A stretch of DNA of 45,549 bases, from assembly GCA_023663085.1 (NCBI GenBank), contig JAMPIB010000025.1:1-45549 (forward strand), given 5' to 3'. This DNA comes from Ruminococcus sp. (lineage in GTDB: Bacteria; Bacillota; Clostridia; Lachnospirales; Lachnospiraceae). Position 1 is the stretch's first letter, and each line of letters opens with the position of its first letter. The position numbers and the translations under genes were made by a program. The notes below the pieces were generated by a model, which had not been told where the DNA came from, did not search any database, and saw only the letters and a program-made list of their open reading frames with translations. Below are positions 1-45,549 of the stretch, one piece after another.

Positions 1-94
1 GTTTCCCACTATCTGGCAGGGAATCTCCTGATTAATAAAGTTTTCCACTATCTGGTAGGAACTCACCTGATGATGGTTTCCCATCTCTGATATT
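1..94. repeat. Imperfect tandem repeats at the left edge
   Basis: Three degenerate units begin at positions 1, 40 and 76. The first two share GTTTYCCACTATCTGGYAGG followed by a CCTGAT stretch (period 39). The third keeps only GTTTCCCATCTCTGA (period 36). In units 1 and 2 the ends TTCC(C) and (G)GGAA can pair around a conserved ACTATCTGG core, so each unit could form a small hairpin. The array is cut by the window edge, so its full size and its association with a gene are unknown. Confidence 0.5.
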
Positions 95-124
95 ATTATA
101 CGTTTTTGTGAGAACTATGTCAAT

Positions 125-162
125 AAAAACGCAAAATCTCATAATGAAATTTTGCGTTTTTT
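125..162. terminator. Rho-independent terminator
   Basis: A 13-bp perfect stem (AAAAACGCAAAAT at 125-137 pairing with 149-161) closes an 11-nt loop and ends in a T run. The A run on the left arm makes it usable in both directions. It probably ends a gene lying left of the window. Confidence 0.75.
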
Positions 163-507
163 ATGCCTGACAGTCTTTGGTCTCGGATATGCCATCGGAA
201 ACAAGGATAATAATAAGACACAAAATAGCCGTTCAGGTCTTTGCTAATATGAAATGGGACTAGCCATCTATCGGCAGTACCTTGTGTAAAGCTGAATTGT
301 CAAACGCTGCGGAGCAATCCACTGAAACTATTTTATACCGGATTTCGCATAAAATCAAGCGGAAAGCGCAATTTGTCGAATGTCGAATGAATGAACCAGC
401 ACGGAACCCGTTTGTGCGTTTTACCATTCAAAATTGCATCTTACTTTTTGCCTGTTGATTTCTTTTGCAGCATGATATATGTTGGATATATCGGTTAAAA
501 CATTAAG
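163..507. other. Intergenic stretch with no gene found
   Basis: About 345 bases with no credible coding frame; every open stretch is short and lacks a ribosome site. It contains the motif GAATTGTCAAACGCTGCGG (294-312), which recurs nearly unchanged at 2833-2852, also upstream of a gene. The promoter for the following hydrolase must lie here, but no clear -35/-10 pair was found. Confidence 0.5.
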
Positions 508-528
508 ATGAAAAGAATGGAGATTACA

Positions 529-1905
529 ATGGGAATTATTTTATTTGCGGTTTTTACGGTTATGGAAATTGCGCTTACAGTGCTCAGCATCACAAAATAC
601 AGAAGCCTTTGGCACAGAAACAGATTATTTTTCTGCATAGCTGAGTTTATGCTCATGCTGCTTGTCATGCTTTTGCCTGTAACAGGAACGAAATGGAGAT
701 TCACAGGCTGTCTCGTTATCCTCGGAATACGCCTTGTCATATTCTGTCTTACATACCTGATAAAGCTTGTCCGTAACAAAAAAGAAAAAACAACGGCAGG
801 AATCATTGTCAATGCTGTTATGGGCATTATCCTTATCGGTTTTTCACTTTTCCCGGCTTTTATTTTTACGGACTACGCAGGACTTCAAACAAGCGGTCAG
901 TATGAAGTAAAGGAAACGCAGGCAATACTGATTGACAACAGCAGGCTGGAAACGCGTGAAAATGACGGTTCTTACCGCGAGATACCGATTCACATCTATT
1001 ATCCTGACGGCGATGTGACGGACTGTCCTTTCGTATTATTCGCTCACGGGTCATTCGGCTATTATCAGAGTAATTATTCGCTGTATGCGGAACTGGTAAG
1101 CAATGGCTACGTTGTAGCAAGCATAGACCATCCTTATTACGCTTTCTTTACAAAGGATACCGAGGGTAAAACCATTATAGTTGATCCTGAGTTTGTGCAG
1201 ACTGCCGCTTATATGCAGTACAGTTCCGATTTTACCGAGACTGAGGAGGATTATAATATTACATGCGAATGGATGTCCATCCGCACGACGGATGAAAACT
1301 TTGTGCTTGATGCCATAAAAACCGCGAAAGATTCAGGTGCGCTTGATGCGGCATGGTATACTGGATCGGAGGAGGTAAAGGCGGAAATTCTCCATGCGCT
1401 TGCCATGACAGACACAGAAAAAATCGGACTTACGGGACATTCTATCGGAGGCGCGGCAGCGGTACAGCTTGGCAGAGAGCGCGACGACATTACTGCAGTA
1501 ATTGACATTGACGGTACAATGCTGGGCGAGCAAATAGCATTTCATGACGGAGAGCTTGTCTACAATCCGGAGCCTTACCCGATACCGATACTTTCACTGG
1601 ATAATGCAAGCCATTGGGAGTCCTATGCCGGTGACGGAGAAACGGTCTATGTAAACACCTATTTGCTTGACAATGCTGTGGACGCCAGAGAAGTTCATTT
1701 TGACGGTACGGAGCATATGGATTTTACGGATCTGCCGCTTTTTGCTCCCGCATTGGCGAAGATGCTGGGGAAAGGCGAAGTGGATTCATCCGAATTTATC
1801 CCTGAAATGAACAGCGTCATTCTTGAATTTTTTAATTACTATTTAAAAGGAGAGGGCGAACCGAATATTGAACCCTGGGATGCACAGACAGCGAATATTC
1901 GTTAG
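529..1905 (+). CDS. Membrane-anchored alpha/beta hydrolase (PAF-acetylhydrolase-like)
   Basis: The N-terminal ~120 residues hold four hydrophobic helices, followed by an extracytoplasmic or cytoplasmic alpha/beta hydrolase domain. Visible hydrolase features are the oxyanion strand and loop LFAHGSFG, the nucleophile elbow GHSIGG (Ser about 305), and a C-terminal GTEHMDFTDL segment supplying the likely catalytic His. The spacing and the HxDFTD ending resemble platelet-activating-factor acetylhydrolase and dienelactone-hydrolase relatives, so an esterase or lipase role is likely; the substrate is unknown. The start at 529 is chosen because GGAG lies 6 nt upstream; an in-frame ATG at 508 would add seven residues. 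The LytTR/DUF3021 pair begins 10 nt downstream, suggesting co-transcription. Confidence 0.85.
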   Translation: MGIILFAVFTVMEIALTVLSITKYRSLWHRNRLFFCIAEFMLMLLVMLLPVTGTKWRFTGCLVILGIRLVIFCLTYLIKLVRNKKEKTTAGIIVNAVMGIILIGFSLFPAFIFTDYAGLQTSGQYEVKETQAILIDNSRLETRENDGSYREIPIHIYYPDGDVTDCPFVLFAHGSFGYYQSNYSLYAELVSNGYVVASIDHPYYAFFTKDTEGKTIIVDPEFVQTAAYMQYSSDFTETEEDYNITCEWMSIRTTDENFVLDAIKTAKDSGALDAAWYTGSEEVKAEILHALAMTDTEKIGLTGHSIGGAAAVQLGRERDDITAVIDIDGTMLGEQIAFHDGELVYNPEPYPIPILSLDNASHWESYAGDGETVYVNTYLLDNAVDAREVHFDGTEHMDFTDLPLFAPALAKMLGKGEVDSSEFIPEMNSVILEFFNYYLKGEGEPNIEPWDAQTANIR

Positions 1906-1915
1906 GTTATTATAA

Positions 1916-2362
1916 ATGATTGTAAATATTTTTCAAATAAAAAAAGAGGAAAAAGAACGGTTGGAAATATACTGTCATGAGATAAACAATGAAATAACGG
2001 AGATAGTCCGCTTTGTGAAATCCAGACAGGGACAGCTTACGGGCATTATCGAGGGCGCGCAGTATGAAATTCCTGTTTCCGACGTGTTTTATATTGAGGG
2101 AGTAGACAACAAAGTATTCATTTATTGCGAAAACCAGGTCTATGAAACACGCCAGAAGCTGTACGAGCTGGAGGAGGCTTTAAAGGAAAAGTATTTTCTG
2201 CGCGTATCAAAATCCGTGCTGTTGAATCTCATGAAGATCGAGTCGATAAAAGCCTCGCTGAACGGCAGATTTACGGCTGTTTTTCAAAACGGGGAACAGG
2301 TTATTGTTTCAAGAAAATATGTGCCTGAGCTGAAAAAAGCTCTGAAAGGTGGAAATTTATGA
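1916..2362 (+). CDS. LytTR-family DNA-binding regulator
   Basis: A 148-residue protein without a receiver domain. The last ~100 residues match the LytTR DNA-binding domain: VFYIEGVDNKVFIYCE, the YELEEAL helix, FLRVSKSVLLNL and GRFTAVFQNGEQVIVSRKY. Stand-alone LytTR proteins of this size are usually paired with a DUF3021 membrane protein that holds them inactive, and that is what follows here with a 4-bp ATGA overlap. Role: transcription control, probably of its own operon and perhaps the upstream hydrolase. The start ATG follows the hydrolase stop by 10 nt with only a weak ribosome site. Confidence 0.9.
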   Translation: MIVNIFQIKKEEKERLEIYCHEINNEITEIVRFVKSRQGQLTGIIEGAQYEIPVSDVFYIEGVDNKVFIYCENQVYETRQKLYELEEALKEKYFLRVSKSVLLNLMKIESIKASLNGRFTAVFQNGEQVIVSRKYVPELKKALKGGNL

Positions 2363-2796
2363 GCATGAAAGAAATACTTTACAGGTCGCTTATGATATAT
2401 TTTATTCTTGTCACCTGTATTACCGCAGCAATTACAATCCTTGGTTCGCTTTTAGATCCTGGCGCAAGCTTTGGCTACAGCGCGTTTGTCTCGCCGTTTA
2501 TTTTTGCGGCGCTGGGGGTTATTCCGAATCTGCTTATGTACTCTTCCAAAGAGTTATCCGATAAGCAGATCATTCTGCGTAGAATAATGCAGTTTGCGGT
2601 TATAGAAGCGGAAGTATTGGGCGTCTGCATCATAAGTCCTATCATCCACACGGAAAATGCCGAAGTTGTGATAGGGGTAATGGTCAGTGTGCTGGTGATA
2701 TTTATACTTGTCCATTTAGTCCTTATTATGAATAATTACTTTGCTGCAAAACAACTTACAAAAGAATTGATGCAGTTTCAGAAAAATGTAAAGTAG
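2359..2796 (+). CDS. DUF3021 family membrane protein
   Basis: A 145-residue protein with four predicted membrane helices (starting YFILVTCITAAITILG, FVSPFIFAALGVI, a third near 75-95 and VIGVMVSVLVIFILVHLVLI), then a charged C-terminal tail. Size, topology and translational coupling to a LytTR gene are the hallmarks of the DUF3021 partner in LytTR regulatory pairs, where the membrane protein inhibits the DNA-binding protein until a signal arrives. No enzymatic motif is visible. Confidence 0.85.
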   Translation: MSMKEILYRSLMIYFILVTCITAAITILGSLLDPGASFGYSAFVSPFIFAALGVIPNLLMYSSKELSDKQIILRRIMQFAVIEAEVLGVCIISPIIHTENAEVVIGVMVSVLVIFILVHLVLIMNNYFAAKQLTKELMQFQKNVK

Positions 2797-3077
2797 TACC
2801 ATATCTGTGTTTTTATTTCATTCCACTTATATGAAATTGTCGAACGCTGCGGGGGCATGATTTGATTATTTGATACTCCTTAAAAACGGATATAATTAAA
2901 ATTAAGGTTGATAGCGGAACTAAAACCATGATATGCTGATATAAATAAAAACAATAGAAAGGTTTAAAGAGTGTTTTGTGAAGAAATATAAGGCGATTGT
3001 GCGATAGCGATGGCTATTGCAAATAAAAAGGAATGCATATAGCCATTGCAGTCTGATAGTTATTTAGGAGGACGCAT
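2797..3077. promoter_or_regulatory. Intergenic region with possible promoter and a strong hairpin
   Basis: Contains a second copy of the GAAATTGTCGAACGCTGCGG motif (2833-2852), a weak promoter candidate (TTGATA 2908-2913, 18 nt, TATGCT 2932-2937) and a 12-bp hairpin with one bulge whose arms are ATGGCTATTGCA (3010-3021) and TGCATATAGCCAT (3034-3046). No T run follows the hairpin, so it is not a standard terminator. It lies 31 nt upstream of the next start codon and could affect mRNA stability or translation. Confidence 0.4.
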
Positions 3078-3383
3078 ATGAGCTATGTAAATGCCGGGGG
3101 TGTTCTGCCGGAATATCTTGTAAAAGAAATACAGAAATATGTTGATGGCCAGCTCCTATATATCCCAAGGAAATGTGAAAACGCTTTGTCCTGGGGAGAA
3201 AAGAGTGGAACCAAAGACAAGCTTGCAGAACGTAATCGGGAGATCGTGAGCCGCTACTATTCAGGTGAATCTATTATCAATTTAAGCGAGATGTATTTTC
3301 TTTCGGAGAAAAGAGTACAGGGAATAATACATGCGTATGAATCCTCTGAACAGGAAAAAGGAGGAGGATTTACCAATGAATAG
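3078..3383 (+). CDS. CD3324 family protein (Mor-like HTH)
   Basis: A 101-residue protein with the pattern of the clostridial CD3324 family: an N-terminal VLPEYLVKEIQKYVDGQLLYIP segment (split here, residues 9-30), a conserved basic/Trp region, and a C-terminal helix-turn-helix in which RNREIVSRYYSGESIINLS precedes a recognition helix near residues 75-90. It resembles the Mor transcription-activator fold and is probably a small DNA-binding protein. A strong ribosome site (TTAGGAGG) precedes the ATG. It overlaps the following RNHCP gene by 8 bp. Confidence 0.8.
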   Translation: MSYVNAGGVLPEYLVKEIQKYVDGQLLYIPRKCENALSWGEKSGTKDKLAERNREIVSRYYSGESIINLSEMYFLSEKRVQGIIHAYESSEQEKGGGFTNE

Positions 3384-3801
3384 AGAGAACAAACGTAAGC
3401 GGTATGAACAGGGATATTATAAGAAATATGCCTGTAATGAAACATTTGTCTGCAAAAATTGTGGAAGGAGCGTTGTGCCGGAAGGCGCCGGGAGCAGCCA
3501 CAGGAATCATTGTCCAAACTGTCTTTACAGTCTGCATGTGGATATCGAACCGGGAGACAGAGAAGCTGACTGCGGAGGACATATGGAGCCTGTTGCAGTA
3601 TGGGTCAGAAGAAATGGAGAATGGGCGATCATTCACAGATGTAAGATGTGCGGAGCATTCAGTTCCAATCGTATTATGGCGGATGATAACCCGATGAAGC
3701 TGATGTCTATTGCGATGAGGCCGATCGGCAATCCGCCCTTCCCGATTGAAAGAATTGCGGAGATGACAAAACTGATGGGCGGCGAAGGCGGTCTGTATTA
3801 A
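3376..3801 (+). CDS. RNHCP domain protein (zinc ribbon)
   Basis: A 141-residue protein named for its RNHCP motif (residues 43-47). Three CxxC knuckles are visible: CKNC at 26-29, CPNC at 46-49 and CKMC at 89-92, separated by the family signature SLHVDIEPGDR. They would bind zinc. The molecular role of RNHCP proteins is not established; the cysteine pairs suggest nucleic-acid or protein binding. The start at 3376 is chosen because AGGAGGA lies just upstream; the longer in-frame ATG at 3331 is buried in the preceding gene. Confidence 0.85.
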   Translation: MNRENKRKRYEQGYYKKYACNETFVCKNCGRSVVPEGAGSSHRNHCPNCLYSLHVDIEPGDREADCGGHMEPVAVWVRRNGEWAIIHRCKMCGAFSSNRIMADDNPMKLMSIAMRPIGNPPFPIERIAEMTKLMGGEGGLY

Positions 3802-3819
3802 AAAATATTGTTTTTTTTA

Positions 3820-3847
3820 AGAGCATTGGAGAAATTCAATGCTCTTT
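3820..3847. terminator. Terminator after the RNHCP gene
   Basis: A 9-bp perfect stem, AGAGCATTG (3820-3828) with CAATGCTCT (3837-3845), is followed by TTATG; an upstream T8 run at 3811-3818 suits the opposite direction better. Confidence 0.55.
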
Positions 3848-3914
3848 ATGTGCTTTAAAAATGCCGAATGCTACGATAAGTAGCAAAAAAATTCCCCATG
3901 CCACGCGTCCTTGC

Positions 3915-3943
3915 TTGTACGATAAAATCCGCTTACCTATAAT
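3915..3943 (+). promoter_or_regulatory. Candidate promoter of the ABC operon
   Basis: A perfect -10 hexamer TATAAT (3938-3943) lies 17 nt after a weak -35 (TTGTAC, 3915-3920), about 35 nt before the GTG start of the ABC ATPase. The weak -35 would fit activator or sigma-variant dependence, but this is inferred from sequence alone. Confidence 0.45.
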
Positions 3944-3978
3944 CGGAATATCAAACAAAAGCAAGGAGGACAGACAGA

Positions 3979-4746
3979 GTGGATGTCAAAAAAGAAGCTG
4001 TGATCTCAGCGAGAAAGTTAAAAAAGAGTTTTAAAAATCAGGATAGGGAGCAGGTAATATTCGACAATCTTGATCTGGATATTTATAAGGGTGATTTTAC
4101 GGTCATCATGGGTTCTTCGGGTGCCGGGAAATCCACGCTCATGTATTCTTTATCGGGTATGGACAGACCGACAGCGGGAGAAATTACATTTTGCGGAAAA
4201 AATATAACAGATTTAAATGACGATAAACTGGCTGTGTTCCGGCGGAAAAACTGCGGTTTTGTTTTCCAGCAGATCTATTTACTGGAGAAAATGAGTCTTA
4301 TGGATAACGCCATTACCGCAGGCGTTCTGACGGGCAGGGATAAGAGTAAGATTGTGAAAGAAGCATCTGAATTGTTTGAAATGGTACATATTCCGAAAGA
4401 AACGCAGAAGAAATTTTCCACGCAGATTTCAGGCGGCGAGGCGCAAAGGGCCGGAATCGTAAGGGCGGTGATCAACAGTCCCGAAGTCGTGTTTGCAGAC
4501 GAGCCGACAGGCGCCTTAAACTCCGATAATTCCGATGCGGTCCTGGATGTTTTTACCAAACTGCACGACAGAGGGCAGAGTATCATCATGGTAACGCATG
4601 ATAAAAAGTCTGCGCTGCGGGGAAACCGTGTCATTTATTTAAAGGACGGAAAGATCTACGGCGAGTGTCATTTGGGTAAATACGAAGCGGATCAGGACGA
4701 AAGAAGTAAGCGGCTGAATGACTTTTTGACGGAAATGGGGTGGTAA
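3979..4746 (+). CDS. ABC transporter ATP-binding protein (MacB/LolD type)
   Basis: A 255-residue nucleotide-binding subunit with a full motif set: Walker A GSSGAGKST (45-53), Q-loop VFQQ, signature ISGGEAQR, Walker B VVFADEP and H-loop MVTHD. The best fit is the FtsX-permease-associated class (MacB, LolD, BceA), whose members move peptides or lipids or act as mechanotransmitters rather than pumping small solutes. The start is GTG, supported by AAGGAGG 10 nt upstream; no in-frame ATG serves better. The permease gene starts 1 nt after the stop, so the pair is certainly one transporter. Confidence 0.95.
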   Translation: MDVKKEAVISARKLKKSFKNQDREQVIFDNLDLDIYKGDFTVIMGSSGAGKSTLMYSLSGMDRPTAGEITFCGKNITDLNDDKLAVFRRKNCGFVFQQIYLLEKMSLMDNAITAGVLTGRDKSKIVKEASELFEMVHIPKETQKKFSTQISGGEAQRAGIVRAVINSPEVVFADEPTGALNSDNSDAVLDVFTKLHDRGQSIIMVTHDKKSALRGNRVIYLKDGKIYGECHLGKYEADQDERSKRLNDFLTEMGW

Positions 4747-4747
4747 T

Positions 4748-7072
4748 ATGGGTAAGATAAACGGACTCATCCTGCATAACCTGAAAAAAGACAAAGGGCA
4801 ATATCTGTCGTTCGGGATTATCATCCTGCTGACCGCTTTTATCCTCAATTCGGCTTTGGTACTGCGTCAGGTTGACAGTGCTTATGATACGAAATTTAAG
4901 GAACTACAGACCGCTAATATCAATATCTGTATTCCACTGGTGCAGGATACGGATGCTTTGTGTGCGGATTGTGAGGATATTACAGGGGTGGAAAAAGTAG
5001 AGAGGCGGGAGGGCCTTCTGGCATCTTCGACGATCCTGGATTTCCGGGGGACAGATTTTACGATCAATACGGCTTTTTATGATCTTGATGAAGAGCGGGA
5101 ACTGAATCGGTTCCAGATAAGTTCGGAAAGTGAAGAGAACTTTGATAAGCCGGTCTATCTCCCTCTTTATATCGCGCAATTCGGAGAGTTTGAGGTAGGG
5201 GATAAGATTACCTATCAGATTGACGGTGAAGACTATACGTTTGATGTGGCGGGCATTCTGGAAGAGATGCAGTACGGCAATGCAGGCGGCGGGACTCTGG
5301 GGATTTATCTGCCCACGGAGACTTATCAAAAATTCACCGACGATATCGGGCAAAATAAAATCGCAGAGTATTCCATGGCGGTAAATGACGACGTTTCGCT
5401 TGAGGATGTAAAAGAAGAAGTAAATACGATGTTTTCCGAAAAAGATATCATTGTTATGTCTTTATCGGACAGCGACAGCTGCAAGCAGACAAGGACGATG
5501 GTATGCAGTCTGATGATCGTCGTGTTGACTACTTTTTCTCTTATCATACTGCTTGTGAGTATGTTCCTGTGTAAATTCCGTATCCAGAATATGATAGAAG
5601 AAGAAATGGCCGATATGGGTGTGCTCAAGGCAATCGGTTATACGGGGAATATGATTATCTGTGCGGCCGTACTTCCTTATATGATCGTGGGTGTTGTTAC
5701 CACATTGCTGGGAGGGTGCGCGTCGTATGCTCTTCTTCCCGTTCTGGCGCAGGTGCTTGCTTTGCAGTCGGGATTTTCTTTTACGCTTGATTTTGATGTG
5801 CTGGCTTTATGTCTGACGGTAGTGGCGATCCTGGCGATCATCTTTTTCTTTACTTATTTTTCGGCGGGACGGATCAGGAAACTCCAGCCGATCAATGCGA
5901 TACGCGGTAACAGCGAAGGACGTCACGGGAAAAGAAACTGGTTTCCGCTTGATAAAACGCCGGGCAGTTTACAGGTTAATCTGATCTTAAAGCAGACTGC
6001 ATCGTCGGCAGGACAGAATGTATTGCTTTTCATGGTATCCTTTTTATTAACGGTATTGCTGGCGTTTACAGGGACTTTATTTTATAATGCTGTGGTAGAG
6101 CCGGATAATTTTACGAGTACTTTATCGGAAGAAACGCCGGAAATTATCTTACAGGTAAAGCCGGAGCGTATGCAGGAGGTAAAGAAGGCGTTAGAAGGTG
6201 AAGAACAGGTTGAAAAAACGCTGGAATACGTTGTCGATACGGTAAGTGTAGGCAACGGTAGTTTCAGAGCGTTTGTCTGTGAGGATTTTCAAATGGTGGC
6301 AAACGATTTATGCTATGAAGGAAGAAATCCTCTAAACGATAATGAGATTGCCATTGGCAGCGCACTGGCGGATGAATATGCCATTGGTGATACAATAGAA
6401 GTAAAATATGGCGATATCGTATATGCTTATGATATCGTAGGACTTGTCCAGAGTGTAAACCTGCAGGGAGAAATCTGCGAACTTACGAAAGAGGGGTATC
6501 TGCATATCAACGATGGATATGAGAGTCAGTCGCTTTATCTTTATCTGCAAAAGCAGGCCGACGTAGAAACGGTTCTGGAAGAGATTGACGATAAGTATGC
6601 GGAGGATATCGCAGCATCCAATAATTATGATAAACTGACAAAGACCGCGCAGGAAATGTACAGCGGTATTGTTGTAGCCGTTGTGTCTGTGGTGTTTATT
6701 TTGACGGTACTGATAGCGCTTCTGATCCTTTATATTATCATAAAGTCGCTGATCGTCAGAAGAAAGCAGGAGCTCGGTATTTATAAGGCGATGGGATATT
6801 CCAACAGACAGCTTATGATGCAGATCGTGGGCAGTTTTCTTCCCGTATCTTTTCTGGCAGTATTGTCCGCCGCTCTTCTGGGACTCTGGTATCTGCCTGT
6901 GGTGAATCAGGGCATTTTCCAGATCGTGGGAGCGATGAAAAATAATTTTAAAATATCGGTTTTGTTCCTGTTGTTGGTAGCAGCCTTGCAGATATTGGTA
7001 AATCTGGCGATCAGTATCTGTTTATCGCTGCCTGTCAAGAAAATATCGGCATATTCTTTGATAAAAGAGTAA
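4748..7072 (+). CDS. FtsX-family ABC transporter permease
   Basis: A 774-residue integral membrane protein with two FtsX/MacB-like halves. Helix 1 is near residues 17-37, followed by a large extracytoplasmic domain (about 40-240) and a three-helix FtsX bundle carrying MADMGVLKAIGYTGNMI (about 290-305). A second extracytoplasmic domain and a second bundle carry the equivalent ELGIYKAMGYSNRQLM. The repeated LGxxKAxGYS-type element is the coupling helix that contacts the ATPase. The protein closes with LIKE, as expected for an FtsX carboxy terminus. Its cargo is unknown. The XRE regulator downstream may control the operon. Confidence 0.92.
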   Translation: MGKINGLILHNLKKDKGQYLSFGIIILLTAFILNSALVLRQVDSAYDTKFKELQTANINICIPLVQDTDALCADCEDITGVEKVERREGLLASSTILDFRGTDFTINTAFYDLDEERELNRFQISSESEENFDKPVYLPLYIAQFGEFEVGDKITYQIDGEDYTFDVAGILEEMQYGNAGGGTLGIYLPTETYQKFTDDIGQNKIAEYSMAVNDDVSLEDVKEEVNTMFSEKDIIVMSLSDSDSCKQTRTMVCSLMIVVLTTFSLIILLVSMFLCKFRIQNMIEEEMADMGVLKAIGYTGNMIICAAVLPYMIVGVVTTLLGGCASYALLPVLAQVLALQSGFSFTLDFDVLALCLTVVAILAIIFFFTYFSAGRIRKLQPINAIRGNSEGRHGKRNWFPLDKTPGSLQVNLILKQTASSAGQNVLLFMVSFLLTVLLAFTGTLFYNAVVEPDNFTSTLSEETPEIILQVKPERMQEVKKALEGEEQVEKTLEYVVDTVSVGNGSFRAFVCEDFQMVANDLCYEGRNPLNDNEIAIGSALADEYAIGDTIEVKYGDIVYAYDIVGLVQSVNLQGEICELTKEGYLHINDGYESQSLYLYLQKQADVETVLEEIDDKYAEDIAASNNYDKLTKTAQEMYSGIVVAVVSVVFILTVLIALLILYIIIKSLIVRRKQELGIYKAMGYSNRQLMMQIVGSFLPVSFLAVLSAALLGLWYLPVVNQGIFQIVGAMKNNFKISVLFLLLVAALQILVNLAISICLSLPVKKISAYSLIKE

Positions 7073-7143
7073 AACCATCGTACAGGGAAAAGAAGCGTGA
7101 AAATAAATTTTTCATAGACTGAGGGAAAGGAATGGTTATTAAT

Positions 7144-8043
7144 ATGACATTTGCAGAAAAATTAAGGTCTTTGCGCAAGCAGGCGGGGATGTCGCAGGAG
7201 AATCTGGCGGAAAAACTCGGTGTATCCAGACAGGCCGTTACCAAATGGGAGACGGATGCGGGGATTCCCGATATTGAAAATATCGTGGCGGTTTCTGAAC
7301 TGTTTGGCGTTTCCATTGATGAACTGCTTGCCAGAGGAAAAGGATCTGATATAAGCGATTTAAAAGAACAGAAAGATTTTCTTTTTGAGAGTGTCACGGA
7401 GTACGATATTGACGAGCCGAAACACTATGATATGAAATTCGGCGGAGCAAAGAGGCTGGTGATAGGCGGTTACGCGGGTGAAAAACTCCGCGTGCGCCTT
7501 GTATCTGATACGCTGTCAACGCTCCAGAGTGATTTCAAGGTCAAAATAGACGATATCAAAAGGCGGATCGACGTAGATGTGATACGCAAAAACGGCATGA
7601 CAGAGGCAACAGCCAAAGAAGCGGTCACGATCTTTGTCAATCTGCCGAGCCCCTATCTGGGCAAAATTGAGGCGGCGGTCAATGCCGAGACTGTGGAAGT
7701 AAACACGCTGGAATGCGACAGTATTGAACTGGATACGAAAGCGCAACATATGGTATTAGACGGCGTGGCCGGGACTGTGGAAGTAAACTGTAATCTGGAT
7801 ATGGATATCGTCTGCCGGACGCTTAGCGGTGCGGTGGAGATCAATCAGATCTCGGCGACTTCCAGAATATCCGTGCCGGAAGATACGGTATTTACCACCC
7901 GCGTCAAAGGAATCGGCACGAGCATTTCTTTTGAGAAAGAAGGTAAGCGTGTCGAGCCGTTTGCCGTTGCTGATTCGGAAAATGTGATCGAACTGAATGG
8001 ACTTAAGAGTGAGCTGGTTATATGTCCAGACTGTTCTCATTAA
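7144..8043 (+). CDS. XRE-family regulator with DUF4097-like C-terminal domain
   Basis: Residues 5-60 form a typical Cro/C1 helix-turn-helix (LRKQAGMSQENLAEKLGVSR onward, then a TKWE and DELL ending). From about residue 95 the protein is a run of short beta-strand repeats resembling the DUF4097 beta-helix found in putative sensors or adhesins. The combination suggests a cytoplasmic regulator with a ligand- or protein-sensing repeat domain. Start 7144 is preferred because GGGAAAGG lies 13 nt upstream; the ATG at 7132 lies almost on top of it. Its 3' end overlaps the opposing DUF4143 gene by 26 bp. It may regulate the upstream ABC pair. Confidence 0.85.
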   Translation: MTFAEKLRSLRKQAGMSQENLAEKLGVSRQAVTKWETDAGIPDIENIVAVSELFGVSIDELLARGKGSDISDLKEQKDFLFESVTEYDIDEPKHYDMKFGGAKRLVIGGYAGEKLRVRLVSDTLSTLQSDFKVKIDDIKRRIDVDVIRKNGMTEATAKEAVTIFVNLPSPYLGKIEAAVNAETVEVNTLECDSIELDTKAQHMVLDGVAGTVEVNCNLDMDIVCRTLSGAVEINQISATSRISVPEDTVFTTRVKGIGTSISFEKEGKRVEPFAVADSENVIELNGLKSELVICPDCSH

Positions 8044-9271
8044 GGAGAAAATCATAGATTCCCATTGTGATTAATCCGTTTTCATCAATGCTGGTTTTGA
8101 TATCGTCTTTTACAATAATGAATTTTTTAAAGGAATCAGTTAATTTATTAAGGGTTCTCTTCTCCTGCTCTATTTTGGCGGGAGAAGACATCTCAAAGGC
8201 GGATTGGATGTAGAATTTGCGATTGCCCTTATTGGCAATAAAATCAATTTCCAACTGCTTTCTTTTTGATTTTCCTGTATGGTTAGATTCCTGTATTTCT
8301 ACAACGCCGACATCCACACGGTATCCTCTGCTTCTAAGTTCTATATAGATAATATTTTCCATAATATGGTTTTCTTCCTGCTGTCTGAAATTCAATCGTG
8401 CATTGCGCAGGCCTACATCTTCAAAATAGTATTTAGCAGGAGAGTCGATATATTTTTTTCCTTTCACATTAAAGCGGACTGCTTTTTCAATCAGAAAGGC
8501 ATCTGCAAGATGATCCAGATACAGCTTTATCGTCTTATCAGACAAAGTTGTCTGACCCATGCTTTTAAAGGCGTTTGATAATCGGGTTGGGTTGGTCAAA
8601 GAGCCGATTGCTGAAGCTATCATATCGACTAAAATTTCCAGTTCATCATCGGTCCGGATATTGTTTCGTTCCTTAATATCGTTAAGATAAATATTTTGAA
8701 ACAGGGAGATCAGGTATTCCGCTTTTAACTCGTCGGATTTTCTGGAAAGTATCAGAGGAAGTCCGCCATAGGTATAGTAATCTTTCCAAGCAGTACGAAT
8801 ATTATCATATGCAGTCACAAATTCACTGAAGGAAAGTGGAAATACTCTTATTTCGTCACCGCGGCCTCTAAATTCGGTCAGAATATCACTGGATAAAAAT
8901 CTGGAATTACTTCCGGTAACATAGATATCAAGGTTCTCAATGTGTAAAAGGCCGTTGACCAAATCGACAAAATTACTTTTCAGTAATTGTATCTCATCAA
9001 GGAATACATAGTGAACATCTGTATCTATCATTTTGGACTTTATATGATTGTATAATCTGACAGCATCTCTATATTCCATATTAGCAATATCGTCCAGAGC
9101 CAGTTCAATAATGTGATCAGCGGAAGTGCCCATACTAAGCAGTTTATTTTTATATAGGCGGAAAAGTAAATAAGATTTACCACATCTTCTGATACCAGTG
9201 ATTACTTTGACCAGACCATTTTCTTTGCGGGCTAAAAGTTTCTGAATATACCTTTCTCTTGCAATCTCCAT
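8018..9271 (-). CDS. AAA ATPase with DUF4143 domain
   Basis: A 417-residue protein of the widespread bacterial AAA_14/DUF4143 family. Visible motifs are Walker A GIRRCGKS (26-33), Walker B YVFLDEIQ near residue 90, and an arginine/sensor region VTGSNSRFLS. The C-terminal half is the DUF4143 region, with the characteristic IEFxxN-like EIDFIANKG strand that resembles restriction-endonuclease-like folds. No function has been settled for the family. The start at 9271 is set by GGAGGTG five nt upstream. The gene stands alone and converges with the XRE gene. Confidence 0.9.
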   Translation of the reverse strand: MEIARERYIQKLLARKENGLVKVITGIRRCGKSYLLFRLYKNKLLSMGTSADHIIELALDDIANMEYRDAVRLYNHIKSKMIDTDVHYVFLDEIQLLKSNFVDLVNGLLHIENLDIYVTGSNSRFLSSDILTEFRGRGDEIRVFPLSFSEFVTAYDNIRTAWKDYYTYGGLPLILSRKSDELKAEYLISLFQNIYLNDIKERNNIRTDDELEILVDMIASAIGSLTNPTRLSNAFKSMGQTTLSDKTIKLYLDHLADAFLIEKAVRFNVKGKKYIDSPAKYYFEDVGLRNARLNFRQQEENHIMENIIYIELRSRGYRVDVGVVEIQESNHTGKSKRKQLEIDFIANKGNRKFYIQSAFEMSSPAKIEQEKRTLNKLTDSFKKFIIVKDDIKTSIDENGLITMGIYDFLLNENSLDI

Positions 9272-9328
9272 AAATTCACCTCCGAAAAAATGTGAAAACA
9301 GCATTTATTCGGAATTAGTATACCATAT

Positions 9329-9400
9329 ATGTTTCATACTATTCAAGGATTAATACTTGATCCCGCTAAAATCGAGGAAATCCTGCAACAGTTGAAGTAA
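9329..9400 (+). other. 23-codon orphan reading frame, possible gene remnant
   Basis: A short frame encodes a peptide whose tail, LILDPAKIEEILQQLK, looks like the C terminus of a normal soluble protein (amphipathic helix). It has no ribosome site and overlaps the promoter area of the ATPase gene, so it is more likely a leftover of a decayed gene than a functional peptide. Confidence 0.25.
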
Positions 9401-9428
9401 AAGCAGTACGGAATATCTTATCAGGCAG

Positions 9429-10838
9429 TTATTTCTTTATCGGCAATAAAACTTCTGTCCGGCATCCTTTGCCCGCCATGCTATCCATCCGCATAGTCCC
9501 GCCATGTGCTGATACAGTGCGGCGCACGAGGAGCAGTCCCAGGCCGTGCCGCAAGTCGAGGCGGTTTTCCATGCTTTCCATATAATGCGGTTTTTCCATG
9601 ATTTCCTGTAGTTTTTCCGGGGATAAGCCTGTGCCGTTATCCTGTACGATAAGGGCGAGTTTATTCCCGGATGCTTTATCCCCGGATGCCATATCTTTAG
9701 ATGCCTTGTCTTCGGATGTGGTAAGCTGTAAGGTAATTGTACATCCCTGCGGGTTATGGTTTATGCTGTTTTGTACCAGATTGGCGATGGCCCGCTTCAG
9801 CAGGCGTTCGTCGGCTTCTATGGTCATAAATTCCGCATCCTGTGAGATGTTCAGTTCAATAGTATAAATATCGGAGATTCCGCCGTTTAATAATTCCGCC
9901 GCGTAAGAACGCAGGAGTTTTGAGGGGAGGAGTTCTTTTAAATGCAGCGGCTGCATTTCATATTCCAACTGTGAGACTGCATTTAGGTCTTGTATCAGTT
10001 CTTTTATCTTAGCACTTTGCCTTCCTATCATCCCGGCCTGTTCTTTGATGACAGCAGGCGCGTCTTCGTTATCCGCGATATGTCCGGCATACCCCATGAT
10101 CGTAGAAAGGGGCGTGCGGATATCGTGAGAGACGCCGCTTATCCAGTTGGCGCGCGCCTCGTTTTGTCTGCTTAGTATAATAGAGGCTTTATTGATGCTT
10201 TCTGCGATTTCCGATAGTTCCCCGGAGAGTGTAAGCGAAACGGGTCTGGCATCAGCAAGAGACTCTATTGCATTGACGATCGGTTCCGTATTGTAGAGCA
10301 TATTTTTTCTGGAAAAAAAGAAGGCGCCAAATAATAGCAGCAGATCCATAGCGAACATGCCGAGGATGTAGAACGGCATTTTTTTCATGGTGCGGATGGA
10401 CAGGTAGTTGCCGGTGAGTTTGGTGTAGCTGTCCTTGGGATACCCCAGCACTAACAGGCCATCTTCCATACTGCGGATAAAAACGGGATAGCTGGAGATG
10501 TAGCCTTTAGAAAATACGGCCACGTCCTGAAGGGTATATTTCTGCGGAATATCGTCCGGCAGATCGAATGACCACAGACACTGTCCGTCTTCGTTCAGAT
10601 ACATGGCCCAGATGTTATCCTGACGCAGTTTCCGGGCAGTTTTCGGCATAAGCCCCGTCTGCGCGGCGTCCTGTGCGGCAATATCTAACATGGCCTGCGG
10701 GGAGGTTTCACCGTAATCTTCTTGTAAAGTTTTATAAAAAGTGACGCTGAACAGGAGCAGATTGATGAATAAAATGGCAAGAATAATAATCGCAAATGAT
10801 AACAAATATTTAGAGATATATTTTGTGAATGATTTCAT
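9429..10838 (-). CDS. Sensor histidine kinase
   Basis: A 469-residue membrane kinase. Helix 1 spans about residues 12-35, an extracellular sensor domain of ~120 residues follows, and helix 2 lies near 158-178. The H-box is GVSHDIRTPLS with phosphoacceptor His238. The ATPase domain shows N-box NLVQNSINHNP, G1 DNGTGLSPE and G2 HGLGLLLVRR. A five-residue repeat (ASxDK type) is inserted between N-box and G1 and is encoded by a 15-bp tandem repeat. It is co-transcribed with the response regulator 4 nt upstream and is divergent from a BcrA-type exporter, so the likely signal is a cell-envelope antibiotic or lantibiotic. Confidence 0.95.
   Translation of the reverse strand: MKSFTKYISKYLLSFAIIILAILFINLLLFSVTFYKTLQEDYGETSPQAMLDIAAQDAAQTGLMPKTARKLRQDNIWAMYLNEDGQCLWSFDLPDDIPQKYTLQDVAVFSKGYISSYPVFIRSMEDGLLVLGYPKDSYTKLTGNYLSIRTMKKMPFYILGMFAMDLLLLFGAFFFSRKNMLYNTEPIVNAIESLADARPVSLTLSGELSEIAESINKASIILSRQNEARANWISGVSHDIRTPLSTIMGYAGHIADNEDAPAVIKEQAGMIGRQSAKIKELIQDLNAVSQLEYEMQPLHLKELLPSKLLRSYAAELLNGGISDIYTIELNISQDAEFMTIEADERLLKRAIANLVQNSINHNPQGCTITLQLTTSEDKASKDMASGDKASGNKLALIVQDNGTGLSPEKLQEIMEKPHYMESMENRLDLRHGLGLLLVRRTVSAHGGTMRMDSMAGKGCRTEVLLPIKK
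9670..9729. repeat. 15-bp minisatellite inside the kinase gene
   Basis: Units begin at 9670, 9685, 9700 and 9715, each starting GATG; three are clear and the fourth is partial, with a possible degenerate unit at 9655. Because the unit is 15 bp, gain or loss changes the kinase by five residues without shifting frame. Confidence 0.7.
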
Positions 10839-10842
10839 AGTC

Positions 10843-11544
10843 TCACTTCCTCGTAATCAATTTATATCCCAAGCCCTTGACGGTGATCAGTGATACGGGG
10901 TTCGATGGGTCTGTCTCGATTTTTTCCCGGATGCGGCGGACGTGGGCATTCAGGCTGTTCTCATATCCGAAGGGATTATCGCCCCATAACGCTTCGCAGA
11001 GCATATCAAAAGTGACGATCCGGCCATCATTGCGGGCAAGCGTTTCTAATAGCGTGTGTTCTTTGGCGGTCAAGGGGATGATCTTTTCGTTTTTTATTAC
11101 TTCCGCTCGCTCAAAATCAATGATACTGCCGGAGAGATGTACCAGCGGAGAATCCGTTTTATAACAGCGGCGCAGGATGGCGCATATCCGGAGCAGTAAC
11201 TCTTTTGGCATAAACGGTTTGACGATATAATCATCCGCACCCAGACCCAGACCGGTCAGCTTTTCTTCCCCGGCGTCTTTGGCAGTCAGAAAGATCACCG
11301 GAATATCCGTGAAGATTCTCATATTTTGCATCAGCTGGAAACCATCGCCGTCCGGCAGCATAATGTCTAAAATGGCCAGATCGGGTTTTTCTTTTTGGCA
11401 GAGCGTAAGAGCGTCCTGCATGGAGGCGGCAGTCACAATATTAGGAAAGCCTTCGTCTGTAAGGATTGTTTTTACCATTTCCAGCAGATCCGGCGCATCG
11501 TCCACGAGCATTATTTTCTTTGCTCTTAAAAAGGAATGATCCAT
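10843..11544 (-). CDS. OmpR-family response regulator
   Basis: A 233-residue regulator. The receiver domain shows the acidic pocket D15/D16, phosphoacceptor D60 in LAILDIMLPDGDG, the LTAKD switch and the conserved Lys in YIVKPF. The C-terminal winged helix (about 135-230) ends with the typical ENSLNAHVRRIREKIE (DNA-recognition helix) and VKGLGYKL segments. Ribosome site GGGGGA lies 6 nt upstream of the ATG. It pairs with the adjacent histidine kinase. Its target is probably the divergent ABC operon, where a perfect 11-bp tandem repeat lies at 11738-11759. Confidence 0.95.
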   Translation of the reverse strand: MDHSFLRAKKIMLVDDAPDLLEMVKTILTDEGFPNIVTAASMQDALTLCQKEKPDLAILDIMLPDGDGFQLMQNMRIFTDIPVIFLTAKDAGEEKLTGLGLGADDYIVKPFMPKELLLRICAILRRCYKTDSPLVHLSGSIIDFERAEVIKNEKIIPLTAKEHTLLETLARNDGRIVTFDMLCEALWGDNPFGYENSLNAHVRRIREKIETDPSNPVSLITVKGLGYKLITRK

Positions 11545-11594
11545 GATAATCCCCCGTTCTTATGAAAATATTGTTGCAAAAAGCGGTTTTGTGT

Positions 11595-11696
11595 GAGCCT
11601 GCGTTCATTGCAGCATATCCACAGAAGCAACTGTGTAAATCACTTCAATAAGAATTACGCAGTAATTCTTAGAACGCAGGCTGCTGAGCCTGCGTT
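11595..11696. repeat. Direct and inverted repeats between regulator and exporter
   Basis: Two perfect hairpins lie side by side: AAGAATTAC-gca-GTAATTCTT (11650-11670) and AACGCAGGCT-gctg-AGCCTGCGTT (11673-11696). The right arm of the second, with flank (GAGCCTGCGTTTATTG), is repeated as GAGCCTGCGTTCATTG at 11595-11610, so two alternative pairings with the AACGCAGGC strand are possible. This sits in the 5' region of the response-regulator transcript. It could be a terminator or attenuator, or a mobile-element footprint. Confidence 0.55.
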
Positions 11697-11737
11697 TATT
11701 GTATCACAGAGCCTCTTCCCTGTGTGTTGTTTTGTAA

Positions 11738-11759
11738 AAAAGTAAGGTAAAAGTAAGGT
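11738..11759 (+). promoter_or_regulatory. OmpR-type operator: perfect 11-bp tandem repeat
   Basis: The 11-mer AAAAGTAAGGT occurs twice in direct tandem (11738-11748 and 11749-11759). An 11-bp direct repeat on one helix face is the standard target of OmpR/PhoB-family dimers. It lies 70 nt upstream of the exporter ATPase start, pointing to activation by the adjacent two-component system. Confidence 0.75.
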
Positions 11760-11829
11760 CAGGAGAATGTGGGCGTCAGGAGAGGGGTGTAAGATAAGGT
11801 ATATTCAGCAGACGAAAGGAGATCTGACA

Positions 11830-12627
11830 ATGGATTATGTTATGGAAACGAAAGAGCTGACCAAACGCTACAAAGATTTTACTTCGGTAGACAGGGTGTC
11901 GATGCATATCAGAAAAGGCAGTATCTACGGCTTTCTGGGGCCGAACGGGGCGGGGAAATCCACGACTATGAAAATGCTTTTGGGACTGACGGAGCCTGAT
12001 GGCGGCAGTTTCACAGTATTGGGAAAACGTTTTCCTAAAGACCGGATGGAAATCTTGAAAAAGGTCGGTTCGTTTATTGAAGCGCCGTCTTTTTATGCCA
12101 ATTTAAGCGGAAGAGAAAATCTGGATATCATCCGCCGTATTTTGGGACTGCCAAAGAGCAGCGTGGAGGAGGCGTTAGAACTGGTGGGACTTACAGAGTT
12201 TGGCAACCGTCTGGCGGGAAAGTATTCTTTAGGTATGAAACAGAGATTGGGACTTGCGGGCGCTTTGCTGGGCAGGCCGCCAATCCTTATCCTGGATGAG
12301 CCTACGAACGGGCTTGACCCTTCCGGTATCCATGAAATTCGTAATCTGGTGAAGTCTCTGCCTGAACTTTATGACTGTACGATACTGATATCTTCGCATA
12401 TGCTCTCGGAGATAGAACTAATAGCGGATGATATCGGTATCCTGAACCGCGGACGACTGTTGTTTGAAGGAAGTCTGGAAAAGCTGCGTCACAGTGCGCT
12501 GGAGGCTGGGTTTGCCGCCGACAGCGAGGGCGGAAATATTAATCTGGAAGAGATGTTTCTTTCCATGATTGAAAAGGATAACAGGGCAAGGGGAACATTA
12601 TCCGCCGGAAAGAAGAGGGCTGGATGA
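11830..12627 (+). CDS. BcrA/NisF-like ABC transporter ATP-binding protein
   Basis: A 265-residue ATPase with Walker A GPNGAGKS (37-44), a YSLGMKQRLG signature variant typical of the DrrA/BcrA exporters, Walker B LILDEPTNGLDP and ISSHMLSEIE. The text around residues 75-85 (VGSFIEAPSFYANLSGRENL) matches lantibiotic and bacitracin immunity ATPases. It probably expels a peptide antibiotic from the membrane. ATG at 11830 is chosen for AAAGGAGA just upstream; an in-frame ATG at 11767 would add 21 unlikely residues. It overlaps the first permease gene by 4 bp. Confidence 0.92.
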   Translation: MDYVMETKELTKRYKDFTSVDRVSMHIRKGSIYGFLGPNGAGKSTTMKMLLGLTEPDGGSFTVLGKRFPKDRMEILKKVGSFIEAPSFYANLSGRENLDIIRRILGLPKSSVEEALELVGLTEFGNRLAGKYSLGMKQRLGLAGALLGRPPILILDEPTNGLDPSGIHEIRNLVKSLPELYDCTILISSHMLSEIELIADDIGILNRGRLLFEGSLEKLRHSALEAGFAADSEGGNINLEEMFLSMIEKDNRARGTLSAGKKRAG

Positions 12628-13352
12628 TGGGAACACTTACGCTCGAACTTCGGAAAGAAAAACGCACAGGAGTGCTTTTGGTCTTACCCATAGCGGGTAT
12701 TTTAGGAGCGGCATATGCGTTTGTTAATTTCCTTGTGCGGAAAGAGACGCTCCTGAGTCTGCCGCTTGAGCCGATGGATATGTTATTGACACAGCTTTAT
12801 GGGATGCTCGTGGTATTAAATATGTTTGGCATTATAGCCGCGGCCTGTATGATCTATCATATGGAATTTCAGGGAAATGCAGTCCGGAAAATGTATGTAC
12901 TGCCGATAAGCGTTCAAGGCATGTATCTGTGTAAACTGTTTATTTTGACAGTCACGCTTTTGACGGCGGTCGTATTGCAGAATCTGGCGCTGGTTAAGAT
13001 CGGCATGACTGCTCTGCCGCAGGGTGCATTTGACATAGAAATGCTTAGTAGATTTGCTCTCTATTCGTTTCTTACGTCTATGCCGGTCTTATCTTTTATG
13101 ATATTGGTCTCCGCCTGTTTTGAAAGTATGTGGATACCGTTGGGCATAGGCGTTGCGGGATTTTTAAGCGGGATGGCGCTATCTAATGTGGAGTCGGGAC
13201 TTATTTTGCTTCATCCGTTTATCGTCATGTTAAAACCCGCGCTGGCAATGAGCGCGCGGCCGGAAACAGAGGTGGCGGCGGTGGCGGTAGCGGAAACGGC
13301 GCTGTTCGGCGGTATCGGGGTGTGGCTGGCCGGAAGGGCACGGGAGGAATGA
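12624..13352 (+). CDS. ABC-2 type permease, lantibiotic-immunity MutE/EpiE-like
   Basis: A 242-residue permease with about six hydrophobic helices, opening with a short cytoplasmic LELRKEKRTG segment and an immediate helix. The pattern (a ~240-residue protein starting with LxxExxKxK and coded just after a BcrA ATPase, followed by a second similar permease) is that of the NisE/EpiE half of immunity exporters. It would form a heterodimeric channel with the next gene product. Translationally coupled to the ATPase through ATGATGG. Confidence 0.85.
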   Translation: MMGTLTLELRKEKRTGVLLVLPIAGILGAAYAFVNFLVRKETLLSLPLEPMDMLLTQLYGMLVVLNMFGIIAAACMIYHMEFQGNAVRKMYVLPISVQGMYLCKLFILTVTLLTAVVLQNLALVKIGMTALPQGAFDIEMLSRFALYSFLTSMPVLSFMILVSACFESMWIPLGIGVAGFLSGMALSNVESGLILLHPFIVMLKPALAMSARPETEVAAVAVAETALFGGIGVWLAGRAREE

Positions 13353-13355
13353 AAG

Positions 13356-14168
13356 ATGAGTGGGGAAGTCAGCAGGGAAAAACGCAAGAAAAGAGGTACT
13401 GACATGAGTTTCAGGGAATTATTAAAAATTGAATTGATGAAAGGCAGGCGTGGAAAAATTATGCCTTTGCTGTTTGTTGTACCGTTGCTGGTGGTGGTTT
13501 CGGGAGTTGCGAATTTAAGCAGTTATCTGTCGCCGGAATATACGAATGCCTGGCCGGCAATGTTTATCCAGAGCGCGTTAGTCTATGCTTATTATTTACT
13601 GCCGTTTAGTATGATCGTAGTCTGCGTGATGATCACGGGCCGGGAAAACGCTGGTAACGGTATTTTGAAAATGCTGGTTCTGCCAGTGAGTCGATACCGG
13701 CTGTCGCTGGCGAAGTTTGGTGTATTGGCATTTTATCTTTTTATGGAAATGGCGGTGTTTTTTGTGACGTTCATAGCGGCAGGGGCGGTGGCCGCGCATA
13801 CGATGGGCGTTACGGAGACATTACCGGTCTTTTATCTGTTAAAATGGTGCGTTTTGCTGTTTTTAACCATGCTCCCGGCGACGGCGTGCATGTGGGCGAT
13901 CAGTGTATTGTCGGAAAAGGCATTGATCTCGGTAGGGCTTAATCTGCTTCTGGTCATTCCCGGCGTTTTGATAGCCAACACGCCGCTCTGGATCGTTTAT
14001 CCATATTGCTATAGTGGTTATCTGGTATCCTGTTCGCTGCATGATTTTACGACGGCGGCGTCTGATAGTGCATTTGCGATATTTCCTTTCCTGCCATGCG
14101 CGGCGATGGTCTTTGCGGGTGGACTTGCCTTAGCAGTCATCCGGTTTGGGAAAAAGGAGATGAGATGA
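13356..14168 (+). CDS. ABC-2 type permease, lantibiotic-immunity MutG/EpiG-like
   Basis: A 270-residue second permease, again with about six helices and the opening MSFRELLKIELMKGRRGK motif (residues 17-34) characteristic of the G subunit of lantibiotic-immunity exporters. The 13356 start is supported by GGGAGG 8 nt upstream; an alternative ATG at 13404 begins exactly at the conserved motif and would give the usual family length (~254). It follows the first permease by 3 nt, completing an F-E-G type operon. A terminator hairpin follows. Confidence 0.85.
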   Translation: MSGEVSREKRKKRGTDMSFRELLKIELMKGRRGKIMPLLFVVPLLVVVSGVANLSSYLSPEYTNAWPAMFIQSALVYAYYLLPFSMIVVCVMITGRENAGNGILKMLVLPVSRYRLSLAKFGVLAFYLFMEMAVFFVTFIAAGAVAAHTMGVTETLPVFYLLKWCVLLFLTMLPATACMWAISVLSEKALISVGLNLLLVIPGVLIANTPLWIVYPYCYSGYLVSCSLHDFTTAASDSAFAIFPFLPCAAMVFAGGLALAVIRFGKKEMR

Positions 14169-14192
14169 TGGGGCAGAAAAATAGCACACAAA

Positions 14193-14224
14193 ATTGCACC
14201 TACTAAACTGTAGGTGCAATAAAT
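14193..14224 (+). terminator. Terminator of the exporter operon
   Basis: An 11-bp perfect stem, ATTGCACCTAC (14193-14203) with GTAGGTGCAAT (14210-14220), has a 6-nt loop and is followed by AAATTTGTT. The T tract is weak but stem strength and position support termination. Confidence 0.65.
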
Positions 14225-14346
14225 TTGTTGGTATAACGAATCTTATGCAGCTCCAGGACGGAACAACATATGATTCAATTACATCATACCATATTATTCT
14301 ATGAAGTCAATAAAAATTTCATTCATAAATATGTGTTTCTGCTTTT

Positions 14347-14401
14347 CGAGAATTTTCAAGTTAAGTGCAACAGGGTGTTGCATTTAACTTGAAAATTCTC
14401 G
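14347..14401. repeat. 55-nt near-perfect palindrome (26-bp arms)
   Basis: Arms 14347-14372 and 14376-14401 pair along 26 bp with one G-T wobble and a GGG loop. There is no T run. It is far longer than a terminator stem and carries no coding sense, so a mobile-element end, a structured RNA or a protein-binding hairpin are all possible. Confidence 0.8.
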
Positions 14402-14437
14402 TACAAAAATATAGCGGCGCTGACAAGAATATAATAG

Positions 14438-14466
14438 TTGACACGGCAGTATCTAAATATTATAAT
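14438..14466 (+). promoter_or_regulatory. Perfect consensus sigma-A promoter
   Basis: TTGACA (14438-14443), exactly 17 nt, TATAAT (14461-14466). Both hexamers match consensus in full, so strong constitutive transcription is expected. The next solid gene is the nucleotidyltransferase at 14583. Confidence 0.8.
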
Positions 14467-14596
14467 GCCTACGATGGTAATCGCACAGGTATATGTGGTC
14501 ATTTTCGGTATCGGACATATCGTCATTTTTTTGACGGAACAGAGCGTTAAGAAGGGAAAAATCAGTCCAAGGAGAATTTTTAATGAAAACAGGTAA
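14465..14596 (+). CDS. Possible 43-residue hydrophobic peptide
   Basis: A frame starting at ATG 14465 (or 14474) encodes one membrane-like helix (VIAQVYVVIFGIGHIVIFL) and a basic tail, and overlaps the nucleotidyltransferase start by 14 bp. The first ATG overlaps the -10 box, and no ribosome site is seen, so it may be a remnant of a longer membrane protein rather than a working small gene. Confidence 0.2.
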   Translation: MPTMVIAQVYVVIFGIGHIVIFLTEQSVKKGKISPRRIFNENR

Positions 14597-15410
14597 AGAT
14601 ACTATCGTAGAAAATTTATTCAACGAATTGTGTAGTTTAGAGCAGGTAGAAGCGCTGGCTTTAGGCGGTTCCCGTGCGGGGGAATATTTCGATGAGGCTT
14701 CTGATTATGACGTCTATCTTTATTGTGCCGGGTCTGTGCCGGAGGCAGTCCGGCAGGAAATACTTTCGCGTTATTGTTCCGTTATGGAGATTGGAAATCA
14801 GTATTGGGAGACAGAAGATAACTGCCGGTTGACGAGCGGGGTGGATATTGATATCCTGTACCGCGATCTGGATGATTTTACAGCAGGGATTGCCGCCGTG
14901 GTGGAGGCATTTGAAGCGCATAACGGCTATACGACCTGTATGTGGCACAATCTGCTTACCTGCAAGATACTTTATGACAGAGATGGACGTCTGGGTGAGA
15001 CGAAGAAGCGTTTTTCGGTGCCTTATCCCGAACGGTTGAAGGAGAACATTATCTGTCGGAACTGGAATCTCGTCCATGCTGCGATGCCTGCTTATGATGG
15101 GCAGATCAAAAAAGCTGTCGGACGGGGAGACATTATCAGTGTCAATCACCGGACAGCAGCGTTTCTGGAATCTTATTTTGACATTTTGTTTGCGCTGAAC
15201 GGCGTCACGCATCCGGGCGAAAAACGGATGATACAGATGTGTCTGGAACGGTGCAGCCTTTTGCCGGAGTGTTTTGAAGAAAATCTGCAGCGGTTACTGC
15301 ATGATCTGTATACCGCGCCGCAGCGCACAGCGGAGGATCTGGAAAGTATTGTCGCGGCGCTGGAGAAGATTCTTAACGAGTCAGAGGTTGTGTTATTACA
15401 TATTCGTTGA
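14583..15410 (+). CDS. Nucleotidyltransferase-fold protein (DUF4037-like)
   Basis: A 275-residue protein with the pol-beta nucleotidyltransferase signature GGSRAGEYFDEASDYDVYLY (residues 28-47), giving the GS motif and the DxD metal ligands, and a third acidic residue in VDIDILYRD. The C-terminal part is helical and resembles the DUF4037 or aminoglycoside-nucleotidyltransferase helical domain. It may adenylylate a small molecule such as an antibiotic; the substrate cannot be read from sequence. Ribosome site AAGGAG lies 9 nt upstream. Its 3' end overlaps the opposing antitoxin gene by 38 bp. Confidence 0.8.
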   Translation: MKTGKDTIVENLFNELCSLEQVEALALGGSRAGEYFDEASDYDVYLYCAGSVPEAVRQEILSRYCSVMEIGNQYWETEDNCRLTSGVDIDILYRDLDDFTAGIAAVVEAFEAHNGYTTCMWHNLLTCKILYDRDGRLGETKKRFSVPYPERLKENIICRNWNLVHAAMPAYDGQIKKAVGRGDIISVNHRTAAFLESYFDILFALNGVTHPGEKRMIQMCLERCSLLPECFEENLQRLLHDLYTAPQRTAEDLESIVAALEKILNESEVVLLHIR

Positions 15411-15678
15411 CAGCTTTATCTAATAAGCGACCTAAAATTTCGATGTAATCTTCACTCATGGATTTGGCTTTTTCTATTGTTGCAGGAGAGACATAGACTG
15501 TAAGTGGTTCAACTTTATAAGGTTTTTCTTTTCTGGCGGCAATAAATGCTTTTTCCATATCTTCTGTTAATTCGGGAGAGTCGGCATCGTAAACGATAGG
15601 ACGCTTTTTTGCTTCTTTCAGCATTTGTTTCTCCTCAGCTGTTAATTGGGTTCCGGGTTTCAATTTATATGATACCAT
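15373..15678 (-). CDS. brnA: BrnA-family antitoxin (orphaned)
   Basis: A 101-residue protein with the BrnA layout: an N-terminal toxin-binding region (PELTEDMEKAFIAARKEKPYK) and a C-terminal ribbon-helix-helix-like DNA-binding part (LTVYVSPATIEKAKS followed by LGRLLDKAVNEYV). BrnA normally neutralises the RNase toxin BrnT and represses the operon. Here the gene begins 14 bp inside the 3' end of a broken brnT frame, exactly where it should be in a brnTA operon. With the toxin dead it may persist as a stand-alone repressor. Family assignment rests on the BrnT remnant as well as its own sequence. Confidence 0.75.
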   Translation of the reverse strand: MVSYKLKPGTQLTAEEKQMLKEAKKRPIVYDADSPELTEDMEKAFIAARKEKPYKVEPLTVYVSPATIEKAKSMSEDYIEILGRLLDKAVNEYVITQPLTR

Positions 15679-15852
15679 AATATAATCTCCTTTCTTTTAC
15701 ATTTGCTAATCGTGCAGAAATCAACCGGATATTTGGTTGCCGTTCTGCATAAACGACAAATAAAACTTAATCAGCCATGCCGATCGTTATATACCATGTT
15801 TTATTATATTTGCGGCAGCTTTTTCTTCATCCCATTCAAAATGAAAATCCAT
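15665..15852 (-). pseudogene. brnT: BrnT toxin pseudogene, internally deleted
   Basis: Translating the minus strand from ATG 15852 gives MDFHFEWDEEKAAANIIKHG, the diagnostic BrnT N terminus, then a stop. After a frame change the text resumes as TIGMAD, an in-frame TAA, and then VLFVVYAERQPNIRLISAR followed by LANVKERRLYYGII and the stop at 15665. The second part is a standard BrnT C terminus, including the RLISAR/KERRLYY catalytic and structural segment. Intact BrnT is about 90 residues; roughly 95-100 bp are missing between KHG and TIGM. The deletion, frameshift and nonsense codon together show a dead RNase toxin. Confidence 0.85.
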
Positions 15853-16038
15853 ATGAGCCCTATCCTTATATATTATAGTTTGAGATATATTGTATAGTGC
15901 TTATTGTGGATATTGTAACATATTTTTTCGGATTTGAAAATGGAAACAATATTGAAATTATGGAAGCAAAAATGGTAAAGATTATTGGATTAATGAAGAA
16001 TACTGGCATTTCCAAACATACTGTGATAAAATGGTTCT

Positions 16039-17166
16039 ATGGACGACTTTAGAAGACAGTACAGTGAAGAGCTGGCTTATCAGGAGATAAAATCAAATAA
16101 ACATACGTTAAAATGCTTTTTCTGGTTCCTTATCGCGGTCGCTTTTATCTGGCTGCTTACAGTGATCGGTTTTTTTGAGGTGGATAAAAAACTCATCACC
16201 ATCGCTTTTGTATCCAATATCATCCTGTTCATACCGGCTGTTTATATTTCTGTAAAAAGCGATCTGTCGAAACTGTGGATCAAATATTTTCTTTTATCAC
16301 TGATCTGTGTTGTGACGGCGGTGATCACAGCTTTTTTATCTTTTCATGCGGTGCTTATCTATGTAGTGCCGCTGCTTCTGGCTATTCAGTACAGGAGGCG
16401 TGCGACGATCTGGTTTGTGTATGTACTCAACACGGTCACGATGTTGATCAGTTCACTGGCCAGCTTTTATTATGGACTCTGTGATCTGAACCTTTTATTG
16501 CAGAGCCAGCATGTCAGGAACTGGTATCTGGAGATTGTCACAGAGGGGACGCTTAGTCTTCCTTTTAATGAAAACCCGGTGTTCATCATCATTGTATTTG
16601 AAGTTTTTCCCAGAAGTATCATACTTTTTGTCTTTTCCATCATGCTGCAGTATACGATAGTGAGCAGCAACGAGGACGCATACAGGATTGCACAGCTTAC
16701 TTATTTGAAAGAAACCGATACCAGGACAAGAGTTTTTAACAAAAATAAATATACGGAGATGGCGGCCGGATATTATCCGAAGCTAGAACGAATTGCGGTG
16801 TTATTCTGGGATCTGAACAATTTAAAGGTGATAAACGATAAATATGGTCATGCCGTGGGCGATAAGGTCATAGAAAAATTTTCTTCGGAACTGTATCTTC
16901 ATGCGGATGACAGGCGGCGTGTGTACAGGATCGGCGGGGATGAATTTTTGCTGATAATAGACGGCCCGGAGCAGGATGAAGCGGAGAATGTCATACGTTC
17001 CGTGCGTGGAAGGCTGGCGGCGTATAATGCGGACAATGAGATTAAAATATCCAGTGCCGTCGGCCTGGCGGCAGGGTGCGGGTCAGACATCCTTGAGGTG
17101 GTAAAAATGGCGGATGCCCGTATGTATGAGAATAAAAAACGCAGTAAGGAGAGCAGGAGATCATGA
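16039..17166 (+). CDS. Membrane-bound diguanylate cyclase (GGDEF)
   Basis: A 375-residue protein with about six N-terminal membrane helices (residues ~25-215) and a C-terminal GGDEF domain. The catalytic motif GGDEF is intact at 299-303, with the upstream DLNNLKVINDKYGHAVGD metal- and GTP-binding segment. It should make cyclic di-GMP. No RxxD inhibitory site lies five residues before the motif, so product feedback is probably absent. The ribosome site is weak, which leaves the start uncertain. The next gene overlaps by 4 bp. Confidence 0.92.
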   Translation: MDDFRRQYSEELAYQEIKSNKHTLKCFFWFLIAVAFIWLLTVIGFFEVDKKLITIAFVSNIILFIPAVYISVKSDLSKLWIKYFLLSLICVVTAVITAFLSFHAVLIYVVPLLLAIQYRRRATIWFVYVLNTVTMLISSLASFYYGLCDLNLLLQSQHVRNWYLEIVTEGTLSLPFNENPVFIIIVFEVFPRSIILFVFSIMLQYTIVSSNEDAYRIAQLTYLKETDTRTRVFNKNKYTEMAAGYYPKLERIAVLFWDLNNLKVINDKYGHAVGDKVIEKFSSELYLHADDRRRVYRIGGDEFLLIIDGPEQDEAENVIRSVRGRLAAYNADNEIKISSAVGLAAGCGSDILEVVKMADARMYENKKRSKESRRS

Positions 17167-18086
17167 TAGTTTTTCTGGGGATAGTCGTGCTGGTTTTGCT
17201 TTTTCTGGTATCCATATATGTCCTGTATCATGAGGTGTTCTGTCATCCGCTAAGGAAAAGGCGGGAAGTACATGAGATTCCGGACAGTGATATCTACAGG
17301 ATGCACAAGGAGAAAATGCTGGCATGTATAGCGGATATGGAGAGGACGCCTCATGAAGAGGTCAGCATTGTCTCGGCGGATGGTCTGCGGCTTTGCGGGC
17401 ATCTGTATCAGATGCGCGAGGGCGCGCCGCTTGTCATTTTCTTTCATGGATACCACGGGGTGTATGCCTGGGACGGCTACGGTTTTTTTAAAATCTGTAA
17501 AAAGAACGGTTACAATATCCTGTTGATCGACGAGCGGGCGCATGGAAAAAGTGAGGGAAATGTCATTACGTTCGGCATTAAGGAACGTCATGATTGTAAA
17601 TTGTGGGTGGAATATGCCCTGGAACGTTTCGGAGCGCATAGCGGTATTTTTCTGGCCGGGGTATCTATGGGTGCAGCCACTGTCATGATGGCCTCTGAAC
17701 TTGAACTGCCGGAGAATGTAAAAGCGATCATAGCGGATTGCGGCTATTCCGAACCTGCAGAAATTATCAGGGAAACCATGAGAAAGATGGGACTCCCGGA
17801 CAGGCTGCTCTATCCGTTTATCAGACTGGGCGCACGGCTGTTCGGACATTTTGATCTGGAAGAGGCGTCGCCATTACAGGCGGTCAGGAAACTGAACATT
17901 CCTATTTTATTTATCCAGGGGGATTTAGACGACGTCGTTCCGGTGGCTATGGGGGAGGAACTTTATGCGGCCTGTGTATCGGAAAAAGAGCGGCTGCTTG
18001 TGGCGGGTGCGGGTCATGCCAACAGTGCCGTGACCGGCTTTGAGGATTATGAAGGGGCCGTTATGCGGTTATTGGAGAAAAATTAG
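17163..18086 (+). CDS. Membrane-anchored alpha/beta hydrolase
   Basis: A 307-residue protein with an N-terminal anchor helix (residues 2-22) and an alpha/beta hydrolase domain: oxyanion loop FFHGYHG, nucleophile elbow AGVSMGAA with Ser168, acid in GDLDDVVP and catalytic His in GAGHANS. The layout matches the YqkD-like serine hydrolases of Firmicutes. The substrate is unknown. It is translationally coupled to the upstream GGDEF gene and followed 18 nt later by a second one, so it may act in or near a cyclic-di-GMP pathway. Confidence 0.88.
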   Translation: MIVFLGIVVLVLLFLVSIYVLYHEVFCHPLRKRREVHEIPDSDIYRMHKEKMLACIADMERTPHEEVSIVSADGLRLCGHLYQMREGAPLVIFFHGYHGVYAWDGYGFFKICKKNGYNILLIDERAHGKSEGNVITFGIKERHDCKLWVEYALERFGAHSGIFLAGVSMGAATVMMASELELPENVKAIIADCGYSEPAEIIRETMRKMGLPDRLLYPFIRLGARLFGHFDLEEASPLQAVRKLNIPILFIQGDLDDVVPVAMGEELYAACVSEKERLLVAGAGHANSAVTGFEDYEGAVMRLLEKN

Positions 18087-18104
18087 CAAAGAGGTACGTT
18101 TATT

Positions 18105-19595
18105 ATGTTGCTGAAAACATCGGCGGTATGTTTTATGTTCATTTTGTATATGACAGGGTTTTATTATAGAAAACCGCATATTCCTATCAGATCTACCAGA
18201 ATATTCCGGACGCTGATTGGAGTAACTTTTATCAATACGCTGTTTGATATGATCACGCTCTATACGGTCAATCACAGAGATACCGTTCCGGAGCAGGTGA
18301 ATCTGGCCGCGCACATCGTTTATCTGCTGTCTATATTAGGATTTATTTATATTTTATTCTTATATATGAGAAGTTATCTGGCGGTAAGATTACAGTTTTC
18401 CACTTTTGTAAAAGGGCTTCAATTTCTGCCCTTTGCGATATCCACAATAGGGATATTGATCCTGCCGATCATCTACGTGCACGGAGAAACAACGGATTAT
18501 TCGCTGGGGCCGAAGGCGTATTCACTTTATTTCGGCGTGGTCATTTATCTGCTGCTCATTTTGTATTATTGTCTGCGGTACTGGGATATTCTGGATGGGG
18601 AGAAAAGGATGGCCATCATACTGGCTGTGCCGATCTTTGTAGTCGTTTCGCTCATCCAGATGTTCATACCGGAGACTCTGCTGGTGGTCGTGGCTTCGAC
18701 ACTTATCATGTTGGGTCTGATCCTCAGCAATGAGAATACGGAAAAATATGTGGATGAAAAAACGGCGCTCTTTAACCAGTATTCTTTTGAAACGGTTCTG
18801 GAGGAACTTGATTTTGAAAAGCAGAAAATGCGTATCGCCCTGTTATGTTTCTGCAAGACGGAAAGTAATCATGACTGGAAACAGGACGTTCTGATCCTGC
18901 AGGATGTCCATAAGGAACTCAGGCAGTATCGTGTGAGCGGTTATCGTGTTTGTGAAAACGGGGCTGCCTTTATCTGCGCATCTGAAGAAAAGGCACAGAT
19001 GATGCTGGAAGAGATAAAGGACTTTATAGAGATAAGGTACGGTAAGGAGAACGTGAGTATTGAGACGAAACTGCTTCTGCCGGAAGAAGCGGATTCCAAA
19101 TACGGCTGTATGCAGAATGTCATTGCTTTTTGTACGGAGGCAGGCAGAAATTTCGCCTATGTCGATTATCTGACGCACATCTATAACCGCAACGCTTTAG
19201 AGCGTGATCTGGCGAAGGTAAAAGAGGGGGATGACGGTTATTATATCATAGCCGATCTGAACGATCTAAAAATAGTCAATGATACGATAGGCCATTCAGC
19301 GGGCGATGCGCTGCTGCAGGGATTTGCGGGTCTGCTGGAAAATACGGCCGGCGAGGATGGCAGGGCGTATCGGCAGGGCGGTGACGAATTTGCACTCTTG
19401 TATCATCGGGATGCGCGGCAGTTCATTAATAAACTGGCGGAGAATTGCAAGATTTATAACAGATCCAGCAATATTCCTCTCAGTTATGCCATAGGTTATT
19501 GTGCGCTTAACGATGCCGATTATATGGACGCGGCGGATCAGATGATGTATGCGGATAAAAAGAAGATAAAAGAGCGGCGGAAAAATGGAAACTGA
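18105..19595 (+). CDS. Membrane GGDEF protein with unusual linker
   Basis: A 496-residue protein with about seven N-terminal helices (to ~215), a cytoplasmic linker of ~125 residues, and a C-terminal GGDEF domain. Its active-site motif (GGDEF 425-429) and DLNDLKIVNDTIGHSAGD segment are intact; there is no RxxD inhibitory site. The linker (about 235-345, starting FNQYSFETVLEELDFEKQ) looks like a second, degenerate GGDEF-like domain, since it repeats the beginning of that fold without the signature; this is an inference. Third gene of the 16039 operon. Its stop codon abuts the -35 of the next promoter. Confidence 0.9.
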   Translation: MLLKTSAVCFMFILYMTGFYYRKPHIPIRSTRIFRTLIGVTFINTLFDMITLYTVNHRDTVPEQVNLAAHIVYLLSILGFIYILFLYMRSYLAVRLQFSTFVKGLQFLPFAISTIGILILPIIYVHGETTDYSLGPKAYSLYFGVVIYLLLILYYCLRYWDILDGEKRMAIILAVPIFVVVSLIQMFIPETLLVVVASTLIMLGLILSNENTEKYVDEKTALFNQYSFETVLEELDFEKQKMRIALLCFCKTESNHDWKQDVLILQDVHKELRQYRVSGYRVCENGAAFICASEEKAQMMLEEIKDFIEIRYGKENVSIETKLLLPEEADSKYGCMQNVIAFCTEAGRNFAYVDYLTHIYNRNALERDLAKVKEGDDGYYIIADLNDLKIVNDTIGHSAGDALLQGFAGLLENTAGEDGRAYRQGGDEFALLYHRDARQFINKLAENCKIYNRSSNIPLSYAIGYCALNDADYMDAADQMMYADKKKIKERRKNGN

Positions 19596-19624
19596 TTGAC
19601 AGGAGCAGGAACGGGCTGTATACT
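19596..19624 (+). promoter_or_regulatory. Promoter of the HMA/DUF6796 operon
   Basis: TTGACA (19596-19601), 17 nt, TATACT (19619-19624), starting immediately after the stop of the GGDEF gene. A GTTAG-N6-CTAAC palindrome begins 10 nt after the -10, so it would cover the first transcribed bases. Confidence 0.75.
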
Positions 19625-19634
19625 GGAAACAAGA

Positions 19635-19650
19635 GTTAGGCATTACTAAC
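19635..19650. promoter_or_regulatory. GTTAG-N6-CTAAC operator, site A
   Basis: GTTAGGCATTACTAAC, a 16-bp palindrome just downstream of the -10 box. Four more copies occur in this window at promoters of related genes (36862, 36905, 39967, 40034). Probable repressor site. Confidence 0.75.
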
Positions 19651-19676
19651 CACAAAGTGAAAAGGAGCGGATCTAT

Positions 19677-19928
19677 ATGGTAAAGATTACATTGGCAATC
19701 GACGGAATGGCCTGCGGGATGTGTGAGGCACATATCAACGATGCGGTCAGAAATGCTTTTCCGGTGAAAAAGGTAAGCAGTTCGCATACGAAGAAGCAGA
19801 CGGTCATTATCGCACCACAGGAGATTCCGGAACAGGAATTAAGGGACGTGATCGGAAAGACGGGATACAGCGTTGTGTCGGTGGACAGCGAGCCGTATGA
19901 GAAAAAGGGGTTATTCGGATGCCGGTAA
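19677..19928 (+). CDS. Heavy-metal-associated (HMA) domain protein
   Basis: An 83-residue protein forming one HMA fold, with the metal-binding loop GMACGMC at residues 10-16 (the usual GMxCxxC) and strand-helix pattern through residue ~70. The tail ends in a cysteine (GLFGCR). It could be a copper chaperone or a metal sensor domain. A strong AAAGGAG site precedes the start. It is the first gene behind site A and overlaps the next by 10 bp. Confidence 0.85.
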   Translation: MVKITLAIDGMACGMCEAHINDAVRNAFPVKKVSSSHTKKQTVIIAPQEIPEQELRDVIGKTGYSVVSVDSEPYEKKGLFGCR

Positions 19929-20320
19929 AAGTGGAGAGCATGACACCCTCCATTCCGGCGTTGCTGGAAATTATAAAAGGCTGCCTGAAATCGCTTGGTT
20001 TTAAGGGATGTATTTCCTATATGAAAAAACTAAGTCAAGGCAGAAAATCTTTGGAAAGCCGCATGAAGAAAGCGAAAAAGAATTTTATCAAGATTGAACT
20101 CGTGGCAGTCACCAAACCTTATCAGGGACAGGGATATATGAGGAAAACACTTGACATCGCTTTTGGGGCAGGGCAGGAAAAGAAACTTCCCTGTATTCTG
20201 GATACGGACGGCAGGCTGAAACGGGATAAATATATCAGCGTGGGAATGCAGCTTGCAGGAACGAGGAAAATAGAAGAGGGTCTGTATTTATATGATCTTA
20301 TAAAAACAACAGAAAGATAA
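19919..20320 (+). CDS. GNAT-like acetyltransferase, C-terminal portion
   Basis: A 133-residue protein whose second half carries GNAT motif A (ELVAVTKPYQGQGYMRKTLD, with the QGxGY acetyl-CoA loop) and the following motif B strand-helix (LPCILDTDGRLKRDKYISVG). The first ~60 residues are basic and lack the N-terminal strands expected of a complete GNAT, so this is either a truncated gene or a minimal acetyltransferase. It has a usable AAGGGG ribosome site and overlaps the HMA gene by 10 bp, so it is probably still translated. Confidence 0.65.
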   Translation: MPVKVESMTPSIPALLEIIKGCLKSLGFKGCISYMKKLSQGRKSLESRMKKAKKNFIKIELVAVTKPYQGQGYMRKTLDIAFGAGQEKKLPCILDTDGRLKRDKYISVGMQLAGTRKIEEGLYLYDLIKTTER

Positions 20321-20333
20321 GGGGTATCGCGTA

Positions 20334-20984
20334 ATGAACATGATTTTCGGATTTTTAGGACTTGCAGGGGGAATCCTCTGCGCGATAGGGGATATACTTT
20401 TCGACTTAAAAGGAAAAGGGAATCAAAAACTTGGCGCTTCGGGAATGATCGACAGCAACTGGGTGAAGATGCCCTATTGGAGATTCGGCGCGTCTATACT
20501 GGTGGCTTTTTTGGGGGACGTTCTGCTGGGATTTGGCTTTTACGCGCTGGTCGGTCAGATCAACGGTGGGCACGGTACGCTGGCGGCAGTCATCGCCATA
20601 TGCGGGTATGTGAGCGTCATTGCCGGATTTTTTATCCATACGGTTTTGTGCATACAACCGATAATCTATAAAAAAATCATGGAAACGGATAATCCTAAAC
20701 TGGCTGACGATGTGTTAGGCGCATACTATAAAGCTGTTCTGCCGCCGTTTTTCATCGGATACGGGTTTATGCTTGTGGCGACGGTATGCGTTATCATTGC
20801 CATTGTAAAAGGTATTTTGGATGTGCCGACATGGTTCGTGCTGCTCAATCCCTTTGTGTTTTTGATAGTGGGAGTGAGCTTTAGAAAGATAAAGCCGGAC
20901 TGGTTTTATGACCTGCCGGGCATTATCATGCCGAGCCTTGGGATGGGGATGTTCGGAGTGATCGCAGTTGTGAGTATGCTTTGA
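20334..20984 (+). CDS. DUF6796-like membrane protein
   Basis: A 216-residue protein with about six helices. The first helix contains GGILCAIGDILFD, which has a GxGD pattern shared with the products at 38529 (MGSGDWLMMYG) and 39206 (CGIGDWLIGYE). A tryptophan-containing MPYWRF loop and a VPTWFVLLNP segment also have counterparts there. I therefore treat the three as paralogs. No function is known. It lies in the operon controlled by site A. It might be a transporter or sensor, but nothing catalytic is visible. Confidence 0.75.
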   Translation: MNMIFGFLGLAGGILCAIGDILFDLKGKGNQKLGASGMIDSNWVKMPYWRFGASILVAFLGDVLLGFGFYALVGQINGGHGTLAAVIAICGYVSVIAGFFIHTVLCIQPIIYKKIMETDNPKLADDVLGAYYKAVLPPFFIGYGFMLVATVCVIIAIVKGILDVPTWFVLLNPFVFLIVGVSFRKIKPDWFYDLPGIIMPSLGMGMFGVIAVVSML

Positions 20985-20996
20985 GGGAGGATATAT

Positions 20997-21488
20997 ATGG
21001 TAACATTTTTACTTTCATTACTTGTGATAGCTGGAATTACCCTGATGCTGTATGCAGCGGTCGCGCTGGTGCAGGATAAGCGTTTTTTTGGTTCTGCGCC
21101 CAGGGACGCGCAGGAACTGATACAGCCCAAACCGGAACGCTTTAAAGGGCAGCATTTGCTTGGCTGGGCGCTTTTGCTCTTAAGTCTGCTGATGCTCATA
21201 GCGGCGGCGCTTTGGGCTGTATGGGACGGCGTGCGGAACAATTTTGGATTCTGGCAGTTTTTTGCGAGATTCCTGACCATACTGTATGCTTATAAGGCAT
21301 ACGATATGATCTGTTTTGACTTTATACTGGTGACCCGTACCCGTTTCTTTCAGCACTATTATCCGGAAGTAGATGTATGTGAGAGTTTTCACAAATATGG
21401 TTTTAACTTAAAAAGCCAGATAATCCGCATTATCGTTTATCCGTTTCTGTGCGCATTGATCGCGGGGATATGCGGCAGCTTTCTATAG
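20997..21488 (+). CDS. Hypothetical membrane protein
   Basis: A 163-residue protein with four helices (residues ~2-22, 54-78, 90-110 and 140-160). A conserved-looking loop YDMICFDFILVTRTRFF follows helix 3. I do not recognise the family by name. It starts 12 nt after the DUF6796-like gene behind GGGAGG, so it belongs to the same operon. The frame-broken ORF at 21545 may encode a relative of its first half. Confidence 0.7.
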   Translation: MVTFLLSLLVIAGITLMLYAAVALVQDKRFFGSAPRDAQELIQPKPERFKGQHLLGWALLLLSLLMLIAAALWAVWDGVRNNFGFWQFFARFLTILYAYKAYDMICFDFILVTRTRFFQHYYPEVDVCESFHKYGFNLKSQIIRIIVYPFLCALIAGICGSFL

Positions 21489-21544
21489 AATGACGGAGTG
21501 CGGATTCTGGTGTGATTTCAGATACAGCAGAAAGGGGTAAGGCA

Positions 21545-21786
21545 ATGGTTTTTATTTAAACAATCCGCTGAGGGGTATTTTCTTTTATCCAAAGCCAGTG
21601 CGGCAGCGGGTTTTTGAAATGGAATTGGTTACGGAAGAAGAAACAAAAAGGCGTAAAGCCACATTTTTTACCGTGCTTGTTCTGGGAGTGCTTATCCTGC
21701 CGGTGGTTTTTATCGGAGGCTGGAGCGGGATTTCCGATTTCAGGACGGCGTTTATTCACGGAGGAGAATTTAATGAGGCCATCTGA
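21545..21786 (+). pseudogene. Small membrane protein with a one-base frame break and truncated end
   Basis: ATG 21545, preceded by AAAGGGG, runs into a stop after four codons. If the T5 run at 21549-21553 had one more T, the frame would read MVFYLNNPLRGIFFYPKPV and continue open for 80 residues to 21786, with one membrane helix (FFTVLVLGVLILPVVFIGGW). The downstream part is also readable from a GTG at 21598. The protein ends inside the start of the ATC-hydrolase gene and looks truncated. The break could be a real mutation, a sequencing error or phase variation. Confidence 0.55.
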
Positions 21787-22486
21787 ATTGCATATCGACT
21801 TGAACAGACATATTTTATACTCGCCAGAAATGGAGAAGGTCATCCGGAAAAAGTTATCCGAAAGATACGATTCAGACGGTGCAGATCAAGTATGGGAAAA
21901 AATTCAACTGCAATATGCAGCTTTCCTAAAGGATCTTCCGTATCTTGGCGGGAAGAAGAACACGCACAACGGCGTGGGCGGAACATATGATTGTATTATG
22001 CTTTTTGCATATTATGAGGTTCTTGATCCAAAGCCATCTATCAACGAACTTTACGAAATGAATGTGGAAGTATTTCTGCCGGCTTTTCAGAAAATGGCTG
22101 GTGTAGTCAATCCAAACAAACCATTGCTCCTAAGGCTTCTGCATCTGGCTTTTGTGATAACAGCGAAAAAGGATAATAAATCTCCAAAGCAACCGACAGG
22201 TTACATCATGGAAGTAGAGCCATACAGCAAAACAGAAGGTGTGAGATACCATTTCCACCGCTGCCCGATTGCAGAATTCGCAAAAGAACACGGTTATCTG
22301 GATATTATGCCCGCATTCTGCAACACCGATTATCCGGCGATGGATATGATAAATGGCGCGTTGATTCGCAGGCACACCTGTGCCAACAGCAATATATGTG
22401 ATTATTGGATTGTGGGAGACCAAAGTGAGATAGCAAAAAAACACCCGCGAAAAACAGATGAAAAGGGATATTGGTATAATGATTAA
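21773..22486 (+). CDS. L-2-amino-thiazoline-4-carboxylic acid hydrolase family protein
   Basis: A 237-residue protein matching the ATC_hydrolase family in its C-terminal part: RCPIAEFAKEHGYLDIMP, CNTDYPAMDMINGALIR and CDYWIV, with the conserved cysteines (about 165, 183 and 203). Characterised members open the thiazoline ring on the route to L-cysteine, but most homologs are untested, so the substrate here is open. The start at 21773 has GGAGGAG 6 nt upstream. It lies at the end of the site-A gene group and meets a converging GH3 gene across a shared terminator. Confidence 0.8.
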   Translation: MRPSELHIDLNRHILYSPEMEKVIRKKLSERYDSDGADQVWEKIQLQYAAFLKDLPYLGGKKNTHNGVGGTYDCIMLFAYYEVLDPKPSINELYEMNVEVFLPAFQKMAGVVNPNKPLLLRLLHLAFVITAKKDNKSPKQPTGYIMEVEPYSKTEGVRYHFHRCPIAEFAKEHGYLDIMPAFCNTDYPAMDMINGALIRRHTCANSNICDYWIVGDQSEIAKKHPRKTDEKGYWYND

Positions 22487-22522
22487 AGCGACATCTTTCA
22501 CCCGAAGAAGGAAAAACAGATT

Positions 22523-22558
22523 AATAGCAGAGCCATTGCAATGTGGTTCTGCTATTTG
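22523..22558. terminator. Bidirectional terminator
   Basis: A 12-bp stem, AATAGCAGAGCC (22523-22534) with GGTTCTGCTATT (22545-22556), containing one G-T pair, sits between two converging genes. The T/A-rich flanks are short. Confidence 0.6.
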
Positions 22559-22592
22559 TGTCTGCTTATGACCTGCCGGGTTATGCAAAGAA

Positions 22593-24920
22593 TTACTTCT
22601 TCAATATTTTTTTAAGTCCCCTGAGCAAATGACCATTAAAAATTTCCACCAGACCGTAAATTACATTTCGTGTCCCACCCCCCATACTGAGACCACGGAT
22701 TGGCATGGATTCCATGGTTTCCCTTGCCATTCTTACAGCCTGTGGGGTGCCGCCCATTTCTTTGGCAGCGGTCTTGCTGCCTATGGGAAGTATCAATTTG
22801 CCAAGCAAAGAGTCCGTTGTATGAAGCAGCAGAGAATCCTTGGTGAAGGGATGGCGGGGTGTATCTTTTGGAATCGGATGCCCCAAAAGTTTCTCAAATT
22901 CTTCCTGACCAGCAGTTCCTATGGCATAAGATAATGTTTCCGGTATTACCCCCTCATTCATATAAATTTTCCCGGATAGTCGAATATCCCGACTTGAGGA
23001 ACCAATCTGAATCTGATATGTTCCAGGTTCCACGCTCCAGGACTTATTTTTAGGATTGAACCAGGAGAACATATCCTTTGTCAATTCAAAGGATATACGG
23101 ATCTCTTCGTTTGGTGCAAGATGCACTTTTCTAAATGCCTTCAACTCTTTCTCCGCACGAAATACTTTTGATTCCGGCAGAGAAAGATATATCTGCACCG
23201 CTTCTCCGCCCGAAAAATTTCCAGTATTTTTAATCGTACAGCTAACGGTATTTCCATTGATCTGTAAATCCCGATAGTCAAAAGTTGTGTAGGAAAGTCC
23301 ATAGCCAAAAGGATAAGCGACATTTTTGTGGGCTGAATCGTAGTAACGATAGCCGACATAGATGCTTTCCCGATACTGAATATGCTCATCTCCGGATGCA
23401 AATGTGCTGTGATTGGGTGTATCCTCTATGGAGAGAGGCCATGTTTCTGCCAGTCTGCCTTCAGGGCATATTTTCCCGGAGAGCAGATCCCAAGCAGCGT
23501 GTCCGCCCTGTTGACCAGACAGATACATCAGAAGGATGCTTTTTACTTTTTCAGTCCAGGGAAGGACCATCGGACTGCCGCCTTGCAGGATGACCACAGT
23601 ATTGGGGTTTATATCTGCTACTGATTCAATTAATGCATTATGTGACGGTGGGAGTTCCATGTTTTCACGGTCATAGCCCTCGCTTTCAGAAATATCCGGC
23701 AACCCGGCGAATATCAGCACAACATCTTTACCGCGGGCAGTTTCGACAGCCTTGTGTATCATCTGTGCATCCGGTTCCATGGAGTCCTGACGGTATCCGT
23801 CAGCATAGTCAAAAGAAATATTGGCGTCTTCCAGTGCCTGACAGAAGCTATCCAGACTATGGGGACAAATCTTACTGGAACCGGCGCCCTGATATCTGGG
23901 GTATTTCGCCATTGCGCCAATGACCGCCATTTTTGCGTCCGGCTTAACCGGCAGGAGTCCATTGTTCTTTAAAAGCACGGCAGAACGCTGGGCGACTTCT
24001 CTTGCCAGATCACTGTGTGCGTCCATATCGCAGGTAAAAGAAATGCTGTCCCGCTGCGCGGATCGGTTCAACAGTTCCAATACATTGGCGGCGGCTCTGT
24101 TAATGTCGGTTTCTGACAATACATTGTCCTGTACTGCCTGCACCAGTTCTCTGTCTGTTCCCTTGCAGGTTCCCGGCATTTCCAGATCCAGACCATTGCG
24201 GAAAGATGCCGCCGGATTGCTCATCGCGCCCCAGTCGGTAACAAACAGTCCATCAAATCCCCACTCGGCTCTGGCAACGTCTTCCATAAGCCATTTGTTT
24301 TCAGAGCAGAATGTACCGTTTAAGCGATTGTAGGCAGTCATAATTGTCCAAGGATGTGCTTCCTTTACCGCAATTTCAAATGCTTTCAAATAGATTTCGC
24401 GCAGAGCCCGCTCATCAATCACAGAATCTTCCCACATGCGCTGCTTTTCCTGATTGTTTGCAGCGAAATGTTTTATGCTGGTTCCCACCCCCTGACTCTG
24501 TACGCCGCGGATAAATGCGGCGGCCAGCTTGCCGGCGAGCACTGGGTCTTCTGAAAAATACTCAAAATTGCGCCCGCAGAGCGGATTTCTCTTAATGTTG
24601 ACGCCGGGCCCCAGGAGTACCGCAACATCTTCTTTCCGACATTCCTCGCCTAATGCTTTTCCCATTCGTTCTAAAAGGTCAGTGTCAAAGGAACAGGCAG
24701 AAGCGGAGGCTGTAGGAAAACAGGTTGCAGGGATAGATGCCGCAATACCGAGGTGGTCCCCGGCAACACCTTGCTTACGGAGACCATGAGGGCCGTCACT
24801 GAGCATGATGCCGGGAAGTCCAAGGCGTTCACAGCCCTCTGTATGCCAGAAATCCCGTCCGGAAAGCAGTTTTGCCTTTTCTTCCAGACTCAAAGTTGTA
24901 AGAAGCGATTCTTTTTGCAT
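22593..24920 (-). CDS. Glycoside hydrolase family 3 (beta-glucosidase-like)
   Basis: A 775-residue cytoplasmic enzyme in the usual GH3 order. The N-terminal TIM barrel carries SDGPHGLRKQ, the substrate-binding KHFAANNQE segment and the nucleophile Asp229 in GLFVTDWGAM. The alpha/beta sandwich follows from ~340 (GAGSSKICPH, with the flexible loop usually bearing the acid/base), then a fibronectin-III-like domain with YPFGYGLSYTTF at ~545. No signal peptide. It probably cleaves beta-glucosides or related residues imported by the symporter upstream. Start 24920 is favoured by GGAAGAG upstream; ATG 24941 is possible. Last gene of the minus-strand operon. Confidence 0.93.
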   Translation of the reverse strand: MQKESLLTTLSLEEKAKLLSGRDFWHTEGCERLGLPGIMLSDGPHGLRKQGVAGDHLGIAASIPATCFPTASASACSFDTDLLERMGKALGEECRKEDVAVLLGPGVNIKRNPLCGRNFEYFSEDPVLAGKLAAAFIRGVQSQGVGTSIKHFAANNQEKQRMWEDSVIDERALREIYLKAFEIAVKEAHPWTIMTAYNRLNGTFCSENKWLMEDVARAEWGFDGLFVTDWGAMSNPAASFRNGLDLEMPGTCKGTDRELVQAVQDNVLSETDINRAAANVLELLNRSAQRDSISFTCDMDAHSDLAREVAQRSAVLLKNNGLLPVKPDAKMAVIGAMAKYPRYQGAGSSKICPHSLDSFCQALEDANISFDYADGYRQDSMEPDAQMIHKAVETARGKDVVLIFAGLPDISESEGYDRENMELPPSHNALIESVADINPNTVVILQGGSPMVLPWTEKVKSILLMYLSGQQGGHAAWDLLSGKICPEGRLAETWPLSIEDTPNHSTFASGDEHIQYRESIYVGYRYYDSAHKNVAYPFGYGLSYTTFDYRDLQINGNTVSCTIKNTGNFSGGEAVQIYLSLPESKVFRAEKELKAFRKVHLAPNEEIRISFELTKDMFSWFNPKNKSWSVEPGTYQIQIGSSSRDIRLSGKIYMNEGVIPETLSYAIGTAGQEEFEKLLGHPIPKDTPRHPFTKDSLLLHTTDSLLGKLILPIGSKTAAKEMGGTPQAVRMARETMESMPIRGLSMGGGTRNVIYGLVEIFNGHLLRGLKKILKK

Positions 24921-24950
24921 TATATTCTCTTCCGCCTCCAATGTATTGTA

Positions 24951-25484
24951 TTATTTTCTAATGATCAGACCGTTTATCAAGTTGCTTATTCCGCCGACTG
25001 TAAGGCCAAGTCCCATGATGAAAATCTGGGAGACTGCGGCACCAAAGGGATTCGCTATCATGAGGATTCCAATAATAGCGGTCACAAGGCTGGCGATAAG
25101 TGAAACTATCCATTTGCTGTTTTGATCTTTGTTTAGTATGGTTTGCATAATGTTTACTGCGCTGTTGACAATGATAAGTATTCCCATGATAAAAGGTAAA
25201 ATGGAAACTACAGTTTTCATTTTTGCAATTAAAACAATACCTACTATTATAATAATAACAGATTTCAAGGTAGTAATAACACTGTCTTTGCTAATATTCT
25301 CTTCCCCGTTTTTCTTTCGTCTGATAAAAAGAACTGCTAAGCCTATAACACCTGCAATTATAAGACCACAGCCAATTACCATGCAGGCAATATCCATAGT
25401 TTCTCCTGGCCAAACCATCAAAATGATGCCAAGGATAATCATGATAAGTGAAGATACCACTTCGTTATGAAGAATTTTTTTCAT
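24951..25484 (-). CDS. DUF308 (HdeD-like) membrane protein
   Basis: A 177-residue protein with six short hydrophobic helices arranged as three repeats of helix pairs, typical of DUF308/HdeD. The glycine-rich helices (SLIMIILGIILMVWPG and FIMGILIIVNSAVNIMQ) are representative. E. coli HdeD is linked to acid resistance at high cell density, but the role in Firmicutes is unknown. It lies between a sugar symporter and a GH3 gene in one operon, an unexpected position. Ribosome site AAAAGGAG is strong. Confidence 0.85.
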   Translation of the reverse strand: MKKILHNEVVSSLIMIILGIILMVWPGETMDIACMVIGCGLIIAGVIGLAVLFIRRKKNGEENISKDSVITTLKSVIIIIVGIVLIAKMKTVVSILPFIMGILIIVNSAVNIMQTILNKDQNSKWIVSLIASLVTAIIGILMIANPFGAAVSQIFIMGLGLTVGGISNLINGLIIRK

Positions 25485-25503
25485 TTTAATACCACTCCTT
25501 TTA

Positions 25504-26958
25504 CTATAGTTTTTCCTGCTGTTCTCTGGATTTCAGAACTTTCTCCACCCGCAGGAAGAAGAACAGGATCATCATCACCGCCGCCCCGATGAGTTCCGCG
25601 CCATAATAGGAACCGAGAATGCCGGTCAGCGTAGCCTGTGACTGCGTCGCCGCTACAGTCACGCCATCCACAAGACTTGGCGCCACATATCCGGTGCGGG
25701 ACAGGATCAGGTTGAAGACACTGGTACACAGACCTGCCATGACTGTAATAATGATGCTGTATACCGACATGCCGAAGCCATCGCAGCGGAAGTGATGGGT
25801 CAGTTCGAAATGGTCCAGACAGTCGGCGAAGAAAGCCATGAAGATATAGGAACTGGGGATGGTTCCCACATTCTTGATAATCTGCCCGACAATGACTATG
25901 GCCATATTGGCGGGAGCCAGCAGACAGATGGCAACTCCTGCTACGGTCAAACCGCTCCCGATGAGGAACAGAGTACGTTTCTCCATTTTTTTGGTCAGCG
26001 GGATGATGATGAACATTCCCAGCCCCATGGGGAGACCGCCTATTACCTGCAATATGGTAGGGGTGATACCGTCGTTATAAGTACCCAGAATGTAGTTGCA
26101 ATAGTAGAGCAGGCTGGTACTGCGCATATAGGCGATAAACTGGGTGATGGCAAAGATCAGCAGCACCATTATCATGTATTTGTCCGTAAAGCAGGCCTTC
26201 ATCTGCTTTGTGTAGGGGATTTCCTCCTTCTTTTCAGCGTTTTCTTCATTTTCTGTCTCTGTGATCCGCTCCTTGGTGAAAAAATACTCCAACAGTCCCA
26301 GCGGCAGTACGAAGATAGCGACAATGCAGATCATAGTGATCCATTTTGTCTGGTCCACGCCGATTGCCGGCAGTACCAGCATGGGAACCAGAGTTGCCGC
26401 CAGCGTTCCCGCAAAGACGATGTTGGAAATGCTGGCAAGGGTGGAGAGTGTTGCCCGTTGGCTGGAATTTTTCGTGGAGAGCGGTATCATCATGTTGTGG
26501 CTCATGTTGTAGATTGTGTAGCTGATGGCATAGTACAGATTATAGGAAATGACGATCCAGACAAGCTGGACGGCCATGCTGGCCCTGGGGATCGCATACA
26601 TCAGGATACCGGCAATGGGCATGAGGGTTGCACCGAGCAGGATATACGGACGGGCTTTGCCCTGTTTTGTCTTTGTGTGGTCGATCAGATATCCCATGAA
26701 TACATTAGTTACTGCATCCAGAATTTTGGAGATCAGCGGGAATGTAGCAAGAAAAGCGCCGCCTGCCACGGCAGTCAACCCCAAAACATCCGTGTAGTAG
26801 ACGTTGATATATCCATTGATGATTGCATTGAACACCAGTGCGCCTACTGGCCCCAGCAGATAGCCGAAAGCCTTTTCCTTAAATGTTGTATCCTCCGTAG
26901 TAATCCTGCTGTTCCAGATTTTTTTGGCAAAAAAGCCTCGTTTGTCTTGTAATGTCAT
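25504..26958 (-). CDS. GPH-family sugar:cation symporter (MFS)
   Basis: A 484-residue transporter with 12 helices of the glycoside-pentoside-hexuronide family. Early motifs include GPVGALVFNAIINGYINVYY and the family's KILDAVTNVFMGYLIDHTKT segment with the D-x-x-x-D-cation signature. A helix 4-5 stretch RPYILLGATLMP is also typical. It should import a glycoside or disaccharide with Na+ or H+, feeding the GH enzymes of the locus. It begins the minus-strand operon with AAGGGAGG before the ATG, and a 19-bp element shared with the GH43 promoter lies 61 nt upstream. Confidence 0.93.
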   Translation of the reverse strand: MTLQDKRGFFAKKIWNSRITTEDTTFKEKAFGYLLGPVGALVFNAIINGYINVYYTDVLGLTAVAGGAFLATFPLISKILDAVTNVFMGYLIDHTKTKQGKARPYILLGATLMPIAGILMYAIPRASMAVQLVWIVISYNLYYAISYTIYNMSHNMMIPLSTKNSSQRATLSTLASISNIVFAGTLAATLVPMLVLPAIGVDQTKWITMICIVAIFVLPLGLLEYFFTKERITETENEENAEKKEEIPYTKQMKACFTDKYMIMVLLIFAITQFIAYMRSTSLLYYCNYILGTYNDGITPTILQVIGGLPMGLGMFIIIPLTKKMEKRTLFLIGSGLTVAGVAICLLAPANMAIVIVGQIIKNVGTIPSSYIFMAFFADCLDHFELTHHFRCDGFGMSVYSIIITVMAGLCTSVFNLILSRTGYVAPSLVDGVTVAATQSQATLTGILGSYYGAELIGAAVMMILFFFLRVEKVLKSREQQEKL

Positions 26959-27018
26959 AGTACCTCCCTTCTTTTATAAATAAAATTATGTATATGTTGA
27001 TATGGTATCGTATTTTTA

Positions 27019-27037
27019 TTGATTTGTAATGTAAAAT
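27019..27037 (-). promoter_or_regulatory. 19-bp AraC operator candidate, copy 1
   Basis: The minus strand reads ATTTTACATTACAAATCAA, identical over 19 bp to positions 28340-28358 on the plus strand. Both copies face their own downstream operon (symporter/GH3 here, GH43/GH3/GH78 there) and flank the AraC gene. Confidence 0.7.
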
Positions 27038-27077
27038 AGACTATATTATTATAAAATTGTCTATAAGAAATGTTTTT

Positions 27078-28295
27078 TTAGAAACCGACAGTGTCTTTGG
27101 CAATCTTATGATCCTGTCGATACTTTGCAGGGGTTATCCCATAATATTTCCGGAACACATTCTGGAAATAAGGCTGACTGGAAAAATGAAGGTAGCTGCT
27201 GATCTCAGCCAGGGACATTCCCGTGTACTTTAAAAGCGCTTTGGCTTCCAGCATCCGACAGTCGGTAATGTACTCCACAATAGTCCGGCCTGTCTCCTGT
27301 TTGAATTTTGCAGTAAGATAAGCACGGCTTTTCCCGATAGAAGCCGCTACATCCTGGACTGTGATCTGATCGATCAGGTGCGCACTGATATATTGGATGC
27401 AGGTGAAAATTTCATCAGATACGCCTTCTGGCAGTTTAACCTGCTGTACACGGCTGGTAAAGTCAATTACCATATTGTATTGCAGGTTTTTGATGGCCTC
27501 TACTGATTGGAGTCGTTCGCATTCCTGAATATAAGTATCCATCAGCTGGTAAGTCTGTTCAACATCCATGCCGCCGGGAATGGCGCCAACTTTACCTATC
27601 ATGGTGACGGTTCCGATGAAAATGTTTTTGGCCTGCCTTAAGGGGGTGTCGGCCAGAGTTCCTTCTGTAAGCTGCTGTTTTCCGCTGATATCCGACAGAA
27701 ATTGTCTTGTCAGTTCGGGATTTCCCTGCCGCACATATTCCAGCAGCTGTTTTTCGATAAAGTAAGTTCCATGCTGCTTTCCGGCGTCTCTTGTTGCATA
27801 AGATGCCTTGAGATGCCGGGCGGCGGTTTCTTTTTCCATATCCGCAGCGGAAATACCAAAATGTTCTGTAATAGAAAGTTCTTCCCCATTTAAAACCAGA
27901 TGCAGGTGCAGTAAAAGGTAAATAAAGCGGTTATAACTGAAATGTGGAATGGAACATAAAAATTGTGTAATATCATTTTTGCGGTCGCGCCGGATGGCAT
28001 TTTTGGACATATAGGTCTGCACTATTTCAGAGGAAATGTCGCTGCTATAGGTGGGGCCCAGTACAAAATAGCCATTTTTGTCATTTAACCGGACAAGGCC
28101 ATAAAGTCCCATATCCGGCATCATATAAACAGCGGGATTTTGAGTGGCTGCCAACAGGATATGCAGGACGGAGCCGTAAGCAGGAATGTCCTCCGGAAAG
28201 CCTGCTACATACAATTCCCTGTCATTTTCATAGTAGGCGATGGGTAAAAAGTGGGAAACATAGAAGGTTCTGCAAAAGGATTCATATTGCTCCAT
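27078..28295 (-). CDS. AraC-family transcriptional regulator
   Basis: A 405-residue regulator. The last ~100 residues are a complete AraC DNA-binding domain with two helix-turn-helix units: ITVQDVAASIGKSRAYLTAK and the second ending MSLAEISSYLHFSSQPYFQ with FRKYYGITPAKYR. The N-terminal ~290 residues form an effector domain like those of YesN-type regulators, without a receiver motif. AAGGAGC precedes the start. Position between two sugar operons and a duplicated 19-bp element outside both suggest it activates both in response to a glycoside. Confidence 0.92.
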   Translation of the reverse strand: MEQYESFCRTFYVSHFLPIAYYENDRELYVAGFPEDIPAYGSVLHILLAATQNPAVYMMPDMGLYGLVRLNDKNGYFVLGPTYSSDISSEIVQTYMSKNAIRRDRKNDITQFLCSIPHFSYNRFIYLLLHLHLVLNGEELSITEHFGISAADMEKETAARHLKASYATRDAGKQHGTYFIEKQLLEYVRQGNPELTRQFLSDISGKQQLTEGTLADTPLRQAKNIFIGTVTMIGKVGAIPGGMDVEQTYQLMDTYIQECERLQSVEAIKNLQYNMVIDFTSRVQQVKLPEGVSDEIFTCIQYISAHLIDQITVQDVAASIGKSRAYLTAKFKQETGRTIVEYITDCRMLEAKALLKYTGMSLAEISSYLHFSSQPYFQNVFRKYYGITPAKYRQDHKIAKDTVGF

Positions 28296-28339
28296 AAGAT
28301 TTGCTCCTTAATATTTACAAATTTACAATATAATAGCGC

Positions 28340-28358
28340 ATTTTACATTACAAATCAA
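28340..28358 (+). promoter_or_regulatory. 19-bp AraC operator candidate, copy 2
   Basis: ATTTTACATTACAAATCAA, 71 nt before the GH43 start and 45 nt before the divergent AraC start. A half copy (GTAAAAT) follows at 28369, and a direct repeat of ATTTACAA lies just left of it (about 28313-28328). No strong -35 is visible, in keeping with activator dependence. Confidence 0.7.
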
Positions 28359-28428
28359 GGCCCGCACTGTAAAATAAAATGAATTAGTAAGTAATAGTGG
28401 CAATTCAGTTTTATGAAAGAGGTGACAG

Positions 28429-29400
28429 ATGATGGAGTACTATGGTTATGTATATGCTTATTTCAGATGGAGAGGTGTCGCGAAAGATATGCAGTATGTG
28501 TATCTGGCGCTTAGCAGAGACGGGCTGCATTTTACGCCGCTGAAAAATAACGAGCCGATACTGGTTCCGGATAAAGGGACAAAGGCGGCCCGCGATCCGC
28601 ATATTATCCATTCCCGGATAGATGGTAAATATTATATCATTGCTACAGATCTGGATGTGAACCAGAATCGCTGGAGAGATTACAAACTGCGTGGAAGCAA
28701 GTCGGTGCATGTATGGGAGTCGGAGGACTTGGTTCATTGGAGCGAGGATAATTTAAGGCAGGTCATTGATGATTCACTGGGATGTATATGGGCGCCGAAA
28801 GTCTGTTTTGATGAGGAAAAAGGGGATTATGTGATGGCATTTTCTGCGGCCGCGGCAGGAGAGATGGATATGAGTGTGTATTATACGCGGACAGAAGATT
28901 TTAAGCATTTCACAGAAGCTAAGATTCTTGTTTCTAAAGAGCGAAACTGGAAAAAGCAGAAGTGGGCATGGTTCGTTCCGGCGAAAAAAAATTGTTCTTT
29001 CATTGATTCAACAACGGTAAAGGTGGGTGATATCTACTATCGGTTCACGAAAAACGATACGTTACATACGATTCAATGTGAAAAGAGTTCTCTGATCATA
29101 GGAGGATATTCTCTGGTCAGGGAGATTGTGGCAGGGGAGCATGGTGTGGAGGGACCCTGTGTATATAAACTGAACGATAGTGAAAACTATGTCCTCCTGA
29201 TGGATGGGTATGCCAGTCCGAACGCCGGTGTTGGCTATTTTCCATTGATCACTTCTGCGAAAGGAATGGCCTCAGCCGACTTCCGGAGACTGTCGCCACA
29301 GGAATATTGCCTTCCGGAAGGATGTAAACACGGTTCTGTCATGCCCGTATCAAGGGAAGAATATGAGCGTCTGGAAAACGCATTTGGAGAAGCGGAATGA
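28429..29400 (+). CDS. Glycoside hydrolase family 43
   Basis: A 323-residue five-bladed propeller enzyme. GH43 marks are ARDPHII (Asp56, the likely general base), KYYIIATDLD, the VHVWESEDLVHW blade, GCIWAPKV, and GVEGPCVYK (Glu241, the likely general acid). There is no signal peptide or accessory domain. Members act on arabinose- or xylose-containing glycans; this short intracellular form suggests an exo-enzyme for small oligosaccharides or glycosides. First gene of a three-enzyme operon, with AGAGGTG 6 nt before the start and a 4-bp overlap into the GH3 gene. Confidence 0.88.
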   Translation: MMEYYGYVYAYFRWRGVAKDMQYVYLALSRDGLHFTPLKNNEPILVPDKGTKAARDPHIIHSRIDGKYYIIATDLDVNQNRWRDYKLRGSKSVHVWESEDLVHWSEDNLRQVIDDSLGCIWAPKVCFDEEKGDYVMAFSAAAAGEMDMSVYYTRTEDFKHFTEAKILVSKERNWKKQKWAWFVPAKKNCSFIDSTTVKVGDIYYRFTKNDTLHTIQCEKSSLIIGGYSLVREIVAGEHGVEGPCVYKLNDSENYVLLMDGYASPNAGVGYFPLITSAKGMASADFRRLSPQEYCLPEGCKHGSVMPVSREEYERLENAFGEAE

Positions 29401-31841
29401 GAGGGAAAATGGATATACAGTCTATGATTAAAAAACACGCAAAGTATTTTAGGGAAAATGGAGCGGAATGCACAGTTCTTTTGAAAAAAGACGGGCATTT
29501 CCCATTGGGCAGCGCCGGAAAGATCGCCGTTTATGGAAGTGGGGCGCGGCATACGCTCAAGGGCGGAACCGGTTCGGGTGAAGTCAATATGCCTTTTGTC
29601 ACGGTGGAAGAAGGACTAAAGAACGCAGGTTTTAGCATCACTTCTTATGAATGGCTGGATGCCTATGACAGACTGCTTGAAAAAGCGGAAGAAGACTTTC
29701 TGGCTGCCATCAAAAAAGAAGCGCGGCAAAAACGGATGATGGCTGTCCAGATGGCAATGGGGCGGTCCATGCAGGAGCCGGAATATGAACTTCCTTTGCA
29801 TGGGGAGGGCGATACAGCAGTTTATGTCTTGTCCCGTGTGTCGGGAGAAGGCAGCGACCGAAAGCCGGTTCCGGGGGATATTCTGTTGACAGAGACCGAG
29901 ATACGGGATATTCTTGCCTGCAATGAGCGATACGAAAACTTTATGCTGGCGCTCAATGTAGGCGGCATGGTGGATTTAAGTCCGGTGGTAAACGTTAAAA
30001 ATATACTGCTTCTTTCTCAGTTGGGAGCTGAAACGGGGAATATCCTCGCTGATATCCTGCTCGGAAAAAATTCTCCATCCGGGAAACTGACCGCCACATG
30101 GTACGCGTGGAAAGACCATCCGGAGATAGGTGAATTTGGCGGCAAGGATGATACGGCATACAGGGAAGGTATTTATGTCGGATATCGTTATTTTGCTACC
30201 TTGGGGATTGAGCCGCTTTTCCCCTTTGGATACGGACTGTCATGGACGGAATTTAGTATGGAACCGGCGGATTTTATTCTGGAGGGAGAGCAGGTTACAG
30301 TTTCGGTTGACATAACTAATATTGGAAAATATCCGGGGAAACAGGTTCTCCAACTATATGTTTCCGTGCCGGAGGGACGGTTGGATCAACCTTATCAGAT
30401 GCTGGCCGGTTTTGTGAAAACAGCCGGGCTGCAGCCGGGAGAGACGCAGCGGGTATCTGTCAGTTATGCGATTTCTGATCTGGCCTCTTATGATTCAGGG
30501 ACGGAAAGTTATATTCTGGAAACGGGAAACTATATCCACCGGATTGGTGCAGACAGCCGACATACCACAGTAGCCGGAATCGTCTGCAATGACAGGGAAA
30601 CAGTCTGCGGACAGTTTGCCAGAATTGCCGGGGATCCGGGTTTTCATGATTTTGTGCCGGAGAGGAATACGCAGACGAAAGCAGAGTCTGATAACGTGAA
30701 AATGCTCCGCTTGTCGGCGGATGCGGTTTCTGTTCGTAAACCCCATATCCGGACACCGGAGATTGACGAAGCTGTAAATCGCATGACAGAAGACCAGCTG
30801 ATCAAAATGAATCTGGGCGCATTTAATCCCAAAGGCGGCATCCAGAGTATTATCGGTAATGCGGCTTTCACCGTGGCGGGAGCGGCAGGTCAGACATTTA
30901 TGCAGGGAGAATCGCTGGGGATACCGTCTGTTGTGATGGCGGACGGCACAGGGGGACTGCGTATCAGCAAGGAGTATGTGCGGGATGCGGAGGGCAACGC
31001 CCACGCCATTGGGGTGGCTCTGCCGGAATCACAGTTGAAACTTATGCCGCGCATTATTGTCTGGTTTATGAAAAGCCTTGGTTATCATCCTAAGAAAACG
31101 GATACCGTTCTGTCTCAGCCGACTACCGCCATACCGATCGGTACTGCGGTTGCACAGAGCTTTTCCACGGAATTTGCAGAAGGCTGCGGCGATATTGTAG
31201 CTGTCGAAATGGCGCAGTATGGAGTGCATCTGTGGCTTGCTCCCTCCATGAATATACAGCGTGACGTCCGCTGCGGCCGGAATTTTGAGTATTATTCGGA
31301 AGACCCGGTAGTGAGCGGAGAAATTGCAGCAGCCGTGATCCGGGGGCTTCAGAAGCATCCCGGCTGTGGAGCAACGATCAAGCATTTTGCCTGCAATAAT
31401 CAGGAATTGAACCGCACACAGAATAACAGCCAGGTCAGTGAGCGGGCACTTCGTGATATTTATCTGAAAGGGTTTGCCATAGCGGTGCGCAAAGCTAAGC
31501 CTATGGCAGTCATGACTTCCTATAATTTGATTAATGGGATTCATACCGCTGAGCATCGTGGGCTGATTGAGGGATATCTGCGGGAAGAAGCCGGTTTTCA
31601 GGGGATTGTCATGAGCGATTGGGTCATTGCGGATTACGCTACGGAAAAGGGGTGTCGTTGGCCTATCGCCTCTGCGGCAGGGGCAGTCATGGCAGGCGGC
31701 AATCTGTTTATGCCCGGTTCTCCGTTTGATTATAAGGGGATTGCGGATGCTTTAAAGGACGGCAAGGTAACGGGAAAACAACTGATGATCAACGCTTCTG
31801 AAACAGCGGTTGTCATCAGAAGGTTGACAACGGATAAGTAA
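29397..31841 (+). CDS. GH3 enzyme with circularly permuted domain order
   Basis: An 814-residue GH3 protein in which the usual C-terminal parts come first. Residues ~30-260 are the alpha/beta sandwich (GSGARHTLKGGTGSGEVN) and PFGYGLSWTEF near 282 begins the fibronectin-III-like domain. The TIM-barrel domain starts only near 470, with MADGTGGLRISK, the KHFACNNQE motif and the nucleophile Asp741 in GIVMSDW. Reversed order is known from a few Butyrivibrio and Ruminococcus beta-glucosidases. All key motifs are intact, so it should be active. ATG 29397 overlaps the GH43 stop; ATG 29409 is an alternative. Confidence 0.9.
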   Translation: MRGKMDIQSMIKKHAKYFRENGAECTVLLKKDGHFPLGSAGKIAVYGSGARHTLKGGTGSGEVNMPFVTVEEGLKNAGFSITSYEWLDAYDRLLEKAEEDFLAAIKKEARQKRMMAVQMAMGRSMQEPEYELPLHGEGDTAVYVLSRVSGEGSDRKPVPGDILLTETEIRDILACNERYENFMLALNVGGMVDLSPVVNVKNILLLSQLGAETGNILADILLGKNSPSGKLTATWYAWKDHPEIGEFGGKDDTAYREGIYVGYRYFATLGIEPLFPFGYGLSWTEFSMEPADFILEGEQVTVSVDITNIGKYPGKQVLQLYVSVPEGRLDQPYQMLAGFVKTAGLQPGETQRVSVSYAISDLASYDSGTESYILETGNYIHRIGADSRHTTVAGIVCNDRETVCGQFARIAGDPGFHDFVPERNTQTKAESDNVKMLRLSADAVSVRKPHIRTPEIDEAVNRMTEDQLIKMNLGAFNPKGGIQSIIGNAAFTVAGAAGQTFMQGESLGIPSVVMADGTGGLRISKEYVRDAEGNAHAIGVALPESQLKLMPRIIVWFMKSLGYHPKKTDTVLSQPTTAIPIGTAVAQSFSTEFAEGCGDIVAVEMAQYGVHLWLAPSMNIQRDVRCGRNFEYYSEDPVVSGEIAAAVIRGLQKHPGCGATIKHFACNNQELNRTQNNSQVSERALRDIYLKGFAIAVRKAKPMAVMTSYNLINGIHTAEHRGLIEGYLREEAGFQGIVMSDWVIADYATEKGCRWPIASAAGAVMAGGNLFMPGSPFDYKGIADALKDGKVTGKQLMINASETAVVIRRLTTDK

Positions 31842-31891
31842 CCATATCATAACTATAAATCAGTGATAGGATTTTCAAAGAGGAAAAATAT

Positions 31892-34489
31892 ATGCTTCAT
31901 ATTGAACATTTGCAAATTAACCATCTGGAGAACCCTTTTGGCATATCTGTTTCACCCATCAGACTGACATGGACTCTCGGCGGAAACGGCAGGCAGGTAT
32001 CCTATGAAGCAGAAATCCTCTTAGATGGAAACCCCGTAGAGACCAGCGGTGAGGTCAGGACATCTGCCATGTTCTGGCAGTCTGAAAAAGAACTTGCGTA
32101 CAAAACAGATTATATTGTAAAAGTGAAAGTAACCGACGAAACAGGCACCGTTTCTGAAAATGCCGAGATTGCCGTAACGACAGGCATCGGGCAGGAACAA
32201 TGGAGGGCGCACTGGATCGATCCGGAAGTTCCGGGGAAATCTTTTACGCAAAAAGTTCACTGGAATCTGCGGGATAAGCTGATGCTCCCGAATGTTGACC
32301 TGCGGGTATACGATAGAGGAGCTTATCTTAAAAAAGAATTTATAGTCGATAAGTCGTTTCATAAGGCGAGGTTGTATGTGACCGCACACGGTATCGTGAA
32401 TGTCCTGCTGAATGGTCAGGAAATTACTGATGCGCAGTTATTGCCGGGCACTTCTCAATATAACCGACGTCTGATGGTGGAAACCATTGATGTAACCGCA
32501 TATTTGAAATCAGGGAATAATATTCTGGAGGCCACGCTGGGAAACGGATGGTACCGCGGGTCGATGGGATATCGCCAGTATCGTCATGTGTATGGAGATG
32601 ATATTGCCCTGCTTGCCCAGTTAGAGATGGATGACGTACCTGTTGTTATGACAGATGAGAACTGGGAAGTTTCGACTGATGGCGCGCTTGGCTTAAACGA
32701 TATGATGGCCGGCGAACATTATGACGCAAGAAAAGAGGAAACCATGACATGGCATAAGCCTGCTGTCAGGGAGTTTGCTTTTGACTGCCTGGTCTGTCGG
32801 GATACGGTACCCATGAAGCTTCGTGAATGTTTTGTCCCGGAAATCATCCGGACGCCTGCCGGGGAGACCGTTCTTGATTTTGGACAAAACATAGCAGGTG
32901 TTATCGCTTTCGAGTTTGCGGGAAAAGCCGGACAGAAACTTGTCCTGACCCATGGGGAGACACTGGACGGCAATGGAAACTTTACTACAGATAATTTTCA
33001 GGCATGGGGCAGACCGGTCCGGCAGCAGATTGTCTATATCTGCAAAGATGGCAAAAACAGTTATCGTCCCACCAAGACTTATATGGGTTTCCGTTATGTT
33101 AAGGTAGAAGCTGATTTTACGATAAAAAAAGAATGGTTCAAGGCGTATGCCCTTTATTCGGATATGCGGCAGACGGCTTTTTTTACCTGTGGAGTGGAAG
33201 AAGTGAACAGGCTTTTTCAGAATGCCGTATGGTCTATGAAAGGGAATTTTGTCGATATCCCTACCGACTGTCCGACCAGAGAAAAAGCCGGTTATTCCGG
33301 AGATTGTCAGACATTTATTCATACAGCGATGTACTTGATGGACTGTTATCCGGTCTATGCCAAATGGTTAAAGGAACAGGCGGCGGCTCAGTTTGAAGAT
33401 GGCTGTGTGCCGCAGATTGCTCCGACTTCGGCTCTGAAAAAAACTGAAGAAGATGGCGGAATCGGGTGGAGTGATTCTTTTGAAATCATTCCCTGGATAC
33501 TCTATCAGCGTTATGGCGATGATACTTTGATGCGGGAACTGTATGAGCCGCTGAAAAAATGGATGGCATACCGTAAAAGCCGGAGCGGCATGATGCGGCG
33601 TGCCAATGAGCATATCGTGCCAATGGCTATGCAGCCATATACGCTGGATAGTGAGTGGCTGTTTGGCGAGTGGCTGGAGCCGGGCGCCGATACGGCGGAA
33701 TATCGCAGTAATCTACGTAAATACGGTGATTTGGAAGTCAGCACGGCCTATATGTATTATAGTCATCTGCTGATGTCCCGGATTGCAGAAACATTGCACA
33801 ACTTTGAGGATGCCAAAGAATATCAGACGATAGCCGGGAAAGCAAAAGAAACATACCGTTGTCTTTTTACGGAGGACGGCAGGATAAAGCCGACGGGACG
33901 CCAGTGCCGCTATGTCCGGCCGGTGGCGCTTGGCCTTTTGGAGGAAGAGGAAAAGAGAGCGGCCGTTGAAAGTCTGGCGGAGCTGATAAAAGAAAAAGGG
34001 AATCATATTGGAACCGGCTTTCTGACAACGCATGAACTGTGCCGGACGCTGTGCCGGTACGGTCAGGCAGGGAAAGCATATGATCTTCTGCTCCAAAGAG
34101 AAAGACCCGGCTGGCTGTATCCGGTACTGCACGGCGCAACCACAGTCCCGGAAAGCTGGGACGCTTATCAGGATTCTGTAAAGAGAGTGGAATCCATGAA
34201 TCATTATGCCTATGGAGCCATTGCGGGCTGGCTGATTGACAGCGCCGCGGGTATCCGGCTGGAACATGGAAATATTATTATCCAGCCATATCCGGACAGG
34301 CGGCTGGGTTATGTCACCGCCGCTTATGACTCTCCGGTCGGCCGTATTGGTTCTTCCTGGAGAATTGAAAATGACCGGATTACCTATGAATTTCATATTC
34401 CGGCGAATGCGCAGGCAACTGTGATTTTGGGAGATAAAATACTTAAATTGGAGAGCGGGGCGCATAGTTTTATGGATTATATGCAATAA
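31892..34489 (+). CDS. Alpha-L-rhamnosidase (GH78)
   Basis: An 865-residue GH78 enzyme. An N-terminal beta domain is followed by the rhamnosidase N domain (GNGWYRGSMGYRQY near 210), a beta sandwich, and the (alpha/alpha)6 barrel. Its catalytic segment DIPTDCPTREKAGYSGD gives the conserved Asp, Glu and Asp, while GATTVPESWDAY supplies the second catalytic glutamate. No signal peptide, so it acts inside the cell on imported rhamnosides such as flavonoid or saponin glycosides. Last gene of the GH43-GH3-GH78 operon, 50 nt after GH3 with AGAGGAA before the start. Confidence 0.95.
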   Translation: MLHIEHLQINHLENPFGISVSPIRLTWTLGGNGRQVSYEAEILLDGNPVETSGEVRTSAMFWQSEKELAYKTDYIVKVKVTDETGTVSENAEIAVTTGIGQEQWRAHWIDPEVPGKSFTQKVHWNLRDKLMLPNVDLRVYDRGAYLKKEFIVDKSFHKARLYVTAHGIVNVLLNGQEITDAQLLPGTSQYNRRLMVETIDVTAYLKSGNNILEATLGNGWYRGSMGYRQYRHVYGDDIALLAQLEMDDVPVVMTDENWEVSTDGALGLNDMMAGEHYDARKEETMTWHKPAVREFAFDCLVCRDTVPMKLRECFVPEIIRTPAGETVLDFGQNIAGVIAFEFAGKAGQKLVLTHGETLDGNGNFTTDNFQAWGRPVRQQIVYICKDGKNSYRPTKTYMGFRYVKVEADFTIKKEWFKAYALYSDMRQTAFFTCGVEEVNRLFQNAVWSMKGNFVDIPTDCPTREKAGYSGDCQTFIHTAMYLMDCYPVYAKWLKEQAAAQFEDGCVPQIAPTSALKKTEEDGGIGWSDSFEIIPWILYQRYGDDTLMRELYEPLKKWMAYRKSRSGMMRRANEHIVPMAMQPYTLDSEWLFGEWLEPGADTAEYRSNLRKYGDLEVSTAYMYYSHLLMSRIAETLHNFEDAKEYQTIAGKAKETYRCLFTEDGRIKPTGRQCRYVRPVALGLLEEEEKRAAVESLAELIKEKGNHIGTGFLTTHELCRTLCRYGQAGKAYDLLLQRERPGWLYPVLHGATTVPESWDAYQDSVKRVESMNHYAYGAIAGWLIDSAAGIRLEHGNIIIQPYPDRRLGYVTAAYDSPVGRIGSSWRIENDRITYEFHIPANAQATVILGDKILKLESGAHSFMDYMQ

Positions 34490-34526
34490 ATGATTTTCGT
34501 GTTGTTTTCACCAAATTCAAAATATT

Positions 34527-35123
34527 TCATAGTAAGGTTCCCTTTCCCGATATGTAGATTTCCAATACCCGCAGCATGATCTCAATGCTGTTATCAAGGG
34601 ATGCCTCTACCAGAGTATCTCTGTGTTCGCGCATGGCATAGATGGATTTGATTAAATTTACCACTGTGCCGCAGTCGATATTTTCCCGGACATCCAAGAT
34701 CATCGAGAGCCACACCTGCGCCAGCGCCATCTGGTCTACGGGGTTAAACAGATCAGCGTCCGCCATGTGTGTTTTCAGCCAGAGAAAATCATCGACAGTC
34801 AGTCCGTTCATCAGGTCATATTCCGAACACAGGTATTCTCTGAAAAATTCCAGAAATTCATGTGTGGACATCTGACTGCGTCCTGCGAGTTTTTCTTTGA
34901 GCATTTCATTCTTCTTTTGTTCCGCCCATTCTGCAAGCGCCAGAATAAAGGCTTCTTTGGATTCATAAAAGCTGTAAAAGCTGCCCTTGGCAATTCCGCA
35001 GGCCGAAGTCAGTTTTGAGACTGTCGTGCGCTGTACGCCAAGGGTACGAAAGAGTTTTATTCCTTCATGGAAAAGCTGTTCCCGTATCTCTACCTGCTGT
35101 TTTTTTGTAAATGAGGCCGGCAT
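34527..35123 (-). CDS. TetR/AcrR-family regulator (first)
   Basis: A 198-residue TetR protein. The N-terminal HTH is TVSKLTSACGIAKGSFYSFY followed by ESKEAFILAL; the rest is the helical ligand and dimer domain. The start at 35123 has AAGGAG six nt upstream. Its promoter (35178-35206) contains a palindrome, TGACTG-N13-CGGTCA at 35148-35172, well placed for autorepression. A palindrome of the same size and outline occurs at 39935-39959. It converges with the rhamnosidase gene but is probably unrelated to it. Confidence 0.92.
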   Translation of the reverse strand: MPASFTKKQQVEIREQLFHEGIKLFRTLGVQRTTVSKLTSACGIAKGSFYSFYESKEAFILALAEWAEQKKNEMLKEKLAGRSQMSTHEFLEFFREYLCSEYDLMNGLTVDDFLWLKTHMADADLFNPVDQMALAQVWLSMILDVRENIDCGTVVNLIKSIYAMREHRDTLVEASLDNSIEIMLRVLEIYISGKGTLL

Positions 35124-35147
35124 CTGATTCTCCTTCCATGCTAACAA

Positions 35148-35172
35148 TGACTGATTTGATAAAAAGCGGTCA
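35148..35172. promoter_or_regulatory. TetR-type palindrome TGAC-N17-GTCA
   Basis: TGACTG and CGGTCA frame a 13-nt AT-rich centre; outer half-sites TGAC/GTCA pair exactly. It lies just downstream of the -10 of the TetR gene's own promoter. The site at 39935 has the same 25-bp length and matches 17 of 25 positions. Confidence 0.6.
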
Positions 35173-35177
35173 TTGAC

Positions 35178-35206
35178 ATATTATAACGTATCCGGAGGAT
35201 TGTCAA
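35178..35206 (-). promoter_or_regulatory. Promoter of the first TetR gene
   Basis: On the minus strand TTGACA (35206-35201) is followed after 17 nt by TAATAT (35183-35178); a perfect TATAAT two bases earlier gives a 15-nt spacing. The autoregulatory palindrome follows directly. Confidence 0.65.
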
Positions 35207-35258
35207 TAAAGGATTCGCCCGGATAAGAGTGCCGAAGCACTCCTATATCCTAAACCTC

Positions 35259-35287
35259 TTGCAAAATCCGCAGGGGTGGTTTATAAT
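35259..35287 (+). promoter_or_regulatory. Promoter of the HD-GYP gene
   Basis: TTGCAA (35259-35264), 17 nt, TATAAT (35282-35287). Transcription would start near 35294, giving a leader of about 180 nt. A tight hairpin, GAGTGC-cgaa-GCACTC (35227-35242), lies upstream of the -35. Confidence 0.65.
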
Positions 35288-35293
35288 CTTCAT

Positions 35294-35476
35294 AGAAGCC
35301 GAAGGATTCTGACATGTCCGACGGTTGTACAACCGGAAACGAGTAATCAATTTTAGAAAAACAAACGGATTACCGGCTATTCTCTATTCGCAGTAGAGGA
35401 TAGCCTTTTCCATTACTTGCTCTATCTTTTAACAGCGCGGGAATAGAAAAAGAGCGAAAAGGACGGTGTAGAGGCT
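35294..35476 (+). ncRNA. Structured 5' leader, candidate riboswitch or attenuator
   Basis: A ~180-nt leader before an HD-GYP gene. It contains a perfect palindrome CGGTTGTACAACCG (35322-35335), paired arms GTAATC/GATTAC (35343-35348, 35368-35373) and a terminator-like hairpin right after them. I tried to match it to cyclic-di-GMP-I and -II riboswitches and could not, so the class is unassigned. Confidence 0.4.
35375..35411 (+). terminator. Terminator-like hairpin in the HD-GYP leader
   Basis: GGCTAT-t-CTCTA (35375-35386) pairs with TAGAG-g-ATAGCC (35394-35405), a 12-bp stem with one T-G pair and a 7-nt loop, followed by TTTTCC. It lies 66 nt before the start codon, so it would abort the leader transcript unless prevented. 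Confidence 0.65.
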
Positions 35477-36808
35477 ATGATAACAGAGATATTGGAAATA
35501 TTGGAAACGACAGCAATCACAATCGGCGGATTCCTGATAAAAAAATATGTTTTTTTAGAACCGGATATGGAACCGAAGAAGCAGCGCATTTTTTACATAG
35601 GCAGTTTTGTTCTGATCAGTATTGTGTTTTTTGCTTTTGGGAAAGATATTGCATCGTTGGCGGCGCTGTTTATGATAGAACTGAATATCTGTTTTAGCAG
35701 GGACAAACACAAGCTTCAGAGTTTGGTCCTGCTGATTCCGTTTTTGGGTATTATTAACGGGCTTTTGCTTCCGGTTCTGTTTGTGCCGCCATATCTGCTG
35801 TCCCTGTCCGCACAGGGAACTTTTGTTTATCAGTTTGCGGCCTATGGGTTATTGTTTGTGTTGCTGGTTATATTCTATGTGAAAGGGAAGAACTGGCGAA
35901 ACTGGTTTTATGAGAATATGCGGAACAGGAAACTACGGAAATCAGAGAAGTATCTGCTGTGGATGGTCGGGATTTTAATGCTGTTCTTTTCAAATGTAGT
36001 GGCAAAGCAGATTTTGGAGGCTGAAGGAAGTGCGGGGACGGCCAAAGTGTACGGACAAGAGTTTACGCTGTTTGTCGGTATCAGCAGCATTTCGGCATTT
36101 ATCATGTCAATTACGATCATCGTGCTTATCATGCAGGGAAATAAGCGTTCTTTTTATCATGAACGGGTTTCCAATATGCAGTCCGGTATGATCACATTCA
36201 TGGCGGAAGTTGTAGAGAACAGGGATGATAATACGGGCGGACATATCAGACGTACAGCAAAATATGTGGAGTGCATTGCCAATGAACTGAAAAGGCAGAG
36301 GATATACGGCGATATTCTGACGGAGCGCTATCTTAGTGATATGGTGGTAGCAGCGCCGCTCCACGACATCGGGAAAATACATATACCAGATGCGGTCTTA
36401 AATAAACCGGGGAAACTGACAGAAGAAGAGTTTGAGGTTATGAAAACGCATACCACGGCAGGAGAGGAACTGCTTATCCACGCGAAGGCGGAACTTGGGG
36501 AATCGGAGTATCTGAATACGGCGGTGGAGATGGCGGCGTATCATCATGAATGGTGGAACGGCAAAGGATATCCTTATGGCATAAGCGGGGAGGACATACC
36601 GCTTTGTGCGAGGATTATGGCGGTGGCGGATGTTTTTGACGCACTGACTTCCAAACGCTGTTATAAAGATGCCATGCCGCTGGAAAAAGCGTATGCGATC
36701 ATCAGGGAAGAATCCGGCACGCATTTTGATCCGGCGGTTGTGGAGGCATTTTTTGCTGCGGATATTGGAATGGAAAAGAATGGAAAAGAGAATGGAAAAG
36801 AGGATTAG
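35477..36808 (+). CDS. Membrane HD-GYP-type phosphohydrolase
   Basis: A 443-residue protein with about six N-terminal helices (to ~225), then an HD-GYP domain. Visible are NTGGHIRRTAKYVECIA, the metal site HDIGK (His296/Asp297), the second histidines in HTTAGEELL and YHHEWWNGKGYPYG, and ARIMAVADVFDALTS. The GYP triplet is intact. It should hydrolyse cyclic di-GMP, countering the two GGDEF proteins encoded ~17 kb to the left. The C terminus ends in a Lys/Glu/Asn-rich tail (MEKNGKENGKED) encoded by small repeats. The start has only a moderate ribosome site. Confidence 0.92.
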   Translation: MITEILEILETTAITIGGFLIKKYVFLEPDMEPKKQRIFYIGSFVLISIVFFAFGKDIASLAALFMIELNICFSRDKHKLQSLVLLIPFLGIINGLLLPVLFVPPYLLSLSAQGTFVYQFAAYGLLFVLLVIFYVKGKNWRNWFYENMRNRKLRKSEKYLLWMVGILMLFFSNVVAKQILEAEGSAGTAKVYGQEFTLFVGISSISAFIMSITIIVLIMQGNKRSFYHERVSNMQSGMITFMAEVVENRDDNTGGHIRRTAKYVECIANELKRQRIYGDILTERYLSDMVVAAPLHDIGKIHIPDAVLNKPGKLTEEEFEVMKTHTTAGEELLIHAKAELGESEYLNTAVEMAAYHHEWWNGKGYPYGISGEDIPLCARIMAVADVFDALTSKRCYKDAMPLEKAYAIIREESGTHFDPAVVEAFFAADIGMEKNGKENGKED

Positions 36809-36824
36809 GAATTTTCCGTCCCTA

Positions 36825-36854
36825 TTGACAAGAGCCTCCGAAGAGGAGTATACT
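36825..36854 (+). promoter_or_regulatory. Promoter of the hydrolase/DUF6796 operon
   Basis: TTGACA (36825-36830), 18 nt, TATACT (36849-36854). Hexamers are the same as those of the promoter at 19596, and an operator palindrome again follows, here 7 nt after the -10. Confidence 0.75.
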
Positions 36855-36861
36855 AAAAACA

Positions 36862-36877
36862 GTTAGCGGCTACTAAC
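36862..36877. promoter_or_regulatory. GTTAG-N6-CTAAC operator, site B
   Basis: GTTAGCGGCTACTAAC, near the expected transcription start. Part of it also forms the left arm of a small hairpin (CGGCTAC 36867-36873 with GTAGCCG 36882-36888) followed by TTTCTCTT, so the RNA could attenuate as well. Confidence 0.75.
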
Positions 36878-36904
36878 GAATGTAGCCGTTTCTCTTATTA
36901 CAAG

Positions 36905-36920
36905 GTTAGCTTCTACTAAC
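36905..36920. promoter_or_regulatory. GTTAG-N6-CTAAC operator, site C
   Basis: GTTAGCTTCTACTAAC, 43 bp (about four helical turns) from site B, which places two repressor dimers on the same face. A further CTAAC half-site follows at 36928. Confidence 0.75.
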
Positions 36921-36953
36921 TATATATCTAACTATACATCGAAAGGAGAAACC

Positions 36954-37730
36954 ATGAAATTTTATGAATTTGGTGATAAGAACAATCCGGTGATTCTTTT
37001 GCTGCCGGGAACCTGCTGTCATTGGAAGACGAATTTTGAAACAGTGATCCCGCTTTTGCAGGAGGAGTTTTATGTCGTCTGTGTATCCTATGATGGTTTT
37101 GATGAAACGGAAAACACCATATTTTCGGATATGCTGACGGAAACAGAAAAGATAGAAAATTATGTCAGGGAAAATCATGGCGGTAAAGTACATGCCGCTT
37201 ATGGCTGCTCTATGGGCGGGAGTTTTGTAAGTCTGCTGGTGCAGCGTAAGGATATCCATATCAACCATGCCATTCTTGGCAGTTCCGATCTGGATCAGGA
37301 AACCGGACTCTCGGCCCGCTTTAAGAGCTGGCTGATCGCCAAAATCCTCTCCGGGATGTTCCGGAAAGGGAAACTGCCCGGATTCATGCAGCGCAGACTG
37401 GAGAAAAAGTCGGCGGATGAGAGACAGTATTACGATAAAATGCTGGGGTTATTCGGTGTGGGAGGTACCCGCATGTCTTTTGTGAAGCAGGAGAGTATAA
37501 AAAATCAGTTCTACTCAGATCTGGTCACGCCGGTTGAGGATGGGATTGTGGTAGAAGGCACGACGGTACATATTTTTTATGCCGTAAAAATGGGTGAGCA
37601 ATATCTTAAACGGTATCATGCGCATTTCAAAGAGCCCGACATACGCCGCCATGAGATGCAGCATGAGGAACTGTTAGTCTGTTATCCAAAGCGTTGGGCG
37701 GAGGAAGTCAAAGCCTGCTGTAAATTGTGA
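36954..37730 (+). CDS. Alpha/beta hydrolase (first of a tandem pair)
   Basis: A 258-residue soluble alpha/beta hydrolase. The strand LLLPGTCCHW leads to the oxyanion region, the nucleophile elbow is YGCSMGGS with Ser86, and a C-terminal MQHEELLV segment carries a candidate catalytic His. The neighbour at 37771 has the same length, the same YGCSMGGS elbow and the same VIPLL segment, so the two arose by tandem duplication. Here the acid residue is less clear. The substrate is unknown. First gene behind operators B and C with AAAGGAGA before the start. Confidence 0.88.
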   Translation: MKFYEFGDKNNPVILLLPGTCCHWKTNFETVIPLLQEEFYVVCVSYDGFDETENTIFSDMLTETEKIENYVRENHGGKVHAAYGCSMGGSFVSLLVQRKDIHINHAILGSSDLDQETGLSARFKSWLIAKILSGMFRKGKLPGFMQRRLEKKSADERQYYDKMLGLFGVGGTRMSFVKQESIKNQFYSDLVTPVEDGIVVEGTTVHIFYAVKMGEQYLKRYHAHFKEPDIRRHEMQHEELLVCYPKRWAEEVKACCKL

Positions 37731-37770
37731 TAGGAAAGAATTGAAATACGCTAAAGGAGCAGACATCACC

Positions 37771-38532
37771 ATGACGATACATGAATATGGCAAAGAAAAT
37801 ACAGAGAGCATCCTGCTGATCCACCCTTCTGTCGTAAGGTGGGATTATTTTGGGAATGTGATTCCACTTCTGGAAAAGAAATACCACCTCATCATACCGG
37901 CTCTGCCCGGCTATGACCTGGAGGAAAAAAACGATTTTACAAGTGTGGAACAGATAGCGGAGGAACTGAACGCATGGCTTAAGAAAAATGGATATGAGAG
38001 GCTGTATGCAGTCTATGGATGCTCCATGGGCGGCTCCATTGCCCTGATGGTTGCCCTTGGAAATGCAGCCCGTATCGAGCATTGCATTATGGATGGCGGC
38101 ATTACGCCTTACCAGCTCCCGTGGCTTATTACCAGACTGATCGCAGTCAGGGATTTTGCCATGATGATGTTTGGCAGATGGGGCGGCGTGAAACTTCTGG
38201 AAAAAGTCTTTTCCACGGATGATTATTCCCAAGAAGATATCCAGTATGTCGCGGACATCCTGAAACAAAGCAGCAAAAAGACCCTGTGGCGGACGTTCGA
38301 TTCCTGTAATAATTATAAAGTGCCGGATCCGGTTCCGAAAATATCCGCCAAGATCCATTACTGGTATGCGGATGGCGAAGAAAAAGAAAGGGCCTGGGAT
38401 ATCAGATACATGAAGGAGAAATTCCCCGATATGGAATTTAAAATTCTGCCAAAACTCGGTCATGCAGGGCTGGTTCTGATGAAACCGGAACTGTTTGCGG
38501 ATATGGTAGATGCGTTAAGGAGGCAGCAATGA
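37771..38532 (+). CDS. Alpha/beta hydrolase (second of the pair)
   Basis: A 253-residue alpha/beta hydrolase, paralog of the gene before it. It has the elbow YGCSMGGS with Ser85, an acid candidate in YWYADGEEKE and a clear catalytic His in LGHAGLVL, so the triad looks complete. Start 37771 is chosen at MTIHEYG, which aligns with the paralog's MKFYEFG, with AAAGGAG 11 nt upstream; the frame is open back to a TTG at 37741. It overlaps the next gene by 4 bp. Confidence 0.88.
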   Translation: MTIHEYGKENTESILLIHPSVVRWDYFGNVIPLLEKKYHLIIPALPGYDLEEKNDFTSVEQIAEELNAWLKKNGYERLYAVYGCSMGGSIALMVALGNAARIEHCIMDGGITPYQLPWLITRLIAVRDFAMMMFGRWGGVKLLEKVFSTDDYSQEDIQYVADILKQSSKKTLWRTFDSCNNYKVPDPVPKISAKIHYWYADGEEKERAWDIRYMKEKFPDMEFKILPKLGHAGLVLMKPELFADMVDALRRQQ

Positions 38533-39209
38533 TGATAAATAATAAAAGAAAAATAATTTCAGCTTTGGTCTGCGGCATGCTGGGCTGCGTTTTCATGGGC
38601 AGCGGCGACTGGCTGATGATGTATGGCAGTACTGTTTATCATGGAAATATCTACTGGCTTACAGAGGGTGTGGCGCAGATTCCGGCATGGAGAAACAACC
38701 TTGCCATGTTTGTGGCTTTTCCTGCGGTTCTGCTGTATGGGATCGCGTTGTTTACCACTGTCGGCTTTGTGAAACAGGAGAAGGATAAAAAAATCTATCA
38801 TTATCTGACCGCATTCGGCCTGATTCCCTGGCTGTGCCTACATCTGTTTTATGTCATGATCCTGTTTGTATTTGCATGGTTAGGCAGTAATGGCTATGAA
38901 GCGGCGGCGCTGCCCGCGGCGGAGGCTCTTTGTTCCCAGTTTTCATGGATTGTGGCATTGAGCGAGGTGATTATGATTCCGCCTTTTTTGTACTGGTTTT
39001 ACCTGCAGGTGTCCGGTAAGACGATATTCCCGAAAGGAATGGCGTTTACAAATGTGCTGGTCATTTACGGTATTTTGTGGCTTGTAAAATCCGCCATGCC
39101 CGATACGCCGTTTCGGATCGGATTTACTAACGGACTGATGAGCGAGAGCATGATTCTCTGGTTCGGGATCATGCTGGTGTGGGTTGCATGCTACAGGCGG
39201 CGCTCTTAG
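38529..39209 (+). CDS. DUF6796-like membrane protein
   Basis: A 226-residue protein with about six helices and the GSGDWLMMYG motif at the end of helix 1 that it shares with the convergent gene at 39206 (GIGDWLIGYE). A conserved tryptophan loop (IPAWRNN) and a membrane-embedded HLFYVMILFVF segment follow. No enzyme motif. Last gene of the operon controlled by sites B and C; its stop overlaps the stop of the convergent paralog by 4 bp. Confidence 0.75.
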   Translation: MMINNKRKIISALVCGMLGCVFMGSGDWLMMYGSTVYHGNIYWLTEGVAQIPAWRNNLAMFVAFPAVLLYGIALFTTVGFVKQEKDKKIYHYLTAFGLIPWLCLHLFYVMILFVFAWLGSNGYEAAALPAAEALCSQFSWIVALSEVIMIPPFLYWFYLQVSGKTIFPKGMAFTNVLVIYGILWLVKSAMPDTPFRIGFTNGLMSESMILWFGIMLVWVACYRRRS

Positions 39210-39904
39210 CGGTTCCCTTTTGATGATCGTAAAAAGGCAAGACACATAAAAGCGTATCCCCATGACTCGCCGCAGGACGTCAGGAAAGCAAACTGTCCAA
39301 GACCGGAAACGATTAAGATCACAGCGATGACTTTCATGAATATGCTCATGCCGAGCGGGCTGCAGATGGCCATCCACTTCGGCAGTCCGAGTTTTCCTTT
39401 CAGAACCAGAACGATAAAGCTGACAGTCACCGGAATGTCAACGATAAAGCACCAGATCGTGAAGGGGATGATGGAAACTGCCGTTGGCAGCAGGAACACA
39501 CTGTTGGCCGCGTCTTCCGTCACACCGGCTTTTAGCGCCGCCTGTATCAGCAGCAGGGCAATGCAGCATGCCGTATGGAAGGATATGAACATCAGCGGCG
39601 CAGATGCTAATCCAAAGCGGAATCCCTTATATGCTTTCGATTCACGATCCACCCGCAGCGCATCCAGAATTTCTATCATTACCGGGGCAAACGCCCGGCA
39701 GGCAAAGGCGGAAAGAACACCGAAAACCATAGATGTTATATAAAACCAGGAAGGGACTTCTACCATCTTCGTGTTTGTGATCCCGAAGATCAGTTCCTGA
39801 CCGCCCTGTGGTTCGTATCCGATCAGCCAGTCGCCGATCCCGCAGAGGAACAAGGCTATAAAGCCGAATAGCAGCGCATTGTTCCATTTCTTTTTCTGTT
39901 CCAT
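39206..39904 (-). CDS. DUF6796-like membrane protein
   Basis: A 232-residue, six-helix protein with GIGDWLIGYEPQGG near residue 23-36 and a VEVPSWFYI loop matching the paralogs. A membrane histidine (ISFHTACCIALLL) lies at the position of the HLFYVM segment in the 38529 product. It is expressed from its own promoter, which contains GTTAG-N6-CTAAC between -35 and -10 and a TGACCA palindrome downstream. The function is unknown. Confidence 0.75.
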   Translation of the reverse strand: MEQKKKWNNALLFGFIALFLCGIGDWLIGYEPQGGQELIFGITNTKMVEVPSWFYITSMVFGVLSAFACRAFAPVMIEILDALRVDRESKAYKGFRFGLASAPLMFISFHTACCIALLLIQAALKAGVTEDAANSVFLLPTAVSIIPFTIWCFIVDIPVTVSFIVLVLKGKLGLPKWMAICSPLGMSIFMKVIAVILIVSGLGQFAFLTSCGESWGYAFMCLAFLRSSKGNR

Positions 39905-39934
39905 AGCAATACCTTCTTTCTTTTCTCTCTCGTC

Positions 39935-39959
39935 TGACCATTTTTAATAAAACTGGTCA
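39935..39959. promoter_or_regulatory. Palindrome TGACCA-N13-TGGTCA
   Basis: A perfect 6-bp inverted repeat around 13 AT-rich bases, 31 nt before the 39206 gene's start codon and just past its -10. It mirrors the palindrome in the promoter of the first TetR gene (35148). Confidence 0.65.
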
Positions 39960-39964
39960 TTGAT

Positions 39965-39993
39965 ATGTTAGCATTAACTAACCCGGTTGTCAA
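39965..39993 (-). promoter_or_regulatory. Promoter of the 39206 gene with operator site D
   Basis: Minus strand: TTGACA (39993-39988), 17 nt, TAACAT (39970-39965). The palindrome GTTAGCATTAACTAAC (39967-39982) fills most of the spacer and the -10, so binding would block polymerase. Confidence 0.8.
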
Positions 39994-40022
39994 TAGAAAT
40001 TCCCATCTTACCATAAAAGGAC

Positions 40023-40051
40023 TTGACTAATAGGTTAGTCTATGCTAACAT
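40023..40051 (+). promoter_or_regulatory. Promoter of the second TetR gene with operator site E
   Basis: TTGACT (40023-40028), 17 nt, TAACAT (40046-40051). The palindrome GTTAGTCTATGCTAAC (40034-40049) lies in the spacer and -10. The arrangement mirrors the divergent promoter at 39965-39993 and implies autorepression by the TetR protein encoded next. Confidence 0.8.
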
Positions 40052-40092
40052 ATCTGTGAACAAATAACAAAATGTTCACAGGAGAACAGATC

Positions 40093-40692
40093 ATGGGCAG
40101 AGCTTTTTCGGACGAAGAGAAACAGGAAATAAGAAAAAAGCTGCTGGAAACAGGTACGCAGATGTTTCACGATAACTCGGTAAAGGCGGTAAACATACGG
40201 GAACTGACCGCAAGAGCCGGTATTTCACAGGGCGGCTTTTATACTTTTTATAAAGACAAGGACGAGTTCGTGCTGGACGTGATGAGATACCGCTCGGCAC
40301 AGAAAATTGCGGATGCGGAGAGGTTGTTTTTGCAGCCGACGGACGATCCAGCCGGTCTTATGAGCAAAGTTATGTTTGATTATCTGATCGACATGAAGCA
40401 CAAGACCGACACACGCGAGGCTTATTCCGAAGTGTTCAAAATGCTGGTGAAACAGCAGGAGAAGCTTGGAGCGCGGAGTATAACGCTATTCCGCGGCTTT
40501 ATAGAAAGGGTCGCCGCTTATTGGAAAAAGCAGGGTGTTCCTGTCGAAGTGGATATTGAGGGAATGTGCGGCGTTATGTCAGGAGCATTTGTACTGTTTG
40601 TTCATGGCAAAATGATAGACAGGGTTTATTTTGATGAAATATTCAAAGCGTTTCTGGATGCCGGCGTAATAAAGTATATTACAAAATGCTGA
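40093..40692 (+). CDS. TetR/AcrR-family regulator (second)
   Basis: A 199-residue TetR protein with HTH NIRELTARAGISQGGFYTFY and the following KDKDEFVLDV helix, then a helical ligand domain. Its N-terminal half resembles the TetR at 34527. Start 40093 has AGGAGA 8 nt upstream; ATG 40072 is in frame but lacks a ribosome site. Because a GTTAG-N6-CTAAC site overlaps its own promoter, it is the best candidate for binding all five copies. It is followed after 36 nt by the Rph-like gene, likely in one transcript. Confidence 0.92.
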   Translation: MGRAFSDEEKQEIRKKLLETGTQMFHDNSVKAVNIRELTARAGISQGGFYTFYKDKDEFVLDVMRYRSAQKIADAERLFLQPTDDPAGLMSKVMFDYLIDMKHKTDTREAYSEVFKMLVKQQEKLGARSITLFRGFIERVAAYWKKQGVPVEVDIEGMCGVMSGAFVLFVHGKMIDRVYFDEIFKAFLDAGVIKYITKC

Positions 40693-40728
40693 TCTGATCA
40701 GAGTTTTCTTAAAAGGAGGTAAACAATA

Positions 40729-43209
40729 ATGATTCGCAGATTTCATGAAATCGGAAAAGAAGATGTGATGACCGCAGGCGGCAAAGGCGCCAATCTCGGT
40801 GAGATGACACAGGCAGGACTTCCTGTTCCGCCCGGCTTTGTGGTAACGGCCGATGCATACCGCAGTTTCCTTACGGAGAACCATATCGACGAAGAAATAA
40901 CAGCACTTCTTGATGATGCGGGCGCAGACGAGCAGAAGCTGACTCTGGCGGCGGAGAAGATACGTGCGCTCATCATGGCGGGAAAACTGCCCGCTTCTTT
41001 GCGGGAAATAGTTAGTCAGAACTATCTTCTTCTTTGTAAAGATTCCGGCAACAGTTCTTTACGTGTGGCGGTGCGTTCTTCCGCTACGGCGGAGGATCTA
41101 CCGGATGCGAGTTTTGCAGGACAGCAGGAAACCTATTTGAATGTCGCCGGAGAGGAGGCGCTCTATGAAAATATCATCCGCTGTTATGCTTCGCTCTGGG
41201 GAAACCGTGCGGTAAATTATCGTCAGACTTTAGGGTATGACCAGAAGAGTGTGGCGCTGGCCGTCGTTGTGCAGGAAATGGTAGAGAGCGAGAAGGCAGG
41301 TGTGCTTTTTACGGCCAATCCGGTGAACAATGACCGTGAGGAAATGCAGTTGAATGCTTCTTATGGACTCGGCGAAGCTGTCGTTTCCGGCAAGGTCACG
41401 GCGGACACCTTTATCTGTAAAAAGGATGGCGCTGTCAAGTCAAGTGTTATCGGCAGCAAGGAAATAGAGATCATTTATGCGGAAAACGGCACGAAGGAAA
41501 TGCCTGTTGCTCCCGAAAAAAGAAACGTACTGTGTCTGTCGGCGGAAGAGGTCAGGACGCTCTGTGAGGCGGCTGTTAATGTGGAAAACTATTATGGCGC
41601 TCCGATGGATATTGAATGGGCCATCCGCGGAGGCAATGCTTATATTTTACAGGCAAGGGCTATCACCACGCTCACGGACAGTTTCGATGAAGCCGAAATA
41701 GAAAAATACATCAGCAAAAATAAGATAACCGGCGCCCTGCGCGAGAACTTTGCGTTTCTGCTTGAAAAAATGCCCGTCGCGCAGTTACCTCTCGATCATA
41801 GTTTCTGCGGTTCGGTCAATAATCAGAAAGCGCAGATTTTTTCCGAAGTCGGTCTTATCATTTCCATGGAGCCGCAGATCGATGACGACGGCATTATGAT
41901 ATTGCCGCCCAATGATAAAAAAATAAACGCTAAGATATGCAAAATATTCAGTCTGCTGAAAGAACTGAAAGACCTTCCGGGATGTCGGGAAAAGTGCGAA
42001 CATTATCTGAAAGAGTACCAGAAAAGTGTGGATAAAATGGCGAAGCTGCCGTATGACAGATTTTCTCTGGCGCAATGCGGCGAGTACATAGACAAGGCGT
42101 ACAGGCTCATCCAGCGTATCGCCTATGCGCGTTTTAAATATGCGCTTTTCCCCGGAGTCCTTGCCAATATGCGTATTGAAAAGATACTGAAAAAAATATC
42201 CCCCGACCTTACGGCATACGACCTGTACTGCAATCTTGACTACAAAACGGTGATCGTGACCCGTGATATTGCGGCGCTTGCGGATACGATCCGCGGGGAC
42301 GAAGAACTTACTGCGGCGGTGATGCGCGGTGATGGTTACGAGCGTATCTGCCATGATTTTCCTGCTATTGCCGCGCAGTTTGAGACATTTATGAGAAAAC
42401 ACGGAATGAAGTCAGATTATAATTGTTACTGCATTTTTGCAAAATCCTTTATCGAAGACCCCGGCCGTCTGCTAAACATCATCAAGCCGTTAATAGCAAA
42501 TCCTGCTGCGCCGGATGAAGAGAAATTCGCTCCGTTAATGGCGCAGGTGCGTAAAGTGTGCGGTGAAAAGAAATATCCTGATGTGGAGAGGCGGATAGAC
42601 TGTATCCGTGCCTTCCATGTCGCACGGGAGGAAAGCCAGTATCAGTGGGAGACGGTTTTCTATTATTCCAAAAGAATACTCGAACGCGCTGCCTTTCTTT
42701 GTACGGGCAGTAAAGATTTTGCGGACAGCGTAGCCTATCTGTTCCTCGATGAGTTTACGGCAATGTGTAAAGAGGGATATACTGATAAGTATAAGGAAAT
42801 TATTGCCCGCCGGAGAGCGAAACGCACACTTGCAGAAAAAGTCTGGGAGCGCAGTAAACTCTATGTATTCGAAGCCGCCGGCACGGGCGATGTGCTGACG
42901 GGCGTAGGCGGCAGCAGCGGCGAAGCGGTAGGCCGGGTGTGTATCGTCCGCGGCCCGGAGGAGTTTGGTAAACTGGAAAAAGGCGATATCCTTGTCTGCC
43001 CTTATACCGATCCGGAGTGGACGCCGCTTTTTAAAGTCGCTTCGGCGGTCGTTGCCGATACGGGGGCGGCATTATCCCATGCGGCCATCGTGGCGCGTGA
43101 GTATGGGATACCTGCCGTATTGGGCGTAGGTCTGGCGACGACCCGTTTTCAAGATGGCGAGATGATACGCGTCAATGGTTCCAAAGGAGAGGTAGAGAAA
43201 GTTGGCTAA
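40729..43209 (+). CDS. Rifampin-phosphotransferase-like PEP/pyruvate-binding protein
   Basis: An 826-residue protein. Residues 1-320 are the ATP-grasp PEP synthase domain (GGKGANLGEMTQAGLPVPPG, VAVRSSATAEDLPDASFAGQ, QEMVESEKAGVLFTANP, DIEWAIRGG). The middle region contains FMRKHGMKSDYN and FIEDPGRLL, recalling the substrate domain of rifampin phosphotransferases. The end is the swivelling phosphohistidine domain with His784 in ALSHAAIVAREYGIPAVLG. The PEP-binding barrel of true PEP synthase is missing, which supports an Rph-like enzyme that phosphorylates a small molecule with ATP. The substrate is not proven. AAAGGAGGT precedes the start. Confidence 0.85.
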   Translation: MIRRFHEIGKEDVMTAGGKGANLGEMTQAGLPVPPGFVVTADAYRSFLTENHIDEEITALLDDAGADEQKLTLAAEKIRALIMAGKLPASLREIVSQNYLLLCKDSGNSSLRVAVRSSATAEDLPDASFAGQQETYLNVAGEEALYENIIRCYASLWGNRAVNYRQTLGYDQKSVALAVVVQEMVESEKAGVLFTANPVNNDREEMQLNASYGLGEAVVSGKVTADTFICKKDGAVKSSVIGSKEIEIIYAENGTKEMPVAPEKRNVLCLSAEEVRTLCEAAVNVENYYGAPMDIEWAIRGGNAYILQARAITTLTDSFDEAEIEKYISKNKITGALRENFAFLLEKMPVAQLPLDHSFCGSVNNQKAQIFSEVGLIISMEPQIDDDGIMILPPNDKKINAKICKIFSLLKELKDLPGCREKCEHYLKEYQKSVDKMAKLPYDRFSLAQCGEYIDKAYRLIQRIAYARFKYALFPGVLANMRIEKILKKISPDLTAYDLYCNLDYKTVIVTRDIAALADTIRGDEELTAAVMRGDGYERICHDFPAIAAQFETFMRKHGMKSDYNCYCIFAKSFIEDPGRLLNIIKPLIANPAAPDEEKFAPLMAQVRKVCGEKKYPDVERRIDCIRAFHVAREESQYQWETVFYYSKRILERAAFLCTGSKDFADSVAYLFLDEFTAMCKEGYTDKYKEIIARRRAKRTLAEKVWERSKLYVFEAAGTGDVLTGVGGSSGEAVGRVCIVRGPEEFGKLEKGDILVCPYTDPEWTPLFKVASAVVADTGAALSHAAIVAREYGIPAVLGVGLATTRFQDGEMIRVNGSKGEVEKVG

Positions 43210-44554
43210 GGAGACGAAAGAGCAGCGCCGCGAGCGGATCATTACCGCACCGCTTCTGCCGCTGCTGATAAAAACTGCAATTCCTACGATCATCGGTATG
43301 CTGGTGACAACGCTGTACAATCTGACAGATACCTTCTGGATAGGAAAACTGAACAACAAAAGCATGACTGCCGCCGTCGGGATTGTGTTTGCGTTCGTTT
43401 CCTTTGTGCAGGCGCTGGGATTCTGGTTCGGTTACGGCAGCGGCAACGTCATGTCCAGAAGGATTGGCGAGGGCAATGAGCAGGAGGCGGAAATTGTCTC
43501 TTCTGACGGCATCGTCATGGCTCTGGTCACAGGAACAGCCCTGATGATACCGATGCTGATATGGATAGAGCCGCTGGCAGCGCTCCTTGGAGGAGACGCA
43601 TCAGAAAGCCTTATGAAATATACCATCCAGTACCTGCGGATAATGTTAATAGCCATTCCGTTCTCCTTATTTGCGACAACGCTCTATAATCAGCTTAGAC
43701 TGTGCGGCAATGTGAAGGACGGGATGATCGGGCTGCTTGCGGGGATCCTTACCAACATCATCCTCGACCCGATATTTATCATCTTTTTACATATGGAAAT
43801 GCTTGGCGCGGGACTGGCCACGTTAATCGGACAGATCCTCGGCGCTGCGGTGTTAGCCATTCTTTCCTGCCGGCACGGAAATATCCCTGTGCGGTTTAAC
43901 AGATGCGATTTAAGCGGCAGCAGACTGTATCATATCCTTGCGGGCGGCGCGCCGAATTTCTCCCGTCAGGGGATAACCAGTATCGCCTCCGTTCTGCTGA
44001 ATATTGCGGCGGCTGATTTTGGAGAAGCCACGATCGCGGCGTTTACCGTCTCCTCAAGGGTGGCGGCGCTGGGATATATGATAATGATAGGCTTCGGGCA
44101 GGGCTTTCAGCCAATCTGCGCCATGAATTACGGTGCGAAAAAATACGACCGCGTAAAGAAAGCATTCCGTCTCACTGTCGGTATAGGAACCGGAATCATG
44201 GTAATAGCCGCAGCGCTCTTTGCCTTGTCTGCAAAGCCGCTTGTCGGCGTTTTTGTGGCGGATGAGGAGGTGATACGGACAGGCGTCGTCATTTTACGGT
44301 ATCAGTGCATTTCCTTCCCGTTTCTGGCGTTTTATGCGGTATCGAGCATGTATATGCAAAACTGCGGCAGATATTTGACTGCATTAGTCATTTCCATAGC
44401 CAGACAGGGAATTTTCTATATTCCGCTGCTGTTTATCCTGGGAGCGGCCTTTCAGGATTTCGGTCTGTATATCGTCCAGCCTGTTTCGGATATCCTGTCG
44501 TTTGTATTATCGGCGGTGATCCTGGCGGTAAACCATGATAAGATGAGAGGGTAA
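43202..44554 (+). CDS. MATE-family efflux transporter
   Basis: A 450-residue exporter with 12 helices. It shows the MATE pattern PLLPLLIKTAIPTIIGML with YNLTDTFWIG in helix 1-2, and the mirror motif GFGQGFQPICAMNYGAKKYD in the second half. It belongs to the NorM/DinF-like drug-efflux class driven by Na+ or H+. Start is TTG at 43202, overlapping the Rph-like gene by 8 bp with AAAGGAGAGG upstream, so the two are translationally coupled. A modifying enzyme and an exporter under one TetR operon strongly suggest toxin or antibiotic resistance. Confidence 0.93.
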   Translation: MAKETKEQRRERIITAPLLPLLIKTAIPTIIGMLVTTLYNLTDTFWIGKLNNKSMTAAVGIVFAFVSFVQALGFWFGYGSGNVMSRRIGEGNEQEAEIVSSDGIVMALVTGTALMIPMLIWIEPLAALLGGDASESLMKYTIQYLRIMLIAIPFSLFATTLYNQLRLCGNVKDGMIGLLAGILTNIILDPIFIIFLHMEMLGAGLATLIGQILGAAVLAILSCRHGNIPVRFNRCDLSGSRLYHILAGGAPNFSRQGITSIASVLLNIAAADFGEATIAAFTVSSRVAALGYMIMIGFGQGFQPICAMNYGAKKYDRVKKAFRLTVGIGTGIMVIAAALFALSAKPLVGVFVADEEVIRTGVVILRYQCISFPFLAFYAVSSMYMQNCGRYLTALVISIARQGIFYIPLLFILGAAFQDFGLYIVQPVSDILSFVLSAVILAVNHDKMRG

Positions 44555-44560
44555 GATAGA

Positions 44561-44593
44561 GGAAATGGAGCGGTTACTTCAGCTTCATTTTCC
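44561..44593. terminator. Possible bidirectional terminator
   Basis: GGAAATGGAGC (44561-44571) pairs imperfectly with GCTTCATTTTCC (44582-44593) between two converging genes; it overlaps the end of the minus-strand gene. Confidence 0.35.
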
Positions 44594-45424
44594 ATAAAAT
44601 TTATGATACCATTTGGCGGCTTCTTCACGGTATTTCATGGCGGTGTCCATAAGTTCCTCATATTGTCTGCGGATACTTTCGATCAACTGTTCACGGCTGG
44701 AAAGATCCGACTGTAGTCTGGATACCTGTGTCTGTGTTTTGGCAAGAAGTTCTTTACTTTTGTCCAGTTCAGTCTGTGTAAGAGAGAGTATCTCCCGGTT
44801 CTGCAGACTTTCTTCTTTATAGCGGGCAAATTCTTCAGGCGGGACGGAAGGTTCCGGCGTCAATTTATCACACTGGAGAGATTCATTGATCGTAAAAATA
44901 AATTCCTGTGTATCATGAGACAGATGCACAAGGAGCGTCGTGCCGGCGGACAGAAGGTGAAGTTCGGGCAGCGAAGCAAATACCGCTTCACCGGAGTCAG
45001 AAGAAGCTGCATTTGATGAAAAAAGAGTTCCCGGCAGTATCAGTTTTTGTTCCGGCGCTAAGGGAAGGAGAGATTTCAGACAGTAACTGTTATCCACAGG
45101 GTTTTTGACAAAATAGAATAAGATCAGCGTTTGCTGTATGGCAGCGATCTGCGGGTAAAAGCAGTCCGGCGTGCTGCGACTGCTTATTTTATACAGATCG
45201 TCCCGTTCGATAACGCTTCGGAGTATGATATCCCGGTTTACGTTCTGGTAAACGTAGTAGATGGTATTATGATAGACGATATCGGAAAGGTCAGAAGCAT
45301 AGTCATTGCAAAGAACGATAGGTCTGGTCAGGTTTTCCCCGACAGAGGTTCTCAGACATATATAATTTCCGGTACTGTATAGGATCAGATTTTGTCCTGC
45401 GTCAACTGCATATACATTTCCCAT
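44585..45424 (-). CDS. Hypothetical protein with beta-rich body and C-terminal coiled coil
   Basis: A 279-residue soluble protein I do not recognise. Residues 1-190 are rich in short strands with repeating aromatic, hydrophobic and polar steps (NLILYSTGNYICLRTS, DIVYHNTIYYVYQN), suggesting a beta propeller. Residues ~205-270 form a heptad-rich coiled coil (NREILSLTQTELDKSKELLA onward), ending in KWYHKFYGK. No signal peptide or membrane helix. The start at 45424 is set by AGGTG 6 nt upstream; a GTG at 45433 is also open. It stands alone, convergent with the MATE gene. A structural or scaffolding role is possible but unsupported. Confidence 0.7.
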   Translation of the reverse strand: MGNVYAVDAGQNLILYSTGNYICLRTSVGENLTRPIVLCNDYASDLSDIVYHNTIYYVYQNVNRDIILRSVIERDDLYKISSRSTPDCFYPQIAAIQQTLILFYFVKNPVDNSYCLKSLLPLAPEQKLILPGTLFSSNAASSDSGEAVFASLPELHLLSAGTTLLVHLSHDTQEFIFTINESLQCDKLTPEPSVPPEEFARYKEESLQNREILSLTQTELDKSKELLAKTQTQVSRLQSDLSSREQLIESIRRQYEELMDTAMKYREEAAKWYHKFYGK

Positions 45425-45538
45425 AGAAATCACCTGTTTTTACATAATATTTCTTTTTCCTATAATTATATGGCACATGATAAGAAAAAATGACATATTA
45501 TAAGGTAAAATAACTAAAAAAGAAGGTAAAAATAGATT

Positions 45539-45549
45539 ATGGCGAAATG
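45539..45549 (+). CDS. Possible start of the next gene (cut by window edge)
   Basis: ATGGCGAAATG follows AGAAGG by 12 nt at the right edge, in an AT-rich divergent promoter region. Only three codons are visible, so this is a guess. Confidence 0.25.

Follow-up and report, generated by a model that had tools for sequence, protein, structure and literature searches.

Five copies of the palindrome GTTAG-N6-CTAAC stand at promoters in a 45,549-nucleotide stretch of a Ruminococcus sp. genome (hereafter the window), raising the question of which protein binds them and what the genes behind them respond to. The original prediction was a regulon run by the TetR-family protein encoded at 40093 (hereafter TetR1). 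Our comparisons point elsewhere: the best explanation as a whole, to which we give a probability of about 0.83 on sequence evidence, is that a short iron-sensing repressor of the DtxR family works these operators.

The operator and its genes

Scanning of the window recovered the five predicted copies, all with perfect arms (Table 1), whereas 100 dinucleotide shuffles gave a mean of 0.03 and a maximum of 1. The shorter core TTAG-N6-CTAA occurred at the same five sites with no extra one (0.56 expected). The sole additional copy with one mismatch, at 41011 within the gene at 40729, is probably due to chance. As predicted, the copies lay in or just 3' of promoters: two in the spacer and over the -10, including that of TetR1, two at about +1 and +5 (transcription being assumed to start 7 nt past the -10) and the copy at 36905 a further 43 bp downstream. 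Tandem pairs such as 36862/36905 were seen again at C4 and in two related genomes, G060 and G106. Because a promoter scan of the region barely exceeded chance (13 promoter-like sites versus 11.2 in shuffles), we based the promoter assignments on where the elements lie and on their conservation in related genomes.

The gene content first proposed held for the HMA protein, three DUF6796 proteins, two alpha/beta hydrolases, TetR1, the PEP-utilizing enzyme and the MATE exporter, but the GNAT-like assignment was weak. The enzyme at 40729 scored below the NCBIfam cut-offs for both PEP synthase and rifamycin phosphotransferase, and a literature search found no paper on the DUF6796 family.

Table 1. 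Operators, promoters and genes of the window, with positions elsewhere in the same assembly (C3, C4, C19)
Feature	Position	Strand	Remarks
HMA-operon promoter	19596-19624	+	TTGACA-17-TATACT
Operator copy 1	19635..19650	.	GTTAGGCATTACTAAC; about +5 of HMA-operon promoter
HMA-domain protein	19677..19928	+	First gene of operon 1; PF00403, 25.0 bits (cut-off 24.8)
GNAT-like protein (weak)	19919..20320	+	PF00583, E 0.05, below cut-off
DUF6796 membrane protein	20334..20984	+	PF20599, 161.6 bits
163-aa probable membrane protein	20997..21488	+	Without Pfam family
ATC_hydrolase-family protein	21773..22486	+	PF14196, 52.9 bits
Hydrolase-operon promoter	36825-36854	+	TTGACA-18-TATACT
Operator copy 2	36862..36877	.	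GTTAGCGGCTACTAAC; about +1 of hydrolase-operon promoter
Operator copy 3	36905..36920	.	GTTAGCTTCTACTAAC; second copy, 43 bp 3' of copy 2
Alpha/beta hydrolase A	36954..37730	+	First gene of operon 2; PF00561
Alpha/beta hydrolase B	37771..38532	+	PF12697; ATG start, ORF opens at TTG 37741
DUF6796 membrane protein	38529..39209	+	PF20599, 68.7 bits
DUF6796 membrane protein	39206..39904	-	PF20599, 93.5 bits
Operator copy 4	39967..39982	.	Fills 17-bp spacer and overlaps -10 of promoter of 39206-39904 gene
Promoter of 39206-39904 gene	39993-39965	-	TTGACA-17-TAACAT
TetR1 promoter	40023-40051	+	TTGACT-17-TAACAT
Operator copy 5	40034..40049	.	Fills 17-bp spacer and overlaps -10 of TetR1 promoter
Probable TetR1 operator	40054..40081	.	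CTGTGAACA-N10-TGTTCACAG; same type at 8/8 TetR1-type genes
TetR1	40093..40692	+	TetR-family regulator, PF00440; probable operator target
PPDK_N and PEP-utilizers enzyme	40729..43209	+	PEP-synthase/Rph-like
MATE-family exporter	43202..44554	+	TIGR00797, 196.3 bits (cut-off 147.4)
DtxR ortholog	C3:20629-21030		133 aa; candidate binder
Operator sites outside the window	C4:58960, C4:59004, C4:61728, C19:4986		Upstream of genes

Spread of the operator

The whole 3.44-Mb assembly held nine exact sites, all just upstream of a gene, versus two for a reversed-arm control; at C4:61728 no clear promoter was found. Across the family (150 genomes), 853 matches contrasted with 260 for the control. The palindrome was seldom inside genes, as the original prediction implied: 102 of 108 sites lay outside any ORF of >=120 aa in the first fetched loci, which had been chosen for holding sites.

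The proposal that a shared operator marks one regulon gained support, since sites preceded orthologs of the window genes in G060 and G106. Orthologs of hydrolase A (79-80%) lie immediately 3' of sites in both, and the 39206-39904 ortholog of G060 (85%) has an identical operator-promoter layout. Further, the HMA protein homolog of G106 (74%) likewise sits after a site, and homologs of the 20997..21488 protein occur near sites in G060, G106 and G142.

TetR1 has a palindrome of its own

At the promoters of TetR1 and its seven orthologs (8/8) we found a different palindrome, CTRTGAAYA-N10/11-TRTTCAYAG, which in the window is probably the operator of TetR1 itself. The form TGAACA-N9/10-TGTTCA, searched at spacings 9 and 10, has one copy only in the assembly, at window positions 40054-40081. 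The GTTAG site, on the other hand, was present at three of the eight TetR1-type promoters and absent from the five distant orthologs (best match 6-7/10). Further, many copies of GTTAG-N6-CTAAC occur in genomes that lack a close TetR1 ortholog, and the motif is present at dtxR-feoB loci. The TetR1 gene does sit amid the regulated genes, and a site overlaps or adjoins its promoter in the window, G060 and G106; however, these findings suggest that TetR1 is probably a target of the operator and not its binder. We rejected it in that role and regard a 20-kb regulon under its control as highly improbable.

A second TetR protein, TetR2 (34527-35147), is probably not the binder because it has a palindrome of its own, ATGAC-N17-GTCAT at 35147-35173, also found at its G106 ortholog. 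A hairpin at every site was rejected as well, with 10 of 454 site-orientations versus 8.3 expected. The hairpin is a feature of seven leaders; six of them exceed the threshold of that count.

The operator accompanies dtxR and feoB

In a Pfam tally of 87 proteins beside sites (84 of the 109 listed ORFs and three added by hand), DtxR domains numbered 6, DUF6796 5, ZIP 4 and FeoB 3; NEAT and Shr-like haem proteins were also among the genes beside sites. The 25 ORFs left out consisted of small ORFs, genes of the window's own genome, orthologs of TetR1, a single hydrolase ortholog, a single FeoB (L113) and some larger ORFs (L091, L087).

DtxR loci were chosen by protein similarity only (the best 80 of 573 relatives, three of which were too short, leaving 77). 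The exact operator stood upstream in 26 of the 77 (0.07 in shuffles) and a match of 9/10 or better in 37 (0.97 in shuffles). In a de novo search with 5-base arms, GTTAG-N6-CTAAC was the commonest palindrome upstream in these loci. A match of 9/10 or better accompanied 29 of 34 DtxR loci with a FeoB neighbour versus 8 of 43 without. The site is also present at the dtxR-feoB locus (L323) of [Ruminococcus] torques ATCC 27756, which can be cultured.

The FeoB set was taken from the top of a Pfam score list: of the first 43 entries we used 39, and G106 was added by choice. Skipped were G054, G141 and G089, already sampled for their sites, and G029, which lies at the start of a contig. Four of the 40 had no usable start. 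Within 600 bp of FeoB, the exact operator was found in 12 of the remaining 36 and a match of 9/10 or better in 22 (12/35 and 21/35 without G106); the exact reversed-arm control gave 0/36. The operator lies between feoB and dtxR in G106, which has the regulon in common with the window, and 66 bp upstream of feoB in G060, of the same genus.

The assembly that contains the window (90.7% complete) has no known iron gene behind any of its nine exact sites; its feoB (C37) is without a near match, and at its dtxR the match is no better than 8/10, across the -10. Of seven genomes sampled from those free of exact sites, only three had good near copies at dtxR-feoB (9/10 in G057, G140 and G069); G072 and G103 had no more than a 9/10 copy some 530 bp upstream of a feoB, and G091 and G050 had no near copy in the stretch examined.

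A candidate repressor

The candidate binder in this genome is the C3 DtxR ortholog, with both Pfam domains above cut-off (Fe_dep_repress, 43.3 bits against 26; Fe_dep_repr_C, 53.3 against 27). Its metal motif DACKMEH aligns with EACRWEH of DtxR at the Cys102, Glu105 and His106 positions. Glu105 and His106 are ligands of the primary site. Cys102 is also a metal-site ligand in IdeR/DtxR, according to PMC10317159. DAC..EH was present in 14 of 17 compared DtxR proteins and absent from three. The Met10 ligand typical of iron sensors is absent from the C3 protein, which has Asn there, as in MntR; others such as G116, G089, G051 and G053 have Met, and G060 has Asp. The C3 sequence stops after the second domain, without an SH3-like third domain, and in NCBIfam it comes closest to the MntR models, scoring below their cut-offs. 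Among dtxR genes from family-based lists, a match of 9/10 or better accompanied 6 of 20 of the Cys type and 1 of 14 others. Since PF01325 occurs in 148 of 150 genomes, DtxR presence does not discriminate and motif counts against it are uninformative. The window's genome also gave one more, weaker match to PF01325, which we weigh against the DtxR reading.

Which regulator and which metal

A DtxR-family protein might instead sense mainly Mn2+, like MntR, or several metals, and control a manganese or mixed-metal regulon. The MntR models agree with this, as do the many members that have Asn or Asp in place of Met10 and the ZIP transporters beside sites (4/87). So does a review that assigns iron to Fur, and manganese to DtxR proteins, in low-GC Gram-positives (PMC10317159). 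However, the 14 compared proteins with Cys at the Cys102 position are motif-bearing, and the FeoB, NEAT and Shr-like targets also argue for iron, so that we consider this alternative unlikely.

The palindrome may be bound by some other regulator, of Fur or MarR/MepR type, or by several unrelated TetRs; TetRs with 12-18% identity to TetR1 do occur near some sites. These fall in different subfamilies, however. The operator presumably does not resemble a Fur box. A GTTAG motif is known for MepR, and PF12802 (MarR_2) matched 5 of the 87 site-adjacent proteins, one below cut-off in a NEAT protein, the others possibly being the DtxR proteins. Among the matches listed for eight genomes, however, every PF01047 was more than 5 kb away from the listed sites, and we rejected MarR. 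Since the motif ranks first among palindromes upstream of dtxR, binding by such a regulator seems very improbable.

We favour the DtxR family because of the DtxR, FeoB and NEAT/Shr-like neighbours and the rank of the palindrome at dtxR loci; DNA binding, metal identity and regulatory direction are inferred. The binder would be a metal-dependent repressor of about 120-145 aa, found in Lachnospiraceae and neighbouring Clostridia, whose metal site includes a cysteine as in IdeR; its metal is most likely Fe2+. The metal-bound dimer would block transcription by occupying TTAG-N6-CTAA, either across the -10 or at the start site. A drop in iron would release it, and iron starvation would thus induce the DUF6796, hydrolase, HMA, ATC-hydrolase and TetR1-enzyme-MATE genes. 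TetR1 may also regulate its operon locally, acting on the separate CTRTGAAYA-type palindrome.

Comparison with known repressors

The IdeR/DtxR proteins of Actinobacteria (PDB 1fx7, 1bi0, 7b20) share the two Pfam domains and the Cys-Glu-His metal motif, and target iron uptake genes, like the operator at feoB of G060 and G106. The 14-bp one-dimer consensus of IdeR, TTAGGNNNNCCTAA, has the same geometry as our core (PMC8464063). Compared with TTAGG-N4-CCTAA, all five window sites keep TTAG-N6-CTAA, but the inner bases G..C are mostly Y..R: a pyrimidine replaced G in 63 of 68 half-sites in three genomes. IdeR/DtxR also differ in their SH3 domain, for which the 133-aa protein has no room, in Met10 (here Asn, Asp or Met), in the 19-bp two-dimer box of IdeR (here single sites or spaced pairs) and in their actinobacterial hosts, the operators here being in low-GC Clostridia.

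MntR of Bacillus and Escherichia coli (PDB 1on1, 2h09) has the same short two-domain build and is the best sequence match, but the proteins here are linked to feoB. Its box is one that we take to be unlike our operator. MntR has glutamate where the C3 protein has Cys (PMC10317159 for the MntR residue). TroR of Treponema, as described in PMC2628430, is likewise a DtxR-like repressor acting on an 18-bp promoter dyad and responding to Mn and Fe; its operator and targets differ.

Implications

Iron shapes gut communities. A literature search, mostly without subscription papers, turned up neither an iron repressor nor an iron operator described from Lachnospiraceae. Tentatively, a short DtxR with a mixed metal site may govern a global iron response in Lachnospiraceae and nearby Clostridia through one-dimer operators, driving an undescribed iron-starvation cassette, perhaps for metallophore or haem handling. 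The mixed site combines an Asn or Asp of the MntR type with a Cys of the IdeR type, and the cassette comprises DUF6796 proteins, hydrolases, a methyltransferase, the ATC hydrolase, HMA and exporters. If true, such a response would contrast with the review that assigns this role in low-GC Gram-positives to Fur (PMC10317159). One-dimer IdeR-type sites in other species are still to be investigated, according to the same review, and our results raise the question of whether they are the main operator in another phylum, and of how a DtxR with a mixed Asn/Cys metal site selects iron. Further, iron limitation is suggested as a testable condition for the DUF6796 family, and a scannable operator would make the iron regulon predictable in many gut species.

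Distribution and placement of the operator

The five GTTAG-N6-CTAAC copies of the original prediction were found exactly where it had placed them (mean in 100 dinucleotide shuffles of the window, 0.03), and the core TTAG-N6-CTAA occurred at the identical five places without an extra copy. When the whole assembly was scanned (3.44 Mb, 95 contigs, 90.7% complete; the window is all of contig C17), nine copies were detected compared with two of a reversed-arm control. The exact motif was not found in the glycoside hydrolase cluster that lies between the two operator groups. The promoter-operator layout of the window recurs at contig C4, in G060 (same genus) and in G106, a family genome with the window's regulon. 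Such a layout is that of a repressor.

Coordinates of the operators and associated features
Feature	Sequence	Position	Description
Operator	Window	19635	Starts at about +5 of TTGACA/TATACT promoter (start assumed 7 nt past -10)
Operator	Window	36862	Starts at about +1, same promoter type and assumption
Operator	Window	36905	Second of a tandem pair, 43 bp after 36862
Operators	Window	39967, 40034	Occupy 17-bp spacers of divergent promoters, overlapping both -10 hexamers
Operator pair, third copy	C4		Pair 44 bp apart; upstream of DUF6796-methyltransferase operon and ABC exporter gene (cut by contig end)
Operator	C19		Single copy, upstream of MacB-like ABC transporter
One-mismatch copy	Window	41011-41026	Within 40729 gene; probably chance
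Glycoside hydrolase cluster	Window	22593-34489	GH3, GH32/43, GH3, GH78; AraC regulator, MFS sugar transporter
Leader hairpin	Window; L005	36865-36890; 6964-6989	9 bp, after first operator of tandem pair; 5' arm is operator centre; T-rich tail
Remnant	Window	21556-21783	Between two HMA-operon genes; 71% identity to residues 23-98 of C4 161-aa membrane protein (L005 8207-8692)
TetR1	Window	40093-40692	Operon with PEP-utilising enzyme and MATE
PEP-utilising enzyme	Window	40729-43209	Below the NCBIfam cut-off of each model matched (PEP-synthase, rifamycin-phosphotransferase, prodigiosin-ligase)
TetR2	Window	34527-35147 (minus)
ATGAC-N17-GTCAT	Window	35147-35173	At TetR2 promoter; same at G106 ortholog
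DUF6796 gene	Window	39206-39904 (minus)
TGACCA-N13-TGGTCA	Window	39935-39959	In leader of this DUF6796 gene; resembles TetR2 palindrome
Candidate dtxR	C3	20629-21030	133 aa, both DtxR domains above cut-off
Gene cluster of G106	L085	6177-11394	Hydrolases, two DUF6796, membrane protein, methyltransferase
Homologs of G106 cluster	L005; window	7449-9570; 19677-22486, 36954-39209	Three site-bearing loci

Among 150 family genomes, 853 copies of the motif were detected versus 260 of the control; the motif was commoner in 118 genomes, rarer in 18 and equal in 14, and at least eight copies were present in 50 genomes for the motif versus one for the control. Frequent occurrence inside genes, which the original prediction had named as counter-evidence, was not observed: 102 of 108 sites in the first fetched loci, which were picked for holding sites, lay outside any ORF of at least 120 aa (ORFs called by length).

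Sites precede homologs of TetR1 and hydrolase A (36954-37730), and operons with a homolog of the C4 methyltransferase, in both G060 and G106, as well as the homolog of the DUF6796 gene at 39206 in G060 and those of the HMA protein and the C19 ABC ATPase in G106. In the window's genome, the homologs of the G106 cluster are dispersed over three site-bearing loci, and therefore the cassette shuffles while the operator is retained. The remnant in the HMA operon has the appearance of a degraded gene copy.

The leader hairpin is kept in seven leaders (a small set of related sequences from G000, G060 and G106), with both-side changes in 3 of 9 pairs, matched by 18 of 500 shuffles. An attenuator is one possible function, an additional DNA site another.

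Association with dtxR and feoB

In other genomes, the Pfam assignments of 87 site-adjacent proteins included ABC_tran (10), Fe_dep_repress with Fe_dep_repr_C (6), DUF6796 and MarR_2 (5 each), ZIP and DUF3793 (4 each), and FeoB, Trep_Strep and Enolase (3 each). Further, ten proteins were chosen from site loci, each no more than about 0.7 kb from a site or encoded by the next gene. They included four FeoB, a Shr-like haem protein and two NEAT proteins, of which one exceeded the cut-off; a hybrid kinase, a glycyl-radical enzyme and a methyltransferase were, however, also among them. The DtxR domains, FeoB, NEAT and Shr-like proteins pointed to an iron regulator.

We then analyzed loci selected independently of sites. 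From the first 43 proteins on the FeoB Pfam score list, 39 were taken (three of the others had already been chosen for their sites and one lay at a contig start) and G106 was added, giving 36 with a usable start. Within 600 bp upstream, 12/36 had an exact site and 22/36 an exact or 9/10 site (one arm mismatch), or 12/35 and 21/35 without G106; the exact reversed-arm control was found in 0/36. Of 80 DtxR-like loci collected by protein similarity alone, 77 had sufficient upstream DNA: 26 possessed an exact site (shuffles, 0.07) and 37 a site of 9/10 or better (shuffles, 0.97), the latter in 29/34 loci with a FeoB neighbour versus 8/43 without. When all 5-base arms with spacers of 0-14 were compared at these loci, GTTAG with spacer 6 ranked first (26 loci), followed by CTAAC arms with spacer 9 (11 loci; shuffles at most 3-4). 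Among family-list dtxR genes, 6/20 encoding DAC..EH had a site of 9/10 or better (4 exact), compared with 1/14 of the others (0 exact; shuffles, 1.1%). Seven genomes without an exact site were inspected: three (G057, G140, G069) had 9/10 copies at dtxR-feoB, in two (G072, G103) the one 9/10 copy was located some 530 bp upstream of a feoB, and two (G091, G050) had no 9/10 copy in the stretch inspected.

Candidate binder, its metal and the role of TetR1

The original prediction took TetR1 as the binder, and the GTTAG site is indeed present at the TetR1-type genes of the window, G060 and G106. However, CTRTGAAYA-N10/11-TRTTCAYAG lies at the promoter or start of 8/8 TetR1-type genes, the window's included, and at the five distant orthologs the best GTTAG-N6-CTAAC match was 6-7 of 10 (490 bases inspected). 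In the 150 genomes, which include that of the window, close orthologs (84-85%) were limited to G060 and G106; five further genomes have a distant ortholog (33-37%). TGAACA-N9/10-TGTTCA occurs once in the window's assembly, at TetR1 itself (spacings 9 and 10 scanned). Since the separate palindrome is present in 8/8 and the GTTAG site in 3/8, TetR1 most likely has an operator of its own and counts among the targets of the shared one; its assignment as binder is probably wrong. Besides, the DUF6796 gene at 39206 may also be under TetR2 control, judging from its leader palindrome, which the G060 ortholog does not possess.

The G106 DtxR had one match in the assembly (C3:20647-21015, 59% identity), within the candidate dtxR; a further, weaker PF01325 match is also present. 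In the alignment, DACKMEH corresponds to EACRWEH of DtxR, and Asn occupies the Met10 position. Met10 and Cys102 are described in the review PMC10317159 as raising iron selectivity, MntR having Asp or Asn, and Glu, there. The 14 proteins with DAC..EH among 17 compared had Asn, Asp or Met at the former position and Cys at the latter. With Asn and Cys, the protein of this genome is of mixed type; iron is favoured on the FeoB and haem-protein targets, but manganese is a conceivable sensed metal.

According to PMC8464063, a single IdeR dimer is bound at TTAGGNNNNCCTAA, with which TTAG-N6-CTAA shares identical geometry. In contrast to the IdeR site, the inner base is a pyrimidine, not G, in 63/68 half-sites (34 sites, three genomes). 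The same paper reports that T in place of the second C of CCTAA has little effect and that specific binding is abolished when both C are changed. The change seen here is of the first C, to A or G.

The feoB of this genome (C37) had no near match to the operator, the best match at its dtxR was 8/10, over the -10, and the nearest named relative of that dtxR (Blautia sp., L263, 81%) had neither site nor FeoB neighbour. A site lies 66 bp before feoB in G060 and between feoB and dtxR in G106, and the iron link in this lineage therefore rests on these two genomes. The co-occurrence of motif and regulator gene is no proof of which protein binds. GTTAG-N6-CTAAC is probably a DtxR-type iron operator of Lachnospiraceae. 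A literature search on DUF6796 found no paper; from the protein families, one may speculate that the window's cassette serves metallophores or haem. If true, a DtxR-type iron operator of the family would be a larger finding than the TetR regulon originally predicted.
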